A stretch of 64,000 nt of DNA from Companilactobacillus tucceti DSM 20183 (GTDB lineage Bacteria; Bacillota; Bacilli; Lactobacillales; Lactobacillaceae). Of this stretch, positions 1 through 64,000 are shown piece after piece (within the stretch, counting starts at the first letter, position 1; every line of letters begins with the position of its first letter). The stretch is taken from NCBI RefSeq assembly GCF_001434665.1, contig NZ_AZDG01000007.1:1-64000 (forward strand), in the 5' to 3' direction. Below the pieces are notes generated by a model that made no database searches, was not told the origin of the DNA, and saw only the letters and a list, made by a program, of their open reading frames with translations. The translations under genes and the position numbers were made by a program.

Positions 1-76
1 AGAGACAGATTCAACTTTATAATATTTCATCTGTCAACTTGACAGGGACTAGTGCATCTTATGCAGTTCCATTTTT

Positions 77-253
77 TTATATTGGAGAAGTAATAAGTTT
101 CAAATTAAGAAAGGCAATAATAGTTGTTAAAATCAAACCGACGATTAAAGCTAATTTACTATTAACATTATTTCCCATGATTTTCTTGTTACTATTCAAA
201 AATATGGGGCTAAATTTTATAAGGAGCAAAGTATAAAAATTGGTCAACAAGTA
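77..253 (-). pseudogene. C-terminal remnant of an NRAMP (MntH-like) metal transporter
   Basis: The minus strand holds an open frame of 59 codons, bounded upstream by an in-frame TAA. Its last 40 or so residues read like the end of an NRAMP Mn/Fe transporter: a basic stretch SNKKIMGNNVNSKLA followed by one hydrophobic helix (about LIVGLILTTIIAFLNL) and a stop. No start codon with a ribosome binding site and no body of the transporter precede it, so I read it as a decayed 3' fragment. Recognition is from memory of the family's C-terminus; a chance small membrane ORF is the alternative. It lies next to zinc-uptake genes, which fits a metal-transport locus. Confidence 0.4.
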
Positions 254-283
254 TTAGGTGAATCTGTTTATAGATGGAATCTT

Positions 284-405
284 GCTTAAACGCGTTAAAA
301 ACACGGCTTTTTCTGCTTAAAAAAAACAAGCCCCACCAATCCAAAGTCGGATTGATGGGGCTTGTTTGTCTTAATGATCGAAAGCTGAACGTGTTTTTAA
401 CACTC
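284..405 (-). repeat. class A nested palindromic element, copy A1
   Basis: On the minus strand the element opens with GAGTG directly after the stop of the 36-codon gene and ends with CGTTTAAGC. The outer arms GTTAAAAACACG and CGTGTTTTTAAC pair perfectly. Inside them lie the conserved boxes AGCTTTCGATCATTAA and TTAAGCAGAAAAAGC, and a GC-rich apical hairpin (arms CCCCAYCAATCC) followed by a T-run, which should act as the transcription terminator of the zinc lipoprotein operon. Confidence 0.8.
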
Positions 406-515
406 TATTTCTTACGTTTTATATCATTTAAGACTTTTTTAGCACGTCTTCTTGTTTTAATGTTTTTTGATTTTAAACGACGTAATGAACTAGCTCGATC
501 TATTTTTTCTGCCAT
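405..515 (-). CDS. 36-aa highly basic small protein (putative metal homeostasis protein type)
   Basis: This short gene starts at ATG 515 and its start overlaps the TAA of the upstream zinc lipoprotein (TAATG), so translation is probably coupled; AGAGGT lies 9 bases upstream as a ribosome binding site. The product is very basic (motifs SLRRLKSKNIKTRRRAKK) with no membrane segment. I recall proteins of this size and pattern being annotated in lactobacilli as 'putative metal homeostasis protein', which would fit the zinc operon, but the function is not established. It could bind nucleic acid or act as a ribosome-associated peptide. The ORF is real on position, start signal and coding sense; the role is inference. 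Confidence 0.72.
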   Translation of the reverse strand: MAEKIDRASSLRRLKSKNIKTRRRAKKVLNDIKRKK

Positions 516-1420
516 TATTTTTGTACCTCTACTAATATTTTATTAAGCTGTTTGTATTGCGACAGCATCCATTCTTTATAATTTTTACCGGCTGGTAATG
601 TTTCGGTTACTTTTAAAACGGGGATATTATTTTTATTAGCCAGTTTTACCATATTATCAACTGTTTTGCTGTCGGATTGAGAATTATACACTAAAAATGA
701 AATGTTTTGTTCCATAATACCTTGGCGCATATTTTTGACTACTTTAGGCGATGGATCGGTTCCATTTTCAACAGCTTTTTCGAATTCCTTATTACCGACT
801 TTGAATCCCATATCTTCAATAGAATAGTCAAAGACAGGTTCACTAACGTATACATCTTTGTTATTTGCATTTTGAGCAGTTTGTTTTAATTCGTCTAATT
901 CTGATTGAACGGGTTTTAATGATTTGATGTATTTATCGGCATTTTTTTGAAAATAAGCTTTATTTTTAGGCTGCTTCTTACCAAGTTCTTTAGCTAGATA
1001 GTTAGCTAACTTAGGCATAGTTTTAGGATCATACCAAAGATGGGGATTGTCTCCGGTTTTCTTATTCATAATATCTTCACCGACCAAAATCTTGGATGTT
1101 GAATCATTTTTTGAAAGTTTATTCATCCAAGAATCATATCCTAAACCATTAGCAATTGTTACATCTGCTGCGGAAACATCTTTTGCAATATTAGTCGTAG
1201 GTTCATAGTCATGTGGATCAAGTCCCGGTTTATTGATGATCGATTGTACAGATCCTTTATTACCAACGACAGCTTTAGCAACTTCGCCATAAAAATCAGT
1301 GGTAGTAACAATTTTTATTTTGTTGTTTTCAGCTTGTTTATTTCCACAAGCTGAGAGTGTTATTCCTAAAAACACAATTCCCAAAAATAAAGAAAGGAAT
1401 TTCAAATTTTTTTGAAACAT
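515..1420 (-). CDS. metal (zinc) ABC transporter substrate-binding lipoprotein, paralog 1
   Basis: This is a ZnuA/AdcA-type solute-binding protein of cluster A-I that captures Zn2+ (or Mn2+) outside the cell for an ABC importer. It has a signal peptide ending in the lipobox LSAC (Cys25 lipidated), then the metal-site histidines in DPHDYEP and NPHLWYDP and a C-terminal lobe with VSEPVFDYS. Length 301 aa is normal. No ATPase or permease lies nearby, so it must serve a transporter encoded elsewhere. A close paralog lies at 6382-7287. A 36-codon gene overlaps its stop. Upstream, 1439-1508, lie Zur-like inverted repeats, suggesting repression by zinc. Confidence 0.9.
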   Translation of the reverse strand: MFQKNLKFLSLFLGIVFLGITLSACGNKQAENNKIKIVTTTDFYGEVAKAVVGNKGSVQSIINKPGLDPHDYEPTTNIAKDVSAADVTIANGLGYDSWMNKLSKNDSTSKILVGEDIMNKKTGDNPHLWYDPKTMPKLANYLAKELGKKQPKNKAYFQKNADKYIKSLKPVQSELDELKQTAQNANNKDVYVSEPVFDYSIEDMGFKVGNKEFEKAVENGTDPSPKVVKNMRQGIMEQNISFLVYNSQSDSKTVDNMVKLANKNNIPVLKVTETLPAGKNYKEWMLSQYKQLNKILVEVQK

Positions 1421-1438
1421 ATAAAATCTCCTTCTAAA

Positions 1439-1508
1439 TAGTAATTATTACTGTTTAAGGATATATTAATTCTTTTTAATTGTAAATGGTAATATTTACG
1501 ATTTACAA
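1439..1508 (-). promoter_or_regulatory. Zur-like operator region upstream of zinc lipoprotein 1
   Basis: Two inverted repeats are visible. AGTAATTATTACT (1440-1452) is a 6-1-6 palindrome, and TTGTAAAT (1480-1487) pairs with ATTTACAA (1501-1508). On the gene strand the centre reads TCGTAAATATTACCA, close to the Bacillus Zur box TCGTAATnATTACGA. The 29-nt block 1480-1508 recurs with few changes at 7338-7366 before the paralog. Confidence 0.65.
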
Positions 1509-1523
1509 TGTATAAGAGAATAA

Positions 1524-1565
1524 AAATAACCTCAACAACCCAAAAATAGGATTGTTGAGGCTATT
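1524..1565 (-). terminator. rho-independent terminator after the CcpN-like gene
   Basis: The arms CCTCAACAA and TTGTTGAGG enclose a short loop and are followed on the minus strand by a T-rich tract. The CAACAATCC apex is shared with many terminators in this window, including those inside class A elements. Confidence 0.8.
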
Positions 1566-1576
1566 CAAAATTAATT

Positions 1577-2203
1577 TTATTCGTTATATTTAATACCCAA
1601 TTCAATAAAGTATTGGAAAATACGATTCTTAGTTATTTTACCGATGACTTGTCTGGGATCATCTTTTCTTGTAACTGGTAATGAATCAACTTCATGTTTA
1701 AAAAGTAAGTTGCCCACTTCAAGAACTGACATATCTTCAGTTACTGTTACTAGATTTGGCATCCTAGTCATAACCATACTGGCGACCATTGATTCGGTAT
1801 CAGCGTTATTCACAGTTACTGAAAGTAAATCTTTACGTGATATAAGTCCTAAAAGATTTTTATCATCATCTACGACGTAAAGAGAACCTGAATCTTGAAG
1901 AAATAAGATATTAACGCACTCTTGTAAAGTAGTATTTGCCTGTACAAAGGTAGGATCCTTCAAAATTTTGGCAATATTATTGTCGTAAAGTTCTTTAAAG
2001 TTAATGCTGGACTTTGGCATTGCGGAAAACTCATATCCGACTTTAGGACGTGATTTGAGTATTTCAATGGCAGTCAATAGACGCAGATCACCACGAATCG
2101 TTGGTACACGAAGATTGAGTTTTTCAGCAATTTGTTCACTAGTCATAGGACTTTTTTGTTTAGTTAATTCGATAATTTGTTTTTGTCTATTTGTTAGATA
2201 CAT
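1577..2203 (-). CDS. CcpN-like transcriptional regulator (HTH plus two CBS domains)
   Basis: Residues 1-60 form a winged helix (MYLTNRQKQII...SEQIAEKLNLRVPTIRGDLRLL), followed by two CBS motifs (about 75-130 and 140-200) that usually sense adenine nucleotides. This is the CcpN/YqzB family, which represses gluconeogenic genes in glycolytic conditions. I chose ATG 2203 because GGAG sits 7 bases upstream; a longer frame to 2290 lacks a binding site and has an unrelated hydrophobic leader. The gene lies 90 bases downstream of pyruvate phosphate dikinase on the same strand. CcpN genes often lie next to PPDK or its regulator, so it probably controls this locus. Confidence 0.85.
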   Translation of the reverse strand: MYLTNRQKQIIELTKQKSPMTSEQIAEKLNLRVPTIRGDLRLLTAIEILKSRPKVGYEFSAMPKSSINFKELYDNNIAKILKDPTFVQANTTLQECVNILFLQDSGSLYVVDDDKNLLGLISRKDLLSVTVNNADTESMVASMVMTRMPNLVTVTEDMSVLEVGNLLFKHEVDSLPVTRKDDPRQVIGKITKNRIFQYFIELGIKYNE

Positions 2204-2293
2204 GATATTTCTCCAAGTATTCTGGTTAAGTAAATTTATACCTATTATATATATAATTATATTTACTAGCAATATCACGTTATATATCATTTG

Positions 2294-4903
2294 TTAAATT
2301 TCTTTGTTAATTGTAGCTTGCGCAGCAGCAATTCTAGCAACTGGAATTCTGTATGGTGAACAAGATACGTATGTAATACCGATTTTATCGAAGAATTGAA
2401 TTGATTTTGGATCTCCTCCGACTTCACCGCAGACACCGATAGGTAATTGTGATTTTGTTTGACGTCCACGATCGACAGCCATTTTCATTAACTCTCCAAC
2501 ACCTTCTATATCTACTGATTGGAAAGGATCATTTGGAAGAATGCCTTGTTTAATATATTCTGGCATAAATGAACCCACATCATCACGAGAATATCCAAAG
2601 GTTAGTTGAGTTAAATCGTTTGTCCCAAAGCTAAAGAAGTCAGAAACTTCTGCAATTTGATTGGCTGTGACACATGCTCTAGGCATTTCCATCATTGTAC
2701 CTACTTGGTATTCAACATCGGATGAAAGTTCTTTGATTTGATTTTCTACCAAATTTCTGACCCATTGCATTTCTGATTTAGAATCAGTCAAAGGAATCAT
2801 AATATGTGGCTTGATCTCAATTCCTTCATCTTTAAGACGTAAGACGGCGTTAATGATAGCACGAACCTGCATTTGGTAAATATCGGGGAAAGTTACAGCT
2901 AAACGATCTCCACGGTGACCAAGCATAGGATTTAATTCTTTGAGTGAATCGATACGATTTTCAAGGTCTTCAACATTTTCTCCTAGTTCATCAGCGACTA
3001 ATTTGATTTCTTTAGCGTCATGAGGAAGGAACTCATGTAAAGGTGGGTCTAATAGTCTTACGGTAACTGATTTTCCAGCAGATAGTTTATAAATTTCGTA
3101 GAAGTCATTTTGCTGCATTGCCAGTAACTTTTCAAGTGGATCTTTTCTTCCGGTTGCATCTTTGGCTAAAATGAGACGTCTCATTTGTAATAATCTTTCA
3201 GACTTGAAGAACATATGCTCAGTTCTTGTTAAACCTATTCCATCAGCATCAAAATCAAGTGCCTTTTGGAAATCAGCAGGAGTGTCGGCGTTAGTATAAA
3301 CACCCATGTCACTTATTTCTTTAGCCCAGTTAAGTAAAATTGAAAGGTCTCCTTTAATGACGGCTTCACTAGTAGGAATTTGGCCAGAGTAAATTTTTCC
3401 CTTAGTACCATCTACAGAGATCCAGTCACCAGGATTGATAACTGTATCGTTTATTTTAGCGACTTTATTTTTGTAATCTACTTGAAGTTCATGTGCGCCT
3501 ACGACACCAGTTGAGCCCATTCCTCTAGCAACCACAGCTGCGTGAGATGTCATACCACCACGAGAAGTAACGATAGCTTCACTGACAACCATACCTTCAA
3601 TATCTTCAGGGGAAGTATCTTGTCTTACCAAAATAACTTTTTGATGTTTATTATCGTGAGCTTCTTTAGCCGTATCGGCGGTAAAGTAAACTTGTCCGCT
3701 GGCAGCACCGGGGGAGGCAGGAAGTCCTGTTGTTAATTCTCGATGGTTCTTCAATTCTTCTTTGTCAAAATCTGAATGTAACATAGCAGAGATTGATTCA
3801 GGGTCAATACGTGAAATAGCAGTTTTTTTATCGATCAATCCCTCATTTACAAGATCAACTGCGATTTTTACAGCGGCTTCAGGTGTTCTTTTACCATTAC
3901 GAGCTTGTAGTAGGAACAATTCTCCATGTTCAATCGTAAACTCTAAGTCTTGCATGTCTTGATAGTGGTCTTCAAGTTTTTGAGCAATATCAGCAAATTG
4001 ACCATAGATCTTAGGCATTGATGATTGTAGTGTATCGATTGATTGTGGCGTTCTAACACCTGAAACGACATCTTCACCTTGAGCGTTTAATAGATATTCT
4101 CCAAATAGATTCTTTTCACCAGTAGCAGGATTTCTTGTAAAGGCAACACCAGTACCGCAATCTTCACCAGCGTTACCAAAGACCATTGTTTGGACGTTGA
4201 CAGCTGTTCCTAAGGTTTCAGGAATGTTGTTTTGTTTACGATAAACACGAGCACGATTGTTATCCCATGATTCAAAGACTGAATTCACAGCAGCTAGAAT
4301 CTGGTCTTCTGGATTTTGAGGAAAGTCTTTATGAGCTTCTTTGGTGTAAATCTCCTTAAAACGCTCTACAATGGATTTTAGGTCTTCTGTTGTTAATTCG
4401 ATATCGGATTTATAATTATTATTTTTCTTAGTATCTGTTAGAACTTGGTCAAAAATTTCTTCTGAAATTCCGTAAACTACATTACCAAACATAGCTAGCA
4501 GACGACGATAACTATCATAGGCAAAACGTTCGTTGTTAGTTATTTTTGCTAAGGCAACAACGGATTTGTCATTTAAACCAATATTTAAAATAGTGTCCAT
4601 CATTCCGGGCATGGAAATTGCTGCACCTGAACGTACTGAGATCAATAGAGGATTTACGGTATCGTTAAATTTCTTATTTGTATTTTTACTTAATTTAATT
4701 AATGCATTATCAATTTCTTGGATGAGACTGTTGCTGAGTTTATTATTATTTCTTTGGTATTCGTGGCAAGCTTCAGTCGTTATAGTGAATCCAGCTGGGA
4801 CCGGAAGTCCTAATCTGGTCATTTCGGCCAAATTTGCACCTTTACCACCTAATAGTTGACGCATATCTTTGTTACCTTCGGAAAAGAAATAAATTTGTTT
4901 CAT
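2294..4903 (-). CDS. ppdK: pyruvate, phosphate dikinase
   Basis: PPDK interconverts pyruvate + ATP + Pi with PEP + AMP + PPi, letting the cell make PEP from pyruvate. The domains run in the usual order: N-terminal ATP-grasp with GGKGANLAEM, central phosphohistidine domain (SRGGMTSHAAVVARG, catalytic His near residue 454) and C-terminal TIM barrel with the catalytic Cys in GVCGEVGGDP (near 824). At 869 aa it is full length. ATG 4903 has AAGGAG 8 bases upstream; the seven extra residues to 4924 are unlikely. No PPDK regulatory kinase/phosphatase is nearby; the CcpN-like gene downstream probably regulates it transcriptionally. Confidence 0.95.
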   Translation of the reverse strand: MKQIYFFSEGNKDMRQLLGGKGANLAEMTRLGLPVPAGFTITTEACHEYQRNNNKLSNSLIQEIDNALIKLSKNTNKKFNDTVNPLLISVRSGAAISMPGMMDTILNIGLNDKSVVALAKITNNERFAYDSYRRLLAMFGNVVYGISEEIFDQVLTDTKKNNNYKSDIELTTEDLKSIVERFKEIYTKEAHKDFPQNPEDQILAAVNSVFESWDNNRARVYRKQNNIPETLGTAVNVQTMVFGNAGEDCGTGVAFTRNPATGEKNLFGEYLLNAQGEDVVSGVRTPQSIDTLQSSMPKIYGQFADIAQKLEDHYQDMQDLEFTIEHGELFLLQARNGKRTPEAAVKIAVDLVNEGLIDKKTAISRIDPESISAMLHSDFDKEELKNHRELTTGLPASPGAASGQVYFTADTAKEAHDNKHQKVILVRQDTSPEDIEGMVVSEAIVTSRGGMTSHAAVVARGMGSTGVVGAHELQVDYKNKVAKINDTVINPGDWISVDGTKGKIYSGQIPTSEAVIKGDLSILLNWAKEISDMGVYTNADTPADFQKALDFDADGIGLTRTEHMFFKSERLLQMRRLILAKDATGRKDPLEKLLAMQQNDFYEIYKLSAGKSVTVRLLDPPLHEFLPHDAKEIKLVADELGENVEDLENRIDSLKELNPMLGHRGDRLAVTFPDIYQMQVRAIINAVLRLKDEGIEIKPHIMIPLTDSKSEMQWVRNLVENQIKELSSDVEYQVGTMMEMPRACVTANQIAEVSDFFSFGTNDLTQLTFGYSRDDVGSFMPEYIKQGILPNDPFQSVDIEGVGELMKMAVDRGRQTKSQLPIGVCGEVGGDPKSIQFFDKIGITYVSCSPYRIPVARIAAAQATINKEI

Positions 4904-5047
4904 CAGATATATCTCCTTAATCATTAATTATGATGTATTAAATAACAACTAGACTATATATGATGTTTTATATTAATGCAAGGGGTTACATAAATAAAGA
5001 CTGGTAATGTGTTAAACTTAAAAAAATAATTTAGATAGGTGAATATT

Positions 5048-5485
5048 TTGAAAGAAGCACTTCAAATTTTAAAAGACAACAATTATAAAGTGACAAAACA
5101 ACGAATCGATTTAATTGACTATTTAAGTAAATACGTCGATAGTTATGTTCAAATCAGTGTTGTTGATGCTTATATGCGTTCGTTATATCCTGGTATAAGT
5201 CACAATACGGTTTATCGAAATGTTAAAGAGTTTTCTGATATTGGCTTGGTTGAGTACCAAGAAAAAAATAAAACGATGATCAAATTTCAATGTGATTTTG
5301 AACAACCACATCATCATCATTTTATTTGTTCTAATTGCGGTAAAGTGATTGAATTAAAGGAGTGTCCTATGGATTTCTTCACCAAGCAATTACCTGGCTG
5401 CCAAGTTGAAACACATGCTATTGAAATTTATGGCTTGTGTCCTGACTGTGTAAAAGCACAAAGCAAAAAGGCCAAACCTCTTTAA
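5048..5485 (+). CDS. zur: Fur-family regulator, Zur-like
   Basis: A 145-aa Fur-family repressor with an N-terminal winged helix and C-terminal metal-binding dimer domain. The run HHHHFICSNCGK, the segment ELKECPMD, and the second Cys pair (CPDC) match the Zur branch closely. I place the start at TTG 5048, which has AGGTGA 5 bases upstream; a GTG at 5039 overlaps that site. It lies between two zinc lipoprotein genes that share a Zur-like operator, so repression of zinc uptake is the likely job. The zinc assignment over Fe or Mn rests on sequence resemblance and context. Confidence 0.85.
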   Translation: MKEALQILKDNNYKVTKQRIDLIDYLSKYVDSYVQISVVDAYMRSLYPGISHNTVYRNVKEFSDIGLVEYQEKNKTMIKFQCDFEQPHHHHFICSNCGKVIELKECPMDFFTKQLPGCQVETHAIEIYGLCPDCVKAQSKKAKPL

Positions 5486-5506
5486 TAGAAGTTTGGCTTT
5501 TCGTAT
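5467..5506 (+). terminator. terminator overlapping the 3' end of the Zur-like gene
   Basis: The arms AAGGCCAAAC and GTTTGGCTTTT flank the stop codon and end in a T-run. The 5' arm is made from the last codons of the gene. Confidence 0.75.
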
Positions 5507-5603
5507 CTACTTGAATCTATGGATAGACCAAAGAATAGCTGAATTATAAATACTTCAAAAGTCCCCTATAAAATTATACAAAGCAACTTTCTGCGAAGGG
5601 ATG

Positions 5604-5819
5604 TTAGATCGGTTCCTCGTCAGAGTCTTTGTCATGGAAGAAGACTTCAAAGGGAATTTCATATGTGTCATGAAGTTTAATGATTTCCTTTTGAGTGAAG
5701 CCTAGATCCTTATTCTTACGATGAACGGTTGATTTAGATTTCTCTAGCAAGTCTGCAATGTCACTTTGTTTAATCTGGTGCATAATACAAAAAGTTTTAA
5801 AATACTGATTATCATACAT
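5604..5819 (-). CDS. small HTH protein, Cro/CI-like
   Basis: A 71-aa protein with a helix-turn-helix core (IKQSDIADLLEKSKSTVHRKNKDLGFTQKEIIKLHDTY) and an acidic tail. ATG 5819 is preceded by AAAGGAAAG. Small DNA-binding proteins of this kind are common in lactobacilli and in phage, but no phage genes lie nearby. It is transcribed divergently from the HTH gene at 5975, sharing a 155-base promoter region, so the two may regulate each other. Target unknown. Confidence 0.65.
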   Translation of the reverse strand: MYDNQYFKTFCIMHQIKQSDIADLLEKSKSTVHRKNKDLGFTQKEIIKLHDTYEIPFEVFFHDKDSDEEPI

Positions 5820-5974
5820 TGCAATCTTTCCTTTGTGGAATATATTTTCCTTTAATGAGGATTACAACTACATATTAAGTTAATTAGTGAAACTTTTCAA
5901 TATATTTTTTTTCGCAAAGTGTCATAAATTACGCTAAAATATCATATATGAAAGGTAGAGGTTATATTTGACAC

Positions 5975-6241
5975 ATGATAACAATTGGAAGATATTTAAA
6001 AACTAAAAGATTCTTTTCAGAACTTACATTATTGCAAGTAACTCATATTGCTAAAGATAAATATGGTTACTCTACTTCGACGTCAGTTTTAAGTGCTATT
6101 GAAACTGATAAGAACAAAATTATCGACGGTGAGTTATTGTTCGTCTTGTCGGATATTTATGACTTTGATTTGAATGAATTCAAAGAAGTCATTCTAGCAA
6201 ATATCAGTAATATTCGTGAACGAAGGAAATTAAATAAATAA
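5975..6241 (+). CDS. small XRE-like regulator
   Basis: An 88-aa protein that starts as a helix-turn-helix protein would (IGRYLKTKRFFSELTLLQVTHIAKDKYGYSTSTSVLSAIETDK), with a region like the XRE fold. The best ribosome binding site (GAGG) is 13 bases from the ATG, which is long. Divergent from the HTH gene at 5604-5819. No effector gene is adjacent; the next gene is the convergent zinc lipoprotein. Function unknown. Confidence 0.55.
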   Translation: MITIGRYLKTKRFFSELTLLQVTHIAKDKYGYSTSTSVLSAIETDKNKIIDGELLFVLSDIYDFDLNEFKEVILANISNIRERRKLNK

Positions 6242-6285
6242 ATTTTTACAGTTTCAGGTACGGTTTTTTTAACGTACATAAAAAG

Positions 6286-6370
6286 AGAGTTTGGTAAAGT
6301 AAAATCAACTTTCGAGCATTAAAACAAATAGCCTCCAACAATCCGATTTTAGATTGTTGGGGGCTATTAT
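6286..6370 (+). repeat. partial class A element (left half plus apical hairpin)
   Basis: AACTTTCGAGCATTAA, the 5' inner box of class A, is followed by the apical hairpin with arms AATAGCCYCCAACAATC and GATTGTTGGGGGCTATT. The 3' half is missing, as the convergent zinc lipoprotein gene ends at 6382. The hairpin can terminate transcription in both directions. Confidence 0.65.
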
Positions 6371-6381
6371 TTTGTCAAAAG

Positions 6382-7287
6382 TTATTTATCTTTTAGGATT
6401 TTATTTAATTGTTTGTACTGTGATAGCATCCATTCTTTATATGTATCACCTTCAGGAAGAGTTTCTGTCACCTTTAATACCGGAATATCGTTTTTCTTTG
6501 CTAATTGAACTAGATTATCAACGGTTTTACTTTCAGCTTGTTCGTTATAAACAAGAAAGGATACTCTTTTATGGTTCAATCCGTCACGCATATCTTTGAC
6601 TACTTTAGGTGAAGGATCAGTACCATTTTCAATAGCTTTTTCAAAACTTTTATCACCAATAGTAAATCCCATTGCTTTGATCGAATAATCAAAAACAGGT
6701 TCACTCACGTATACATCTTTGTTCTTAGTCTTTTTTGCAGTGTCTTTTAATTGATTCAGTTCATTTTGAACAGGTTTTAGAGATTGAATATATTTTTTAG
6801 CATTATTTTTAAAATATTGCTTGTTTTTAGGCTGCTTTTTACCAAGCTCTTTAGCTAAATAGTTAGCATATCTTGGCATGGTATTAGGTTTGTACCAGAG
6901 ATGAGGGTTGTCACCACTCTTTTTATTCATAATATCTTCGCCGACTTTTATAAAGACAGCATCACTTGTATCGCTTGTTAGTTTATTCATCCAAGAATCA
7001 TAACCAATACCGTTTGCTACCGTTATGTCGGCACGACTAACTTTTTTAGCGATTTCGGTGGTTGGTTCATAATCATGTGGATCGATTGCAGGATTATTGA
7101 TTATGGAGGTGACGTTTCCCTTATCTCCAACGACTGATTTGGCAACTTCACCGTAAAAATCAGTCGTGGTTACAATATTTATTTTGCCGTTATGGCTAGT
7201 GGATGGTGCTTTTGAAGAACATCCAGTTAAAATAATTGTTAGTAGAGCAATCCCTAAAGTCAAAATGATTTTCTTTGATTTATTCAT
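6382..7287 (-). CDS. metal (zinc) ABC transporter substrate-binding lipoprotein, paralog 2
   Basis: A second ZnuA/AdcA-type lipoprotein of 301 aa, highly similar throughout to the one at 515-1420. The signal peptide ends in LTGC (Cys23 lipidated); the metal ligands DPHDYEP and NPHLWYKP and the block VSEPVFDYS are conserved. It is monocistronic, with no permease or ATPase nearby. The upstream region carries the same 29-nt operator-like block as paralog 1. The pair looks like an old duplication around the Zur-like gene with conserved control; differing affinity or partners would be a reason to keep both. Confidence 0.9.
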   Translation of the reverse strand: MNKSKKIILTLGIALLTIILTGCSSKAPSTSHNGKINIVTTTDFYGEVAKSVVGDKGNVTSIINNPAIDPHDYEPTTEIAKKVSRADITVANGIGYDSWMNKLTSDTSDAVFIKVGEDIMNKKSGDNPHLWYKPNTMPRYANYLAKELGKKQPKNKQYFKNNAKKYIQSLKPVQNELNQLKDTAKKTKNKDVYVSEPVFDYSIKAMGFTIGDKSFEKAIENGTDPSPKVVKDMRDGLNHKRVSFLVYNEQAESKTVDNLVQLAKKNDIPVLKVTETLPEGDTYKEWMLSQYKQLNKILKDK

Positions 7288-7300
7288 AATTTTTCCTCAA

Positions 7301-7366
7301 TAGATAATACTATCTACATTAAATGATTGGCTCAATTTTGTAAACGATAATACTTACTGTTTACAG
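7301..7366 (-). promoter_or_regulatory. Zur-like operator region upstream of zinc lipoprotein 2
   Basis: TAGATAATACTATCTA (7301-7316) is a 6-4-6 palindrome next to the start codon, and 7338-7366 repeats the 29-nt block of 1480-1508 (TTGTAAA, TAATA, TTAC and TTTACA kept in register). The agreement between paralogs outside the coding region argues for one shared regulator. Confidence 0.6.
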
Positions 7367-7386
7367 AAAGAGAATACTTTAAAATT

Positions 7387-7401
7387 AAGAAATCGCTTTC
7401 A
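7387..7401 (+). promoter_or_regulatory. near-consensus cre (CcpA) site before the KDG kinase gene
   Basis: AAGAAATCGCTTTCA differs at one defined position from the cre consensus WTGNAANCGNWNNCW. Its location about 75 bases before the start fits carbon catabolite control. Confidence 0.5.
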
Positions 7402-7472
7402 TTGTTTAGTTAACAAGTTTTATAATATTACTAAATGATAATTTAAGTTTATGTATAGGAAAGGATATAAAA

Positions 7473-8498
7473 ATGAAGAATGTACTTACATTTGGTGAGA
7501 TGATGTTACGTTTAAAGCCATCTGCCAATAATAGAATTATTCAATCAAATGAGTTTGAAGCATCTTATGGAGGAGCGGAAGCTAATGTTGCAGTGTCTTT
7601 GGCACTTCAGGGTGATTCCGCTTCATATTTGACCAAATTTCCAAGTAATTCTTTAGGGGACACAGCACTAGGTACTCTTAGAAAATATGGAGTTAATACT
7701 AGTCATATTTTGCGTGGTGGACCAAGATTAGGGATTTATTTCTTTGAAAAAGGGGCTAGCGTACGTGGAACATCAGTTGTTTATGATCGAGCTGGAAGTT
7801 CTTTAGCGGTTTCTAAAGCAAATGAATATAATTGGGAAGATATTTTTGCAGGGATAGATTATTTTTATTTCTCAGGAATAACTCCTGCAATTTCTAAAGA
7901 ACTACAAACTGCTGTATTAAATGCTTGTCAGTATTGTAAGGATAACGGTATTCAAATTGTTTGTGATATGAATTATCGTGGCAAAATGTGGACTCCTGAA
8001 GAGGCACAAGCATTTAGTAAGAAAGTTATGCCTTTTGTAAATGTTTGTTTAGTACATGATTAAGATTTTGAATCTAGTCTTGGAATTAAGAGCTTTGATG
8101 GAGATATGAGTCGTGGTATCGAACAAAAGGATAGTTTCAAAAAAGCCATGAGACAAGTTTATGATCTTTATCCAAATTGTCATACAGTTGCCAGCGTTTT
8201 GAGAAATATTTATTCAGTTGAAGATAGTCAATGGTCAGCACTATTACTCAGAGATGGTAAATTCTATGAAAGTCCAGTTTACCAAGTCCACGTATATGAA
8301 GGAGTTGCTGGTGGAGATGCCTTCGGAGCTGGATTAATGCATGGATTCCTAAACGACTTTGAAGGTCAAGAACAAGTCAATTATGCAATTGCTGCTAGCG
8401 TTTTGAAGTTGACTATTGGAGGAGACCTGAATTTAGTTAGTGAACAAGAAATACGTGACGTTATGAAAAAAGATAGCGCCTCAGCTATGAAACGATAG
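7473..8498 (+). pseudogene. kdgK: 2-keto-3-deoxygluconate kinase (PfkB family), interrupted by an in-frame TAA
   Basis: The intact protein would be 341 aa and would phosphorylate 2-keto-3-deoxygluconate in hexuronate breakdown. The N-terminal part has the PfkB opening (LTFGEMMLRLKP) and substrate segment YGGAEANVAVSLA; the C-terminal part has the PfkB signature GVAGGDAFGAGLMHGF with its catalytic Asp. TAA at 8061-8063 (codon 197) splits them with no frame change; KDG kinases usually carry Gln or Glu here, in a segment like NDxDFExxLG. ATG 8106, preceded by GGAG, could restart translation of the C-terminal half. No KDG aldolase is adjacent. Call as kinase family is secure; exact substrate less so. 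Confidence 0.85.
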
Positions 8499-8667
8499 CC
8501 TTTAAAGCAAGATAAAACCTCTCAATAAATTTCAGTGTTACTATATATACCATGTATTTATGGTTGTAGTTTTTTTGAACAAAGTATATAATTCTTTGGT
8601 CTAGACAACTATAAAATATAATAAAATAGTTATTTAATATGAAATTTTTTGAGAAAAGAGTGATTTT

Positions 8668-9525
8668 TTGGGTGTCTTGTTAGCGCTTATTCCAGCAATT
8701 GGTTGGGGAATTCAGCCCCTTATTGCCAGTAAAGTTGGAGGAAGCCCTTCAAACCAAATTTTTGGTACAGGATTTGGTTCATTAATAATAGGTCTATTTA
8801 TTTATGCGATGTATGGAAGTGTTACAGGAATTAACTTTTGGATCAGTTTTGGTGCGGGATTCTTATGGTCGTTAGGTCAAGTAGGTCAATATATCTCCTT
8901 TACACAAATCGGCGTTACACGAACGATGCCTATCACAACTGGATTGCAGGTTGTTGGTACATCATTGATTGGAGTTATTATCTTTGGTGAATGGAGTGGT
9001 ACGGTTTCTAAATTAGTTGGTTTATTGGCAATTATTTTAGTTGTACTTGGTGTTGCCTTCACCGCTATTACCGATAAAAAAGCTGGTAATTCTGCTAAGG
9101 GATCATTGACTAAGGGTCTAGCAGTTTTAGTTCCAACAACAGTTGGTTATTGGGCATATGGTGCTTTACCTAAAGCAGTTTCAGCTTCTGGATTACATTT
9201 ATTTTTCCCAGAAATGCTTGGAATATTTATTGGAGCCGTAATTTATAACTTAGTTATGACAAAAGGAAAGAGCTTTGTCCAAAAAGAAAGTTGGCTTAAT
9301 GGACTGATCGGATTAGATTTCGGTATTTCCTCATTAGCATATATTTTCGCCGCTCAAGCAGCAGGTGTTGCTTCTGCTTTTGTTATTACACAATTAAACG
9401 TTGTTGTTGCAACACTTGGTGGTTTGTTGATCTTGCATGAATCTAAAACATCAAGAGAGCTTAAATTTACATTATCTGGATTAGTTTTAATCGTTGTTGG
9501 TAGTGTAATGACGGCATTCTTATAG
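8668..9525 (+). CDS. GRP-family sugar transporter (GlcU/RbsU type)
   Basis: A 285-aa membrane protein with about ten predicted hydrophobic helices in two related halves, typical of the drug/metabolite superfamily glucose/ribose porters. The start MGVLLALIPAIGWGIQPLIASKVGG is characteristic. Initiation is at TTG 8668 with AAGAGTGA upstream; no ATG fits. It follows the broken KDG kinase and probably imports a sugar or sugar acid by proton symport. Substrate (glucose, ribose or other) cannot be told from sequence. Confidence 0.85.
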   Translation: MGVLLALIPAIGWGIQPLIASKVGGSPSNQIFGTGFGSLIIGLFIYAMYGSVTGINFWISFGAGFLWSLGQVGQYISFTQIGVTRTMPITTGLQVVGTSLIGVIIFGEWSGTVSKLVGLLAIILVVLGVAFTAITDKKAGNSAKGSLTKGLAVLVPTTVGYWAYGALPKAVSASGLHLFFPEMLGIFIGAVIYNLVMTKGKSFVQKESWLNGLIGLDFGISSLAYIFAAQAAGVASAFVITQLNVVVATLGGLLILHESKTSRELKFTLSGLVLIVVGSVMTAFL

Positions 9526-9531
9526 ATTAAA

Positions 9532-9558
9532 AAAGCAAATCCTTACGGATTTGCTAAG
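9532..9558 (+). terminator. hairpin after the sugar transporter
   Basis: AGCAAATCC and GGATTTGCT form a hairpin with a 4-base loop. The U-tract is weak, and a T-rich stretch follows about 55 bases later. Confidence 0.5.
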
Positions 9559-9615
9559 ATTATTGAAGGCAAACTAGATTTACTGACAGGTAAATCAGAA
9601 GTTTGTCTTCTTTTT

Positions 9616-9987
9616 TTATCTACCTGTCCAAAAAATGGAAAAGAATCCAATCACGAAGACAATTGCAAGAACTGCCCACCAATAGCCAGACAAGAAGTCC
9701 CAAAAGTTCATTTTACCAAGGCGACGAACGTAACGATTATGTTTAGGGTCGAAAACAAATTCTGACGTATCAACCTTAGTGTCATGTTCGGTGCCAAAAA
9801 CTAAATTGTCCAGGCTGACATTAAATATGTCTGTTAGTTTAATTAAGTTATTTAAGTCTGGTGTTGAATCACCAGATTCCCATTTTGAAACTGCTTGCCG
9901 CGTAACGAAAAGCTGGCTAGCTAGATCATCTTGCGTTATATTTTGCTCTTTACGAATTTTTTTGAGTTGTGTAGGAAACCTATTCAT
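9616..9987 (-). CDS. XRE-family regulator with a C-terminal membrane helix
   Basis: Residues 5-60 form a typical XRE helix-turn-helix (LKKIRKEQNITQDDLASQLFVTRQAVSKWESGDSTPDL), followed by a linker and one hydrophobic helix near residues 98-118 (WWAVLAIVFVIGFFSIFW). Such membrane-tethered XRE proteins often accompany ABC exporters. It is the last gene of a same-strand cluster (ATPase, two permeases, regulator) with 20 bases to the permease, so it probably controls that cassette. Confidence 0.8.
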   Translation of the reverse strand: MNRFPTQLKKIRKEQNITQDDLASQLFVTRQAVSKWESGDSTPDLNNLIKLTDIFNVSLDNLVFGTEHDTKVDTSEFVFDPKHNRYVRRLGKMNFWDFLSGYWWAVLAIVFVIGFFSIFWTGR

Positions 9988-10007
9988 GGTTGAATCCTCC
10001 TGATTAT

Positions 10008-10772
10008 TTAAAAACGTTTTTTCCTAAAAATAAGATAGCCAACGATTACGAATAGCAAGGTGTAACTGAGCGTCCCCAGTAATAATTGCTGATTAAGTAG
10101 GTGACTGGTATCGAAGTAAGTTGCATAGTTATAATATTGTCGAGTTAGATTTGTCATATTGAATGGGTTCCAACGTAAAATTTGTGTGAATTTTTCAGAG
10201 TTTAACAAGTTGTCAGAAATAAATTGTCCCATGAAAACCATCAATAGGCTGACGCTAATGACAATGGAATTACTATTGATCAGACAAGAGAGTAGAAAAA
10301 TTAGACTGATAATGAATGTTGTTGTAAGCACGTCAATTGCAGAGGTTTTCAACATGTTTTCCCAAAGTGGCTGCTGGTAACGATAGAGTGTAGACCATGA
10401 CACCGATTGATTAAGAGAAGTTTCGTGAAGTCCAAATGTGAATAACATGGCAATCAGATGTAGCCAGAGGTTGTAGATTAGAATGACAATATATTTTGAT
10501 AAGTAGACTAAGGCCTTACTAGGTGACTTGTAGAGTAATGTGAGAATTGCATTATTCTGAAATTCCATGGAAAAAGTCGTAGCTCCAACGACGACTAGAA
10601 TAAGCATGATCCAATCTGGTGCGTTATAACACGTAGCCATGAGCAACTTACTCTCATTATACCCAATTGATAGGTCGGTTAAAATCATGAGTATGAGTAA
10701 TGTTAGCGGTGCAATCCAAGCTAATTTTCGATGACAGAGTTTGTAGAACTCCTGATAAAAACTAAAGGCCAT
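10008..10772 (-). CDS. ABC-2 type transporter permease
   Basis: A 254-aa protein with six predicted membrane helices and the layout of BcrB/LanE-type permeases: a cytoplasmic start (MAFSFYQEFYKLCHRKLAWIAPLTLLILMIL), then a FSMEFQNNAILTLLYKSPSK segment typical of the coupling region. ATATCCTCC-type Shine-Dalgarno is present upstream. It resembles the neighbouring broken permease, so the exporter was probably a heterodimer with the ATPase at 11535. Likely role is export of, or immunity to, a peptide such as a bacteriocin or bacitracin; substrate unknown. Confidence 0.82.
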   Translation of the reverse strand: MAFSFYQEFYKLCHRKLAWIAPLTLLILMILTDLSIGYNESKLLMATCYNAPDWIMLILVVVGATTFSMEFQNNAILTLLYKSPSKALVYLSKYIVILIYNLWLHLIAMLFTFGLHETSLNQSVSWSTLYRYQQPLWENMLKTSAIDVLTTTFIISLIFLLSCLINSNSIVISVSLLMVFMGQFISDNLLNSEKFTQILRWNPFNMTNLTRQYYNYATYFDTSHLLNQQLLLGTLSYTLLFVIVGYLIFRKKRF

Positions 10773-10792
10773 TTTAAATATATCCTCCTTAA

Positions 10793-11545
10793 TTAGATTC
10801 GTCTTTTTTTAAATAAGTGATAGCCTAAAATGACGAAAATGATTGCATATATTAAATTTCCTCCGATAATTTCAAGTGAATTTAAATGTGAGACTGTTGC
10901 GTATGATGGATTGGTCAATTGTTGAGTGACAAAAATCATATTTAATGGATTCCAGCGGAGGATAGGGATCAAGGATGTAAAAGCTCTCATAAGTGCTACC
11001 GAAACGCCAGCACCTAAAAATCCTAATGCTAATCCAACCCCAATCACTGCGGCATTGATTTTTAGTAACATAATAAGCATAAAAGATAGCGTAATGATGA
11101 ATAAGGAATAAATGAGTATGCCAATAATATTACCAGTGAGCAAAAAAAGTTGCGTTTGATGATTGCTAATTAGTGCAGTCCACGGTGTTTTTACAAGTAA
11201 GGATTTAAGAATAACGGTGAAAAGGGTAGCAATCAGTGTCAAGACGAAACTATATAACCATACAACCGTCAATTTTGCCCAGTATATTTGCCAACGCTTT
11301 GTATTTTTGTAAAGAAGTATCAAGATCGTCCGGTTTTGATATTCCATATCAAGGAAAATTGAGCCGATTGCGATCATAATAATAGGGATCCATTGAACGG
11401 CTCCAAATTCAAAGGTGACTTGTGTTGGGTTCAATTTAGTAGTTAAGACGCTTTAAATCATCAAAATGATTAGTGTGAAAATACCAGCCATAGTGGACTT
11501 TTGATGACTAAACTTAAATAGCTCTGCTCTCAAACTAGTCATCAT
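10793..11545 (-). pseudogene. ABC-2 type permease, interrupted by an in-frame TAA at codon 31
   Basis: The gene starts at ATG 11545, inside the end of the ATPase gene, and would encode 250 aa. The first 30 codons (MMTSLRAELFKFSHQKSTMAGIFTLIILMI in outline) end at TAA 11453-11455, after which the same frame runs intact to 10793. The paralogous permease has LILMIL at this place, so the change is probably TTA to TAA. The remaining frame (from TTG 11434, 213 aa) keeps FLDMEYQNRTILILLYKNTKRW and five helices but lacks the first helix and has no good start signal. The exporter may therefore work with one permease only, or not at all. Confidence 0.8.
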
Positions 11546-12425
11546 AATGGTCACCACCTCGTTGCTGGTTTAAAAGTTGAACGACAATTTGTTCAAAACT
11601 ACTAGAAATAGGTGTTAGTTCTTTCAGGTAAACGTGTTGTGAGCTAAGGATATCTTGAATTTCAAAGATATTTTTAGGATTGACTTGAAAGATGCCGCCA
11701 TCCAAAGTGTAATGAATATGATGATTTTTCAAAAGATCAACAGTAAGTTGAGAATTATTGGTGTGTAGTTTATAAACTTGATGATGAAGTTGTTCAAATT
11801 CCGCGATGGGTTGGTTAATGATGATGTGACCATGATTTATGAGAATAACTTGGTTCATGACCTTTTGAAGTTCACTCAGAATATGACTAGAAATCAGGAA
11901 AGCAGTGCCTTTTGCAGCGTACTGGTGAATAAGTCGACGAACAATAATTGTCGCTTCAACGTCAAGACCATTCATCGGTTCGTCAAGGATTACTAGTTGT
12001 GGCTTATTCAGTAACGCAATAGCAATGCCTAGTTTTTGTTTCATACCTAAGGAGTATCCCTTGGCCTTATCGTGAATGTAGGTATTCATGTTTAACTTGG
12101 AGATGAGACTTTGACAGTCATCTGGATCATGCGCATAAAGTTCTAGATTTTGTTGGCCGGTTAGAAAAGGGTAAATAGCTGGGTGCTCAATTAGAGTACC
12201 GACTTTGTCTAATGCAGCGTGCTGATTTTCTGTAACGGTAGTCTGGTTTAAAAGAATTTGACCATTAAATTTAGTGAGACCTAGAATTGTTTTCATAAGG
12301 GTTGTTTTTCCAGCCCCATTAGGTCCAATCAGACCAATGATATTTCCTGGATTAATCTTAAAGCTAGCATCTGTGATGATTCGTTTTTGACCAATATAAG
12401 TATTTACGTTTTGAACGACGAGCAT
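11535..12425 (-). CDS. ABC transporter ATP-binding protein (BcrA/LanF type)
   Basis: A 296-aa ATPase with Walker A GPNGAGKTT (about 35-43), signature YSLGMKQKLG, Walker B LVILDEPMNGLD and H-loop SSHIL, plus the extra C-terminal domain of the bacitracin/lantibiotic-immunity group. AGGGGGGAGA lies upstream of ATG 12425. Its end overlaps the start of the broken permease by 11 bases, so the cassette is one operon of ATPase, two permeases and a regulator. It should power peptide or drug export. Confidence 0.9.
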   Translation of the reverse strand: MLVVQNVNTYIGQKRIITDASFKINPGNIIGLIGPNGAGKTTLMKTILGLTKFNGQILLNQTTVTENQHAALDKVGTLIEHPAIYPFLTGQQNLELYAHDPDDCQSLISKLNMNTYIHDKAKGYSLGMKQKLGIAIALLNKPQLVILDEPMNGLDVEATIIVRRLIHQYAAKGTAFLISSHILSELQKVMNQVILINHGHIIINQPIAEFEQLHHQVYKLHTNNSQLTVDLLKNHHIHYTLDGGIFQVNPKNIFEIQDILSSQHVYLKELTPISSSFEQIVVQLLNQQRGGDHYDD

Positions 12426-12814
12426 ATAGTCTCCCCCCTAAGTTCGGATTGGTTATTTTTTTGACTAATTATACTGTTGTCCAATTTGTTGGTTGCATAC
12501 AAGCAATGTGTAACAATCATTTCGCAAAATGATAGGATAATTTGCGCAACTTGTAGTTTCGTAAGAAACTATGAATACTGGCATATCAAGGCTTGACAAG
12601 ATTTTGCTAACTTTTATATAAGTACTTACAGTTGAGTGTGCTTGGTGGTAAAAATAGTAATAAATATTAGAAAGTAACTTCAAAACTGGTCTATTTTTAC
12701 AGCAGTAATTTGTAATGTTATTAAAAAAAAGACAAAGTCTCAAAAATCAAGACTTTGTCTTCGGTCTGAAACAAATCCGTAAGGATTTGTTTTTTTCGTT
12801 ATAACGCCTCATTA
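12426..12814. other. intergenic region with two hairpins; no gene seen
   Basis: This stretch of 389 bases holds the promoter of the ABC cassette at its left end and two hairpins at its right end. AAGACAAAGTC pairs with GACTTTGTCTT (12729-12761) and is followed on the minus strand by T8, so it terminates the sugar isomerase gene. AACAAATCC pairs with GGATTTGTT (12770-12790) with a T-run on the plus strand. The middle part has no coding signal that I trust. Confidence 0.6.
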
Positions 12815-13552
12815 TTAAGCGTGTTCTTCAATAGCATCTTGAACGAGTTTAAACTCATTCTTTAATTCGTCTAATGTCATTGGATATTCGATTGCAACAG
12901 GGACATCGGGAGAAACGGCACTTATCAAATTCTTCCAATTTGTAGCACCCTTATCTAAAAGGACTGTTCCTTTGTTTTGAATGTTCTTCAAATGAAGAAT
13001 TGTTACATAACTGTTTAATTTATCCATGGCCTTTTCAGGGTCTTCATCGATCCAATACCAGTTACCAGCGTCAAATGTATATCCAATAGGTAATCCAGCT
13101 TGTTTGATTTCTTCATTGATAGCTAGAACATGATCCATATGTCCGTGATCATTTTGTTCATTTTCAATTGTTAACTGAACTGAATATGAATCTAAAATGT
13201 TCTTTAAGTCATTAATCAATTCGTCTGTTAAAGTATCGATCTCTCCCAAACTGATTTTTAATGAACCGATAGAATATTTTGTTGCAAGTTCAAGATAACT
13301 TTTTAGATTTTCATTTACTTTATTGTTAACAAATAATTGTTCAGGAATTGAGAAGTATAATAGCCAATTCTTTGATTGTGCTAAATCTTTTAAACTTGAA
13401 AGTTCTTCATCACGATTATCATTGAAGAATTCTCCACGTACTTCAACACCATCGATACCCAAGTCAGTGATTTTTTTGATCATGTCTAATTGTGATGCAC
13501 CATTTTTAACATCATTTTCAAATACTGCTGTATTAACCAAAATCTTTGTCAT
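12815..13552 (-). CDS. sugar phosphate isomerase/epimerase family protein (TIM barrel)
   Basis: A 245-aa AP-endonuclease-2-type TIM barrel. It begins TKILVNTAVFENDVKNGASQLDMIKKITDLGIDGVEVRGEFF and has metal-binding motifs of the family, IENEQNDHGHMDH and FDAGNWYW, with a late HLKN segment. Enzymes of this group isomerise or dehydrate sugars and inositol derivatives; the substrate cannot be fixed here. GGAGGG precedes ATG 13552. A perfect cre site lies about 65 bases upstream, so it is probably catabolite-repressed along with the hexuronate genes at 7.5 kb. Confidence 0.78.
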   Translation of the reverse strand: MTKILVNTAVFENDVKNGASQLDMIKKITDLGIDGVEVRGEFFNDNRDEELSSLKDLAQSKNWLLYFSIPEQLFVNNKVNENLKSYLELATKYSIGSLKISLGEIDTLTDELINDLKNILDSYSVQLTIENEQNDHGHMDHVLAINEEIKQAGLPIGYTFDAGNWYWIDEDPEKAMDKLNSYVTILHLKNIQNKGTVLLDKGATNWKNLISAVSPDVPVAIEYPMTLDELKNEFKLVQDAIEEHA

Positions 13553-13616
13553 TGTAGTTCCCTCCAGGTAAGTTGTTAGAAAGTTAATAGACTTACTTTA
13601 TACCAAGGAATTATCT

Positions 13617-13631
13617 TTGTAAACGTTTTCA
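13617..13631 (-). promoter_or_regulatory. cre (CcpA-binding) site
   Basis: TTGTAAACGTTTTCA matches every defined position of the consensus WTGNAANCGNWNNCW. It lies upstream of the isomerase gene, where CcpA would repress. Confidence 0.75.
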
Positions 13632-13719
13632 GACAAAACGGTTTAGTTTTCGTGAAAAATTTCTCAATGATAAACTTTTTAGCGTAATTATTGTAAAAAA
13701 CGTCAAGTTTGTCTTGAAT

Positions 13720-13938
13720 TTAGTGCGGTGTTTTATTGTGCAATAATAAATTATAAATAGTGTAGGCAACAGTTTGAAGAATCGAAATTAATATGAAAAT
13801 TCCTATCCAGACAAATAGACCACCTAATTTTAAAGTGGATGGATTATTCACACTCGTATATGAGTGTGCGCTGATAATGATTGCTCCGATAACAAAAATA
13901 ACGAGCCAACTTAGACTGAAAATACGCCATTTTGACAT
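13720..13938 (-). CDS. small membrane protein, 72 aa
   Basis: Two hydrophobic helices (about residues 7-24 and 41-62) connected by a polar loop, with a short C-terminal tail. GAGG lies 8 bases before ATG 13938. I do not recognise the family. It stands alone, downstream of no obvious partner. Confidence 0.6.
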   Translation of the reverse strand: MSKWRIFSLSWLVIFVIGAIIISAHSYTSVNNPSTLKLGGLFVWIGIFILISILQTVAYTIYNLLLHNKTPH

Positions 13939-14264
13939 AAGAAAACCTCGATTTATTTGATTTACATGCTATCTAAATTGTAAGTCAAGATTATCAAAAA
14001 TTAAATTGCGTTTTTAGTTGTTATCTTTTGCTAAAAAAGGATAACGGTGCAACAATGTCACCATTAAACTATTGGGAGTTTAATCATGAAAAAAATACTG
14101 GTACTTTTCCCGACATTTTTGTTGAGACTTATTTTTTGATAGGTATTTGGTTACAAGGAATGGGGCAAAAGATTGGAATTGATCTGGGCTATAGATATTA
14201 CTATTGCAATGTACTTTATGAATCATAACTAAAAAAATAAAGCTGAGGGAAATTTCTCTCGGCT
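13939..14264. other. intergenic region; only a terminator recognised
   Basis: Apart from the terminator at its right end, I see no supported gene. A frame starting ATGAAAAAAATACTGG near 14086 with GGGAG upstream stops after 17 codons, and a longer frame over 14028-14228 has no sensible start or family resemblance. It may be decayed coding sequence. Confidence 0.4.
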
Positions 14265-14273
14265 TTATTTTTT
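14231..14273 (-). terminator. terminator overlapping the end of the PerR-type gene
   Basis: AAAGCYGAGRGAAA pairs with TTTCTCTCGGCTTT and is flanked by A-rich and T-rich tracts on both sides, so it can work in both directions. Confidence 0.75.
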
Positions 14274-14729
14274 TTGTGTAATACCAAGTTTTGCTTGGCA
14301 TTCAGGACATAGTCCGTAAACTTCCATATGATTTCCAGATATCATATATCCAGATATTTCAGCAGTTCGTTCTTCTAAATTCTTTTCATCTTTATCAAAT
14401 CCTGGATAAGTGACGTCAACAATTTTCCCGCAGTTAGTACAAATTGCGTGATAGTGTGGCGTTCCGAAATAATCATAGTGGGTACTTCCATCACCGTTTT
14501 GCAATTCAACGACTAATCGGTGTTCAACAAAAGTATTTAAAGTGTTATATATCGTTGAAGAACCCATATTCGGAAGTTCCTTGCTTAGAGCATCACGAAT
14601 GGTTTCAACTGTTGGGTGATTATGATGGCTGGCTAGATAAGCCAGTATAATGTGACGCTGTGGAGTGACTCTAAGCTTGTGATCTTTTAAAAGCTTTAAC
14701 GTGTCCTCCATGACAGAACTATTAGTCAT
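14265..14729 (-). CDS. Fur-family regulator, PerR-like
   Basis: A 154-aa Fur-family repressor: winged helix with RVTPQRHIILAYL and GSSTIYNTLNTFVEHRLV, then the metal domain with HYDYFGTPHYHAICTNCGKIVD and YGLCPECQ (two CxxC pairs for structural zinc). The pattern resembles PerR, the Mn/Fe-dependent peroxide sensor, more than Zur or Fur. GGAAG precedes ATG 14729. It is divergent from two VIT-type Fe/Mn transporters, which it may control. PerR versus Fur cannot be settled by eye. Confidence 0.82.
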   Translation of the reverse strand: MTNSSVMEDTLKLLKDHKLRVTPQRHIILAYLASHHNHPTVETIRDALSKELPNMGSSTIYNTLNTFVEHRLVVELQNGDGSTHYDYFGTPHYHAICTNCGKIVDVTYPGFDKDEKNLEERTAEISGYMISGNHMEVYGLCPECQAKLGITQKK

Positions 14730-14935
14730 AAGCAGTCTTCCTTTCTAGTTTGGAATCATTACAAGTTAATTATAATACCTATCTAATAAAAATATCAATT
14801 AATGATTCTTATTGGGATAAAGTTAGGAATGGGTTATTAAATGTTTACATTTGGCTAAAAATGAATTATTATGTATTCGTTAGCATATGAGAATTATTCC
14901 AACTTAGAAATGATTTTAATTAAGAGGTGAACAAA

Positions 14936-15625
14936 ATGCAAAAAGCTAAAAAGACTAGAAGTTTAGCAGAGAAGATAAATGTTATGCGTGCTAGCGTTAT
15001 GGGGGCAAATGATGGAATTATCTCAGTTGCTGGTATCGTTATTGGTGTTGCTGGTGCAGGTAGTAATAATTATGCAATTTTTCTAGCTGGTATTGCTGGT
15101 ATGTTAGCGGGAACCATTTCTATGGCGATGGGAGAATGGGTTTCAGTTAGTACACAGCGTGACAGTGAAAAAAGAGCCATTGAAAAGGAATCAGCTGCTT
15201 TAGATGGAAATTATGATGGAGAGTTTGAATTTATCCAAAATAAATATCAAAAGACAGGAATATCTCAAGCACTGGCTTTAAAAGCTACGAAAGAAATGAT
15301 GAGTGATGATCCTTTGGATGTTGCAGTTCGTGAACGCTTTGGATTTAATCCTAAGGAAGAAACAAGTGCAATTGCAGCTGCGATAGCTTCTATGATCTCT
15401 TTCCCAACAGGATCGATTTTGCCATTAGTTTCAATAACACTATTTCCAGCCGATATGAAAATATTCGCTACTATAATTGCCGTCATAATTGCGCTGGTTA
15501 TTACTGGTTATACAGCCGCATATTTAGGAAATGCTAATAGACTAAAAGCGGTCTTCAGAAATGTAGTTTCAGGATTATTGACAATGCTCGTTACTTACTT
15601 CATAGGAACATTATTTGCACATTAA
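14936..15625 (+). CDS. VIT-family (CCC1-like) Fe/Mn transporter, first of two
   Basis: A 229-aa DUF125/VIT protein of the inner membrane, related to plant VIT1 and yeast Ccc1, which move Fe2+ or Mn2+ out of the cytoplasm. Visible are NVMRASVMGANDGIISVAGIVIGV, the metal-site helix GTISMAMGEWVSVSTQRDSE, a cytoplasmic Glu-rich arm and C-terminal helices. Start ATG 14936 has AAGAGGTGA 6 bases upstream; the GTG at 14927 lies inside that site. Stop is 13 bases before the second paralog, so the two form an operon and may act as a heterodimer. Confidence 0.88.
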   Translation: MQKAKKTRSLAEKINVMRASVMGANDGIISVAGIVIGVAGAGSNNYAIFLAGIAGMLAGTISMAMGEWVSVSTQRDSEKRAIEKESAALDGNYDGEFEFIQNKYQKTGISQALALKATKEMMSDDPLDVAVRERFGFNPKEETSAIAAAIASMISFPTGSILPLVSITLFPADMKIFATIIAVIIALVITGYTAAYLGNANRLKAVFRNVVSGLLTMLVTYFIGTLFAH

Positions 15626-15638
15626 AGGAGTGATAAGA

Positions 15639-16343
15639 ATGATGAAAGCAGTAAACTTTCCCAAGCAAAAAAAGAGTAAAAAGACCATGGCTGAACGTTC
15701 AAATACGTTACGTGCCGGAGTTCTAGGTTCAAATGATGGAATTCTTACCGTTGTTGGTGTGCTATTCTCAGTTGCCGTTGCGACAACAAATCAATTCACG
15801 ATTTTTATTGCTGGTTTATCCGACCTTATTGCATGTGCTTTTTCAATGGCTTCTGGCGAATATGCATCAGTTAGCTCCCAAAAGGATACCGAAAAAGCAG
15901 CTATTGAAAAAGAACGTGAATTAATAGAAACAGATTACCAAGCAGAATTAAATGTAGTAGCCGATTATTACGTTGATAGAGGCGTAAGTAAAGAGACATC
16001 TTTAGAAATTGCCGAAGAATTAATGAAAAAAGATGCCTTAGGAACTGTAGTTAAAGTTAAATACGATTTGGATCTTGGACATTATATGAATCCATGGGAT
16101 GCAGCATTTTCTTCTCTTGTTGCTGCGTCATCTGGTGGTATTTTTCCACTAGTTGCAATGACATTTTTGCCAGTATCATTACAATGGCCAGGTACAATAT
16201 TAGCCGTTACATTGTCTGTTGCACTTACAGGGTTTCTAAGTGCAAAATTAGGTGACGGACTAGTTAAAACAGCTATCATTAGAAATGTTATTGTTGGTAT
16301 TATTACTATGATCATTCACTATTCAGTAGGATTAATGTTGTAA
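15639..16343 (+). CDS. VIT-family (CCC1-like) Fe/Mn transporter, second of two
   Basis: A 234-aa paralog of the preceding protein with the same layout: RSNTLRAGVLGSNDGILTVVGVLFSV, CAFSMASGEYASVSSQKDTE, then three C-terminal helices. AAAGGAG lies 8 bases before ATG 15639. Tandem VIT genes are usual in lactobacilli; a role in Mn or Fe efflux is inferred from the family and from the PerR-type neighbour. Confidence 0.88.
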   Translation: MMKAVNFPKQKKSKKTMAERSNTLRAGVLGSNDGILTVVGVLFSVAVATTNQFTIFIAGLSDLIACAFSMASGEYASVSSQKDTEKAAIEKERELIETDYQAELNVVADYYVDRGVSKETSLEIAEELMKKDALGTVVKVKYDLDLGHYMNPWDAAFSSLVAASSGGIFPLVAMTFLPVSLQWPGTILAVTLSVALTGFLSAKLGDGLVKTAIIRNVIVGIITMIIHYSVGLML

Positions 16344-16359
16344 TTATTTATTGAACAAA

Positions 16360-16402
16360 GATAGGAGAGATAAGGATATTGAAATCCAAATCTCTCCTAT
16401 TT
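16360..16402. terminator. bidirectional terminator
   Basis: ATAGGAGAGA and TCTCTCCTAT pair across a 19-base loop between two convergent genes, with A/T tracts on the outside. Confidence 0.75.
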
Positions 16403-16403
16403 T

Positions 16404-17750
16404 TTAATTTATCAGGTCTTCTTCAAAATGGTCGTAGCCATTTTCCGGTGTTACTTTTATTTTTGGAAACCCTAAGAATACGAATAATAAACTCATAATA
16501 AGTGTTAAATAACAGTACCAAACCCAAGGGACGATAGAAACTGGTGATATTTTAGCCATTCCTCCAGCTACTAATAATTGTCCCGCATAAGGTATCAATC
16601 CTTGGACATGAGTCGCAAACATTGATAATAAAGTTGAAACACGTGCTCTTGAAAGTTTAAATTTACGTCCAATTTCAGTTGCCAGTGGGCCAACGGTAAT
16701 AATAGCAATTGTGTTGTTAGTTGTAGCAACACATAATAGTGTTACTAAAGCTCCAATTGAAAATTCGGCTCCGTGTTTAGATTTAGTTTGTTTTCCTAAT
16801 GTATCCATTAACCACTGAATCCCACCGAGGTATTTCATCAACTCAACTAACCCACCAACGATAATGGAAATAATGGCGATATCTTCCATACCGGACATAC
16901 CTGATTGAACGTATTTCATCGATCCAATCAAACTAAAATCTCCATGAATTATCCCAATTACAATTCCAGAAACAACACCAATTATCATCACTGGCATGAC
17001 ATTCAATCCTATTAATGACAAAACGATTACTAAAATATATGGGATCAAGTCGATAAAATTCCAGTTATATGATCCAGTCAAGACGACATTTTTTATGGGA
17101 TAAATAGTTAATAAAATAATATTAATAATAATTGCAGGAATATAGGTGATTATATTTAATTTAAATTTTTCTCTTTGTTCCACGCCTTGTGTTTGAACTG
17201 ATGCAATTGCAGATGCGGAGATAAATGACAAATTATCTCCAAACATTGCACTACCTACGACTATTCCTGCCATTAATGCTGGGTTCACACCAGTTTTAAC
17301 AGCCACATCCACAGCTACAGGCATCAAAGCAGTAATTGTTCCCATAGATGTACCCATGGCAAAGCTTAAAATACAACCTATAACAAACATTCCTGGTAGG
17401 ATCATATTCGATGGTAGGATACTTAGTCCTAGATTAGTGACAGAAGATACAGCATGCATTTTAGATGCTACACCTTGAAAAGCTCCGGCTAAGATAAAAA
17501 TAACGACCATCATAATTAGAGTAGGTTCACCACCACCTCTACAAAAGGTCATTACTTTTTCGGAAAAAGATAATTTCTTTGTTCCTTTAGGTGGAGCAAT
17601 TCCAAATGCAACCATTGAGGCTAAAATCATTCCTACTAAAAGTGGCATGCTGTCAAATTTCCCAGAAAATATACCTGTTAATACATATAAAATTAAAAAT
17701 ACGACTAGTGGCATTAGACCTTTAATGCTACTATTTTTTGATTCTTTCAT
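16404..17750 (-). CDS. NhaC-family Na+/H+ antiporter
   Basis: A 448-aa protein with about eleven hydrophobic helices and the NhaC-family segments CRGGGEPTLIMMVVIFILAGAF, GTSMGTITALMPVAV and SAMFGDNLSFISASAI. It should exchange Na+ (or an organic acid such as malate/lactate) for protons. I chose ATG 17750, which has GGAG 7 bases upstream; the ATG at 17762 overlaps that site. Single gene, convergent with the VIT operon. Confidence 0.87.
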   Translation of the reverse strand: MKESKNSSIKGLMPLVVFLILYVLTGIFSGKFDSMPLLVGMILASMVAFGIAPPKGTKKLSFSEKVMTFCRGGGEPTLIMMVVIFILAGAFQGVASKMHAVSSVTNLGLSILPSNMILPGMFVIGCILSFAMGTSMGTITALMPVAVDVAVKTGVNPALMAGIVVGSAMFGDNLSFISASAIASVQTQGVEQREKFKLNIITYIPAIIINIILLTIYPIKNVVLTGSYNWNFIDLIPYILVIVLSLIGLNVMPVMIIGVVSGIVIGIIHGDFSLIGSMKYVQSGMSGMEDIAIISIIVGGLVELMKYLGGIQWLMDTLGKQTKSKHGAEFSIGALVTLLCVATTNNTIAIITVGPLATEIGRKFKLSRARVSTLLSMFATHVQGLIPYAGQLLVAGGMAKISPVSIVPWVWYCYLTLIMSLLFVFLGFPKIKVTPENGYDHFEEDLIN

Positions 17751-17905
17751 TTGAAGCTCCATTTAACTAAAAATATTTTTTTTAAACATACTTTAAAAAT
17801 ATTAAGACACATAGATTGATTAAACAAGTTATTATTTGGCAACTTTAAAGCGAAAAATCAACGTATGATAAAATTAAAACATTATATAAGAATTCAGGTA
17901 ATTCA

Positions 17906-18736
17906 ATGAATAAGGAAAAAATACTTAGATTCAGTGATAGTGATAAATTTTTTAATTGTCCTATTTGTAGTGAATCTCTCAATTTAGAAAACAATGGTTT
18001 AGTTTGTTCCAATGGGCATAATTTTGATATTGCCAAACAAGGCTATGTAAATTTCTTGTTAAATATGAAGCAACAAAAAAATTATGATAAAGCCAATTTT
18101 GAAAATCGAGGATTGATTTTAAAAGATGGCTTGTACGATCATATTTTAAATAAGATAGTAGAAATTATTGAAAAACTACCAATTACAACTATTTTAGATG
18201 CTGGCTGTGGTGAAGGATATTACTCTCGTGTTATTCAGGATAAACTAAATAAAACTGTTTTAGCATTTGATATTTCAAAGGATTCAGTACAACTTGCTGC
18301 CAGAAATGACAAAAATAATGCAGTTAAATGGTTTGTTGGTGATTTAGCTAATTTACCTATGAAAGACAATAGTGTAGATGGCATCCTAGACATCTTTTCA
18401 CCCGCAAATTATCATGAATTTCACCGAATCTTAGATAATGGATATTTGATCAAGGTTATTCCTGGAGAAAAGCATTTAACAGAATTACGACAACAAGCCA
18501 GCAAATATCTTCGTAGTGAAAGTTATTCTAATAAAAAAGTTCTTGATTATTTTGAGGAACATTTTCAAGTAGTAGATGAAATTAAAGCTACTAAAACTTA
18601 TGCAGTTTCAGACGAAGAAAGAACAGCTTTTATTAATATGACACCGCTACTTTTTAACGTTGATAAAGAAAAAGTAGATTGGACTACCGTTAAAGAAATA
18701 ACAGTTGATGCCACTATTCTTATTGGTAAGGCTTAG
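17906..18736 (+). CDS. rlmA: 23S rRNA (guanine) methyltransferase, RlmA family
   Basis: A 276-aa SAM-dependent methyltransferase. The N-terminus has the RlmA zinc knuckle (CPIC near 21-24, then CSNGHNFD) and the linker KQGYVNFL; the SAM motif is ILDAGCGEGYYSR (about 96-108), followed by FSPANYHEFHRIL and VIPGEKHL. The family methylates N1 of G745 or G748 in helix 35 of 23S rRNA; the Gram-positive type (RlmAII) affects tylosin response. No strong ribosome binding site. Its TAG stop shares its G with the GAGCG box of the following class A element. Confidence 0.88.
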   Translation: MNKEKILRFSDSDKFFNCPICSESLNLENNGLVCSNGHNFDIAKQGYVNFLLNMKQQKNYDKANFENRGLILKDGLYDHILNKIVEIIEKLPITTILDAGCGEGYYSRVIQDKLNKTVLAFDISKDSVQLAARNDKNNAVKWFVGDLANLPMKDNSVDGILDIFSPANYHEFHRILDNGYLIKVIPGEKHLTELRQQASKYLRSESYSNKKVLDYFEEHFQVVDEIKATKTYAVSDEERTAFINMTPLLFNVDKEKVDWTTVKEITVDATILIGKA

Positions 18737-18860
18737 AGCGTAATGATACACGCTCAGCTTTCGAGCATTAAGGCAAACAAGCCCATCAATCCGGTTTTGG
18801 ATTGATGGGCTTGTTTGATTTAAGCGGAAAAAGCTGTATATCATTGCGCGTTTATACCGC
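18736..18860 (+). repeat. class A nested palindromic element, copy A3
   Basis: GAGCG starts on the last base of the rlmA stop codon. The outer arms TAATGATA and TATCATTG pair with one G-U; the inner boxes CAGCTTTCGAGCATTAA and TTAAGCGGAAAAAGCTG and the apical hairpin GCCCATCAATCC/GGATTGATGGGC follow the class pattern. The end box GCGTTTATACCGC is slightly off the usual CGTTTAAGC. Confidence 0.85.
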
Positions 18861-18881
18861 ATGAAAAGTAATAGTTACATT

Positions 18882-19151
18882 CTACTTAGTCTTTAATAAT
18901 AGTTCTAATGATGTTTGTAAATCTGTTAGTTGTTGTTCATTGACACAGTTAACATTCTTACGAATATTTTGGGCGATAACTTGCTTTATGGCTTTATCAA
19001 CACCGGATTTTACGGCCGATAATTGAACTAAAACTTCGTCACAAGGGCGCCCGTTATCCATCATTCGCAAGATGCCATCTAGTTGACCACGAGATCTTTT
19101 TATCTGGCTGGTTATTTTTTTATTTGCTACTTCTTCAGATGTTTGAGACAT
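18882..19151 (-). CDS. CsoR/FrmR-family regulator (DUF156) with atypical cysteines
   Basis: An 89-aa all-helical tetrameric repressor of the CsoR family (SQIKRSRGQLDGILRMMDNGRPCDEVLVQLSAVKSGVDKA in outline). Copper sensors have a Cys-His-Cys set; here Cys37 is present, but the His position is Asn62 and the second Cys position is Asn66, with a Cys three residues later (Cys69). Copper sensing is therefore unlikely; Asn at the His position is also seen in persulfide-type CstR proteins. It is divergent from a thioredoxin gene, and the region between carries two CsoR-type operators. A thiol or sulfur-stress role is my inference. Confidence 0.82.
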   Translation of the reverse strand: MSQTSEEVANKKITSQIKRSRGQLDGILRMMDNGRPCDEVLVQLSAVKSGVDKAIKQVIAQNIRKNVNCVNEQQLTDLQTSLELLLKTK

Positions 19152-19185
19152 ATACCGGCCTCCTCAATATTAATATCATAGATAT

Positions 19186-19282
19186 TATACCCAGACGGGT
19201 AGTGTACATCAAATTATATGCTGATGATTGTTTATATAGGTTGAAAGCAAAATAATTGATATAGTTTACCCTAGGGGGTATA
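19186..19282. promoter_or_regulatory. divergent promoter region with two CsoR-type operators
   Basis: ATACCCAGACGGGTAG (19187-19202) and TTACCCTAGGGGGTATA (19266-19282) both have the ACCC-N-GGGT pattern bound by CsoR-family repressors. One lies near each gene, so the regulator probably controls itself and the thioredoxin. Confidence 0.68.
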
Positions 19283-19325
19283 TTAGTAATTGAAATATGA
19301 GAATGGTAAAAGGGGAGACTTGCAG

Positions 19326-19649
19326 ATGAGCAATATTAAAGAGATTTCTGATAAGACTTTTAATGATGAGACAAGCACTGGTTTAGTAATTACTGATTTT
19401 AATGCTGACTGGTGTCCTCCATGTAAGATGATGAATCCAATTTTGGAGAAGTTATCTGAAAATGATCAATTAGGTGATAAGATCAAATTTACATCAATGA
19501 ATGTTGATAAGAATCCACAAACACCTAACAATTTTGGTATTCAAGGTATTCCAACATTTATCGTTAAAAAAGACGGTGAAGTAGTTGGTAGAATGGTTGG
19601 ATATCAACCAGAGCCTAAGTTCCGTAAGGCATTGGAACAGTATATGTAG
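19326..19649 (+). CDS. thioredoxin-family protein
   Basis: A 107-aa thioredoxin fold with active site WCPPC (Cys30, Cys33) instead of the usual WCGPC, and the cis-proline loop GIQGIPTFIV. It reduces protein disulfides or acts in a special thiol pathway. ATG 19326 follows GGGGAG; a longer frame from 19290 is not needed. It is controlled from the region shared with the CsoR-family gene, which suggests a stress role rather than the main housekeeping thioredoxin. A class C repeat begins 3 bases after the stop. Confidence 0.88.
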   Translation: MSNIKEISDKTFNDETSTGLVITDFNADWCPPCKMMNPILEKLSENDQLGDKIKFTSMNVDKNPQTPNNFGIQGIPTFIVKKDGEVVGRMVGYQPEPKFRKALEQYM

Positions 19650-19651
19650 AA

Positions 19652-19772
19652 GAGTGTGAAAAAAGGCGTTCTGCCACCGGAACATAGCCTAGAGCCACGA
19701 ATGATTGGCTCCATCAATCATTTGTGGTTCGTAGCTATGTGGAGGTTGCAGCCTTTTTTCACACGTTTAGGC
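19652..19772 (+). repeat. class C nested palindromic element, copy C1
   Basis: GAGTG opens the element and ACACGTTTAGGC closes it. The outer arms GTGTGAAAAAAGGC and GCCTTTTTTCACAC pair fully. The interior is a long stem with arms CATAGCYTAG.GCCACGAATGATTGG and CAATCATTTGTGGTTCGTAGCTATG, flanked by conserved single strands (CTGCCACCGG and GTGGAGGTTGCA). No sequence is shared with class A inside, but the start and end boxes are the same. Confidence 0.78.
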
Positions 19773-19796
19773 TATAAAAAAGTTCGGAAATAAAGA

Positions 19797-19875
19797 CAAG
19801 CCCATCAATCCAAAATCGGATTGATGGGCTTGTTTGTATTAAGCGGAAAAAGCTGTGTGTTGTCACACGTTTACG
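19797..19875 (+). repeat. class A right half with apical hairpin, following C1
   Basis: The apical hairpin (GCCCATCAATCC/GGATTGATGGGC), the box TTAAGCGGAAAAAGCTG and an end CACACGTTTACGG are present, but no left half. Its 3' arm GTGTGTTGTCACAC can still pair with the GAGTGTGA start of C1, as if C1 stands inside a class A element. Confidence 0.6.
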
Positions 19876-19893
19876 GAAAAAAGTACTCCTTTT

Positions 19894-20916
19894 TTAGTAT
19901 GTATTATTTGTATAGTAAGTTTTATCTAGTCCGTGTGTATTATAATCTGTGTCATCTTGATCTTCAAAGAAAGACTTATTTAATTCATTTAATTTAGTTT
20001 CAGTATTTGAAACTTCCTGGTCATTCAAACCTAAGTTTTTACGTAATTTATTAGAAGAATTTTGTAGTACATTAGTAGGAAGTATTTGATATGAACTGCC
20101 ATTGATCCATGCTGATTTCCCTTGCAATTGATAAGATTTGATTTTTTTACCACTACTATGATACTTAACTGGTAATTCTTCTAACTGTTTATCGGTTAAG
20201 TCAGTACTAATATCTGGTCCAAGTTCTTTGATCAATTGTGGTAGTTTAACTAGATATTTGGGTTGAGCCATTTTTTTGGCAACTGCTTTTAAAACTTGTT
20301 GTTGTCTAATTTGTCTACCATAGTCACCACGTGGATCTTCATAACGCATTCTTACATAAGTTAACGCCTTTTTTCCATCTAGATGGTGAGTACCTTTAGG
20401 GATGGTTATACCATCAAAGCTAACTTTTAAATCAGATTTGACTGTAACACCTCCGACAAAATCAACGGTCTTTTTGAGAGCCCCCATATTTACGGCAACG
20501 CTATAATCAACAGGAACGTTTAATAAATCACTTACAGTATTTTTAGCCATTTTAGACTTTCCAATATTATAAGCAGCATTTATTTTTTGAACATTTTTAG
20601 TTTTGTCGCCAACCATTTCGGCAACAGCATCTCTTGGAATAGAATATATGACAGTTTTGTGAGTTTGTGGGTTCAAAGTAGCTAACATCATAGTGTCTGA
20701 ATTACCGCGGTCAATTCTGCCATCGGCCCCGGTGTCGGCACCCAAGAGTAAAACTGAAATAGGTTTGTCTTGATCAACTTTTTGGGAAACACTATTTTTA
20801 CTAGTATCAACAGACTTCAATGCTTGCTTACTTTGATGGATGTATACACCTAAAATGATCGCTAATATAGCGATTAAAGCAATGATAACTATTGTAATTC
20901 GTTTAAAAATTTTCAT
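19894..20916 (-). CDS. LytR-CpsA-Psr (LCP) family protein
   Basis: A 340-aa protein with one N-terminal membrane anchor (about 8-27) and an extracellular LCP domain: LLLGADTGADGRIDRGNSDTMMLATLNPQT, YSIPRDAVAEM, KINAAY, GGVTV and the Arg-rich ALTYVRMRYEDPRGDYGRQIRQQ. LCP enzymes attach teichoic acids or capsular polymers to peptidoglycan using lipid-linked precursors. ATG 20916 has GAGG 7 bases upstream. It stands alone, with no polymer genes beside it. Confidence 0.9.
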   Translation of the reverse strand: MKIFKRITIVIIALIAILAIILGVYIHQSKQALKSVDTSKNSVSQKVDQDKPISVLLLGADTGADGRIDRGNSDTMMLATLNPQTHKTVIYSIPRDAVAEMVGDKTKNVQKINAAYNIGKSKMAKNTVSDLLNVPVDYSVAVNMGALKKTVDFVGGVTVKSDLKVSFDGITIPKGTHHLDGKKALTYVRMRYEDPRGDYGRQIRQQQVLKAVAKKMAQPKYLVKLPQLIKELGPDISTDLTDKQLEELPVKYHSSGKKIKSYQLQGKSAWINGSSYQILPTNVLQNSSNKLRKNLGLNDQEVSNTETKLNELNKSFFEDQDDTDYNTHGLDKTYYTNNTY

Positions 20917-21056
20917 ATAATACCTCAATGATTAATCTTAGTAATTTATTATAATATAATTACTAAATAATACAAGGTAGTTCGTCCTTTACTATATTTC
21001 TATGGTTTAATTTAACTAACAATCTATCCTATCTAATGGGAAGGAGCTAATAATTT

Positions 21057-21455
21057 ATGAAAAAAATTTATTTTATTTGTACAGGTAACTCTTGTCGTTC
21101 TCAAATGGCAGAAGGATTTGGTAAAAAGTATCTAACTGACTTTGAAGTAAGAAGCGCTGGTGTTGAAACTCACGGACTAAATCCTAAAGCAGTTAAGGTT
21201 ATGGCTGAAAAAGGAATAGATATTTCTGATAATACGTCCGACTTGATTGATATTGATTATTTTAACAGTTGCGATTTGGTAGTTACCCTTTGTGGGGATG
21301 CTAGAGATCGTTGCCCAGTTATTCCTAAAAATGTTAAACATCTGCACTGGGGATTAATGGATCCTGCAAAAGCAGAAGGTTCAGAGGATGAAATTTTAGA
21401 TGTCTTTAGAAAAGTTCGCGATGAAATTGAAATCAAAGTTAAGGAGTTAGCGTAA
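21057..21455 (+). CDS. arsC: arsenate reductase, thioredoxin-coupled (low-MW phosphatase fold)
   Basis: A 132-aa protein with the P-loop [13 protein letters not shown] (Cys8) and the paired resolving cysteines LCGDARDRC (Cys79, Cys86), the full redox set of the Bacillus/Staphylococcus ArsC family, so it should reduce arsenate rather than act only as a tyrosine phosphatase. AAGGAG precedes the ATG. No arsR or arsB neighbours. Its stop touches the start of the isochorismatase gene (TAAATG), so the two form an operon. Confidence 0.87.
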
Positions 21456-21944
21456 ATGAGTAAGATGGCACAGGTTTTGATAGTTATCGATATGCAGAAT
21501 GAACTAAGTGGTTGTTATAATTTTGAAGAATTAATAGACGATATCAACAATCGTATTGATGATTATCGACAAGATAAATTACCGATAATCTTCATTCAGC
21601 ATAATGACAGTGATTTGATAAAGGGTAGTGAAGAGTGGAATTTTGTTAGTGAGCTAGATAAAAGAGATTCTGACCTAGTGGTAGAAAAAACTCATGCTAA
21701 TTCTTTTTACCATACAGAATTGAATGAACTATTGCGGGAAAATGGGTTAAAAACGATAGAGATATGTGGTGCCCAAACAGAATATTGTTGTGATACGACT
21801 ATTAAAATGGCGCATGGATTAGGATATAAAATTTTAATGCAACCTGATATGACAACAACTATGGACAACGATTATTTAAGTGCAAAAAACACGATAGACT
21901 TTTATGAAGATATTTGGAATAAACGCTTTGTTTCTTTTATTTAA
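21456..21944 (+). CDS. isochorismatase-family hydrolase
   Basis: A 162-aa cysteine hydrolase with the catalytic set of the family: Asp12 (VIDMQNEL), Lys78 (VVEKTHANSF) and Cys111 (GAQTEYCCDTT). Members hydrolyse nicotinamide, N-carbamoyl compounds or similar amides; the substrate here is unknown. The start codon directly follows the arsC stop, implying translational coupling, although no functional link is known. Confidence 0.85.
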   Translation: MSKMAQVLIVIDMQNELSGCYNFEELIDDINNRIDDYRQDKLPIIFIQHNDSDLIKGSEEWNFVSELDKRDSDLVVEKTHANSFYHTELNELLRENGLKTIEICGAQTEYCCDTTIKMAHGLGYKILMQPDMTTTMDNDYLSAKNTIDFYEDIWNKRFVSFI

Positions 21945-22030
21945 TATTTCTAGGACTTTGACTAATATCAGTTATTGTGATTAAAAAGGTCTACAATAAA
22001 ACTGAATATTATAGTTGAGGAGGATACATA

Positions 22031-23374
22031 TTGATTTCAAGAGATAGTTTCATCGAAGATAATAAAGCTGAGTTTGAAAAATTATTTAAGAAATTGATTG
22101 GGCTTAAAGGTGTCAGTGCCACTGGCGAAGGTATCAACGAAACGATTAAATTATTACAGGAAAAATTAAAGGGTCTGGGAGCTCATGTAGAAGTAATTCA
22201 AACTGCAGGATCACCTACCATTTTGGCTGAAATAAGAGGTCAAAGTGATCGTACGGTTTTGTTTTACGGGCATTACGACGTTATGACGCCGGGAATTGAT
22301 GCTGATTGGGATACAGATCCTTTTACTTTGACTAAAAAAGATGGACGATTCTATGGAAGTGGGGCTGGAGATAATAAAGGTCAATTATTAGCACAAATTC
22401 TAGGCCTATATGTCTATAAAAAGGTTAATGGCGGTTTCCCATTTAATATTAAATTTTTAATTGAAGGGGAAGAAGAACAAGGTAGCAAGAATCTACCTTT
22501 CACAGTTAAAAAATTGTCTGATAATAAGTTGAAAGATGTTGATTTGGCAATAGTTGTTGATGGATCTTTTAACCAATCAGGACAACATGTTTTAAGATTA
22601 GGTAATCGTGGAGCATTAGGATTTCAGATTACCGCTCAAACGGGTATGCAAGATAATCATTCTGGTAATCTGGGCAATATTATGAGAAATCCAGTATTGA
22701 TTTTGATGAAGTTATTACAAAAAATGTATGATTTTGAAAATAATAAAGTTTTGATCCCTGATTTTTATAATGGGGTAGAAGAACCTAGCAAAACAGAAAT
22801 AAATTGGATGAAACAATTACCATATGATAAGAAATCTATTTCTGAACAAACTGGAGTAAGCACATTGCCTGATACAGGTTTGGAGTACTATAAGAAATTG
22901 ATGTTTAGACCGACATTCAATATTTCTGGAATCAACGCAGGCTATACAGCTAAGGGAATGAAGTCGATTATTCCTCATGAAGCAGTTATGAAAGTTGAAA
23001 CTAGATTAGTTGGTAAACAAGACATTCAAGAAATTCAAATTGGAATCAATAATCTATTGCAGGATGAAATAAATAATGGAGATATCAAAGTACACTATTT
23101 GGTACAAGTACCACCATGCAAAACCGCCTCTGATGATAAGGATATTGGATCATTAGTTGATGCTATCAAAGAAGCAACAGGTTCAGGCTTGATTGAACCT
23201 ACAATGCCAGGAACCGTACCAAATTATGTTTGGTCAGATATTCTAAAAGTTCCTGTGTTTACAATTCCATATGCAAACTTTGATCAATGTAATCACGCTC
23301 CAAATGAGAATATTACTGAAAAAGCTTTTTACGATGGAATAAAAATTTCTTATGAATTGTTAGAACACTTATAG
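22031..23374 (+). CDS. M20 family metallopeptidase
   Basis: A 447-aa zinc peptidase/deacylase of the DapE/PepV/carnosinase group. Visible are the metal ligands in LFYGHYDVMTPG, SGAGDNKGQ, IEGEEEQGS and a late NHAPNE, plus the dimerisation domain between. It probably cleaves dipeptides or acylated amino acids. Start is TTG 22031 with GAGGAGGATA upstream; no ATG fits. A terminator overlaps its stop codon. Confidence 0.87.
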   Translation: MISRDSFIEDNKAEFEKLFKKLIGLKGVSATGEGINETIKLLQEKLKGLGAHVEVIQTAGSPTILAEIRGQSDRTVLFYGHYDVMTPGIDADWDTDPFTLTKKDGRFYGSGAGDNKGQLLAQILGLYVYKKVNGGFPFNIKFLIEGEEEQGSKNLPFTVKKLSDNKLKDVDLAIVVDGSFNQSGQHVLRLGNRGALGFQITAQTGMQDNHSGNLGNIMRNPVLILMKLLQKMYDFENNKVLIPDFYNGVEEPSKTEINWMKQLPYDKKSISEQTGVSTLPDTGLEYYKKLMFRPTFNISGINAGYTAKGMKSIIPHEAVMKVETRLVGKQDIQEIQIGINNLLQDEINNGDIKVHYLVQVPPCKTASDDKDIGSLVDAIKEATGSGLIEPTMPGTVPNYVWSDILKVPVFTIPYANFDQCNHAPNENITEKAFYDGIKISYELLEHL

Positions 23375-23399
23375 AGTCGCTAATGCGGCTCTATTTTTA
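23373..23399 (+). terminator. terminator starting within the M20 peptidase stop codon
   Basis: AGAGTCGC and GCGGCTCT form a short stem with a TAAT loop, then TTTTTAT. Confidence 0.75.
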
Positions 23400-23513
23400 T
23401 ATATAAGTTTTTACGACATATATGCATAAGACTTTACTTAAATAAAAATATTTGTTAAAGTTTATATACACGGATATATCCACCGAACCCACTTTATGAA
23501 AGCGAGGTCTTAG

Positions 23514-26180
23514 ATGGACATAAAATACTATCAATTATATTTAGAAGAATTAAAAAAGAAAAACAGAATTCAAGATTTTGAACAGGGTCTTTCCGATGAA
23601 GAAGCTAAAAAGCGACTAGAGGAATTTGGACTAAATAAACTTGAATCAAAGAAAACTCCAAAATGGAAAATGTTTCTTAGTCAATTTAATAATATGGTGA
23701 TCTACGTGCTGATTTTTGCAGCTCTGATTACTTTAATATTGGGTCATTATTCGGACTCGATCATAATTGGATTGGTTGTAATCATAAATTCATTGATCGG
23801 GTATTTTCAAGAAGCCAGTGCTTCTAATGCTTTAGAACGAATCAAAGAAATGCTTTCGATCAATGCAACTGTATATCGAGATGGTCAAAGAAAGGAAATA
23901 TCTGCAGAAGATTTAGTTCCTGGAGATACGGTCTTTTTAGAAGCGGGTGATAATGTACCTGCTGATTTGAGAATTATTAATTCTGATAATTTGAGAATTC
24001 AAGAATCATCTTTAACTGGTGAAACTAATTCAGTTGAAAAGTCATCTGATGTTATTAAAGAAGATTCTGCTTTAGCTGATCAAACTAATATGGCTTTTGC
24101 AACAACGGCTGTTACTAAGGGAAGTGGTATTGGTTCAGTTGTTGCTACCGCTGAAAATACAGAAATTGGTAAAATATCCACCGAGGTCAGCTCTGTAAAG
24201 AAACGTAAGACTCCATTAATGCAAGTGATCGATAAATTGGGAAGCAGTGTTTCATACTTTATTGTTGCTGCGGCAGTGATAACTTTCTTTATTGGTTTAC
24301 TATTTAACGTTTATTCTATTTCAGTTTTATCTATGGCAGTGGTTTCAATGGTAGTTGGTACAATTCCTGAAGGATTACCCGCTACGACATCGGTTATTTT
24401 GGCCAAAGGTGTGAACGATATGGCTAAAAATCAAAATACTATTATTAAAACCTTGCCAGCTGTTGAAACTTTAGGTTCAGTTGACGTTATAGCTACAGAC
24501 AAAACGGGAACATTAACTAAAAATGAGATGACGGTAACTGACATTGTAGTTTTAGATGATGAATTTCAAGTAACGGGAATAGGTTATGAACCTGTTGGGG
24601 AAATTGTTAAAAATGATCAACCAGTTGAAATGAATGAAAAACTACAATTATTCTTAGAATCAGGTTATCAGGCAAATGATACCCACTTAAGTAATGATGA
24701 TGGAGAATGGAAAATCGTCGGTGAACCCACTGACGGTGCGTTTTTATCTCTCTATCACAAAGTTTTCCCGTATGGTAAAGAATCAGACTTTGAAAGTATC
24801 GATATCTTACCGTTTGACTCTGATTATAGATATATTGCTAGATTAGTGAAAAAAGATGATCAGAATTATCTTTTTGTTAAAGGATCACCTGATAAGTTAT
24901 TCCAAATGGCTAAAAATAACGATGATTCATTTGATCAAGATAGTTGGTCACAAAAGGTTAAAAAATTTTCTGAAGATGGTAAACGTGTGATTGGTGTCGG
25001 TTATAAAAAAGTTTCAAATGAGACGACTACTATTACCCATGACCTCATAAATAACGGACTGAACTTCTTAGGCCTTGCGGCTATTATAGATCCTCCTAGA
25101 GAGGAAGTAATTGAAGCACTTGAAGAAATTCGTTCCGCTGGTGTTGAAGTTAAGATGATAACTGGTGATAGTCCGATCACAGCTAGTGCAATAGGTGAAA
25201 AACTTGGGTTAGCTCAAAACATTAATGCTATAACAGGTCCAAAATGGGATAGGTTATCAGATTCAGAACGTATAAAAGCGGCAGATGAAAATCAAGTATT
25301 TGCTAGAACAACTCCGGGAAATAAGATCGAAATAATCGAAGCACTACAAAAGAATAATAAAGTTACTGCTATGACAGGGGATGGTGTAAACGACGCTCCA
25401 GCCTTGAAACAAGCTGACATAGGAGTGGCCATGGGAATTAAAGGAACAGATGTTGCCAAAGATTCCGCTGATATGATTTTGACAGATGACAATTTTGCTA
25501 CCATTTCTAAGGCTATGAGAGAAGGTAGAAGAATATTTGATAATATCAAAAAGAGTATTTTGTACTTGCTCCCGATCTCTTTTTCAGAAGGATTGATCAT
25601 AATGTATTCAATTCTTACAAAGAGTGAGATTCCTCTACATCCGACGCAATTGCTGTGGATCAATATGGTATCAGCGATTACTATCCAGTTTGCATTGACT
25701 TTTGAACCAGCAGAAGACGGCATTATGAGTCGTCCGCCTAGAAAGACCGGCTCTAAATTAATGAGCAGGCATGACTTGTTCCAAGTTACATATATTTCTA
25801 TTTTGATGGCAGTTATCAGTTTGATCATTGATGCCTTCCTACGTGGAAATGGAGTCAGCGCAGTAATTTCAAGTACTACAATGGTAAATGTTTTGATAAT
25901 GGGTAAGATTTTCTACTTATTTAATATTCGCTCTCAAAAGCCAGCATTTTCTAGAAACTTCTTTTCTAACCCTAAAGCATTTTACTTCGTAGGATTAATG
26001 TTGTTACTGCAAGTTGTACTTACTTATGTTCCATTCATGCAAGAAATATTTTATACAGGTTCTCTAGGTATAACAGAATGGGTACTTGCAATAGTAGGTG
26101 GGGCAATTATCTTACTTGTAGCTGAGTTTGATAAGTATATTTGTAGGTTGAAGTTGAGAGGACAATTTCAAAGAGTGTAA
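23514..26180 (+). CDS. cation-transporting P-type ATPase (P2 type)
   Basis: An 888-aa pump with the phosphorylation motif DKTGT (Asp329), actuator motif LTGET, hinge MTGDGVNDAPALK near 619-631, and ten predicted membrane helices. The helix-4 motif VGTIPEGLPATTSVI and the N-terminal cation ATPase domain place it with Ca2+/Na+ pumps of the PacL/SERCA branch; the ion is not certain. Its last codons and stop lie in the first of three 13-base repeats (GAGTGYAATGAAA), part of the class A element that follows, so the element supplies the stop codon. Confidence 0.9.
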   Translation: MDIKYYQLYLEELKKKNRIQDFEQGLSDEEAKKRLEEFGLNKLESKKTPKWKMFLSQFNNMVIYVLIFAALITLILGHYSDSIIIGLVVIINSLIGYFQEASASNALERIKEMLSINATVYRDGQRKEISAEDLVPGDTVFLEAGDNVPADLRIINSDNLRIQESSLTGETNSVEKSSDVIKEDSALADQTNMAFATTAVTKGSGIGSVVATAENTEIGKISTEVSSVKKRKTPLMQVIDKLGSSVSYFIVAAAVITFFIGLLFNVYSISVLSMAVVSMVVGTIPEGLPATTSVILAKGVNDMAKNQNTIIKTLPAVETLGSVDVIATDKTGTLTKNEMTVTDIVVLDDEFQVTGIGYEPVGEIVKNDQPVEMNEKLQLFLESGYQANDTHLSNDDGEWKIVGEPTDGAFLSLYHKVFPYGKESDFESIDILPFDSDYRYIARLVKKDDQNYLFVKGSPDKLFQMAKNNDDSFDQDSWSQKVKKFSEDGKRVIGVGYKKVSNETTTITHDLINNGLNFLGLAAIIDPPREEVIEALEEIRSAGVEVKMITGDSPITASAIGEKLGLAQNINAITGPKWDRLSDSERIKAADENQVFARTTPGNKIEIIEALQKNNKVTAMTGDGVNDAPALKQADIGVAMGIKGTDVAKDSADMILTDDNFATISKAMREGRRIFDNIKKSILYLLPISFSEGLIIMYSILTKSEIPLHPTQLLWINMVSAITIQFALTFEPAEDGIMSRPPRKTGSKLMSRHDLFQVTYISILMAVISLIIDAFLRGNGVSAVISSTTMVNVLIMGKIFYLFNIRSQKPAFSRNFFSNPKAFYFVGLMLLLQVVLTYVPFMQEIFYTGSLGITEWVLAIVGGAIILLVAEFDKYICRLKLRGQFQRV

Positions 26181-26318
26181 TGAAAGAGTGCAATGAAAGA
26201 GTGCAATGAAACACGTTCAGCTTTCGAGCATTAAGGCAAACAACCCCAACAATCCGATAGGATTGTTGGGGTTGTTTGGTTTAAGCGGAAAAATCTGTGT
26301 TTCATTGCACGTTTAAGC
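26173..26318 (+). repeat. class A nested palindromic element, copy A4, with triplicated 5' end
   Basis: GAGTGYAATGAAA occurs three times head to tail (26173, 26186, 26199). From the third copy a complete element follows: arms GCAATGAAACAC and GTGTTTCATTGC, inner boxes CAGCTTTCGAGCATTAA and TTAAGCGGAAAAATCTG, apical hairpin CCCCAACAATCC/GGATTGTTGGGG, and the end box ACGTTTAAGC. Confidence 0.85.
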
Positions 26319-26358
26319 TTCGTATAGAGGCTGTTTTACGCTTCATATTAAGTCAAAA

Positions 26359-26928
26359 CTAGTTATTTGTATAAGTACGAATCTTAGGAGGAACATAATT
26401 TTCCATAAATTCACGTATATCATCTAATGAATCAGAGAAAAGTAGTTTTTCACGATCTTCTGAACTTAAGAACTCCTTACTAGTCATTTGATCGAACATA
26501 GTTTTGAGTGGATCATAGTAGCCTTTAACATTAAAAAATGCGCTAGGGTTTTCGTTGTCACCAAGTCTTGCCCAAGAAAATGCTTCGATTATTTCTTCTA
26601 AAGTACCTGGACCTCCAGGTAAAGCAATACATCCATCTGATAGATCTAACATAGTTTTTTTACGTACAGACATGTCAGGGACTATTTGTAAATCACAATC
26701 TTCAAAAGCAGTACCACGATCAAACAATTCTTGAGTTATAATTCCGTGGACATTGCCACCTTTATTACGAACTTCGCCGGCAAGCATGCCCATAAGGCCA
26801 ACTTTCCCGCCTCCGTAAACTAATTCTAAATCGTTATCAACTAACCAATCGGCTAACTGCAAAGTTGCTTCTTGATAGATTTTTTCATTTCCACTTGCTG
26901 CACCACAATACACTGCAATTCGTTTCAA
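26359..26928 (-). CDS. LOG-family protein (TIGR00730 Rossmann fold)
   Basis: A 189-aa Rossmann-fold protein with the family motif PGGPGTLEEIIE and the start KRIAVYCGAASG. LOG proteins are nucleoside 5'-monophosphate phosphoribohydrolases; the bacterial cell role is unclear. I place the start at TTG 26928, which has AAAGGAG 8 bases upstream, rather than at the ATG 17 codons further out. Convergent with the P-type ATPase across a class A element. Confidence 0.85.
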   Translation of the reverse strand: MKRIAVYCGAASGNEKIYQEATLQLADWLVDNDLELVYGGGKVGLMGMLAGEVRNKGGNVHGIITQELFDRGTAFEDCDLQIVPDMSVRKKTMLDLSDGCIALPGGPGTLEEIIEAFSWARLGDNENPSAFFNVKGYYDPLKTMFDQMTSKEFLSSEDREKLLFSDSLDDIREFMENYVPPKIRTYTNN

Positions 26929-27015
26929 ATCATGATCTCCTTTATGAAAACTATTGTGAAGGTATTTTAGCACAAGCAATTAAAGAATTGGAAATGTATC
27001 TGCAATCATAATTAA

Positions 27016-28044
27016 TTATTTGGAAAGTAATAAATCTACTAAAGGTTCGGCATCTATTTTACCTAGATTACCAGCAATATCTACTTTGTTTAGACTGGCA
27101 AGTAAGCTGTCTTTATCAAATTTAGTATTTAGTAGAGCATCTTCAAGAACTGAAGGTTTTCCACCAGTAATGAAATCACCATATATCTTAATAGCAGAAA
27201 TTTCATTATTATCATTTAATGAGAAGTTAAATGCGACTGTACCAATATCAAAATGCTTTGATACATAATTTGTGAAGCCAGGATTCTTACCATAGTTCCA
27301 TTCATCAGTATCGTATTTGTCGGCTAAACGTGAGTCAATGATATTCCAATCATGATCAGTAAGGGTATAAGTCTCAATATCATCTAAGGAGTCTACTTTG
27401 AAAATACGTTTCAACAATTCAAGTTTGAAGTGATCAGCGTCCATACTCTTAAATGGTTCGTCCAAGTATTCCTTAATATTTGTAATACGTTTGTTTACTG
27501 ATTTAACACCTTTAGATTCAAGTTTATCTTGTTCGGGTGTTAGAACTTTTGAAGCAGTTTCCATATCAAGGTCAAACATCAATGTACCACCAGCAGCGTA
27601 GGAATCACCGACTTTAAACATAGTCATTCCAGAGAACTTTTTACCATCAATGACGATATCATTTCTGCCACGCATTTCAGCACCAGTTGCGCCCATTTCG
27701 TGTAAGGCATCGACGATAGGTTGAGCGAAATATTTATAATCTCCAAAATGATCATCGTTACCAATAATAATATTTTCAAAAATCATATTTCCATAGTCGT
27801 GGTAAACCGCACCACCACCAGAAGTACGTCTAACTAGTTGGATATTTTTCTCTTTTAAATAGGGAAAGTTGACTTCAGCGTAAGCATTTTGGTTAACACC
27901 TACAATAACTGAAGGATTATTGATATACATAATTAAACCGTGACCCTTTAGTTTAAGATCATTTACCAAATAGTTATCTAATGATTGATTAACAATTGCG
28001 TTGTAAACAGGCTTCTTATTCTTTGATGTATCTATAAAGAACAT
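27016..28044 (-). CDS. lplA: lipoate-protein ligase
   Basis: A 342-aa LplA-type enzyme that activates lipoate with ATP and attaches it to E2 or GcvH lysines. Seen: VGVNQNAYAEVN, the lipoate-binding loop RRTSGGGAVYHDYGN, the catalytic Lys in DGKKFSGM, and the C-terminal accessory domain (about 250-342). GAGGGAG lies upstream. No 2-oxoacid dehydrogenase genes are in this window. Confidence 0.92.
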   Translation of the reverse strand: MFFIDTSKNKKPVYNAIVNQSLDNYLVNDLKLKGHGLIMYINNPSVIVGVNQNAYAEVNFPYLKEKNIQLVRRTSGGGAVYHDYGNMIFENIIIGNDDHFGDYKYFAQPIVDALHEMGATGAEMRGRNDIVIDGKKFSGMTMFKVGDSYAAGGTLMFDLDMETASKVLTPEQDKLESKGVKSVNKRITNIKEYLDEPFKSMDADHFKLELLKRIFKVDSLDDIETYTLTDHDWNIIDSRLADKYDTDEWNYGKNPGFTNYVSKHFDIGTVAFNFSLNDNNEISAIKIYGDFITGGKPSVLEDALLNTKFDKDSLLASLNKVDIAGNLGKIDAEPLVDLLLSK

Positions 28045-28175
28045 CTAATCACACTCCCTCGAAAAATTATGACACACAGTAATTGTAAGCCTTAACATAT
28101 TAAAAGAAAACGTGTTTTATTTTAACAAATATTCTGTTACTCTTAACTTGAAAACTGAATTGGAGGAGAGAAGAT

Positions 28176-29603
28176 ATGACTGATCGTTTGGAAGCATCTG
28201 CATGTACGTCAATTTTAGTTGGCAAAAAGGCTAGTATGGACGGATCTACCTTAATATCGAGAAATGAAGATAGACACGCCGCAATTGAAGGTAAAAGACT
28301 GATCGTTCAACCTGCTGTATCAGGTCGTAAGGAGACTTATGTTTCACCATATAATAAGTTAACTGTTCCATTACCAGAAAACGGTTACAAATATATTTCT
28401 ACGCCTAACTTGGATCAAAGCGCAGGACCTAATGAGGAAAATGGTTTTAACGAAAAGAATGTTGGTGAAAGTGCTACAGAAAGTATTTTTGCTAATGAAC
28501 ACGTTTTGGCACTAGATCCGTTTGTAAAAAACGGTTTAGCAGAAGATTCAATGACAACATTAGTATTGCCATTCATCGACTCAGCACGTGATGGAGTACG
28601 TTATTTAGGTGAATTAGTTAAGAAATATGGTTCAGCTGAAGGTAATGGTGTTCAATTCAACGATAAAGATGAAGTTTGGTATATGGAAATCGTAACCGGA
28701 CATCAATGGGTAGCTGTTCGTATCCCTGATGATTGTTACGCAGTTACAGGAAATCAAACATCAATTCAAAATATTGATTTTAATGACCCTGATAACTATA
28801 TGTGGGCCGATGGAATTCAAGAATTTGTTGAGAAAAATAATTTGAATCCAGACTTTGAAGGATTCAACTTCCGTCGTATTTTTGGTACTGATACAGAATT
28901 TGACCGTCACTATAACACACCAAGAGTTTGGTATGCACAAAAGTACTTTAACCCATCAATCGAACAAGACCCTGAATCATCAGATCTACAATTTATTCGT
29001 AAACCAGAATTTAAAATCACACCAGAAGATATTCAATTTGTTTTAGGATCACACTATAATGAAACAAAATATGATCCACTAGGAACAGGCTGTGAAAAAG
29101 ACAAACATATCTATCGTTCAATTTCATTAGCACGTACAGCTCAATCACATGTTTTACAATTACGTGATTCAGACAAAAACGGAGCAGCCGCAATTGAATG
29201 GGTATCATTAGGAGTTCCATCATTTTGCCCATACGTACCATTCTTCGCAAATACTAATGAAATAGATTCTTCATACACTGACATTCCAGAAAAGCTAGAT
29301 CTAAAGAGTGCCTTCTGGATGTATGAATCATTAGCAATGTTAGTAGAATCACATTATAAAGAATTTATCCAAGATGACATCGATTATAGAAAAGAATTGT
29401 CAGAGTGGGCACACAGAAAGATCGATGAAGTAGATAAGAAAGCAGTCACAATGTCAGGTGACGAATTAACAGATTATCTAACAAAGCAAAATGCTGAAAT
29501 CGTAAAGCATTATAATGATAAGACAAAAGAATTAATGGCAAGCTTAGTAACAAAGGGAACAGAGTTGTCCAAGTTGCAATTTGTTAGTGGACAGTGGCAC
29601 TAA
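28176..29603 (+). CDS. pepD: C69 family dipeptidase (PepD type)
   Basis: A 475-aa N-terminal-nucleophile dipeptidase. Cys10 (SACTSILVGKKASMDG) is the expected nucleophile after removal of a short propeptide, and SRNED matches the conserved second motif. It should cleave a broad range of dipeptides in the cytoplasm, feeding amino acids to the cell. GGAGGAGAG lies before ATG 28176. Two class B repeats follow the stop codon. Confidence 0.9.
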   Translation: MTDRLEASACTSILVGKKASMDGSTLISRNEDRHAAIEGKRLIVQPAVSGRKETYVSPYNKLTVPLPENGYKYISTPNLDQSAGPNEENGFNEKNVGESATESIFANEHVLALDPFVKNGLAEDSMTTLVLPFIDSARDGVRYLGELVKKYGSAEGNGVQFNDKDEVWYMEIVTGHQWVAVRIPDDCYAVTGNQTSIQNIDFNDPDNYMWADGIQEFVEKNNLNPDFEGFNFRRIFGTDTEFDRHYNTPRVWYAQKYFNPSIEQDPESSDLQFIRKPEFKITPEDIQFVLGSHYNETKYDPLGTGCEKDKHIYRSISLARTAQSHVLQLRDSDKNGAAAIEWVSLGVPSFCPYVPFFANTNEIDSSYTDIPEKLDLKSAFWMYESLAMLVESHYKEFIQDDIDYRKELSEWAHRKIDEVDKKAVTMSGDELTDYLTKQNAEIVKHYNDKTKELMASLVTKGTELSKLQFVSGQWH

Positions 29604-29609
29604 AAAAAA

Positions 29610-29728
29610 GAGCGTTTCAATTGGCCGCTTAAACCTCGAGCATTACTTAGGTAAATAGTTGTGGCAACGAAGTTGACGCAATTATTTATCGTAGTAAGCG
29701 GAGAGGTTTGCCAATTGATTCGCGTTTC
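29610..29728 (+). repeat. class B nested palindromic element, copy B1
   Basis: Begins GAGCG 6 bases after the pepD stop and ends CGCGTTTC. The outer arms TCAATTGGC and GCCAATTGA pair. The core GAGCATTAC...GTAGTAAGCGGA is the class A inner-loop motif; the centre GTAAATAG-TTGTGGCAACG-AGTTGACGCA-TTATTTATC is nearly identical in B2. Confidence 0.78.
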
Positions 29729-29736
29729 GGAAAAAA

Positions 29737-29854
29737 GAGAGTAAAACAAGGCGTTTAGCTCCTGAGCATTACCTAGGTAAATAGTTGTGGCAACGGAGTT
29801 GACGCAGCTATTTATCGTAGTAAGCGCAGGGAGCTGCCTTGTTTTACTCGTTTC
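29737..29854 (+). repeat. class B nested palindromic element, copy B2
   Basis: Directly follows B1. The outer arms GTAAAACAAGGC and GCCTTGTTTTAC pair fully and differ from those of B1. AGCTCC pairs with GGGAGCT, and the centre from GAGCATTAC to GTAGTAAGC matches B1 closely. The end is CTCGTTTC. Confidence 0.78.
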
Positions 29855-29907
29855 AAATCAGTATCAAAACATTACCAAACCAGCATCAAAATAAGCACCA
29901 CAAATAA

Positions 29908-29946
29908 AAGGGGAAACATGTCTATAACTAGATATGTTCCTTTTAT
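29908..29946 (+). terminator. terminator-like hairpin before the serine dehydratase genes
   Basis: AAGGGGAAACATGT pairs imperfectly with ATATGTTCCTTTT around a 10-base loop and is followed by a T-run. The remaining 190 bases to the sda start hold the promoter; I see no further gene. Confidence 0.6.
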
Positions 29947-30136
29947 TTTTGTCAAAAATTTCAAAAAATATCATCGTAAAATAACTGTGACAACATTCAC
30001 AAAATGAGTTGTTTTAACATCTTTGACGCGTTAATATTACTAAGGCACAAAGAATTTGAAAACGAAATAATACACATTTAAATTATTTAAGTTGGGGAAA
30101 ATGATTTGCCAAAAATATGAAATAAAGGAGTAAATT

Positions 30137-30808
30137 ATGAAAGATTTACGTTTTAATAGTGTTTTTGACATTATAGGTCCCGTTATGGTGGGACCAAGCA
30201 GTTCACATACGGCTGGGGCAGCCAGAATTGGTAAAGTCGTACGTAGTATTTTTGGTGAAGAGCCAGAAAAAATAACGATTGATCTGTATGAATCATTTGC
30301 TAAAACATATCGTGGTCATGGTACAGATGTTGCTATCGTTGGAGGATTATTAGGCATGAAACCAGATAATGATAGATTATCTGATTCTTTGAAAATTGCT
30401 TATGACAAAGGAATAAAAGTTGCTTTTGTTCCAAAGAGTGATAAAGTCGACCATCCTAATACAACTAAGATAACGATGACCAAGGGGGACCATAGTCTTA
30501 CTGTAACTGGAGTATCGATTGGTGGAGGAAATATTCAAATTTCTGAAATTAATGGTTTTAAGATTTCGTTGAGTATGGGGACACCCACTTATATAACGAT
30601 CCAACAAGATGTTGCGGGGATGATTGCCCAGGTAACAGATATATTTTATGATCGAGATATCAATATCGGTACTATGACCGTTACTAGAGAATCTAAAGGT
30701 GAAAAGTCTATCATGATCATTGAAGTTGATGATAGAAAAGATCATGAAGAAATACTTAAGCAATTAAAAGAAATAAAAAATATAGAAAACACAACATTCT
30801 TTGAATAG
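30137..30808 (+). CDS. sdaAB: L-serine dehydratase, beta subunit
   Basis: A 223-aa subunit of the iron-sulfur L-serine deaminase, which converts L-serine to pyruvate and ammonia. It has the start FDIIGPVMVGPSSSHTAGAARIG, and a C-terminal ACT domain (about 150-223, IAQVTDIFYDRDINIGTMTVTRE). AAAGGAG precedes the ATG. The alpha subunit follows 11 bases later. Pyruvate from it could feed the PPDK at 2.3 kb. Confidence 0.93.
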   Translation: MKDLRFNSVFDIIGPVMVGPSSSHTAGAARIGKVVRSIFGEEPEKITIDLYESFAKTYRGHGTDVAIVGGLLGMKPDNDRLSDSLKIAYDKGIKVAFVPKSDKVDHPNTTKITMTKGDHSLTVTGVSIGGGNIQISEINGFKISLSMGTPTYITIQQDVAGMIAQVTDIFYDRDINIGTMTVTRESKGEKSIMIIEVDDRKDHEEILKQLKEIKNIENTTFFE

Positions 30809-30819
30809 GGGGATATATT

Positions 30820-31686
30820 ATGTTTTATACAGTTAAGGATTTAATTGAACAAAGTCATGATTATCCTTCAATTGCTGATTTGATGATCACCGTAGAATCA
30901 GAAAATACAGGACGTGACAAGGATAAGATTCGTTCACTCATGGAATGTAATCTTGAAGCAATGGAGAAATCGGTTAAAGAAGGTATAAAAGGAGTTAAGT
31001 CCGTTACTGGATTGACCGGTGGGGATGCAAAGCGAATGGATCAATATATTGATGATGGCGATTTTTTAAGTGGTAAACCGATTCTTGAAGCTGTTAGAAA
31101 TGCTATTGCTGTAAATGAGGTCAACGCTAAAATGGGACTCATTTGTGCAACTCCTACAGCCGGTAGTGCAGGGGTCTTAGCCGGTGTATTAATGGCCGTT
31201 CGAGATCGCTTGAAAATGACTAAAGATGAACAAGTTGATTTCTTATTTGTAGCAGGTGCTTTCGGCCTCGCCATTGCTAATAATTCATCTATTGCGGGCG
31301 CTGAAGGTGGTTGCCAGGCAGAAGTAGGGTCAGCTAGTGCAATGGCTGCTGCAGCCTTAGTTTGTGCCAAAGGAGGTACAGCAGAGCAGGCTGGATACGC
31401 AATAGCCATAACTTTACAAAATATGATGGGATTGATTTGTGATCCTGTTGCCGGTCTGGTTGAAGTACCTTGTGTTAAGAGAAATGCACTTGGTTCGTCT
31501 CAAGCGATGATATCTGCTGATATGGCGTTAGCTGGTATCAAGAGTGTTATTCCTGTCGATGAAGTAGTCGATGCCATGCGTAGAGTTGGACAGCAAATGC
31601 CTAGTATATTCAAGGAAACTGCTGAAGGTGGAGTAGCAACTACACCAACCGCTTTAAAATTAAAAAAAGAGATTTTTGGAGAATAA
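30820..31686 (+). CDS. sdaAA: L-serine dehydratase, alpha subunit (iron-sulfur)
   Basis: A 288-aa catalytic subunit holding the 4Fe-4S cluster. Cysteines in VFICATPTAG-like (LICATPTAGSAG), GAEGGCQAEVG, and LICDPVAGLVEVPC are the expected ligands. GGGG before the ATG gives the start. The two-subunit layout is the Gram-positive type. A terminator follows at 31687. Confidence 0.94.
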   Translation: MFYTVKDLIEQSHDYPSIADLMITVESENTGRDKDKIRSLMECNLEAMEKSVKEGIKGVKSVTGLTGGDAKRMDQYIDDGDFLSGKPILEAVRNAIAVNEVNAKMGLICATPTAGSAGVLAGVLMAVRDRLKMTKDEQVDFLFVAGAFGLAIANNSSIAGAEGGCQAEVGSASAMAAAALVCAKGGTAEQAGYAIAITLQNMMGLICDPVAGLVEVPCVKRNALGSSQAMISADMALAGIKSVIPVDEVVDAMRRVGQQMPSIFKETAEGGVATTPTALKLKKEIFGE

Positions 31687-31727
31687 TAAAAGGAATATAT
31701 CGAAAATAAAATCGGTATATTCCTTTT
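31687..31727 (+). terminator. terminator of the serine dehydratase operon
   Basis: AAAGGAATATA(TC)GA pairs with TCGGTATATTCCTTT, with TTTTTT after it. Confidence 0.8.
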
Positions 31728-31867
31728 TTAATACTTTGATAAATTTGTCATTATAGCCCGTCATTATGGCATATATAGGAAGAAAAATAGTTTACAAAAA
31801 ACAATAGTGAAATTTTTCATAAGTTATTTTACAACAATTGTGACATTCCGAGGCCTATAATGAATAT

Positions 31868-31897
31868 TGGAGGAGTCCCGAGTAGGACTCAAAATCA
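31868..31897 (+). promoter_or_regulatory. Shine-Dalgarno followed by a hairpin before the ClbS-like gene
   Basis: TGGAGGAGT carries a strong binding site, but the hairpin GAGTCC-CGAGTA-GGACTC (31873-31890) stands between it and ATG 31898. If the hairpin forms, the spacing shrinks to a normal 7 to 8 bases. Confidence 0.5.
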
Positions 31898-32437
31898 ATG
31901 AAAGGTAGCGACGGTATGCGGGGATATAAGAATTCAGAAGAATTAATTGACCAAATAAAAGAAAGTTATCATAAATTCATTGATGAATATCAGGGTATTA
32001 CTGATGGTGTGGCTGATGAAAGAATTGACCAAGTAGAGAAGACACCAAGAGAAATGCTCTCTTATCAAGTCGGTTGGATTAATATGATTCTTTCTTGGGA
32101 AAAGATGGAAGAAAGCGGCGAAGAAATAACTACTCCGACGCCAGGATATAAGTGGGACCAAATGCGTGAGTTATACCACGACTTTAACGTTAAGTATGGT
32201 GCCAATGGCTTAGACAATGAGGAAGAAGAACTAAAAAAAGTTGTTAAAGAGTTAATTGCTTGGATAGATCACATGTCTTCTGATGAACTATTTAAGCCGG
32301 GAGAGAGAAAGTGGGCAACTACAAAAGCCATGTGGCCAGTTGCCAAATGGATCAGAATCAATGCAATTTCACCATTTACTAATTACAGTCGTCAAGTTAG
32401 AAAGTGGAAGAATTATAATTTAAGACAAAGAGCGTAA
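31898..32437 (+). CDS. ClbS/DfsB family (DUF1706) protein
   Basis: A 179-aa protein of the four-helix DinB-like family that includes ClbS, the colibactin self-resistance hydrolase, though most members have no known task. Markers are TPREMLSYQVGWINMILSWE and TPTPGYKWDQM in the first half and KWIRINAISPFTNYSRQVRKWK at the end. I keep ATG 31898; ATG 31916 is possible. The stop codon TAA lies inside the GAGCGTAAC start of a class A element, so the last residues (QRA) come from the repeat. Confidence 0.8.
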   Translation: MKGSDGMRGYKNSEELIDQIKESYHKFIDEYQGITDGVADERIDQVEKTPREMLSYQVGWINMILSWEKMEESGEEITTPTPGYKWDQMRELYHDFNVKYGANGLDNEEEELKKVVKELIAWIDHMSSDELFKPGERKWATTKAMWPVAKWIRINAISPFTNYSRQVRKWKNYNLRQRA

Positions 32438-32547
32438 CAAAGTATGCTCAGCTTTCGAGCATTAAAGTAAAATTACCCAACAACCTTCAGGTTGCTGGGT
32501 AATTTTATTTTAAGCGGAAAAAGCTATACTTTGTTACGCGTTTAAGC
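32430..32547 (+). repeat. class A nested palindromic element, copy A6
   Basis: GAGCG plus TAA of the preceding gene starts the element. The outer arms GTAACAAAGTAT and ATACTTTGTTAC pair perfectly. Inner boxes CAGCTTTCGAGCATTAA and TTAAGCGGAAAAAGCT enclose the hairpin ATTACCCAACAACC/GGTTGCTGGGTAAT. The end is ACGCGTTTAAGC. Confidence 0.87.
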
Positions 32548-32603
32548 GGCATGATAAAGGAAAAAAAGAGGAGTAATCCAAAAAGAAATATCTGTTTTAA
32601 TCT

Positions 32604-32644
32604 ATTTTAAGCGGAAAAAGCTATACTTTGTTATGCGTTTAAGC
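32604..32644 (+). repeat. second right half of copy A6
   Basis: TTTTAAGCGGAAAAAGCT, ATACTTTGTTATG and CGTTTAAGC repeat the 3' half of A6 with one base changed, about 95 bases downstream and without a left half. Both halves are followed by GCRGCATGAT. Confidence 0.8.
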
Positions 32645-32670
32645 AGCATGATTTTGTTTTCAAATTTTTA

Positions 32671-32794
32671 TAGACTAAACGTGCAAAAAAAAGGCTGCAA
32701 CCTCCACATAGCCACGAACCTCAAATGATTGATGGAACCAATCATTCGTGGTTCGTGGCTATGATTCGGTGGCAAACCGCCTTTTTTTGCACTC
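32671..32794 (-). repeat. class C nested palindromic element, copy C2
   Basis: On the minus strand it opens with GAGTG 4 bases after the stop of the permease at 32799 and ends CACGTTTAGTC. The outer arms GTGCAAAAAAAGGC and GCCTTTTTTTTGCAC pair, and the interior stem (CATAGCCACGAACC/GGTTCGTGGCTATG) is a close match to C1. Confidence 0.8.
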
Positions 32795-32798
32795 TTTA

Positions 32799-33908
32799 TT
32801 ATTGGAATAAATCGATCATAAAGTAACCAATAACTCCAATTATTATTAACATTGTAAAGTTGATTATTGAAAAGGCAATTAAATATTTGCCGGGGTTCTT
32901 TTTAAAGAAGAACTTATACTGTTTAAAAGCTAGTAAGTTAGCCAAAGAAGCAACTACCGTTCCTAAACCACCAATATTAGTACCTAAGAATATAGCATGA
33001 ACATATGTAGAAAACTTAGAAACTAAGATCGTAGTGGGCACGTTACTAATAAATTGACTAGTAACAATAGAGGTTAGATAGGCACTTGTTCTTGTTTGGA
33101 TAAAACCTGATAAGTGGCTAACTATTTGTGGATCACGATTGATATTACCAACGGCTATGAAGAAACACATAAAAATCAAGACGATGGAATAATCTACTGA
33201 TTTTAAAATATTTGGATTTACAAAGATCACTAGCAGTATAGCCGCAATCAATGATCCCCACATAGGAATAACAGAGAATATTCCTAAGAAAATGATGATC
33301 GTAACAAATGCTGTAAGAGCTAAACTAGGAATATTTAATTCAACGGCTGTTAATTCCGTTAACTCGACCTTATTCTTTGGAAAAAAGCGAGTTATTGCAA
33401 AAATTGCCAGAAAGTTAACGATAGTTATCGGAGCAGACATAACGAAGAATTGCATGATTCCTAAGTTGTAATGAGTTAATAGGAATAAGTTATGTGTATT
33501 ACCAAAGGGAGTAAAGATACTTCCTAGGTTAGCTGCCATAGCTATGATTATGACTGGGTAAATCGGGTTTACTTTTATATGCTTGGATAATTCATAAAAT
33601 AATGGAACTAAAGTTAAAATAGTAACATCATTAGTTAAAAACATAGCTCCAAAGAATGCCAAAGATGCTAAAGTGAACATCAGTTGCTGGGTTGTTTTTG
33701 CCTTATGAGTTAAGTAAGCAGCATAATATTTCAAAAAGTCTAAATAATCATATATTTGAATTATTATCATCATTGAAAGTAAAGACGCGATCGTCTTCCA
33801 ATTTATATCCATAAGTCGCGGTGGACTAATGAAGATTGAGGTGAGGATTGCTGCAATACCAGCAATCCACAGCACCTTGTCTGAAAATACTCGTTTTAAA
33901 ACTACCAT
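32799..33908 (-). CDS. SLC13/ArsB-like (ion transporter superfamily) permease
   Basis: A 369-aa protein with about ten hydrophobic helices and the internal duplication of the ion-transporter superfamily: FLTNDVTILTLVPLFYEL with GSIFTPFGNTHNLFLL in the first half, and QFISNVPTTILVSKF with GTNIGGLGTVVASLANLL in the second. Substrate may be an anion (dicarboxylate, sulfate, arsenite) or Na+; sequence does not tell. Followed by a class C element. Confidence 0.8.
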   Translation of the reverse strand: MVVLKRVFSDKVLWIAGIAAILTSIFISPPRLMDINWKTIASLLSMMIIIQIYDYLDFLKYYAAYLTHKAKTTQQLMFTLASLAFFGAMFLTNDVTILTLVPLFYELSKHIKVNPIYPVIIIAMAANLGSIFTPFGNTHNLFLLTHYNLGIMQFFVMSAPITIVNFLAIFAITRFFPKNKVELTELTAVELNIPSLALTAFVTIIIFLGIFSVIPMWGSLIAAILLVIFVNPNILKSVDYSIVLIFMCFFIAVGNINRDPQIVSHLSGFIQTRTSAYLTSIVTSQFISNVPTTILVSKFSTYVHAIFLGTNIGGLGTVVASLANLLAFKQYKFFFKKNPGKYLIAFSIINFTMLIIIGVIGYFMIDLFQ

Positions 33909-34098
33909 TTACGTTTCCCCTAATAAAAGAAGTGCCTCTAACTAGTATAAAGATTATTTGTTCAATGAAAAAGACAAATGTGTAAATTTTTATTAATTTA
34001 GCGCTCAAATATTAAATTTTTAGAAAATCTTTCCCATTAAAAACCTTATTCATTGTAACTTAGTTATACTATATAGCAATAACAAGGAGGTAGGTAAA

Positions 34099-34251
34099 AT
34101 GTATCTATTATTAATATTCTTAACATTTATAGTTGGAATTGCCATAGCCACAATCTCATTTAAAGCTAAGAAAGAATCATTATATTACCTTCTACTATCA
34201 ACTGGGACTATGATGTTTTTCTTAGGAATTTATATGGCCGTTCCAAAATAA
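34099..34251 (+). CDS. small membrane protein, 50 aa
   Basis: ATG 34099 follows AAGGAGGTAGGTAAA, a strong start signal. The product has two hydrophobic helices (about 2-20 and 29-47) around a charged FKAKKES turn. A promoter-like region lies upstream, after the divergent permease. I do not recognise the family. It lies 67 bases before a second small membrane gene and may share its transcript. Confidence 0.68.
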   Translation: MYLLLIFLTFIVGIAIATISFKAKKESLYYLLLSTGTMMFFLGIYMAVPK

Positions 34252-34318
34252 AAATTTAGTGCGTTTTTAGTATTGTATTTGTATAATTTCCTTACTTTAA
34301 ATTGTGGGGGGATCGCCT

Positions 34319-34519
34319 ATGATGAAAATACGCATAGCGCTTCTAGTTTTAGTATCAATGTTGTTGACGATTACCGAAATGACAATCAATCCAATGTTTT
34401 ATGTAGGTAGAATATTTTTAGTGCTCTCAGTATTGATAGCAGTACTGGCAGGATTAAATTTCGTAAAGTCTAATTGGAGATTCGTTAATGAAGACGACGA
34501 TTTACCAGATCCAGAATAA
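34319..34519 (+). CDS. small membrane protein, 66 aa
   Basis: Two hydrophobic helices (about 4-20 and 26-46) and an acidic tail NEDDDLPDPE. ATG 34319 follows GGGGGG. Function unknown; probably expressed with the 50-aa protein upstream. A short hairpin (AGCAA/TTGCT, then T8) near 34552-34580 may end the transcript. Confidence 0.62.
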   Translation: MMKIRIALLVLVSMLLTITEMTINPMFYVGRIFLVLSVLIAVLAGLNFVKSNWRFVNEDDDLPDPE

Positions 34520-34599
34520 TATAAATTTATAGTATTAGTTCAAATAGTCTAGCAAATTCAGTTGCTGGATTATTTTTTTTGCTTGAAAAGTCCGTCTTC

Positions 34600-34760
34600 A
34601 GGAGCAAGAAAACCATGTTGCTATGGGGACCTATTCGAGCCAGGGTCTCGAATTTCGGTTTTGAACTTTGAGAAAACCACTCAAATTTCAGAACTCGTCT
34701 CGTGGTGTAAGTGCTAAAGCACTAACGCCACCTGCATAGCAACCTAGTTTTCTTGCTCCT
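34600..34760 (+). repeat. class D structured element, copy D1
   Basis: The long outer stem runs AGGAGCAAGAAAAC / GTTTTCTTGCTCCT, then TTGCTATG / CATAGCAA. Inside are three hairpins: ATTCGAG-CCAGGGT-CTCGAAT; GTTTTGAA..TTTGAG / CTCAAA..TTTCAGAAC; and GTGGTGT..AGTGC-TAAA-GCACT..ACGCCAC. The conserved single strands are GACC, CCARGGT, TCG and GTAAG. The flanks are GTCCGTCTTC and TCCGACT. Confidence 0.82.
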
Positions 34761-34809
34761 TCCGACTGAATATCAGTATTTAGTGTTTAGTATAGATATC
34801 TTAGTCGGA

Positions 34810-34979
34810 GGTTGAAAGTGAGAAGAGTCAACAGTGATTGTGGTGTTAGTACGAGTGGTTTTCTCGTGCTTACAGCACAGGACGTATTTTGAAATTCGCG
34901 TACTTTGCGAAGTTCAAAATCGAGTTCGGAGACCTTGGCTCCGGACGATCCCACTGTAGACTCATTCTCATTTTTAACC
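34810..34979 (-). repeat. class D structured element, copy D2, inverted relative to D1
   Basis: On the minus strand: outer stem GGTTAAAAATGAG / CTCACTTTCAACC, first hairpin CGGAG-CCAAGGT-CTCCG, then CTCGATTTTGAACTTCGC / GCGAATTTCAAAAT, ACGTCC, and the third hairpin starting GTGCTGTAAG. The loop CCAAGGT, the CTCG joint and ACGTCC are identical to other copies. Confidence 0.82.
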
Positions 34980-35056
34980 GGAGACGGCCAAAGACTAACT
35001 TGCTGAAGATATTGTATTTGATATACTTTAACCACGATTGAACAAGGGGAGAATAT

Positions 35057-35542
35057 ATGGATAAAGTAGAAAAAATACCTAAAGAGATTAAGACTATTTG
35101 GCGAATAAATGCGATCTTTGATTTCTTAATTTTTTTGATTGTTATTTTGGGAATGGCTTTAATTAAGATGATTTTTCCAGGGATAAATAAAGATTTTATA
35201 ATAATCAGTCAAGTTGTCGTATCGATATTGGCGGTCATTGTAATAGTTTCCGAACTAGTCTTAATTCCTTATCGTTGGAATTTTTGGACTTATTATATTG
35301 ATGAACGACAAGTTGAATTACATAAAGGGTATTTTTTTAGGAAGCAAATTGTGATTCCAATCGCTAGGGTGCAAAATGTTACCTTAAAACAAGGTCCTAT
35401 TTTGAGGATCAAGGATCTACAAAAGGTTATAGTTGTTACGGCTGCTGGAAAAAGTGAGATTGAGGGTATCGAATCTACCCAAGCTGAACAGTTGAAGGAA
35501 GTAATTATGAAACTGGCGCAGGAGGCTAAAAATGATATCTAA
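35057..35542 (+). CDS. YdbS-like bacterial PH-domain (bPH2) membrane protein
   Basis: A 161-aa protein with two N-terminal helices (about 20-42, 50-70) and one bPH2 domain beginning YRWNFWTYYIDERQVELHKGYFFRKQIVIPIARVQNVTL. YdbS and YdbT occur as a pair in Firmicutes; in Bacillus they are linked to resistance against some antimicrobial peptides. It overlaps the start of the YdbT-like gene by 11 bases. AAGGGGAG precedes the ATG. Confidence 0.85.
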   Translation: MDKVEKIPKEIKTIWRINAIFDFLIFLIVILGMALIKMIFPGINKDFIIISQVVVSILAVIVIVSELVLIPYRWNFWTYYIDERQVELHKGYFFRKQIVIPIARVQNVTLKQGPILRIKDLQKVIVVTAAGKSEIEGIESTQAEQLKEVIMKLAQEAKNDI

Positions 35543-36962
35543 ACCACGTCGATTACATCCAGCAGCAATTCTTTTTTACCTATATAAAGAGATCAAGTCG
35601 CTAGCTTTGCCTATTGTCATTGCTTTAGTTGCCATCTTTCGTGGATCCTTATTAAAGATGGTTCTGGGAATAGGTGTTACTTTAATTTTGATTGTAGGAT
35701 ATTGTTTGCTTAAATATTTTACTTTTAGTTATCAGCTGTTGGACCATGAAATTTTGGTAAAAAGTGGAGTATTTGTTAAAAAGGTTAACCACGTTCCGTA
35801 TGATAGAATCCAAAACATAACTTCTAATCAGTGGTTTTTTCTAAAACCATTCGGTCTTGAAGAACTAGAAATAGAAACAGCAGGACATTCGGAAGGTCCA
35901 GAGGTAAGTTTATCGGCGGTTTCTGTGGAACTAAAGAACGAACTAAATAATTATCGTCAACAAGTTGATACGGAAATAAAATCTAAAAATGTTTCACGGG
36001 AAACTTTTTCTGGGGAATAATATTCTATAACATGGAAAGAATTATTGAAGTTTGCCCTAACATCTCCTGCATTTTTATCAGGTTTATTAGTGATTCTGGC
36101 AGCATATGGCAAAATTCAAAATGTCGTCAATAAACAGGTATATAAGTTTGCGGAAGCTGAAATGCAACATTTAGGTATTTTAATTATAATTGCTGGATTT
36201 ATTTTCGTATTGTTACTGTTTTATATTATTTCTGTTTTGTCATTGATTGCTAAGTATTATCATTTCAACTTGGTTAAAAATAATAATAAATTTCAAATGG
36301 AATATGGATTTTTTAAGACTAAGAAGACAACAATATCTATGAATCGTGTTCAAGCTGTTGTTGTAAAACAAACTCTTTTACGAAGATTATTAAATATAGC
36401 TTCTGTTAAGTTGGTTATAATTTCTAATTCTAAAAAAGAAGATACCGAAAAAGATATTATAGTTATGCCAGTAATTGAAAAGGCTAATTTAGAATCATTT
36501 TTGGGTAAGTTTTTTCCCAGTATTCCAATTAGTAATCTTGAAGTTAAAAAGGCATCGTCGAAAACTTTTTATTATGATTTACGTAATGCAATTATTATTA
36601 GTGTTTTAGTAGATGTTGTTTTAGGAATAATGGCTTACAGAATAACATGGTTGTTGGCAGTCATTATTTTATTATCTGGACTTATTTTTGTAGGACCGGC
36701 ATATTTAAAGGCTAGAAGGTCTGGGCTAGCAATAATGGATAAACATTTCTTATACTTGCAAAATAACCAATTCTTCTCTAAAAATACTTATTTTATTCCT
36801 AGAGAGAGTATTCAATTAATAGAAAGACGTCAAAGTGTATGGCTAGCAAAAAAGTCATTTGCGCATCTACGACTTAATTGTCGATCTGGTAATGGGGAAC
36901 GAATTATTGCGGTTAAGTATTTACCTGAAGAATTAATTGATGAGGTTGTTGATTGGTATTGA
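35532..36962 (+). pseudogene. YdbT-like PH-domain membrane protein, interrupted by an in-frame TAA
   Basis: The frame is continuous over 476 codons apart from TAA at 36018-36020 (codon 163). The first part holds two helices and a bPH2 domain (YQLLDHEILVKSGVFVKKVNHVPYDRIQNI); the second holds more helices, a second bPH2 domain (FQMEYGFFKTKKTTISMNRVQAVVVKQTLLRR) and a third (FIPRESIQLIERRQSVW). Full YdbT proteins have about 490 aa with three such domains, so one gene has been split. TAA probably replaced a Gln, Glu or Lys codon between ETFSGE and YSITWKELL. The second part has no good start signal. Confidence 0.85.
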
Positions 36963-36977
36963 GATTTTTTATGTGTG

Positions 36978-37099
36978 GCGTAAACGTGCAATGATACACA
37001 GCTTTTTCCGCTTAAGACAAAAGACCCTATCAATCCGATTTTGGATTGATAGGGTCTTTTGCATTAATGCTCGAAAGCTGAACGTGTATCATTGCACTC
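36978..37099 (-). repeat. class A nested palindromic element, copy A7
   Basis: On the minus strand GAGTG opens 1 base after the metY stop. Arms GCAATGATACAC and GTGTATCATTGC pair perfectly; inner boxes CAGCTTTCGAGCATTAA and TTAAGCGGAAAAAGCTG enclose the hairpin ACCCTATCAATCC/GGATTGATAGGGT. The end is CACGTTTACGCC. It separates metY from the convergent ydbT remnant. Confidence 0.87.
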
Positions 37100-37100
37100 T

Positions 37101-38384
37101 CTAATCACTAACTTTATCCAATCCCTGCTTAAGATCGGCAATTAAATCGTCAGCATTTTCAATACCGATCGAAATTCTGATTAAATCGGGCGTGATACCT
37201 GTAGCTAATAGTTCTTTTTCATTTAATTGTGCATGGGTCGTTGAAGCGGGATGAATGATCAATGACTTAGCGTCACCAACATTTGCTAGCAATGAGAAGA
37301 TATTTAGGTTTGAAATTAATTCTTTACCTGCTTTTTCACCACCAGTTAAACCAATTGTAAAGATTGATCCGACACCTTTAGGGAAATCTCTTTTGGCCAG
37401 TTTGTAATAAGGGCTGTCTTCTTGTTCTGGATATTTTATCCAAGCGACTTTAGGCGAATCTTGAAGGAATTTAATGATTTTACGAGTATTAGTAACGTGT
37501 CTCTCAATTCTTAGTGACAATGTTTCTAGACCCTCGATCAAAAGAAATGAGTTGAATGGACTGATAGCACCACCGACATCACGCAATACTTCTGAACGAA
37601 CTTTTGTTGTAAAAGCACCGCCATTTAAATCAGCGAAAACCAAACCATTGTATTGGGGATTTGGTGTTGTAAATTCTGGATATCGATCTGATTTACGGTA
37701 ATCGAATTTGCCATTTTCTACGATAACGCCGCCCATGCTAGTACCGTGACCTCCAATAAATTTAGTGGCTGATTCTACGACGATATCGGCACCCAAATCA
37801 AGTGGTTTATATAGATAAGGTGAGGCAAATGTATTATCAACGATCAATAACAAACCATTTTTGTGAGCAATTTCAGCGATAGCAGGAACATCGGATAGGT
37901 TGATGTCAGGATTACCAATACTCTCTAGGTAAAGTGCTTTTGTATGTTCGTTAATTTCTTTTTCAAAATTTTTGGGATCATCTGAATTAACGAAATGTGT
38001 TTTAATACCTAATTTGGGCAATGTGACGTTGAATAAATTGTAAGTTCCACCATAAAGGGTACTTGCGGAAACAATTTCATCGCCAGCCTTGGCAATGTTT
38101 TCAATAGTTGCTGAAATAGCCGCCGCACCAGTTGCTAGTGCTACACCAGATGTCCCATCTTCTAGTTGAGCAACTCTTTTCTCAAGTACATCAGTTGTAG
38201 GGTTAGTCAAACGGGTATAAATATTACCGGGGTCTTTTAAGGCAAAACGGTCAGCTGCTTGTTTAGGGTCTTTAAAAACGTATGAAGTTGTTTGATAAAT
38301 AGGAACAGCACGAGCTCCGGTTTCGTCTACAGTTTGTCCAGCATGTACTTGTAATGTTTCAAATTTATATTCTTGTTCACTCAT
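37101..38384 (-). CDS. metY: O-acetylhomoserine aminocarboxypropyltransferase (sulfhydrylase)
   Basis: A 427-aa PLP enzyme of the Cys/Met metabolism family. Seen: [26 protein letters not shown], the PLP-lysine motif [15 protein letters not shown], and the C-terminal [10 protein letters not shown]. It makes homocysteine from O-acetylhomoserine and sulfide, the last sulfur step before methionine. GGAGG precedes ATG 38384. Expression is probably controlled by the T-box upstream and perhaps by a 32-codon leader gene between the T-box and metY. Confidence 0.93.
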
Positions 38385-38428
38385 AATTATGATTCCTCCA
38401 AAATTTTAATAAATTCATGTTTAATTGA

Positions 38429-38527
38429 TTAGTTGTGTTGGATGATTCTTCTGTCAAAGCCGCCTAGTCGCAACTGCGGCATTCGAAAATCCCTCTTAAA
38501 TGAAAATCGTCTAAAATCGTTTGACAT
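38429..38527 (-). CDS. 32-aa leader ORF between the T-box and metY
   Basis: ATG 38527 follows GGAGGTGATTTTA, one of the best ribosome binding sites in the window. The product is Arg- and Phe-rich (MSNDFRRFSFKRDFRMPQ, then LRLGGFDRRIIQHN) with no membrane segment. It lies after the T-box terminator, so it is transcribed only on read-through, and ends 45 bases before metY. I do not recognise it; a regulatory leader peptide or a small basic protein are both possible. Confidence 0.6.
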   Translation of the reverse strand: MSNDFRRFSFKRDFRMPQLRLGGFDRRIIQHN

Positions 38528-38555
38528 TAAAATCACCTCCATAAATTAAAAAAAT

Positions 38556-38820
38556 GTATAAAAAAAGTCCCCATGCTGACTAATGTCAACATGGGGACGA
38601 TGTGGTCGTGGTACCACCCCAAATTCGTAGATAAAATCTACCTCAACAACTCACTAAGTAAGTTCGGGATGATATCGCATCCTTGCGTACCGTTGGCTTT
38701 CACCTAGGTAAGACTCCAAGCTCATCTTCAATCAAGTGTTCGTTCCGCCTTTTCACTATCCAGCGGTCACTATTCAAAACTAATAATTGATCTACTCTTC
38801 TCTTCAACGTCTAAATTAAA
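38556..38820 (-). promoter_or_regulatory. T-box riboswitch, probably tRNA-Met specific
   Basis: Reading on the minus strand, the T-box sequence GGGGTGGTACCACGACC (38604-38620) is followed by the terminator GTCCCCATG...CATGGGGAC with T7 (38561-38598). Upstream lies stem I with AGAAGAGTAG and a distal loop near 38760. The likely specifier loop GAAGATGAGC near 38725 presents ATG, the methionine codon, which fits the metY gene it controls. Uncharged tRNA-Met would favour the antiterminator. Confidence 0.88.
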
Positions 38821-38886
38821 TTTTCTTTAATGAAATTAGTGATTAGTATAGTCGTTGAAATTTAAAAGTCAAGCTTGTTTTTATAA

Positions 38887-39831
38887 TTAATATTCACCCT
38901 CGGCAATCTTATCCAAGGTATCTTTTGAAGGAATGAAGAATAAATTACCTGTTATTGGGGTACTAAAGTCAAGTAAACGGTCGCTTTTAGTAAACATATT
39001 TGTAAGCATACGGTTAGTGACAGCAAAGTCTTTTGAGTAACCAATAAAGTATGTACCAGTTAAGTTCTTTGCGGGGTCGGAGAATGGAACATTCATTCTA
39101 ACGATTTTATGTTCAACACCGCCGTCTTCATCTTTAGCGGCAATGTTGTGGGCATTAGGTAGTTTTTCGTCATCATCAAGTTCTCTATCTGAGAATTTAT
39201 GACGGCCAATAGCTTTTTCTTGATCCTCTGTTTTTAGATCATTCCAAGCATCCATATTATGAGAGTATTTTTGAGCAAATGCATATGATCCATTAACAAA
39301 TTCTGGATCTTGCTTTTCGTCGATCAAAGTATAATCCATTGATTCAACTCCGGCGGGATTTTCAGTTCCGTCGATGAATCCAACAATAGAGCGACCTTCA
39401 AAATAACGGAAACCATGTGTTTCATCTTCGACAGTTGTTATTGGGCGTAAGATACCCATAAATTGATCAATGATTTCGTAACAAACTGACATCTTAGAAG
39501 CACGTACGTGAATAAACAAATCACCAGGTGTAGAAACTGCAGTATATTTTGGACCTTTGATTTCTTTGAAATTTTCGAGTTCTTTAGGCTTTGGTGAATT
39601 AGGGAATAAGTAATCCCAAGCATTTGAACCAAATCCCCAAGCTACATGAACTTGGGCTTCAGGGTCACGAATACGCATGCTATTTATGATTGAGTTGGAC
39701 ATATCAGAAAATTCAGCAATAGCATCTTTTTCTTCACTTTGGTTCTCATGTTTTAACATTAATGTTGTGAAAATAACACTTTCACCTGCATCCTTATAAA
39801 CGTCTTGAGCTTTTTTAATATCAATAGTCAT
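38887..39831 (-). CDS. Dyp-type heme peroxidase
   Basis: A 314-aa dye-decolorising peroxidase with two ferredoxin-like halves. The family signature VGFIDGTENPAG (catalytic Asp) is near residue 150, and the proximal heme His is probably in EHKIVRMNVP. The C-terminus TYFIGYSKDFAVTNRMLTNMF is typical. It removes peroxide using organic donors in the cytoplasm; there is no Tat signal or encapsulin gene nearby. Confidence 0.9.
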   Translation of the reverse strand: MTIDIKKAQDVYKDAGESVIFTTLMLKHENQSEEKDAIAEFSDMSNSIINSMRIRDPEAQVHVAWGFGSNAWDYLFPNSPKPKELENFKEIKGPKYTAVSTPGDLFIHVRASKMSVCYEIIDQFMGILRPITTVEDETHGFRYFEGRSIVGFIDGTENPAGVESMDYTLIDEKQDPEFVNGSYAFAQKYSHNMDAWNDLKTEDQEKAIGRHKFSDRELDDDEKLPNAHNIAAKDEDGGVEHKIVRMNVPFSDPAKNLTGTYFIGYSKDFAVTNRMLTNMFTKSDRLLDFSTPITGNLFFIPSKDTLDKIAEGEY

Positions 39832-39994
39832 CTGCTTACCTCCGAGGCTTATTTAAACAAATCATAACATAAGGAATCGGTACAAAATTATTTAAAAAAT
39901 GTAAATTTAAATTGTTGATTTTGTATCTAATTTAGGATAATAATTAAACGTTGAATAAATTAATTAATAATTGAACCAAAAGGGAGTAGTAGCA

Positions 39995-40981
39995 ATGTGC
40001 ACAAGTATAAGTTATGAGGCTTTAGATGGAGCTAAGTTTTTATCAAGAACAATGGACTTTGCATTTGAATTGAACGGCAGACCAACTTTCTTGCCTAGAG
40101 ATTATGAATGGATATCTTCTTTTGATAAAAAAACATATAAAGCTGATTATGCCATTTTAGGTACTGGGGCAAAGTATGGTAACAACTATATGGTAGCCGA
40201 CGGTACTAATGAGTACGGATTGGCAGCAGCTGAATTGTATTTTGCTCATAAAGCTGAATATGATCATGAACCAACAGATGGAGCTATCAATTTGGTATCA
40301 GAAGAATTTATTTTGTGGGCTTTAGGCAATAATAAATCACTTGCCGAATTGAAAGATAATATTAAAAACGTGCATATTATTGAATCCGATAAGGGTGTTA
40401 TGGGTAAGAATCAACCACTACATTGGATATTTAGTGATTTAACAGGAGCAACATATGTCATTGAACCTGAAGGTGATGGCTTGATCCTTCAAGAAGATAA
40501 AACAGGTGTTATGACTAATACTCCAGATTATCAATGGCATGAAACAAATTTGGCCAATTATTTAGGTGCACAGCCAAATAATTTTGGAAGTAAAAAATTT
40601 GGTGATTTAGAAGTTCAACCATTAGGTCAAAACGGAACATTTCGTTTACCGGGTGGTTATACAGCTGTTGATCGTTTTGTTAGAACTGCCTTTAATCGTG
40701 AAGTAATTGAAAAAGCAGCCGACGCTACTGAAGCTGTTAACACTATCATGCATATTTTAGATAGTGTAGATGTTCCAAAGGGTGCAAATACTAAGCCAGA
40801 TGGCCCAAGTTATACTCAATATCAGTCTATATTTGATATGACAAATAGAATCATGTATTACATACCTTATGGAAATAGAACTGTCTTTAAAGTAAGAATG
40901 ACTGATGAAATGATTGGTGCACAAAAGACTCCTAAAGAATTTCCTGTTGCATTGACACAAGAGTTTAATGAGTTGAATTAG
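39995..40981 (+). CDS. choloylglycine hydrolase / penicillin V acylase family enzyme
   Basis: A 328-aa N-terminal-nucleophile hydrolase. I start at ATG 39995 because it puts the nucleophile Cys at position 2 (MCTSISYEALDG), as the family requires, with AAGGGAG upstream. Arg18 and Asp21 (SRTMDFAFEL), the NNYMVADGTNEYGL segment and a late Arg (FVRTAFNREVI) match the active-site set. Bile salt hydrolase, penicillin V acylase and N-acyl homoserine lactone acylase cannot be told apart by eye. Confidence 0.87.
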   Translation: MCTSISYEALDGAKFLSRTMDFAFELNGRPTFLPRDYEWISSFDKKTYKADYAILGTGAKYGNNYMVADGTNEYGLAAAELYFAHKAEYDHEPTDGAINLVSEEFILWALGNNKSLAELKDNIKNVHIIESDKGVMGKNQPLHWIFSDLTGATYVIEPEGDGLILQEDKTGVMTNTPDYQWHETNLANYLGAQPNNFGSKKFGDLEVQPLGQNGTFRLPGGYTAVDRFVRTAFNREVIEKAADATEAVNTIMHILDSVDVPKGANTKPDGPSYTQYQSIFDMTNRIMYYIPYGNRTVFKVRMTDEMIGAQKTPKEFPVALTQEFNELN

Positions 40982-41004
40982 ATCGGGGGAATTGCCGCCT
41001 CCAG

Positions 41005-41164
41005 AATCAAGAAAATCATGTCGCTATGGGGACCGATTTGAGCCAAAGTACGGTCTCAAATCTCGATTTTGAACCTTGCAAAATACGCAAGTTTCAAAAT
41101 TCGTCCCGTGGTGTAAGCACTAAAGTGCTAACGCCACTTTTATAGCGACATGATTTTCTTGATT
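41005..41164 (+). repeat. class D structured element, copy D3
   Basis: The outer stem AATCAAGAAAATCATG / CATGATTTTCTTGATT continues as TCGCTAT / ATAGCGA without a mismatch. Hairpins: ATTTGAG-loop-CTCAAAT (loop CCAAAGTACGGT), ATTTTGAA.CTTGC / GCAAG.TTCAAAAT, and GTGGTGT.AGCAC-TAAA-GTGCT.ACGCCAC. Base changes against D1 are compensated in all four stems. Flanks TTGCCGCCTCC and TCCGGC. Confidence 0.85.
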
Positions 41165-41288
41165 TTTCCGGCTAGTTTATCTGTTTATTTTTGAATGAAG
41201 AATTATAGTAAATATAAAATAATTGTCGATTCCCAACTATATATATGTATTAGTTGGGGCTTTTTTATTTTGATGAAAATTAGCTGGA

Positions 41289-41446
41289 GGTTATGAGTAA
41301 TGGAACCAGTTGTGCCAGTGGAGTTGAATGGTGGTTTTCCATTCTTACTCCACAGACATATTGAAGATTTGCGTAGCAAAGCTTCAATATGAGACTCAAG
41401 ACCGAGGCTTGAGTCGGTCTCACAACAGGTGGAATTACTCATAACC
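41289..41446 (-). repeat. class D structured element, copy D4, inverted relative to D3
   Basis: On the minus strand: outer stem GGTTATGAGTAAT / ATTACTCATAACC, first hairpin ACTCAAG-CCTCGGT-CTTGAGT, second ATATTGAAGCTTTGC / GCAAATCTTCAATAT, and a third beginning GTGGAGTAAG with arms GAATGG/CCATTC. Flank GCCGCTTAC and TCCAGCTA. Confidence 0.83.
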
Positions 41447-41534
41447 GTAAGCGGCAAGTAAACAACCATTTGGTATGTAATCCATCTTTAAAATGAGATA
41501 TAATAAAAGTGACTGATAACTACCTTATATAAAA

Positions 41535-41548
41535 TTGGTACGTTCCAA
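41535..41548. promoter_or_regulatory. GntR operator at the gntR gene
   Basis: TTGGTACGTTCCAA is a palindrome of the form TTGGnACGTnCCAA just before the ribosome binding site of the GntR gene. The same form recurs before xfp at 42305. Confidence 0.65.
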
Positions 41549-41558
41549 AGGAGGAAAC

Positions 41559-42284
41559 ATGGCAGATTTAGTTTATCAACGAGTTATTGATTCATTAAAA
41601 GAAAAAATAGATTCTAATACTTATCCAGATATGCGTTTACCAGACGAACGATCACTTGCAGAACAATATGACGTAAGTAGAAGTTCAATTAAGCGTGCGC
41701 TAAGCAATATGTCAGATCAAGGCATAATATTCAAAAAACGTGGTTCGGGTACTTTTATTAATCCGTTATATTTGAAGCAGGATTCTTATTTCAACTACAG
41801 TGGTAGCAACCTTGGAATTACTGATAGTTTTAAGGCTAACGGCCAAAAACCTGGGATCAAGGTTTTAAGTTTTGATGTTATTAGACCGGATCAAGATATG
41901 CAGGATAATTTATTCTTAAAACCTAGTGAGTTCGTTTATTCATTTAAGAGATTAAGATTATTGGATGATAAACCATTTATGATCGAAACTGGATATATTC
42001 CAATTAAGTTGGCACCGGAGTTGAATGAGCAAGTTGCCTCAGAATCAATTTTTAATTATGTGGAAACTGAGCTTGGAAAAGAAGTTAACAAAACTTATTT
42101 AGCTATTTCAGCTTCGCCTTCTGATGAAGAGGGACAAAAATTATTGAATTTAAATGAGAATGAACCTCTAGGTATCATGGAAGGTATCTTCTTCTTAAAC
42201 GACGGGACTCCATTTGAATTTTCAACAATGAAGCTACATTACAAATACTTTAAGTATGATTCATTTGTTGATTTAGACAGATAA
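41559..42284 (+). CDS. GntR-family regulator (HutC subfamily)
   Basis: A 241-aa repressor: winged helix at 1-75 (RLPDERSLAEQYDVSRSSIKRALSNMSDQGIIFKKRGSGTF) and a UTRA ligand-binding domain (about 90-235, FKRLRLLDDKPFMIETGYIP). ATG 41559 has AAAGGAGGAAAC before it. It sits directly upstream of xfp, and a matching palindrome occurs before both genes, so it probably represses itself and phosphoketolase in response to a sugar phosphate. Confidence 0.9.
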   Translation: MADLVYQRVIDSLKEKIDSNTYPDMRLPDERSLAEQYDVSRSSIKRALSNMSDQGIIFKKRGSGTFINPLYLKQDSYFNYSGSNLGITDSFKANGQKPGIKVLSFDVIRPDQDMQDNLFLKPSEFVYSFKRLRLLDDKPFMIETGYIPIKLAPELNEQVASESIFNYVETELGKEVNKTYLAISASPSDEEGQKLLNLNENEPLGIMEGIFFLNDGTPFEFSTMKLHYKYFKYDSFVDLDR

Positions 42285-42304
42285 TTAAAAGGTAGTTATT
42301 TTTA

Positions 42305-42318
42305 TTGGGACGTACCAA
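42305..42318. promoter_or_regulatory. GntR operator before xfp
   Basis: TTGGGACGTACCAA matches the TTGGnACGTnCCAA palindrome at 41535 and lies 73 bases before the xfp start, next to a TTGACT...TATGTATAT promoter candidate. Confidence 0.65.
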
Positions 42319-42390
42319 TTAGTTAAATGGTTGACTTAAAATTAAATACTGGTTATTATGTATATGTAAAAACCTAAGGAGTGTGCCGTA

Positions 42391-44748
42391 ATGACAGATT
42401 ATTCATCAAAAGAATATTTAAACTTAGTAGACAAATATTGGCGTGCAGCAAACTACGTTTCTGTTGGTCAATTATATTTAAAAGATAACCCACTATTAAA
42501 ACGTGCTCTTAAACCCGAAGATGTTAAAGTTCATCCAATCGGACATTGGGGAACTATCGCAGGTCAAAACTTTATATATGCCCATCTAAACCGTATTATC
42601 AATGAATACGGTGTAAATATGTTCTATATCGAAGGACCAGGTCATGGTGGTCAAGTTATGGTTTCAAACTCATATCTTGATGGAAGTTATACTGAAATTT
42701 ATCCTGAGATAACTCAAGATGAAAAAGGTATGCAAAAGTTGTTTAAGCAATTCTCATTCCCAGGTGGAGTTGCTTCTCATGCTGCACCTGAAACACCAGG
42801 TTCAATGCACGAAGGTGGAGAATTAGGTTACTCATTATCACACGGTGTTGGTGCTATCTTAGATAACCCTGACCAAATTGCCGCAGTTGTTATCGGTGAT
42901 GGTGAATCAGAAACTGGTCCTTTAGCTGGATCATGGTTCTCAAATGTTTTCATTAACCCTGTGAATGATGGTGCTGTATTGCCTATCGTTAACTTAAATG
43001 GTTTCAAGATTTCTAACCCAACAATTCTTTCACGTAAAAATGATGAAGAATTAAGAGAATATTACAGTGGTATGGGTTGGGAACCTCTATTTGTTGAAGG
43101 TGATGACCCTTCAGAAATGCATCCGGCAATGGCTAAGACTTTGGATGTTGCTATTGAAAGAATTAAAGATATTCAAAAAGAAGCTAGAAAACATCCAGCT
43201 TCAGAAGCAACTATGCCAAGATGGCCAATGATTATTCTTCGTGCACCTAAGGGCTGGACTGGTCCTAAAGAATGGGACGGAGAACCAATTGAAGGCTCAT
43301 TTAGAGCTCACCAAATTCCAATTCCTGTAGATCAAAACGATATGCAACACGCTGATGCTTTAGTAGATTGGCTAAAATCATATAAACCTGAGGAATTATT
43401 TAACGACGATGGTAGCTTGAAGCCTGAAATTGCTGCAATCGCACCTAAGGGTGATAAGAGAATGGCTATGAACCCTATCGTTAACGGTGGTGTTGATCCT
43501 AAACCTCTTAAATTGCCAGATTATAAGAACTACGCTTTGAACTTTGACAAGCCAGGCGAAAAGACAGCTCAAGATATGATCGAATTAGGTAGATATCTAA
43601 AGGATGTTATTTTAAATAACCAAGATAACTTTAGATTATTTGGACCTGATGAAACTATGTCAAACCGCCTAAATCACATCTTCGAAGCTTCTCCACGTCA
43701 ATGGATGGAAGAAGTTAAAGAACCAAACGATCAATATGAAGCACCAGTTGGTCGTATTATTGATTCACAACTATCAGAACATCAAGCTGAAGGATTCCTT
43801 GAAGGATATGCATTAACAGGACGTCATGGTATCTTTGCCAGTTATGAAGCCTTCTTAAGAGTTGTTGACTCAATGTTGACACAACACTTCAAGTGGCTAA
43901 GAAAAGCTAACGAATTGTCATGGAGAAAGAAATATCCATCACTAAACGTTATTGCTACATCAACAGCTTTCCAACAAGATCACAACGGTTATACTCACCA
44001 AGACCCAGGTATTATTACTCATTTAGCTGAGAAGAAGCCTGAATACATTCGTGAATATTTCCCAGCTGACACAAACTCATTGCTTGCCGTTATGCCTAAG
44101 ATCCTTGATGATGAAGAGAAGATCAACTTGTTAGTTACTTCAAAACATCCACGTCCACAATTCTATTCAATTGAAGAAGGACAAGAATTAGCCGATAAGG
44201 GTCTTAAAGTAATCGACTGGGCATCAAATGACAATGGTGAACCTGATATTGTTATTGCCGCTGCCGGTACAGAACCTAACCTAGAAGCACTTGCTGCTAT
44301 CAGCATCTTACGTAAGGACGTTCCAGATCTTAAGATCAGATTTGTTAACGTTGTTGACCTATTGAAACTAAGATCACCAGAAGTTGATCCTCGTGGCCTA
44401 TCTGATGAAGAATTCAATAGCATCTTTACAGCTGATAAACCAGTATTGTTCGCTTTCCATGGCTTTGAAGATATTATTAAAGACATCTTCTTTGATCGTG
44501 ATAACCACAATCTATTTGTACATGGTTACCGTGAAAACGGTGATATTACTACACCATTTGATATGCGTGTTGTTAATGAAATGGATCGTTTCCACTTAGC
44601 AGAAGAAGCAGCCACAGCCGTTTACGGTGAAAAGGCCGACGACTTTGCTGACAAGATGGAAGCAGAAGTTGATAAACATAATAAATATATCCGTGAGTAC
44701 GGTACAGACCTTCCAGAAGTAGAAAACTGGAAATGGGATGTAAAATAG
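42391..44748 (+). CDS. xfp: xylulose 5-phosphate / fructose 6-phosphate phosphoketolase
   Basis: A full-length 785-aa TPP enzyme that splits xylulose-5-P (and fructose-6-P) with phosphate to acetyl-P and a triose or tetrose phosphate; it is the key step of pentose and heterolactic use. Seen: [29 protein letters not shown], the TPP motif [14 protein letters not shown] and the C-terminal [31 protein letters not shown] precedes the ATG. Codon use is of a highly expressed gene. Under GntR control by context. Confidence 0.96.
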
Positions 44749-44868
44749 AGTGTAATCAAATATGCTCAGCTTTCGAGCATTAAGGTAAATAGCCCTCAGT
44801 AATCCAAAGGATTGCTGAGGGCTATTTATATTAAGCGCAAAAAGTTATGTTTGATTACACGTTTAAGC
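44748..44868 (+). repeat. class A nested palindromic element, copy A8
   Basis: GAGTG begins on the last base of the xfp stop (TAG). The outer arms GTAATCAAATAT and ATGTTTGATTAC pair (one G-U), inner boxes are CAGCTTTCGAGCATTAA and TTAAGCGCAAAAAGTT, and the hairpin is ATAGCCCTCAGTAATCC/GGATTGCTGAGGGCTAT. The end is ACACGTTTAAGC. Confidence 0.86.
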
Positions 44869-44945
44869 GAAGCTTAAAAAATATAGTTAATTTTGAAAGT
44901 GGTTGTGATACAAATTACACTTAACATTTTTGCTTCCAAACTTTT

Positions 44946-45069
44946 ATAGCCTAAACGTGCAAAAAAAGACTGCAACCTCCACATAGCTACGAACCACAAA
45001 TGATTGATAGTGCCAATCATTCGTGGTCCTAGGCTATGTTCCGGTGGCAAACCGTCTTTTGTTACACTC
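44946..45069 (-). repeat. class C nested palindromic element, copy C3
   Basis: Minus-strand orientation: GAGTGTAACAAAAGAC opens, GTCTTTTTTTGCACGTTTAGGC closes the element, and the interior CATAGCCTAGG..CACGAATGATTGG stem matches C1. Unlike the other copies it does not follow a gene on its strand; it lies between two right halves of A8. Confidence 0.75.
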
Positions 45070-45079
45070 TTGCTATTTA

Positions 45080-45120
45080 TATTAAGCACAAAAAGTTATG
45101 TTTGATTACACGTTTAAGCG
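45080..45120 (+). repeat. second right half of copy A8
   Basis: TATTAAGCACAAAAAGTTATG, TTTGATTACA and CGTTTAAGCG repeat the 3' half of A8 with one base changed. About 30 bases further a fragment of the A8 apical hairpin (AGTAATCCAAAGGATTGC, then TGAGGGCTATTTAT) recurs at 45153-45185. Confidence 0.75.
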
Positions 45121-45499
45121 AAACTTAAAAAAGAAAAGTGTATTTTGAATTAAAAGTAATCCAAAGGATTGCTGAGGGCTATTTATAATGAACAAAAAAA
45201 GACATGCTTAAAGACACATTCAACTGATTTTCTCTAAATGAACCAAAAATTAATTATTTAAACCTAATCTAATAATAGGTTTAGAAAATATCCCAAAATC
45301 AGCATGAAAACGTATGAAAATGGAGATTGTGAAAATTAGAACGTTTAATTTTGTACATCGCAGATAGACCTTTGTAGCGCCGTGGTGTAACCGATTACTG
45401 TAACTTGAAAAATAGTGAATGTAAGGACTTGAAAAAGGCAATTTCACATGTTACTCTCGAGATGTAGAAAGATTGAAAAACACAAGGTGGGTGGATATT
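45121..45499. other. intergenic region, repeat debris and no gene seen
   Basis: After the A8 fragments this stretch holds a hairpin (AAACCTAATC...AATAGGTTT near 45261-45283) and the promoter region of the small membrane gene at 45500. Frames across it have no start signals or family resemblance. Confidence 0.4.
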
Positions 45500-45688
45500 A
45501 TGACAAATCAAGTTGTAAACAAATTAGGATTAACTGCATTAGCTGCTGTGGGAGTAGTAATATTGATGTTACTATTTATGTTGCAAATTCGATATGCCGT
45601 ATTAACCGCCGCATTTGTAGCAATCATTTTAGCAGTTTATGCTCAAAATATATTCGGTAAACATCACACATTTATTCTTCATGATTAA
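45500..45688 (+). CDS. small membrane protein, 62 aa
   Basis: Two hydrophobic helices (about 9-26 and 30-50) after a short polar start MTNQVVNK, with a His-containing tail. ATG 45500 follows AAGGTGGGTGGATATT. Not recognised. A terminator stands between it and the surface protein gene. Confidence 0.6.
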   Translation: MTNQVVNKLGLTALAAVGVVILMLLFMLQIRYAVLTAAFVAIILAVYAQNIFGKHHTFILHD

Positions 45689-45736
45689 GGTTATAAAAAT
45701 TGAATAAATATATTCAATTTTTTAGAAGTAAGAAAA

Positions 45737-45776
45737 TAGACCCAGTAGTCCAATTTTGGATTGCAGGGTCTATTTT
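45737..45776 (+). terminator. rho-independent terminator
   Basis: AATAGACCCAGTAGTCCAA pairs with TTGGATTGCAGGGTCTATT, then TTT. The apex again has the (C/G)TCCAA...TTGGATTG form. Confidence 0.75.
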
Positions 45777-45828
45777 TGGTATTTAAGAACTATAATAAAA
45801 TTATCTTGTATAAAGAAGGTAAATTATC

Positions 45829-47883
45829 ATGAAAAACTTTCAGGGGAATGGGAAAAGATGGATTCTATTTTCGACTTTAACATTAGCTGGCGGATTGATT
45901 TTAACAACTAATTCAACAACTACTATTAAAGCCGATAATATTCCAGTTAATGCGGGTACTGCTGAAACGGAGACAGGTAACGAGGATACAACTCCAACTA
46001 CTAATGCCACTACACCGGCCAATGATCCTACTAATGATAATCAAGTAAATTATACAATTAATTATGTAGATTCCACCTCCAGTAATGTTTTGCAAAGTAC
46101 TACGGGAACAGCAGATGGAGGTTCTTCAATCACTATACCAACGGCTACGATAGCAGGTTATCAGCAAAACACCAGTAGTCAGTATCAGTTAGCATCAGTC
46201 ACAACAGATGCCGATAAGAAGCAGGATATATCTGTACCAATGACTAAACTTACTGGCGCAACATTGCGTGTTAAGGAGAATGAGAGTGACGGTAATTCTT
46301 TAAATAGAATTCCAGTTGGATCTTTAGAAGTTAACGATAGTAATTACAAAAACGACGTACAAACTGAATTGAGTACAATGCAAAAGGGACGCAAGGTTGA
46401 TTTTGCCAATTCAACTTACGGGTACAGTTCCTTAAATACGCTGGACTATCTTAAAGGGATGGAAAATTCTTCTCCAGCAGATATTGTTATAAAGGTGTTG
46501 GAAAATGAAGGATCAAGTGACGTTTTAAATGAAAGCTTATCTGGAAAAGAGTTAGATTTTGGCTTTCAATATTTACCAATTGATGAAAACTACGAAGTTC
46601 ATTATGTTGCCGTGGGGGGACCACAAGATGGCAAGGTAATTTATATTGATAAGGGTCAAAATGATAATGGGGTATTACCAAGTACACCTCATCATAGAGG
46701 AATACCAGCTTCTGATGCTGTTCCAGGTTACAAGGTGTCAAGTTTTGACGAAAATGATATATCTTTTGATGAAGAAGCTGGTGTCTTGACTTTTAAGGTG
46801 CCAATTGAACCTGGTATCTTAATTACTATCAATGAGTATGATAAAAATAAAAAATTAGTAAAAACCGTAAATTGGGATATAATATCTAACGATAAAATTG
46901 CGATTCAACCAGATAGTACTAGTAATCCAATATTTCCTTCTGGAAAAATAAGAAATACTGATATTTCTGGTGTATTGAGTGATTCATTTTATAAAGATTT
47001 AATAATGGACAAAAATCTAATTATTGCTGATTCTAACTTCGACGATATACATGGAGATAGTCCAGAAGTTAGCGATTCTGCGGCACAAGTAATGGGACTA
47101 TATAATCAGTTATATGGTTTAGATACTAAAAACTCAAATATGGGTTATATAACTAAGTTCATCATGAATGCCCTGTTTCCAAACGGATCAGTTGGTGAAA
47201 ATTGGTCAGGAAATGTAATTACAATTAATGCATATTTGGATTTCGTGGATCAGAGTACTTCGACAAGTATTCCTGTAACACCATCTGATGTAATAAATAA
47301 AGTAAACAATATTGCAACTACGACTAAGAAAGTCAATTTATATGATAATAAGGGCAATTTAATTACTAATAGAGCATTAGATATTAATACTGCTTGGCAA
47401 AGTGACCAAGAATTTACTTATAATGGTCAAAAGTATTATCGAGTTTCACCTGATGAATATGTCAAAGCAGGGGATGTTTATTTATATAAAGATACCGATA
47501 CGAGTTTGGTTAGAATTTTTAGTGATGGTAGTGGTAGTATAGTGGACTATTTGGGATCTGAAGTCTCTAGAAAACTTGACCCTGCAACTGATTGGAAAAC
47601 AGATCGAATTGCATTGATAAATGGTAATGAGTATTATCGAGTTTCAACTAATGAATTTATAAAATTAGATACGGTTCAACCTTATGAAAATGATTTTGAA
47701 AATTTGGTTACGTCTAACTTAACTAATACTTATGATGAACATGGAAAAGAACTCACTCTGAAACTGCCTAATAATACAGGATATAAAACTGATCGAATCG
47801 TCACTATCAATGGCATTAAGTATTATCGTGTCTCAACTGATACTTTTGTAAAGGTTGATGATATACAAAAAATGACAAAATAA
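45829..47883 (+). CDS. secreted surface protein with MucBP-like and SLAP-like repeats
   Basis: A 684-aa exported protein. Residues 1-36 form a signal peptide (KRWILFSTLTLAGGLILTT), followed by a Thr/Asn-rich linker to about 70 and a MucBP-like segment (INYVDSTSSNVLQSTTG). The last 190 residues carry three repeats of about 60 aa, each with a turn DNKGN/DGSGS/DEHGK and an ending YYRVS(P/T)(D/N)E(Y/F)(V/I)K; these look like SLAP domains that bind teichoic or lipoteichoic acid non-covalently. There is no LPXTG anchor, which agrees. The middle (about 140-500) is unknown. Adhesion or cell-wall attachment is the likely role. Confidence 0.75.
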   Translation: MKNFQGNGKRWILFSTLTLAGGLILTTNSTTTIKADNIPVNAGTAETETGNEDTTPTTNATTPANDPTNDNQVNYTINYVDSTSSNVLQSTTGTADGGSSITIPTATIAGYQQNTSSQYQLASVTTDADKKQDISVPMTKLTGATLRVKENESDGNSLNRIPVGSLEVNDSNYKNDVQTELSTMQKGRKVDFANSTYGYSSLNTLDYLKGMENSSPADIVIKVLENEGSSDVLNESLSGKELDFGFQYLPIDENYEVHYVAVGGPQDGKVIYIDKGQNDNGVLPSTPHHRGIPASDAVPGYKVSSFDENDISFDEEAGVLTFKVPIEPGILITINEYDKNKKLVKTVNWDIISNDKIAIQPDSTSNPIFPSGKIRNTDISGVLSDSFYKDLIMDKNLIIADSNFDDIHGDSPEVSDSAAQVMGLYNQLYGLDTKNSNMGYITKFIMNALFPNGSVGENWSGNVITINAYLDFVDQSTSTSIPVTPSDVINKVNNIATTTKKVNLYDNKGNLITNRALDINTAWQSDQEFTYNGQKYYRVSPDEYVKAGDVYLYKDTDTSLVRIFSDGSGSIVDYLGSEVSRKLDPATDWKTDRIALINGNEYYRVSTNEFIKLDTVQPYENDFENLVTSNLTNTYDEHGKELTLKLPNNTGYKTDRIVTINGIKYYRVSTDTFVKVDDIQKMTK

Positions 47884-47941
47884 AAACACCGCAATAAAAT
47901 TGCGATGTTCTGGCTGAGAATATTTCTCGGTCTTTTTTTAA
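47884..47941 (+). terminator. two consecutive hairpins after the surface protein
   Basis: AACACCGCAAT/ATTGCGATGTT (47884-47912) and GGCTGAGAA/TTTCTCGGTC with T7 (47912-47940). The second is the stronger terminator. Nothing else is recognised up to 48122. Confidence 0.75.
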
Positions 47942-48122
47942 CCCAACTATCAGGGGGGAAGATTGGGCTTTGTTGTATTTTTGAGAATTAATACTTTTTA
48001 CATGAAGAATATCAGGGAGAATCATAAGTTAAGGTGCTCTTCGCTTTCCTTTAGCTTACAAGTATATAATAATCAGTAAATGTGAAGAAAGTATGATGCA
48101 AGTTAGAAGTAATTATCAATAT

Positions 48123-48923
48123 TTACTGTAAATAGATTTTTTTAAGGTCAGAAACTTGATTATCACTTACATGTAGTTCATTTCTGATATAATTATTGAG
48201 ACTTCCTGAAGTTTCTTTTATGGCTTTCTGAGCTGCTAATAGGTAGTTTTCATCAACTGTCATTAAAGCACGTATTGAATCTACTAATGAAGCATCACGT
48301 TTTTTGACTTCTTTTAGAAGTTCTGAGACATATCCCTTGCTTGCTTTATTAGTTAGTAGATAATCTTGTTTTATAGTAGATAAAGGTATACCAAGAATGT
48401 ATAAGAAGAAAACAGCTCCCATACCAGTACGATCTTTACCAGCACTACAATGGAACAATAAGACATCATCATCGTTAGAATTACCTAATAATTCGTCGAA
48501 AAAGTTTCGGTAAGCCTTTTTGGATTGATCTTCAGTAATGATTTCTTTATAAACATCAAGCATATGTTCATAACCGTTTGATGGGTCGAAATCGATTTCT
48601 GGAATAACTGAATCTTTAATTTGCGAAGCTTCAGTTAAATCCTCACGGAAGACAGGTAGGGAAACGTATTTTGTGCCATTTGGAATTCTGTCTGGACTCT
48701 TATCGATCTCTGATTGTGAACGAAAATCAACGTCTGTTTTAAGACCGTAGTCGCTTAAAAAGTTTAAATCATTGTCAGTTAATTTATCTAAACCGGCTGA
48801 ACGGATGATTTTGTGGTATTTAACTTGTTTGCCAGTCGTTGTTTTGTAACCACCTAGTTCACGGAAGTTTACACCTGCTTCAAGGTCTAAGATACGATGT
48901 GTTTGTTGTGTAGCGTTATCCAT
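48123..48923 (-). CDS. tyrosine-protein phosphatase (PTP, DUF442/Y_phosphatase3 type)
   Basis: A 266-aa phosphatase with the CX5R loop HCSAGKDRTGMG and the family start GVNFRELGGYKTTTGKQVKYHKIIRSA. Related enzymes in Listeria and lactobacilli act on phosphotyrosine or phosphoinositides, and some are secreted, but no signal peptide is seen here. GAGGGGTT precedes ATG 48923. Divergent from glycerate kinase. Confidence 0.88.
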   Translation of the reverse strand: MDNATQQTHRILDLEAGVNFRELGGYKTTTGKQVKYHKIIRSAGLDKLTDNDLNFLSDYGLKTDVDFRSQSEIDKSPDRIPNGTKYVSLPVFREDLTEASQIKDSVIPEIDFDPSNGYEHMLDVYKEIITEDQSKKAYRNFFDELLGNSNDDDVLLFHCSAGKDRTGMGAVFFLYILGIPLSTIKQDYLLTNKASKGYVSELLKEVKKRDASLVDSIRALMTVDENYLLAAQKAIKETSGSLNNYIRNELHVSDNQVSDLKKIYLQ

Positions 48924-48980
48924 ATATGAACCCCTCTATCTTTTAATCTAATTTCAATTATAACAAAAGGAAGATTTGTC

Positions 48981-50102
48981 ATGAAATTTATCATTGCTCC
49001 TGGAAAATATCGCCATGCTAGCTCTAGAAAAATTGGTCAAGCTATTTATAGCGGTATTTCACGTGCATTGCCCAATGCTGAGATTGTAACAATGCCAGTC
49101 ACGGATAGCGAATATGGTATGCCAGCGTTAGTAAAACATACTATTGGAGGCAAGTGGGCCGAGTTACAATTTTTTGACGCCTTTTGGCAAAGTAAAACAG
49201 GACGCTATTTAGTAACGAGCATTGATAGTCAGGATACCGCAATTATAGATTCAGAACAAATAGTAGGCTTGGATTTAGCGGCCAATAAAAAGAGAAAAGA
49301 TCTATTTCACGCTACTAGTCATGGTGTAGGGGAATTCATACTGGACGCAGTGTCAAGTGGACATAAGAACATTGTTATCTGTTTAGGTAAAACAGCTGTG
49401 GCTGATGGAGGATTAGGAGCACTTCAAGCTTTAGGCGCAAAGGTTTATGATGAGAATGAAGAATTGATTCCAGAGGGTGAAAATCCGTTGATAAACGCCT
49501 ATCAAATCAATTTGGAAGGAATTAATAGAGTTTTACCAAGAAGAACTAAGATCACCGTTTTATTGAACTATTCCGCAAATATGGAACCAGAGGAAAATTA
49601 CGAATGTCTCAACAAAACTCAAGTAAGTTTTTTAGAAGATAACCTCGTTTATATTACTGAAAAGATAAATCAGAAGTATAATTTAGATATACACCCGATG
49701 CCAAACTCGGATGCGATCAAAACTTTAGCGGGAGCTTTTGCAATGATCAATGCTCATATTTTCCGCTCTTCGTTTGAATGGGTGGCTAATGTGACAGGAA
49801 TGGATCAAACTATTCGCTCGACTGACGTTTTGGTCACTGCTACTGAAACTATTTCAGCGGATGCAATGCATGATGAGATCCTTTATCATTTGAGTAAAAT
49901 CGCTGGAACAGTAAGGATTCCTACATTTGCTTTATGTAATAACTTTGTTGATGACTTTGAGGATTATGAACAACTATTTACAGGTATATTTTCAACTCAA
50001 ATGGTCAATCAACAGATGGATAGTGAAGACGAAAAAATGATTTTTGGGAATTACGAATCAGCAGCAAACCAGTTAGCTCGTACGTTGACGGCATTTTCTT
50101 AG
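48981..50102 (+). CDS. glxK: glycerate kinase
   Basis: A 373-aa GarK/GlxK-type kinase that phosphorylates D-glycerate. Family segments seen are MPVTDSEYGMPALV, ATSHGVGEFILDAVSSG, GKTAVADGGLGALQALGAKVYD, LAGAFAMINAHI and the late SADAMHDEILYHL in place of the usual SxxxxxGK region. AAAAGGAAG precedes the ATG. The normal DGG(T/L)G core is present, so I expect activity. Confidence 0.85.
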   Translation: MKFIIAPGKYRHASSRKIGQAIYSGISRALPNAEIVTMPVTDSEYGMPALVKHTIGGKWAELQFFDAFWQSKTGRYLVTSIDSQDTAIIDSEQIVGLDLAANKKRKDLFHATSHGVGEFILDAVSSGHKNIVICLGKTAVADGGLGALQALGAKVYDENEELIPEGENPLINAYQINLEGINRVLPRRTKITVLLNYSANMEPEENYECLNKTQVSFLEDNLVYITEKINQKYNLDIHPMPNSDAIKTLAGAFAMINAHIFRSSFEWVANVTGMDQTIRSTDVLVTATETISADAMHDEILYHLSKIAGTVRIPTFALCNNFVDDFEDYEQLFTGIFSTQMVNQQMDSEDEKMIFGNYESAANQLARTLTAFS

Positions 50103-50182
50103 TATTATTTATTGAATAAAACTCATTAATGCATTAATCTTACATTAAAGAGTTTTCATTAAGAGCATTGGAGGATCAGATT

Positions 50183-50656
50183 ATGGAACAAGATTATGAA
50201 AAGATTTTAGTACCAGTTGACGGCTCAAAGGAAGCTGAAATGGCCTTTAGAAAGGCTGTCAAGGTTGCACAAATGAATAAAGGGCATCTTGATGTTTTGA
50301 CGGTTCTCGATACTAAACAATTCATCGGTTTACATGGTGGAATGTTGAATGGGGATGTTATTTATCAACTATCTGAAGATGCTCAAAAATATTTAAATGA
50401 ATTAAAAGACGAAGCAGTTGCAAACGGAGCAAACGCTGATGACATTGACATTCACGTTCGTTTTGGTGAACCAAAGACTGTTATCTCTCAAGAATTCGTT
50501 GAAGAATATAAGAATGACTTAATTATGATCGGTTCTACTGGTATGAATGCAGTTACTAGATTACTAGTTGGTTCAGTATCTGAATATGTTACAAGAAACG
50601 CTAGAACAGATGTTATTATTGTTAGAACAGCTGTTGATAACGGTAAAATGAAATAA
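50183..50656 (+). CDS. universal stress protein UspA family
   Basis: A 157-aa Usp-fold protein. It has the start KILVPVDGSKEAEMAFRKAV and the nucleotide motif GSTGMNAVTRLLVGSVSEYVTRNA (G-2x-G-9x-GS), so it is probably of the ATP-binding type. ATG 50183 follows GGAGGATC; a TTG further upstream is not needed. Stand-alone gene with terminator. Confidence 0.9.
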   Translation: MEQDYEKILVPVDGSKEAEMAFRKAVKVAQMNKGHLDVLTVLDTKQFIGLHGGMLNGDVIYQLSEDAQKYLNELKDEAVANGANADDIDIHVRFGEPKTVISQEFVEEYKNDLIMIGSTGMNAVTRLLVGSVSEYVTRNARTDVIIVRTAVDNGKMK

Positions 50657-50673
50657 TAATCCATAAAGTAGGA

Positions 50674-50714
50674 GAAAAAAGACTGAGATGAGTCATATCC
50701 CAGCCTTTTTTTAT
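50674..50714 (+). terminator. terminator after usp
   Basis: AAAAAAGACTGAGATG pairs imperfectly with CATATCCCAGCCTTTTTTT around a short loop. It lies just before the tag start codon. Confidence 0.65.
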
Positions 50715-50724
50715 TGGTGAAGAA

Positions 50725-51270
50725 ATGAGATGTGCGTGGGCAGATAGTTCAAAAGAAATGCAAGTTTATCATGATAGTGAATGGGGCAAAATCGATAAAG
50801 ATGAACGTTATTTATTTGAAATGTTAAGTTTAGAATTGTCACAGGCCGGTCTTTCTTGGTCAACCATTTTGAAAAGACGCGCGGGTTATAAAGAAGTATT
50901 TGATGATTTTGATATAAATAAGGTCGCTGACTATTCAGATGAAAAAGTGGCGCAATTATTGACTGACAAAAAAATCATACGTAATAAATTAAAGGTAAAT
51001 GCAATCGTTAATAATGCTCGTCAAATAAGAAAAATGCACGACGATGGTAGAACATTTTCTGAATATATTTGGAATTTTGTTGATAATAAGCAGATAATTC
51101 ATCATATTAAGACTATGGATGAAGTCCCAGCTCAAGATGAGTTATCTCAAAAAATTAGTAAAGATCTGAAAAAAAGAGGATTTAAGTTTATCGGGCCAAC
51201 GATCGTCTATTCATTTTTACAGGCGATAGGGGTTATTAATGATCATTTAGATAGTTGCGATTTTAAATAA
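50725..51270 (+). CDS. tag: DNA-3-methyladenine glycosylase I
   Basis: A 181-aa TagI enzyme that excises 3-methyladenine from DNA. The start RCAWADSSKEMQVYHDSEWG holds the first zinc ligands (Cys3, His16), LSQAGLSWSTILKRR is the helix-hairpin-helix/base pocket region, and NDHLDSC near the C-terminus provides the last His and Cys ligands. Full length for the family. Confidence 0.93.
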   Translation: MRCAWADSSKEMQVYHDSEWGKIDKDERYLFEMLSLELSQAGLSWSTILKRRAGYKEVFDDFDINKVADYSDEKVAQLLTDKKIIRNKLKVNAIVNNARQIRKMHDDGRTFSEYIWNFVDNKQIIHHIKTMDEVPAQDELSQKISKDLKKRGFKFIGPTIVYSFLQAIGVINDHLDSCDFK

Positions 51271-51316
51271 TCAGACTTATTAAGTATAATAGGGACGTAA
51301 TAACGGAGGAAAATTT

Positions 51317-51805
51317 ATGAATTCTGATACTATTAGTGAATTTGCTGACTGGATCTATAAAAATTGTAAGGATGTTGAAAATAAATCAACTAAGTTAGAT
51401 ACAAAAAAGGTTTATGATTTGATCAACAACCTTGAAATATTGAGAAAACCAATTCAAGATTATTTCGATATGACTGAAGAAGAGTATTACCAAAATGAGT
51501 CTGACCATCGTTTGACTTTGCAAAATCCAACTGGAACATTAGGGCAATTGCATGATCGTGTACAAGTTAATCACGTTGATGGTTCACTTTCGGGACATGA
51601 AATCAACTTTACATATAATCATGAAGACCCTTATGCAGGTGGAGACTATAAGGCTAAGACAGATTTACACTTGATTGAATATGCCTTTACTGTTATTGGA
51701 GCAGTTTATGATAATACAATTGTTTCTGATGTAAGAAACGCTCTTTCAAATGATGCTGTCTTATCAATTGGTTTGGCCGCAAAAGCAATCGAGGAATGGC
51801 AATAG
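51317..51805 (+). CDS. unknown protein in operon with an ABC transporter
   Basis: A 162-aa soluble protein that I do not recognise. It is acidic, helical in the first third (TISEFADWIYKNCKDVENKSTKLDTKKVYDLINNLEIL) and has a central polar segment HDRVQVNHVDGSLSGHEINFTYNHEDPYAGGDYKAKTDLHLIEYAF. GGAGG precedes the ATG. It ends 3 bases before the ATPase start, so it is part of that operon. Confidence 0.7.
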   Translation: MNSDTISEFADWIYKNCKDVENKSTKLDTKKVYDLINNLEILRKPIQDYFDMTEEEYYQNESDHRLTLQNPTGTLGQLHDRVQVNHVDGSLSGHEINFTYNHEDPYAGGDYKAKTDLHLIEYAFTVIGAVYDNTIVSDVRNALSNDAVLSIGLAAKAIEEWQ

Positions 51806-51808
51806 ATT

Positions 51809-52633
51809 ATGGAATTATTGGCAGCAAAAGATCTGTCACTTCAAAATGAAGGTTACTTTGCGTTTAAGCATGTAACCTTTTCTTTGTATCAAAATGAAAT
51901 TGCCTATATTTTAGGTGATAATGGCAGCGGTAAAACTCAATTCTTAGACACTTTGGCAAGTTTGAAGTCTCCTGATAGCGGTAAGCTGGAAATAGCTCCT
52001 AAAGCAAGATTTGGTTATCTACCACAAATAAATCCTGAAGTGATCACTAAAACTGTAAAAAAATATTTGAGTGACGTTCGTTCTTTAAGTGGCAACTTGG
52101 CAGTTAGAGATTCGCAATTAAAGGAATTGATCACTTATATGGGGATGTCTCCATATTTAGACAGACCGGTTAGACAGTTGTCTTTAGGTTTGAAGCAACG
52201 CGTTGGCTTTTTGGCTGCAGTAGTCGGACATCCCAATATTTTACTTTTAGATGAACCATTCTCCTTTCAAAACAGTGAAATGATAACTAACATGCTCGAT
52301 ATTATAAAAGATCTTCGTGATAACCATTCAGGCATAGTTATTGCCAGTACGGTTCAAGATGATAGTGTGGTTAATTATTTTGATACCAATTATTTGATGA
52401 AAGATAATAGTTTGATCAAAGTAACAGATCAAAATCAGGCGGTCCATTATATGCTTATTTTTACTGTTAAATCTAATACTATGGCGTTACCAAGCGACAT
52501 TAGTCATTATTTATCCACTAATGTTGATAATTTGATCGAGTTAAAAGTTCCAATGAAGATAAAAGATTCCATCATCAAAGAGATGCTGGAATTAAACTAT
52601 AACTTTGAGGGGGCAAGAGTCCTTGAAAATTAA
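51809..52633 (+). CDS. ABC transporter ATP-binding protein
   Basis: A 274-aa ATPase with Walker A GDNGSGKTQ (about 37-45, Gln in the place of the usual Thr/Ser after GKT), signature QLSLGLKQRVG and Walker B ILLLDEPFSFQ. The H-loop region reads ASTVQDD, so the usual His is missing, which may weaken catalysis or reflect a divergent group. It overlaps the membrane partner gene by 11 bases. Substrate unknown. Confidence 0.82.
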   Translation: MELLAAKDLSLQNEGYFAFKHVTFSLYQNEIAYILGDNGSGKTQFLDTLASLKSPDSGKLEIAPKARFGYLPQINPEVITKTVKKYLSDVRSLSGNLAVRDSQLKELITYMGMSPYLDRPVRQLSLGLKQRVGFLAAVVGHPNILLLDEPFSFQNSEMITNMLDIIKDLRDNHSGIVIASTVQDDSVVNYFDTNYLMKDNSLIKVTDQNQAVHYMLIFTVKSNTMALPSDISHYLSTNVDNLIELKVPMKIKDSIIKEMLELNYNFEGARVLEN

Positions 52634-53273
52634 GTTTTTAATGGATAACTTTTTTAAATTAGTATTTAGAGATTATCTATATTTATCGATGTTATTTATG
52701 ATGGTGATTTTTAAGTTTACAATTGCTCCAATTTTGGGATTATCTGGATCACAAAATGTCGAATTGTTGATTGTTTTAACTTTTTTTATGGGATTAATCA
52801 ACGGTTTGAATTTCTTTAAAAATAATCAGTTGTATAATCGGTATGTAAAACAAAAAGTTGGTAATTATTGGCTGTATATATCAGTTCAAACAGTTATATT
52901 ATTGCTGACGAATATTTTGACAGCAGTTTTGACATTCATCAATACTGCTGATTTGTTATTGATTATATTATTTACAACATCAGGCTTTGTTGGCACAACA
53001 ATGGCTATGCTTTTAAAACCACGTTTTGAAAAACATCCCATTGTAGGACAGATTAGTATGTTTATTTTGATATATTTATCTTTAGCTGACAGCTCTAGTG
53101 GCGTTCTTTATTATATAAACTGGATTTTGCCACCTATTTCTAAAATGATAGTAACCTTGCAAGATGGTCATTCAATACAAGCATTACTACCGGTTGCTGG
53201 ACAGCAATTTGTCTACGGAATTATTTTATTTGCTATTAGTGGTGTCTTTTATCAAAAAAAATTTGAAAAATGA
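52623..53273 (+). CDS. ABC transporter membrane protein (unassigned family)
   Basis: A 216-aa protein with six predicted hydrophobic helices beginning FFKLVFRDYLYLSMLFMMVIF. I place the start at TTG 52623, after GAGGGGGC and within the end of the ATPase gene; ATG 52641 is an alternative. Its size, helix count and partner ATPase suggest a small ABC-2-like permease; sequence resemblance is weak. Confidence 0.65.
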   Translation: MKIKFLMDNFFKLVFRDYLYLSMLFMMVIFKFTIAPILGLSGSQNVELLIVLTFFMGLINGLNFFKNNQLYNRYVKQKVGNYWLYISVQTVILLLTNILTAVLTFINTADLLLIILFTTSGFVGTTMAMLLKPRFEKHPIVGQISMFILIYLSLADSSSGVLYYINWILPPISKMIVTLQDGHSIQALLPVAGQQFVYGIILFAISGVFYQKKFEK

Positions 53274-53338
53274 GATAAAAGTATTGCTATTTACCATCAA
53301 CTTCTGCTTTAATTGCCTGATGAACAAGGAGGCCTATA

Positions 53339-53863
53339 ATGAGCAATATTTATTTACGTCGTGCGAGACAAGACGATTTGCCAAAAGTTATAGAAATTAT
53401 TGAGGGTGCTAAGAAAACCTTACGCGACCGTGGTGTCGATCAGTGGCAACGTGGTTATCCCAATGATGCCATCTTAAAACAGGACCTTGAAGAAGGTATT
53501 AATTATGTTTTATTGTTGGATGGTGAAGTTGTGGGAACTGCTGCTCTCCAACAAGGCTATGATAAAAACTATCAAGAAATAACTAACGGTAAATGGGATG
53601 GCGATTCAGATGTAACTTATTCGATCATCCACAGAATTGCAGTAGAGCCAGGTCATCAGGGCCAACACTTATCTGCTGCATTGATCCAACAACTTATGAC
53701 AATGTCTTATAGCTTGGGATATGAGGACGTTAGAATCGACACCCATCCAGATAATCTAGTTATGCAACACGTTATCAAAGCAAATGGATTTGTTGAAAAA
53801 GGTATTATTACTATGGACGAAGATAAAGGTGACAGAAAAGCCTATCAAATCTTACTAAAATAA
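53339..53863 (+). CDS. GNAT-family N-acetyltransferase
   Basis: A 174-aa acetyltransferase. The acetyl-CoA motif is IHRIAVEPGHQGQHLSAALIQQLM (about 98-121), followed by DTHPDNLVMQHVIKANGF. AAGGAGG precedes the ATG. Substrate unknown. Confidence 0.88.
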   Translation: MSNIYLRRARQDDLPKVIEIIEGAKKTLRDRGVDQWQRGYPNDAILKQDLEEGINYVLLLDGEVVGTAALQQGYDKNYQEITNGKWDGDSDVTYSIIHRIAVEPGHQGQHLSAALIQQLMTMSYSLGYEDVRIDTHPDNLVMQHVIKANGFVEKGIITMDEDKGDRKAYQILLK

Positions 53864-53882
53864 CAGTTAAATTGTATTGAAT

Positions 53883-53910
53883 AAGCCATCGAGATAGATG
53901 GTTTTTTTGG
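53883..53910 (+). terminator. terminator after the GNAT gene
   Basis: AGCCATC-GAGATA-GATGGTT followed by T5. Confidence 0.75.
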
Positions 53911-53961
53911 TTATTTTCACTTAAACAATGTTAGTATTGGAAGTATTGGGAGAACAGAAAA

Positions 53962-55131
53962 TTGAATATTAAAAATTTTGCTAAAAAGGTTTTGAATCCA
54001 AAACCATCTGAATTTATCTCAACACAAACTGATAATTTTCTAAGAAGGTTGAAACCAAGACCTTTTGCGGTTGATTATATAAATAACGTTTATAAAAATA
54101 ATGTGAAACCTCATATAACTGACAATACAATGACTCTTTCTGTCTTGACAGATACTCATGCTAAAGCCATTGCTAGTGCCTCTTATTATGGGATCAATGG
54201 TGTTCGTCACATAATTGAAAGCAATGTTGTTAGTGATGAAGCTGGAATTGATTTAAATGTTCATTTAGGTGACTTAATTGATGGCAGTGATAAGCCGGAA
54301 ATAAGCCGTGGTTTGTTGCGCTTTGCTGTGGAGAATTATAAAGACAGCAAGTCACCATTTTTCATTGTGGAAGGCAATCACGATGAAAATGACAAGTATG
54401 ATGAACATCGTTTTATCAGTTCAGCTTCTTTTAGACGTGATGACTATGATAGTTTAGTGACTAAATATGATTTTGAACAATCAAAGATATTTAGATTGAA
54501 TCCCGTTTCCCAAGTGGGCTGGTTTGATAAAGGTGACATTCGAGTTATCTTTATAAATACTAGTGATATTCCTTACATCTTAAACAATGGTTCTAAGAAA
54601 TATGACTTTAAAAAAGTCCGTGGTGTAAGAGAACAACAATTAGAAGATTTAATCGCTGTTTTGGAAAATACCGTTGATAAACATGTGGTTGTCATGGGTC
54701 ATGCTAATATTGTTAGTCCTAGTGGCAGAAGTTCTTTGAATTTCAATGGTGATTTGATTCAGCAACTTTTTGTAGCTTTCAATAATAAAGATCGTGGCCA
54801 ATTGAAGAATCAGCTCACAGGTGATTTTGGCGTTAACTTAAGATACGATTTTTCATCAACAGGAATATCTAAAGTAACGACTTATATTTGTGGTCACATG
54901 CATTACGAAAAATATTATAAAGTTACAGGAATTAATCATATAATATTGAACTGCTCTGCTTTGATGGGGAAGAAACATGGTTTAACAACAGATTATAATA
55001 AAAAATGGGATCGAAGATATAATGAAATATCAGAATTATCAGGGTATTTCATTAATATTGATCCAGATAAATTGCAACTACAAATATTTGGTTATGGAGC
55101 AGCAACTAGATATGTAAGTTTTGAGATATAG
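53962..55131 (+). CDS. metallophosphoesterase
   Basis: A 389-aa calcineurin-like phosphoesterase with the motif series TDTHAKAI, HLGDLIDGSD, VEGNHDENDKYDEHR, VMGHANI and CGHMHYEKYY, which supplies two metal sites. No signal peptide or membrane helix is seen. Initiation is at TTG 53962 after GGGAGAAC. It lies 10 bases before the asparagine synthase gene, so it may share an operon with the cross-bridge genes; its substrate is unknown. Confidence 0.85.
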   Translation: MNIKNFAKKVLNPKPSEFISTQTDNFLRRLKPRPFAVDYINNVYKNNVKPHITDNTMTLSVLTDTHAKAIASASYYGINGVRHIIESNVVSDEAGIDLNVHLGDLIDGSDKPEISRGLLRFAVENYKDSKSPFFIVEGNHDENDKYDEHRFISSASFRRDDYDSLVTKYDFEQSKIFRLNPVSQVGWFDKGDIRVIFINTSDIPYILNNGSKKYDFKKVRGVREQQLEDLIAVLENTVDKHVVVMGHANIVSPSGRSSLNFNGDLIQQLFVAFNNKDRGQLKNQLTGDFGVNLRYDFSSTGISKVTTYICGHMHYEKYYKVTGINHIILNCSALMGKKHGLTTDYNKKWDRRYNEISELSGYFINIDPDKLQLQIFGYGAATRYVSFEI

Positions 55132-55141
55132 GAGAAATAAT

Positions 55142-57040
55142 ATGTGTGGAATTGTCGGATTTGTAGATAAGGAAATAGCCGAGAAAAAGCCGGTGATCGA
55201 GTCTATGATGGATGCAATCAAGCATCGTGGTCCTAACAGTTCAGGAGAACTGGTAAACGGCAACGTTGCACTAGGCTTTCGTCGTCTTAGTATTATTGAT
55301 ATTAAGAGTGGTATGCAACCTATTTATAATGAAGATAATAGTAAAGCTATCGTTTTCAATGGAGAAATTTATAACTACCGTTCAATTAGAGAAGAATTGA
55401 AAAAAGATGGCCATATTTTTAAAACAAATACAGACACAGAAGTATTGCTCCATGGATTTGAAGAGTGGGGAATCGTTGAGTTACTAAAGAAGATTCGCGG
55501 TATGTTTGCCTTTGTTATTTATGATTTAGAAACAGGAGACATAACAGGCGCCAGAGATTTCTTTGGTATAAAACCCATTTATTATTACAATCGACAAGGA
55601 ACGTTTATTTTTGGCTCCGAAATAAAATCCTTTTTGAAACATCCTAATTTTAAAAAAGAGCTGAATAAGTCAGCTTTAAAGCCATATTTGACTTTCCAAT
55701 ATTCAGCTCTAAATGAGACCTTTTTCAAGAATGTTTTTCGTATTCCTGAAGGCCATTACTTTACTTATAAGTCAGGAAAATTAAGTATTAAAAAGTATTG
55801 GGATATTCATTTTAAAGAAAATCAATTGAGCTTTGAAGAAACGGTCAATAAGATCAATGAGTCTATTAATGAATCAGTAAAAGCACATTCCATTAGTGAT
55901 GTTCCAGTCGGTTCACTATTATCGAGTGGTATAGATTCAAGTTATATAACAGCTATCTTGAAGCCTGAACATACATATTCTATTGATTTTGATACTGATA
56001 CTTATGAAGAGGGCAGTGCCGCAAAAGACTTAGCCGATAACCTCGGTTTAAAGAATACTCGTGGGATCGTTACTAAAGATGAAGCTATTAAAGCCATGCC
56101 ACTGATTCAATATTATATGGATGAACCAGATGCTAATCCATCTTGTGTGCCACTATATTTCTTAACTAAACTTGCTAGTAAAGATGTAACAGTTATTCTT
56201 TCGGGTGAAGGTGCAGATGAATTGTTCGCCGGTTATGCAAACTATGGTGATCACTCTAAGTCAAAAATTATTCGAGCCTTTGCTGAAGAGTTGAAGAAGT
56301 TACCAAAATCAACAAAGTATAAATTAGCTCATGGCCTAAATAAAGTACCTAATTTTCCAGGCCGCTTACACTTATACGAATCAACTGCTAAAGCCGAAGA
56401 ATTTTTCATCGGTGAAGCCAAAGTTTTCAGTGAAGATGAAGCTTCTGAAATAATTCAATCTGATTTTGAGAAAGCTCGTACTGTAAAAGATATTGTTATG
56501 AGAAGTTATCGTAAAGTAGCTGATTATGATGATGAAGTTAAAAAGATGCAGTATTTAGACATACATCAATTTATGTCAAATGATATCTTGTTGAAGGCAG
56601 ATAAAATGAGTATGGCTAATTCAATGGAATTAAGAGTTCCATTCTTGGATAAAAAAGTTGCAGAAGTAGCATCAGGAATTCCTACTAAATATCTTTTAAA
56701 CCGTAAAGATAGTAAATATGCACTAAGAGTCGCTGCCCAAAAAGTTTTGCCTGATCAATGGGCTAAACGCAAAAAGTTGGGATTCCCAGTTCCTATCAGA
56801 GACTGGATTCATTCTGAAGATGTTTATAAAGAATTTAGAGATCTATTCAGTGAAAGCTTCGTTACAGAATTCTTTGATCAAGATAAAATCTTAGAAATGC
56901 TTGATGGATTTTATAATGGTAAAAATGATGACCGTCGTAAAATTTGGACGGTTTACACATTCTTGATTTGGTACAAGGTATTCTTTATTAATAATGGAAC
57001 TAAGCCTGATGTTGATCCTCAAGTTAAATTAGTAAATTAA
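55142..57040 (+). CDS. asparagine synthase (AsnB/AsnH type), probably amidates the D-Asp cross-bridge
   Basis: A 632-aa two-domain amidotransferase. Cys2 (MCGIVGF) is the glutaminase nucleophile; KHRGPNSSGE and FNGEIYNYR follow, and the synthetase domain has PVGSLLSSGIDSSY (about 255-268) and ILSGEGADELFAGY. AGGAG lies before ATG 55142. It is followed by a D-aspartate ligase gene. In Lactococcus, AsnH of this family amidates the D-Asp of the peptidoglycan cross-bridge, so that is the favoured role over free asparagine synthesis. Specificity is inferred from neighbours. Confidence 0.87.
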   Translation: MCGIVGFVDKEIAEKKPVIESMMDAIKHRGPNSSGELVNGNVALGFRRLSIIDIKSGMQPIYNEDNSKAIVFNGEIYNYRSIREELKKDGHIFKTNTDTEVLLHGFEEWGIVELLKKIRGMFAFVIYDLETGDITGARDFFGIKPIYYYNRQGTFIFGSEIKSFLKHPNFKKELNKSALKPYLTFQYSALNETFFKNVFRIPEGHYFTYKSGKLSIKKYWDIHFKENQLSFEETVNKINESINESVKAHSISDVPVGSLLSSGIDSSYITAILKPEHTYSIDFDTDTYEEGSAAKDLADNLGLKNTRGIVTKDEAIKAMPLIQYYMDEPDANPSCVPLYFLTKLASKDVTVILSGEGADELFAGYANYGDHSKSKIIRAFAEELKKLPKSTKYKLAHGLNKVPNFPGRLHLYESTAKAEEFFIGEAKVFSEDEASEIIQSDFEKARTVKDIVMRSYRKVADYDDEVKKMQYLDIHQFMSNDILLKADKMSMANSMELRVPFLDKKVAEVASGIPTKYLLNRKDSKYALRVAAQKVLPDQWAKRKKLGFPVPIRDWIHSEDVYKEFRDLFSESFVTEFFDQDKILEMLDGFYNGKNDDRRKIWTVYTFLIWYKVFFINNGTKPDVDPQVKLVN

Positions 57041-57044
57041 AATG

Positions 57045-57075
57045 AAAGCGCCCTTATTAATAGGGGCGCTTTTAG
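57045..57075 (+). terminator. terminator between the asparagine synthase and D-Asp ligase genes
   Basis: AAAGCGCCC and GGGGCGCTTTT enclose TTATTAATA. It means the ligase gene has its own promoter (TATAAT-like at 57143). Confidence 0.82.
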
Positions 57076-57203
57076 TGTTCATAATAAAAATATTTAGAAA
57101 ATGATAATTAATTACCGTTTTATCGAAGTGTTGTATTGATATGTTATAATTTTGTTTGAAATGTGTGTAAAATTTATAAATATGAATTAATAAAAGTAAG
57201 AGG

Positions 57204-58487
57204 TTGATCCTTATCGAAACTAAATCAGGAAAGAAATTCACTCCTATATTATTAGGTAGTGACATGAATGTTTATGGTATGGCGCGTGCCTTTCATGACG
57301 TTTATGGTGGTGGTGCAGTTCAAGCATATGCCAGTGCACAATTAGCTCCTACTCGTTATACTAAAATTGTTAATGTAAATATTCATCCAGGATTTTCTGA
57401 AGATCCCGTATTTATTGAAAGAATGCGTGAAATTGCTAAAATTTATGAAAATCATGATGAGCCAGTTATATTGATCTCGTGCGGGGATGGATACGCTGAA
57501 CTTATCAGTAAACATAAGGAAGAGTTATCTAAAACTTTTGTATGCCCATATGTCGATTATGACAAATTAAAGGCACTGAATAATAAAGAGAATTTCTATA
57601 AGATTGCCGATGAACATAAGCTACCACATCCAAAAACTAAGATCATTACTAAGAAGATGTATCAAGATAAGGATATGAAGGTGCCATTTGATTACCCAGT
57701 AGCTTTAAAGCCAGCCAATAGTGTGGAGTGGTTGGATATTCATTTTGAGGGACGTAAAAAAGCATTTACTATTCATTCAGATGAAGAATTTAATGAAGTT
57801 GTTGCTAAAATATACGATAATGGATATACATCCGATTTGATTTTGCAGGACTTTATTCCTGGGGATGACTCCAACATGCGTGTGCTAAATGCCTATGTTG
57901 ATCACAACCATCATGTTAAAATGATGTGCTTGGGTCATCCGCTTTTGGAAGATCCAACACCTCAATCAATCGGAAATTATGTAGCAATCGTTCCAGATTT
58001 TAATCAAGATGTTTATGACCAAGTTCAAAAGTTCCTTGAAGATATTGAATATACAGGTTTTGCTAACTTTGATATGAAATATGATTCAAGAGATCAAACA
58101 TTTAAGTTCTTTGAGATCAATTTGAGACAAGGTCGTAGTAGTTACTTTGTTACATTGAATGGATATAATTTAGCTCAATACTTAGTTGAAGATTATGTTG
58201 AAGGTAGTTTAGAAAATGCTCCAACTGTATATGCCAATAAAAATAAGGCACAACATAAACTTTGGTTAGGTGTACCAATCAAGGTTTTCAGAAAATACGC
58301 TGCTGATAATGATGCCAAGCGTTATGCTGAAGAATTGATAAAACAAGAACGCACAGGAACAACGGTCTTTTATGACAAAGATAAGTCATTCAAGCGTTGG
58401 TTGTTACTAACATATATGTTCCATAATTATGTGAAACGTTTTGATGAATATTTTGAAGCAAATAAAGGCCGAGATTTCGAAAAATAG
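57204..58487 (+). CDS. D-aspartate ligase (peptidoglycan cross-bridge)
   Basis: A 427-aa ATP-grasp ligase closely resembling Enterococcus faecium Aslfm, which adds D-Asp to the L-Lys side chain of UDP-MurNAc-pentapeptide. Shared blocks are PILLGSDMNVYGMAR, LAPTRYTKIVNV, CGDGYAELIS, PVALKPANSVE, IPGDDSNMRVLNAYVD, GHPLLEDPTP and FEINLRQGRSS (metal/ATP ligands). So the wall should have L-Lys-D-Asp/D-Asn cross-links. The start is unclear: TTG 57204 abuts the AGAGG site, while ATC 57213 has ideal spacing but is a rare start codon. Confidence 0.9.
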   Translation: MILIETKSGKKFTPILLGSDMNVYGMARAFHDVYGGGAVQAYASAQLAPTRYTKIVNVNIHPGFSEDPVFIERMREIAKIYENHDEPVILISCGDGYAELISKHKEELSKTFVCPYVDYDKLKALNNKENFYKIADEHKLPHPKTKIITKKMYQDKDMKVPFDYPVALKPANSVEWLDIHFEGRKKAFTIHSDEEFNEVVAKIYDNGYTSDLILQDFIPGDDSNMRVLNAYVDHNHHVKMMCLGHPLLEDPTPQSIGNYVAIVPDFNQDVYDQVQKFLEDIEYTGFANFDMKYDSRDQTFKFFEINLRQGRSSYFVTLNGYNLAQYLVEDYVEGSLENAPTVYANKNKAQHKLWLGVPIKVFRKYAADNDAKRYAEELIKQERTGTTVFYDKDKSFKRWLLLTYMFHNYVKRFDEYFEANKGRDFEK

Positions 58488-58500
58488 GAGGCTCATTTAA

Positions 58501-58965
58501 ATGGATGACGTACGTGATTACAAAGTAAAGAAAATTGAATATGAAAAGATTTTGATTTGTGTAGATTCTGATGATTTTTCATCATCTAAGAATGCTTTTA
58601 ATTATGCTTGTTCATTAGCCAAACATTATAATGCTGAACTAGGAATCGTATCAGTATTGGAAATTGGAGATTTAAATATTTTCCAATCACTAGATCCTAG
58701 TATCTTATCTGAACGTCGTAATCAGATTAAAGAATTGCTCGAAACTTACGGTAAAAAAGCTGAAACATTTGGTGTAAAGAATGTTCACTTAATGGTAACA
58801 GAGGGAAGCCCCGGTCAATCTATCGTTGAAAAGGTTATTCCAAAGTTCACTCCTGATTTGGTAATCGTTGGAGTTGAAGAGAAGAACCGTTATCGTAATA
58901 CTATCGGCTCACAAGCAGCTAAAATAGTTAATAATGCTCGTGTTTCAGTTAGTGTTATAAGATAG
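58501..58965 (+). CDS. universal stress protein UspA family
   Basis: A 154-aa Usp-fold protein with ILICVDSDDFSSSKNAFNYAC at the start and VIVGVEEKNRYRNTIGSQAAKIVNNARVSVSVIR at the end; the glycine motif is degenerate. GGAGG precedes the ATG and the D-Asp ligase ends 13 bases before, so the two are cotranscribed. Its TAG stop is followed at once by GAGCGTAAAAG, a remnant of a class A/B/C start box. Confidence 0.86.
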   Translation: MDDVRDYKVKKIEYEKILICVDSDDFSSSKNAFNYACSLAKHYNAELGIVSVLEIGDLNIFQSLDPSILSERRNQIKELLETYGKKAETFGVKNVHLMVTEGSPGQSIVEKVIPKFTPDLVIVGVEEKNRYRNTIGSQAAKIVNNARVSVSVIR

Positions 58966-59016
58966 AGCGTAAAAGTCACCGCTTAGTATTTATTTTGTAT
59001 TTTATATGCCGCTTCC

Positions 59017-59180
59017 GGTTTCAAGTAATTCCATCTGTTGTGTGGACCGTTTTCAGCCAAGGTCTGAAAACTCGCTTTGAAACTTTGCAAAGACCGCAAA
59101 TTTTCAAAGACGTCCGTGGAGTAAGAACGGAAAACCGCCGTTCAAATCCACACTCACAATTGGTTACATTACTTGAAACC
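59017..59180 (+). repeat. class D structured element, copy D5
   Basis: The outer stem is GGTTTCAAGTAAT / ATTACTTGAAACC. Hairpins: GTTTTCAG-CCAAGGT-CTGAAAAC; CTTTGAAA.CTTTGC / GCAAA.TTTTCAAAG; and GTGGAGTAAG with GAACGG / CCGTTC. GACC before hairpin 1 and ACGTCC after hairpin 2 are kept. Flanks GCCGCTTCC and TCCAGCTG. Confidence 0.83.
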
Positions 59181-59306
59181 TCCAGCTGTGTTTGAATTAA
59201 TAAATTTGATATATATTTAATCCTCTATACATTTATTTGTATGGGGGATTTTTCATATTTAGTATTTTACTGATTTAACATTTATCTAAATATGTATAAG
59301 GCCGGA

Positions 59307-59464
59307 GGATAGAAAGGTGTCCGCCAGCTGTTACGGTGGTGTTGGAGCGGTCTTTGCGACTTACACCACGGACGTATTTTGAGATTTGCGTAAGCAAAGC
59401 TCAAAATCGAGGTTCAAGACCTTGGCTTGAACCGGTCCAACAGCAGGCAGATACCTTTCTATCC
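59307..59464 (-). repeat. class D structured element, copy D6, inverted relative to D5
   Basis: On the minus strand: outer stem GGATAGAAAGGT / ACCTTTCTATCC, first hairpin GTTCAAG-CCAAGGT-CTTGAAC, CTCG, second hairpin ATTTTGAG.TTTGC / GCAAA.CTCAAAAT, ACGTCC, and GTGGTGTAAG. Flanks GGCCTAC and TCCGGCC. Confidence 0.84.
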
Positions 59465-59544
59465 GTAGGCCCCCCGGCCCATAATTTTTCTAATGAAAAA
59501 CAAATAGTGATATAGTAGTTATAAAATCGCATGGTGGTGTATAT

Positions 59545-61488
59545 ATGTTTACTAGTAAGATTATCGGTGGTTCTGGCGATATGGTTGATGCTAAACCGAC
59601 CGATTATAAAGAAAATTTGTACTTGGCTGTTAATGGTGCTTGGCAAGAGAAAGCCAAAATACCATCAGATAAGCCAAGAACAGGTGGATTCATGGATCTC
59701 GATGAGGGTGTTGAGAAGTCTTTAATGAAGGACTTTCATGAATTCGCTAATGATGAGGATAAAATTAATGATGATTTGTTATTGCAAGCGGTCAAGTTAT
59801 ACCGTTTAGCTAATAACGTTGAACATTTGAATAAGTTCCATCATCAACCAATTTTGAAGGATATTCAAAGAATTACTGACTTAAATAATGTTAGTGAATT
59901 GAGTGAAAAGCTATCTGAATTTTCAAGGGATGGTTTTCCATTACCAATTGATGTCGATGTAGATGCTGACATGAAGGATACTTCAAAGAACGTTGTTTAT
60001 ATTGGCGGGGCTGGATTGATCCTTCCAGATAAAACTTATTATGATGAAAAGAACGAATCTGGTAAGCAATTGTTAGCAAAATTTGCAGAAGTTTCTACTC
60101 GTTTACTTTCAATGGTTGGTTATGATTTAAAGGAAGCTAAGGAAATTGTTGAAAAGGCCTTAGCATTTGATAAGTCACTAGTGCCAATCGTTAAAAGTTC
60201 AGAGGAATGGGCTGATTATACAAAGATCTATAACCCAATGGACTTTACAGAGTATGTTAAAAAATCTGATAACCTTGATTTGAAGCAACAAGTTGAAGAT
60301 TTGATCAATGCTACTCCAGAAAAAGTTATTATTACTGAGCCACGTTATTTGGACAACTTAAATAAGTTAGTTAATGATGATACATTTGAGAATCTTAAAG
60401 CTTGGATGTTAGTTGATTACTTAACAGGTAACGCTTCTAATTTGGATGAAGAATTCCGTCAAACTATTGGTGAGTATAATCTTGCCTTAAGTGGTGCTAA
60501 AGAATTACAAAATAGAACTAAGTACGCTTATCATAAAGCCGCAGGTATTTTTAGCCAGGTAGTTGGTGTTTATTATGGTAATAAATACTTTGGCGAAGCC
60601 GCTAAAAAAGATGTTGCTAATATGATCAAAAAGATGATTGCTATTTATGAGCAACGTATTAGTGATAATGATTGGTTAAGTGAAGCAACAAAACAAAAGG
60701 CAATCGTTAAGTTGGATAAAATCGAAGTTAAAGTCGGTTATCCTAACAAGGTTGACGACGTTTATAAGAAAATTAGTATAAATGAAAATGAATCATTGTA
60801 TGAAAATGTTATTGCAATCAGAAAGATTTTTAGACAAAATTCATTGGATCAATATAGCAAACCAGTTGATCGTAAGAAGTGGTTGATGCCAGGACATATG
60901 GTAAATGCTTGTTATGATCCGTCAAGAAATGACATCACATTCCCAGCTGCAATCCTGCAAGCACCATTTTATAGCTTGGACCAATTGAGTAGTGAAAATT
61001 ATGGTGGTATCGGGGCAGTTATTGCACATGAAATTTCTCATGCCTTTGATAATAATGGTGCTCAATTTGACGAATACGGCAATATGAATAATTGGTGGAC
61101 TGATGAAGATTACAAGAAGTTCCAAGGATTGACTCAAAAAGTAATCGATCAGTTTGATGGCATTCCATATGCCGGAAGTAAAGTTAATGGTAAATTAGTT
61201 GTTAGTGAAAATGTTGCAGATGATGGTGGACTACGTTGTGCACTGGAAGCAGCTAAATCAGAAGATGACTATAATGCTGAAAAGTTCTTTATTAACTGGG
61301 CAAGAGTCTGGAGACTAAAGGCAACAAAACAATTTAATGAATTATTACTTTCAACTGATGTCCATGCACCAGGTCCATTACGTGCTAATGTTCAAGCACA
61401 GAATATGGACGAGTTCTATGATGCATTTAATATCACACCAAATGATGGAATGTGGCTAGACCCAGATAAGAGAGTAAATATTTGGTAA
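59545..61488 (+). CDS. pepO: M13 family metalloendopeptidase
   Basis: A 647-aa cytoplasmic neprilysin-type endopeptidase. The zinc motif HEISHAFD lies at about 495-502, with the preceding NAxYDPSRNDITFPAAIL segment, the third ligand in SENVADDGG, and the C-terminal W(ends NIW) typical of M13. No signal peptide, as expected for PepO of lactobacilli, which cuts casein-derived oligopeptides. GGTGGTG precedes ATG 59545. Confidence 0.93.
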   Translation: MFTSKIIGGSGDMVDAKPTDYKENLYLAVNGAWQEKAKIPSDKPRTGGFMDLDEGVEKSLMKDFHEFANDEDKINDDLLLQAVKLYRLANNVEHLNKFHHQPILKDIQRITDLNNVSELSEKLSEFSRDGFPLPIDVDVDADMKDTSKNVVYIGGAGLILPDKTYYDEKNESGKQLLAKFAEVSTRLLSMVGYDLKEAKEIVEKALAFDKSLVPIVKSSEEWADYTKIYNPMDFTEYVKKSDNLDLKQQVEDLINATPEKVIITEPRYLDNLNKLVNDDTFENLKAWMLVDYLTGNASNLDEEFRQTIGEYNLALSGAKELQNRTKYAYHKAAGIFSQVVGVYYGNKYFGEAAKKDVANMIKKMIAIYEQRISDNDWLSEATKQKAIVKLDKIEVKVGYPNKVDDVYKKISINENESLYENVIAIRKIFRQNSLDQYSKPVDRKKWLMPGHMVNACYDPSRNDITFPAAILQAPFYSLDQLSSENYGGIGAVIAHEISHAFDNNGAQFDEYGNMNNWWTDEDYKKFQGLTQKVIDQFDGIPYAGSKVNGKLVVSENVADDGGLRCALEAAKSEDDYNAEKFFINWARVWRLKATKQFNELLLSTDVHAPGPLRANVQAQNMDEFYDAFNITPNDGMWLDPDKRVNIW

Positions 61489-61497
61489 AATATTTTT

Positions 61498-61535
61498 TAA
61501 AAGTGTTCACTGCGAAAGCGGTGGGCACTTTTTTG
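61498..61535 (+). terminator. terminator after pepO
   Basis: AAAAGTGTTCACTGC and GCGGTGGGCACTTTT form a stem with a GAAA loop, then T-run. Confidence 0.8.
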
Positions 61536-61540
61536 TTGGG

Positions 61541-62548
61541 TTTCCGCTTGCGGCAGTAATTGCCATTATTTTAGCGGTTGTCGGAATTGTTAATAAAGAT
61601 TTTCCGTTGTGGTTAATATTTGTTTCTTTACTTATGCGTTCTATCGCACAAACTTTTCAAATGCCAACCATTCAGTCTATCGTGCCAACAATGGTTCCGG
61701 CTAATCAAGTAACAAAAATGAATGGTCAATTAGGAATGATCCAATCGGCCAATATGATTATTGCACCGGCTTTAGGAGCATTTTTATTCTCAATCGTTCC
61801 AATAACAATGTTGATACTATTAGATGTTGTTGGAGCTGTTATTGGGGTAACAATTATTCTTTTTGTCAAAATTCCTGAACATCCTGTCTTTGATGAAAAA
61901 ATCCAGATTTTGTCTGATGTTAAATTTGGTTTAGGTCAATTAAAGGGTAATAAAGGTCTTTGGTATATAACTCTAATGGGTATGGTATTTACTTTGTTAT
62001 TCATGCCAGCAGCAAGTTTGTATCCATTAATGACGATGTCATATTTTAAAGGTACTGTAGCTCAAGCAGGAATTATTGAAGTCGTTTATTCCGTTGGTAT
62101 GTTTGCTGGTGGAGCTGTGATCGGATTTTTAGGAAATTGGTCTGATAGAATGAAGCCAATTTTAATGTCGATGCTTGTTATGGGAATCGCTTTTGGAGCT
62201 AGTGGATTTCTACCTGGAAATCAAAGGGGATTCATCTGGTTTGTCGTTTTAAATACGATTGCTGGAATTGCTACGCCATTTTTTAATACATTATTAATGG
62301 CAATGATTCAGCAAAGTTACCCACCCGAAAATTTGGGTCGAGTTTTAGGCATCTTGAATTCTTTAATGAGTATCGCTGGACCAGTAGGATTGATATTTGC
62401 CGGTCCCATAGCAGATAAAATCGGAGTAAATAGTTTATTCATTATCGGTGGAGTTGGAACGTTATTGTGTGGCTTATTCGTATTCTTAGTTCCTGCAACA
62501 CGTAATGTAGATAAATTATTACAAGAAAGATTAAGAGAAGAAGATTAA
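61541..62548 (+). pseudogene. MFS drug efflux transporter lacking its 5' end
   Basis: The open frame matches MFS exporters of the macrolide/enterobactin type (DHA3) from about the third helix on: KDFPLWLIFVSLLMRSIAQTFQMPTIQSIVP, then LGAFLFS, helices 7-12 and SYPPENLGRVLGILNSL. Homology-like sequence continues upstream of any start codon to about 61541, right at the pepO terminator, so roughly the first 80-90 residues (helices 1-2) are gone. TTG 61607 could start a 313-aa product but has no binding site. I judge it a deletion remnant. Confidence 0.78.
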
Positions 62549-62620
62549 AGGTAAAGGTTGCGACGTTCAGTCCAGCCTTTTTTTGTTAAATAAAATAAGT
62601 TGAGTTATAATCAGCATTAA

Positions 62621-62640
62621 ACTTAAAGTCAACTTTAATT
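62621..62640. promoter_or_regulatory. AdhR-type operator before the MerR gene
   Basis: ACTTAAAGTCAACTTTAATT is an imperfect copy of the CTTAAAG-N4-CTTTAAG palindrome at 63381. It follows a TATAAT box (62605-62610), so binding would repress the merR gene itself. Confidence 0.65.
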
Positions 62641-62656
62641 AATTGAGGCGATAAAA

Positions 62657-63091
62657 ATGGATGAAAAAATAGAAAAGAAGTATCGAATTGGAGACTTTGC
62701 AGAAGTAACAGGATTAAGTAGTCCCACTTTGAGATATTATGAAAAAGAAGGTTTGATAAATCCACATAGAACTGAAAATGGATTGCGTTATTATACGGAA
62801 CAAGATGTCGATTGGATAAAATTCTTGCTTCATTTGAAGAGCACAGGTATGACCATCGAGCAATTGAAACAATATGTAAAATGGCGTGCTGAAGGTGATT
62901 CTACAATTGATAAAAGAGTTGAGCTGTTGGAAGAAGTTAGAAGTAACTTTGAAAAAGAATTTGAGAATTTACAAAATAGTTGGACAATTTTAAATGATAA
63001 GTTGGATTGGTACAAAGGTAAAGTAAATGGACATATTGAGGATAGTGAGAGTTTTGCGGCTTATCTTAAGAGATTGAATCATCATGAATAA
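62657..63091 (+). CDS. MerR-family regulator, AdhR-like
   Basis: A 144-aa protein: winged helix (YRIGDFAEVTGLSSPTLRYYEKEGLINPHRTENGLRYYTEQDVDWI) followed by a long dimerisation coiled coil (about 85-130). The operator form near it is that of Bacillus AdhR, an aldehyde-responsive activator, but AdhR senses through a Cys, and this protein has no cysteine at all. GAGGCG precedes the ATG. It probably controls the cupin/SDR genes downstream. A class A element starts right after its TAA. Confidence 0.88.
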   Translation: MDEKIEKKYRIGDFAEVTGLSSPTLRYYEKEGLINPHRTENGLRYYTEQDVDWIKFLLHLKSTGMTIEQLKQYVKWRAEGDSTIDKRVELLEEVRSNFEKEFENLQNSWTILNDKLDWYKGKVNGHIEDSESFAAYLKRLNHHE

Positions 63092-63213
63092 GAGCGCAAC
63101 AATGCATGGTCAGCTTTCGAGCATTAAAGTAAAGCACCACCATAAATCCGCAAGGATTACTGGTGGTGCTTTATTTTAAGCGGAAAAAGCTATGCATTGT
63201 TGCGCGTTTAAGC
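63092..63213 (+). repeat. class A nested palindromic element, copy A9
   Basis: GAGCG directly follows the merR stop. The outer arms GCAACAATGCAT and ATGCATTGTTGC pair perfectly. Inner boxes CAGCTTTCGAGCATTAA and TTAAGCGGAAAAAGCT enclose the hairpin AAAGCACCACC/GGTGGTGCTTT. The end is GCGCGTTTAAGC. Confidence 0.87.
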
Positions 63214-63270
63214 AGCAAGTTTGAGAGAAATAAAAGGAGTAATCCAATTTTGAACTGATGAGGCTGTTTA

Positions 63271-63310
63271 TTTTAATCAGAAAAAGCTATGCATTGTTGC
63301 GCGTTTAAGC
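63271..63310 (+). repeat. second right half of copy A9
   Basis: TTTTAATCAGAAAAAGCT, ATGCATTGTTGC and GCGTTTAAGC repeat the 3' half of A9 about 97 bases downstream, with no left half. Both halves are followed by AGCAAGTTTRAG and, further on, by an AAAAGGA-TTA segment. Confidence 0.8.
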
Positions 63311-63376
63311 AGCAAGTTTAAGGAAGATAAAAGGATTACTTTTTATCCTTGTCATAAAATAATTTCAAATAAACCC

Positions 63377-63407
63377 TTGCCTTAAAGTTAACTTTAAGGT
63401 GTTTAAT
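63377..63407 (+). promoter_or_regulatory. MerR-type promoter with a 20-bp perfect palindrome
   Basis: CCTTAAAGTTAACTTTAAGG (63380-63399) is a perfect palindrome containing the AdhR form CTTAAAG-N4-CTTTAAG. It lies between TTGCCT (-35) and TTTAAT (-10), which are 19 bases apart, the long spacer typical of promoters that MerR proteins activate. Confidence 0.75.
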
Positions 63408-63449
63408 GAATTTCGTAATCAAGTAGACGAAAAAGGAAGTATATAAATA

Positions 63450-63863
63450 ATGGCAAAATTTGAAGAATTAAAAAATGAAGGTGTATTTCCAGTTGGTGAT
63501 AAAAATGAAGCCTATGCAAAATATTTTATTGGACAAAGCTATTTAAAGAACTTGGTATCATCAGATGACAATATCGATGTAAATGTTGGTAATGTTACTT
63601 TTGAACCTGGTTGTCGTAATGATTGGCATATTCATCATGATGGATTTCAAATTCTTTTGGTAACTGGTGGTGAAGGTTGGTATCAAGAAGACGGCAAGCC
63701 AGCTCAATTATTGAAGCAAGGTGATGTAGTCGCAATTCATGATGGTGTTAAACATTGGCATGGTGCTACTAAAGATAGTTGGTTCAGCCATGTCGCTATC
63801 ACCAAGGGAACTTCAGAATGGTTAGAAAAGGTTACAGACGAAGAATATAACAAATTAGGTTAA
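63450..63863 (+). CDS. cupin-domain protein
   Basis: A 137-aa single cupin with metal-binding motif 1 WHIHHDGFQILLVTGGEGWYQ and motif 2 GDVVAIHDGVKHWHGA. Such proteins, often found with AdhR-type regulators and oxidoreductases, are of unknown activity. AAAGGAAG lies before the ATG. It is the first gene after the MerR-type promoter. Confidence 0.87.
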   Translation: MAKFEELKNEGVFPVGDKNEAYAKYFIGQSYLKNLVSSDDNIDVNVGNVTFEPGCRNDWHIHHDGFQILLVTGGEGWYQEDGKPAQLLKQGDVVAIHDGVKHWHGATKDSWFSHVAITKGTSEWLEKVTDEEYNKLG

Positions 63864-63879
63864 TAAGGAGATTTTTAAA

Positions 63880-64000
63880 TGACAGTAAAAAATAAAGTAG
63901 TAGTAATTACAGGTGCATCATCAGGTATCGGTGAAGCTACAGCTAAACTTTTAGCAAGTAATGGTGCCAAGGTTGTTTTAGGCGCTAGACGTGAAGAAAA
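63880..64000 (+). CDS. short-chain dehydrogenase/reductase, 5' part only
   Basis: The first 40 residues (start [20 protein letters not shown]) have the SDR nucleotide motif TGxxxGIG; the Arg after the second strand (GARREE) suggests NADP use. The gene runs off the window. AAGGAGA precedes ATG 63880 and the cupin gene ends 16 bases upstream, so the two form one operon. Confidence 0.9.

Follow-up and report, generated by a model that had tools for sequence, protein, structure and literature searches.

The window, the whole 64,000 nt stretch of DNA analysed here (Companilactobacillus tucceti DSM 20183, contig NZ_AZDG01000007.1, positions 1 to 64,000), contains six copies of a folded element, designated D1 to D6. 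A preliminary description had claimed six copies of 158–170 nt; all six were located with a covariance model (R2, filters off; 151.6–178.9 bits, E 1e-34 to 4e-41), each 175–187 nt in length. The sites were thus right but the extents were not, the ends lying a few bases further out with the basal pairing GCC/GGC. Likewise, the parts of the shared architecture were found again but the orientation had to be corrected: D2, D4 and D6 lie on the opposite strand and, therefore, the copies form three convergent pairs (plus, then minus) with the following features:

34591..34768, plus strand: D1, folded element, first in convergent pair 1 (covariance model R2, 163 bits)
34769..34801, no strand assigned: spacer of pair 1, 33 nt between D1 and D2
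34802..34988, minus strand: D2, folded element, inverted, second in pair 1 (R2, 157.4 bits)
40994..41174, plus strand: D3, folded element, first in pair 2 (R2, 178.9 bits)
41005..41027, plus strand: D3 closing stem P1, 5' arm (repeat search)
41035..41062, plus strand: D3 hairpin 1 (read off sequence and fold)
41064..41103, plus strand: D3 hairpin 2 including its CG...CG base (read off sequence and fold)
41108..41137, plus strand: D3 hairpin 3, GTGGTGTAAG...CTAACGCCAC (read off sequence and fold)
41142..41164, plus strand: D3 closing stem P1, 3' arm (repeat search)
41232..41269, plus strand: spacer of pair 2, terminator-like hairpin and T-run (read off sequence)
41281..41455, minus strand: D4, folded element, inverted, second in pair 2 (R2, 151.6 bits)
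59008..59188, plus strand: D5, folded element, first in pair 3 (R2, 156 bits)
59220..59254, plus strand: spacer of pair 3, terminator-like hairpin and T-run (read off sequence)
59299..59473, minus strand: D6, folded element, inverted, second in pair 3 (R2, 165.6 bits)

Copies, spread and genomic setting of D

A long stem enclosing three hairpins was found in all six copies, which bears out the single conserved fold proposed before. The loop CCAAGGT or variants of it, the CTCG joint, the ATTTTGAA hairpin, ACGTCC and GTGGTGTAAG were all seen, as were the stem swaps quoted earlier. The RNA fold energy of D1 was −80.5 kcal/mol, and the P1 arms of D3 (41005–41027 and 41142–41164) were 100% complementary across 23 nt in a repeat search. 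Rfam, to which the preliminary description had pointed as a check, gave no family at the gathering threshold (0 matches in the whole window); a search of three copy-bearing loci up to E 5 gave 9 matches, all sub-threshold and none on a D copy. No description of the family was found in the open PubMed Central literature, a collection outside which most subscription papers lie, and plasmid and phage collections gave no match for one 686-bp unit.

The genome of C. tucceti carries at least 31 copies, 29 of them full length, as found by covariance model search with 150 of 531 candidates scored; 10 of 41 listed matches were antisense shadows at the same places. Genome G002, that of a relative, carries at least 150, since all of the 150 candidates scored (from 1687) matched, and a rough extrapolation gives a total of about 300, because only 16 of 32 copies from four 20-kb stretches were among those scored. 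Further copies in relatives, named before as an outcome that would lend support, were present: of 36 genomes in the genus, 31 had members. G006 is, like G002, rich in copies, and G007, G025 and G032 are among those with no match. Five other genera of Lactobacillaceae also carry members; outside the genus, matches were obtained at 6/67 named loci, and the core motifs were retained in 4 of 8 copies inspected from other genera. The closing stem differs among D subfamilies, which have no stem letters in common.

D occurs either singly with a 3' tail or as a convergent pair of D, spacer and inverted D, the spacer often containing a terminator-like hairpin. Neighbours within 1 kb were arranged plus then minus in 8/8 cases in C. 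tucceti and in 6/6 among the copies listed for G002; a further set gave 20 plus–minus, 3 plus–plus and 0 minus–plus neighbours, and a second one, partly overlapping the first, 15/15 plus–minus. Of 30 copies in C. tucceti, 27 overlap no called ORF of at least 80 aa and three overlap mechanical ORFs, and in one G002 unit the internal ORFs are at most 79 aa; D is thus short, non-coding, multicopy and extragenic, as MITEs are. Autonomous long copies were rejected for the three widest D pairs examined: L217 encloses a recX gene, L178 has no clear gene between its D copies and L246 has a 157-aa ORF with only a sub-threshold match to DUF6483 (E 0.018).

Covariation of the stems and the wobble test

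The stem covariation noted before was reproduced in 13 copies from C. tucceti: 44 of 63 pairs had two-sided changes with pairing kept, which none of 500 shuffles reached. Paired cells amounted to 93.6% compared to 77.9% in shuffles and the covariation score to 0.503 compared to 0.194 (0/500 as high in both cases); for "further pair types", another of the five measures, 20/500 shuffles were as high. Moving the partners by 1–3 columns abolished the signal, a slide control that is biased in favour of the structure since the structure was derived from the same 13 sequences.

Covariation is commonly regarded as proving that an RNA is functional. D might be a structured RNA acting in cis or in trans, for instance a small RNA or a 3' UTR element involved in stability or termination; selection on the RNA fold would then maintain it, with the multicopy state being secondary. 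Besides the strong covariation and the loop motifs retained across genera, the genomic setting argues for this: 18 of 30 copies in C. tucceti are found in sense orientation at most 130 nt downstream of a stop codon (5/30 are at start sides), and 17/30 are followed on their 3' side by a terminator-like hairpin no more than 260 nt away, a count made without a shuffled control. Conserved loops together with the bias to the stop-codon side are likewise compatible with a role in the 3' UTR. At least one pair (L078) is located at the start side of the thymidine kinase gene, which argues against a structured RNA.

A preference for wobble pairs is expected of RNA. In a small control of 14 tRNAs, 20 G-U pairs and 0 A-C mismatches were counted. 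In 138 distinct D copies, many of them from G002, the modelled strand had no such preference: outside hairpin 3, 75 G-U pairs were found vs. 171 A-C mismatches. Hairpin 3 is the exception and favours the RNA reading, with 95 G-U vs. 9 A-C, a large share of its G-U falling on one pair (T-G in 32/81 copies). The excess of A-C could mean that the selected RNA is the opposite strand. In 4 of 6 copies the opposite strand has a lower RNA fold energy than the modelled one and is an equal or better folder, which speaks against a structured RNA.

Changes in the stems were compared in 22 close reciprocal nearest pairs, taken from 26, and amounted to 53 double vs. 62 single changes. Transversion-type changes made up 24/53 of the double changes, and adjacent doubles were found 14 times where 5.3 were expected (0/1000 permutations). 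Conversion between copies could produce similar runs of doubles. Where stem divergence was below 5%, the ratio of double to single changes dropped to 0.45, a drop which is also expected under stepwise compensation. Selection on a folded RNA, offered before as one cause of the pattern, was thus not upheld: G-U is not preferred outside hairpin 3, the opposite strand folds with lower energy in most of the six copies, many double changes are of transversion type and stand in adjacent blocks, and the behaviour of the copies is that of a mobile, MITE-like family whose blocks are absent in sister species (see below). Single-stranded DNA, the alternative offered alongside it, may still apply. Taken together, a structured RNA is an unlikely explanation of D.

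Outer ends, candidate enzymes and empty sites

D copies might also be ordinary MITEs, i.e. insertion sequences with internal deletions that a DDE transposase moves via terminal inverted repeats, with the fold as a by-product. Of 74 tested G002 copies, a set enriched for relatives of one locus, 9 lie inside a 331–377-bp unit bounded by outer inverted repeats such as GGTTCTTTCTTAANTTTGGTTA, similar to ISL3-family ends, and one unit (L248) has an 11-bp direct repeat; visual inspection of further junctions showed no other. Both outer ends were present in 13 of the 74 copies, but in two different subtypes (9 and 4), and 61/74 had neither outer repeat at both ends. An ISL3 transposase (PF01610) was rejected as mobiliser: no match was obtained in C. 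tucceti and only one in G002, in a 222-aa frame, and 19 of 20 ISL3 loci scanned were without the outer repeats, L275 alone having one end with three mismatches. A closing stem that varies by subfamily is also unlike a transposase binding site, and we regard the ordinary MITE as quite improbable. The Y1 transposase (PF01797), which matched in 18/36 genomes of the genus, was rejected as well, with no match in C. tucceti, G002 or G006. Thus, a search for Y1 and ISL3 transposases, the two families covered, gave no mobilising enzyme or parent insertion sequence.

Whole blocks of D are present at a site in one species and absent in another. The D3–D4 pair is absent from the same site in C. baiquanensis and the D1–D2 pair from the same site in C. 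kedongensis. In 32 of 35 relatives surveyed at the D5–D6 site (three with gaps of ~4 kb were left out), D matches were found in 10 and none in 22, and a comparison of G006 with G002 revealed four clean empty sites in G006 with 0–45 bases remaining. A clean empty site implies that a whole block was either gained or precisely lost; mobility of D is well supported and is the probable cause of this pattern, with gain and loss not told apart.

At syntenic sites of G002 and G006, one copy pair had 11 double and 0 single changes and six more had 90 double vs. 24 single changes; unpaired positions were about as variable as stems in these and the following comparisons (85/291 and 218/755 in the six). 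Since the syntenic copies were not mutual closest relatives in 6/6 of the latter, position-matched cases, compensation in place is not proven, and the reading of these copies as true orthologues was rejected. The best true orthologue is the D5 copy in C. baiquanensis (90% identity, above the other listed copies of that genome); its stems had four changes of each kind, double and single, a number too small to decide. Between the window and C. kedongensis, double/single changes were 10/8 and 13/6 at the D5–D6 site (orthology not established), and double changes were found at 20 pairs at the D3 site. Many double changes were also obtained when ancestral states were counted on a tree, a result given no weight because a tree is unreliable for recombining copies. 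It is very improbable that D changes by copying among existing sites (gene conversion or recombination) and loss and not by new transposition: the syntenic copies that are closer to other copies and the 20 pairs at the D3 site would fit, but the clean empty sites and the 22 relatives without a D match at the D5–D6 site argue against it.

A probable mobile DNA family with a folded core

With a probability of roughly two in three, D is a novel non-autonomous family of mobile DNA in Lactobacillaceae, with a conserved folded core whose arms would be kept complementary at the DNA level. Each copy has a branched foldable core of ~177 nt, and most copies follow closely on a stop codon. A trans-acting enzyme may recognise it as a folded single strand or cruciform, a suggestion made because loop and joint motifs are common across genera while stem letters drift. 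Complementarity would be kept by copying from arm to arm at the DNA level, through template switching or hairpin repair, and not by selection on RNA. We propose this folded-DNA mechanism, in which some enzyme would read D as a folded single DNA strand and arm-to-arm copying would give both drifting stems and near-perfect pairing, only tentatively.

Several known systems share features with D. Integron attC sites are recognised as folded single-stranded DNA, a tyrosine integrase cutting the folded strand, and, like D, keep their structure while the stems vary. Repetitive hairpin-forming elements of mitochondria are hairpin DNA that invades intergenic regions, and their paired stems vary as in D, but they are mitochondrial and have a simpler fold; double-hairpin elements occur in fungi. 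The BOX, RUP and SPRITE elements of Streptococcus pneumoniae, as described in PMC10969869, are short intergenic repeats, some of them terminator-like; they resemble D in being intergenic, in having terminator-like members and in occurring nested and bunched but, compared by description only, differ from it in the three-hairpin core, the convergent pairing and the drifting stems. Bacterial MITEs, as outlined in the same paper, are non-coding, short and intergenic like D, of which some copies have inverted ends; D differs in that no regular direct repeats were seen, no parent insertion sequence was found in Y1 or ISL3 and the stem letters of its subfamilies differ. According to PMC3733652, REPs are palindromes of 20–40 bp linked to RAYT (Y1) transposases; REP/BIME and D are both intergenic palindromes of high copy number with inverted dimers and spacers, but D is a branched element of ~177 nt without a Y1 match in C. 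tucceti, G002 or G006. Template switching that simultaneously introduces complementary changes into both arms of a hairpin is described for RNA genes in PMC8794818; for D it is proposed in a mobile repeat.

In sum, D is a strongly covarying family that, apart from one hairpin, has no RNA-like wobble preference and behaves as mobile DNA. If this reading is true, there would be a source of covariation at the DNA level that mimics conserved RNA, a caution for covariation-based RNA discovery, and hundreds of natural copies would be at hand for measuring template-switch compensation. Furthermore, it would suggest that common food bacteria have a mobilising enzyme yet to be described.

The fold of D and other repeats in the window

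All six copies of the three-hairpin repeat D (~177 nt) that the preliminary description had claimed were found by reading, by alignment and by the covariance model R2 with filters off:

D1, 34591-34768 (+)
D2, 34802-34988 (-)
D3, 40994-41174 (+)
D4, 41281-41455 (-)
D5, 59008-59188 (+)
D6, 59299-59473 (-)

D2, D4 and D6 lie in opposite orientation, which makes three convergent pairs in the window; their spacers measure 33, 106 and 110 nt. The fold of each copy consists of the closing stem P1, with as many as 26 pairs on top of a base of 3, of hairpins 1 and 2 within a short P2 (e.g., GGAC/GTCC, read from compensated swaps in the alignment), and of hairpin 3. The claimed covariation of the stems was borne out in 13 copies of the source genome: both sides had changed with pairing retained at 44 of 63 pairs and 93.6% of 816 cells were paired, values matched by none of 500 shuffles; the number of further pair types was equalled in 20 of 500. 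The fold of D is real. Rfam had no family at threshold for D, and the preliminary description had known of none.

The window contains further repeats:

18757-18834, 19781-19851, 26220-26295, 32451-32524, 37007-37072, 44779-44836 and 63113-63190, second hairpin family
19674-19749, 32697-32772 and 44972-45047, third hairpin family (AAAAAAGGCTGCAACCTCCACATAGC...)
47422-47853, three 45-nt repeats within the ORF 45829-47883

Full copies of the second family read CAGCTTTCGAGCATTAA, hairpin, TTTAAGCGGAAAAAGCTG, with an outer stem around long hairpins whose letters vary by copy at nearly perfect pairing; they match R2 weakly, as hairpins. The stretches 32504-32678 and 63170-63344 each carry two copies of a 78-nt second-family stretch, 97 bp apart. 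Two of the three third-family copies share 87% identity across 111 nt.

Copy number, spread and genomic context

R2 matched at least 31 copies in the source genome (2.17 Mb) and at least 150 in the single-contig relative G002 (150 of 1687 candidates scored). The copies expected in relatives were present in 31 of 36 Companilactobacillus genomes; one genome outside the genus also matched, for a total of 32 among the 60 searched (E up to 1e-4). An order-wide draw, with six candidates scored per genome, gave matches in 25 of 395 genomes. Of these, 4 were Companilactobacillus and 13 belonged to five further genera of the family (best E 7e-29); the remaining 8, from other families, were weak and may be chance hairpins. 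Named loci outside the genus matched in 6 of 67 searched (68 in the set, L123 left out), from three Lactiplantibacillus and three Lapidilactobacillus species. Four of eight other-genus copies inspected (L330, L332, L333 and L334; G+C 58-64%) retained AGCC, CTCG and GGTGTAAG...CTAAC. No published description of the family was found in the open PubMed Central literature.

The context of 30 of the 31 source-genome copies (the 31st left out) was surveyed by simple ORF calling, as raw counts without a shuffled control: 27 did not overlap a called ORF of at least 80 aa and three overlapped mechanical ORFs; a gene end lay within 130 nt off the 5' side in 18 and a gene start in 5, and a terminator-like hairpin within 260 nt off the 3' side in 17. 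Close neighbours were ordered + then - in 8/8, 6/6 and 15/15 cases and in a further set as 20 (+-), 3 (++) and 0 (-+), the sets overlapping one another.

Presence, absence and composite units

C. baiquanensis has 16 bases in place of D3-spacer-D4, and C. kedongensis 74 bases in place of D1-spacer-D2. The D5-D6 site lies between Usp and an M13 peptidase, neighbours within ~4 kb of each other in 36/36 genomes; D matched there in 10 of 32 relatives read (of 35). Comparison of G002 with a second relative, G006, covered 21 blocks in 80 kb, of which 6 were not bracketed, 2 had D in the other orientation in G006 and 13 were scored D-less. In five of the 13 the flanking match enters a D copy (L336:7156, L337:17023, L338:10150, L338:11474 and L339:4304), so only four clean cases were used: two pairs and two solos, absent from G006 through either gain in G002 or loss in G006. 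Flanking matches at the compared blocks were 80-91% identical. For six copies present in both species and matched by position, the syntenic counterparts were in no case mutually nearest, which means either quick replacement at preferred sites or conversion from one copy to another. The D elements are probably mobile.

Within G002, a whole 683-bp unit was matched at two places and half of it at many. Several pairs with spacers of 122-184 nt were alike across both D copies; some solo copies had in common a ~150-170-nt tail with a terminator-like hairpin, others a shorter tail. Outer inverted repeats at both ends were of two kinds (9 and 4 of 74 copies). A search for two enzyme families found no Y1 transposase match in the source genome, G002 or G006 and no ISL3 match in the source genome; one D unit had no match among plasmid and phage records.

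Side observations in G002 include, at L248 741-1129 (G002:C1:1274140-1274528), a 367-bp D unit bounded by the 11-bp direct repeat CTAAATAATAA, the sole clear target duplication seen. Other D units are enclosed by a different hairpin (arms CAGTAATCC/GGATTGCTG in L249 and L256; ACTCG.AATC/GATTACGAGT in L255), so hairpin repeats are nested in one another. A 157-aa ORF between both D copies of a wide pair (L246 1107-1580) had DUF6483 as its sole, sub-threshold match.

Maintenance of the paired stems

Selection on a folded RNA or single-stranded DNA had been proposed. Covariation upholds the conserved fold; the RNA part is not supported: in 138 distinct copies the cells outside hairpin 3 comprised 7084 Watson-Crick pairs, 75 G-U, 171 A-C and 207 other mismatches. 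Covariance-model alignment should be biased toward G-U, not against it, and a small control of 14 tRNAs gave 20 G-U and 0 A-C. Hairpin 3 had 95 G-U vs 9 A-C, the G-U largely at one pair (T-G in 32/81 copies). The opposite strand could be the RNA, as the A-C excess on the modelled strand would fit.

In 22 close reciprocal nearest pairs, double changes numbered 53 and single ones 62, the latter 30 A-C, 15 G-U and 17 other. Of the double changes, 24 were of transversion type, and 14 adjacent doubles were observed vs 5.3 expected. These features fit template switching, which has been put forward for hairpins (PMC8794818). The D5 stem, which has a basal internal loop in the window, is perfect in the C. 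kedongensis copy, the outcome arm copying would give. Against template switching, the double/single ratio fell to 0.45 among copies <5% apart; stepwise change with selection, or recombination among copies, are possible sources of the paired stems. Maintenance of the fold looks DNA-based.

In sum, D forms a large family of folded DNA elements that are non-autonomous and probably mobile; to this reading as a whole, with arms kept complementary at the DNA level, we give a probability of about two in three.
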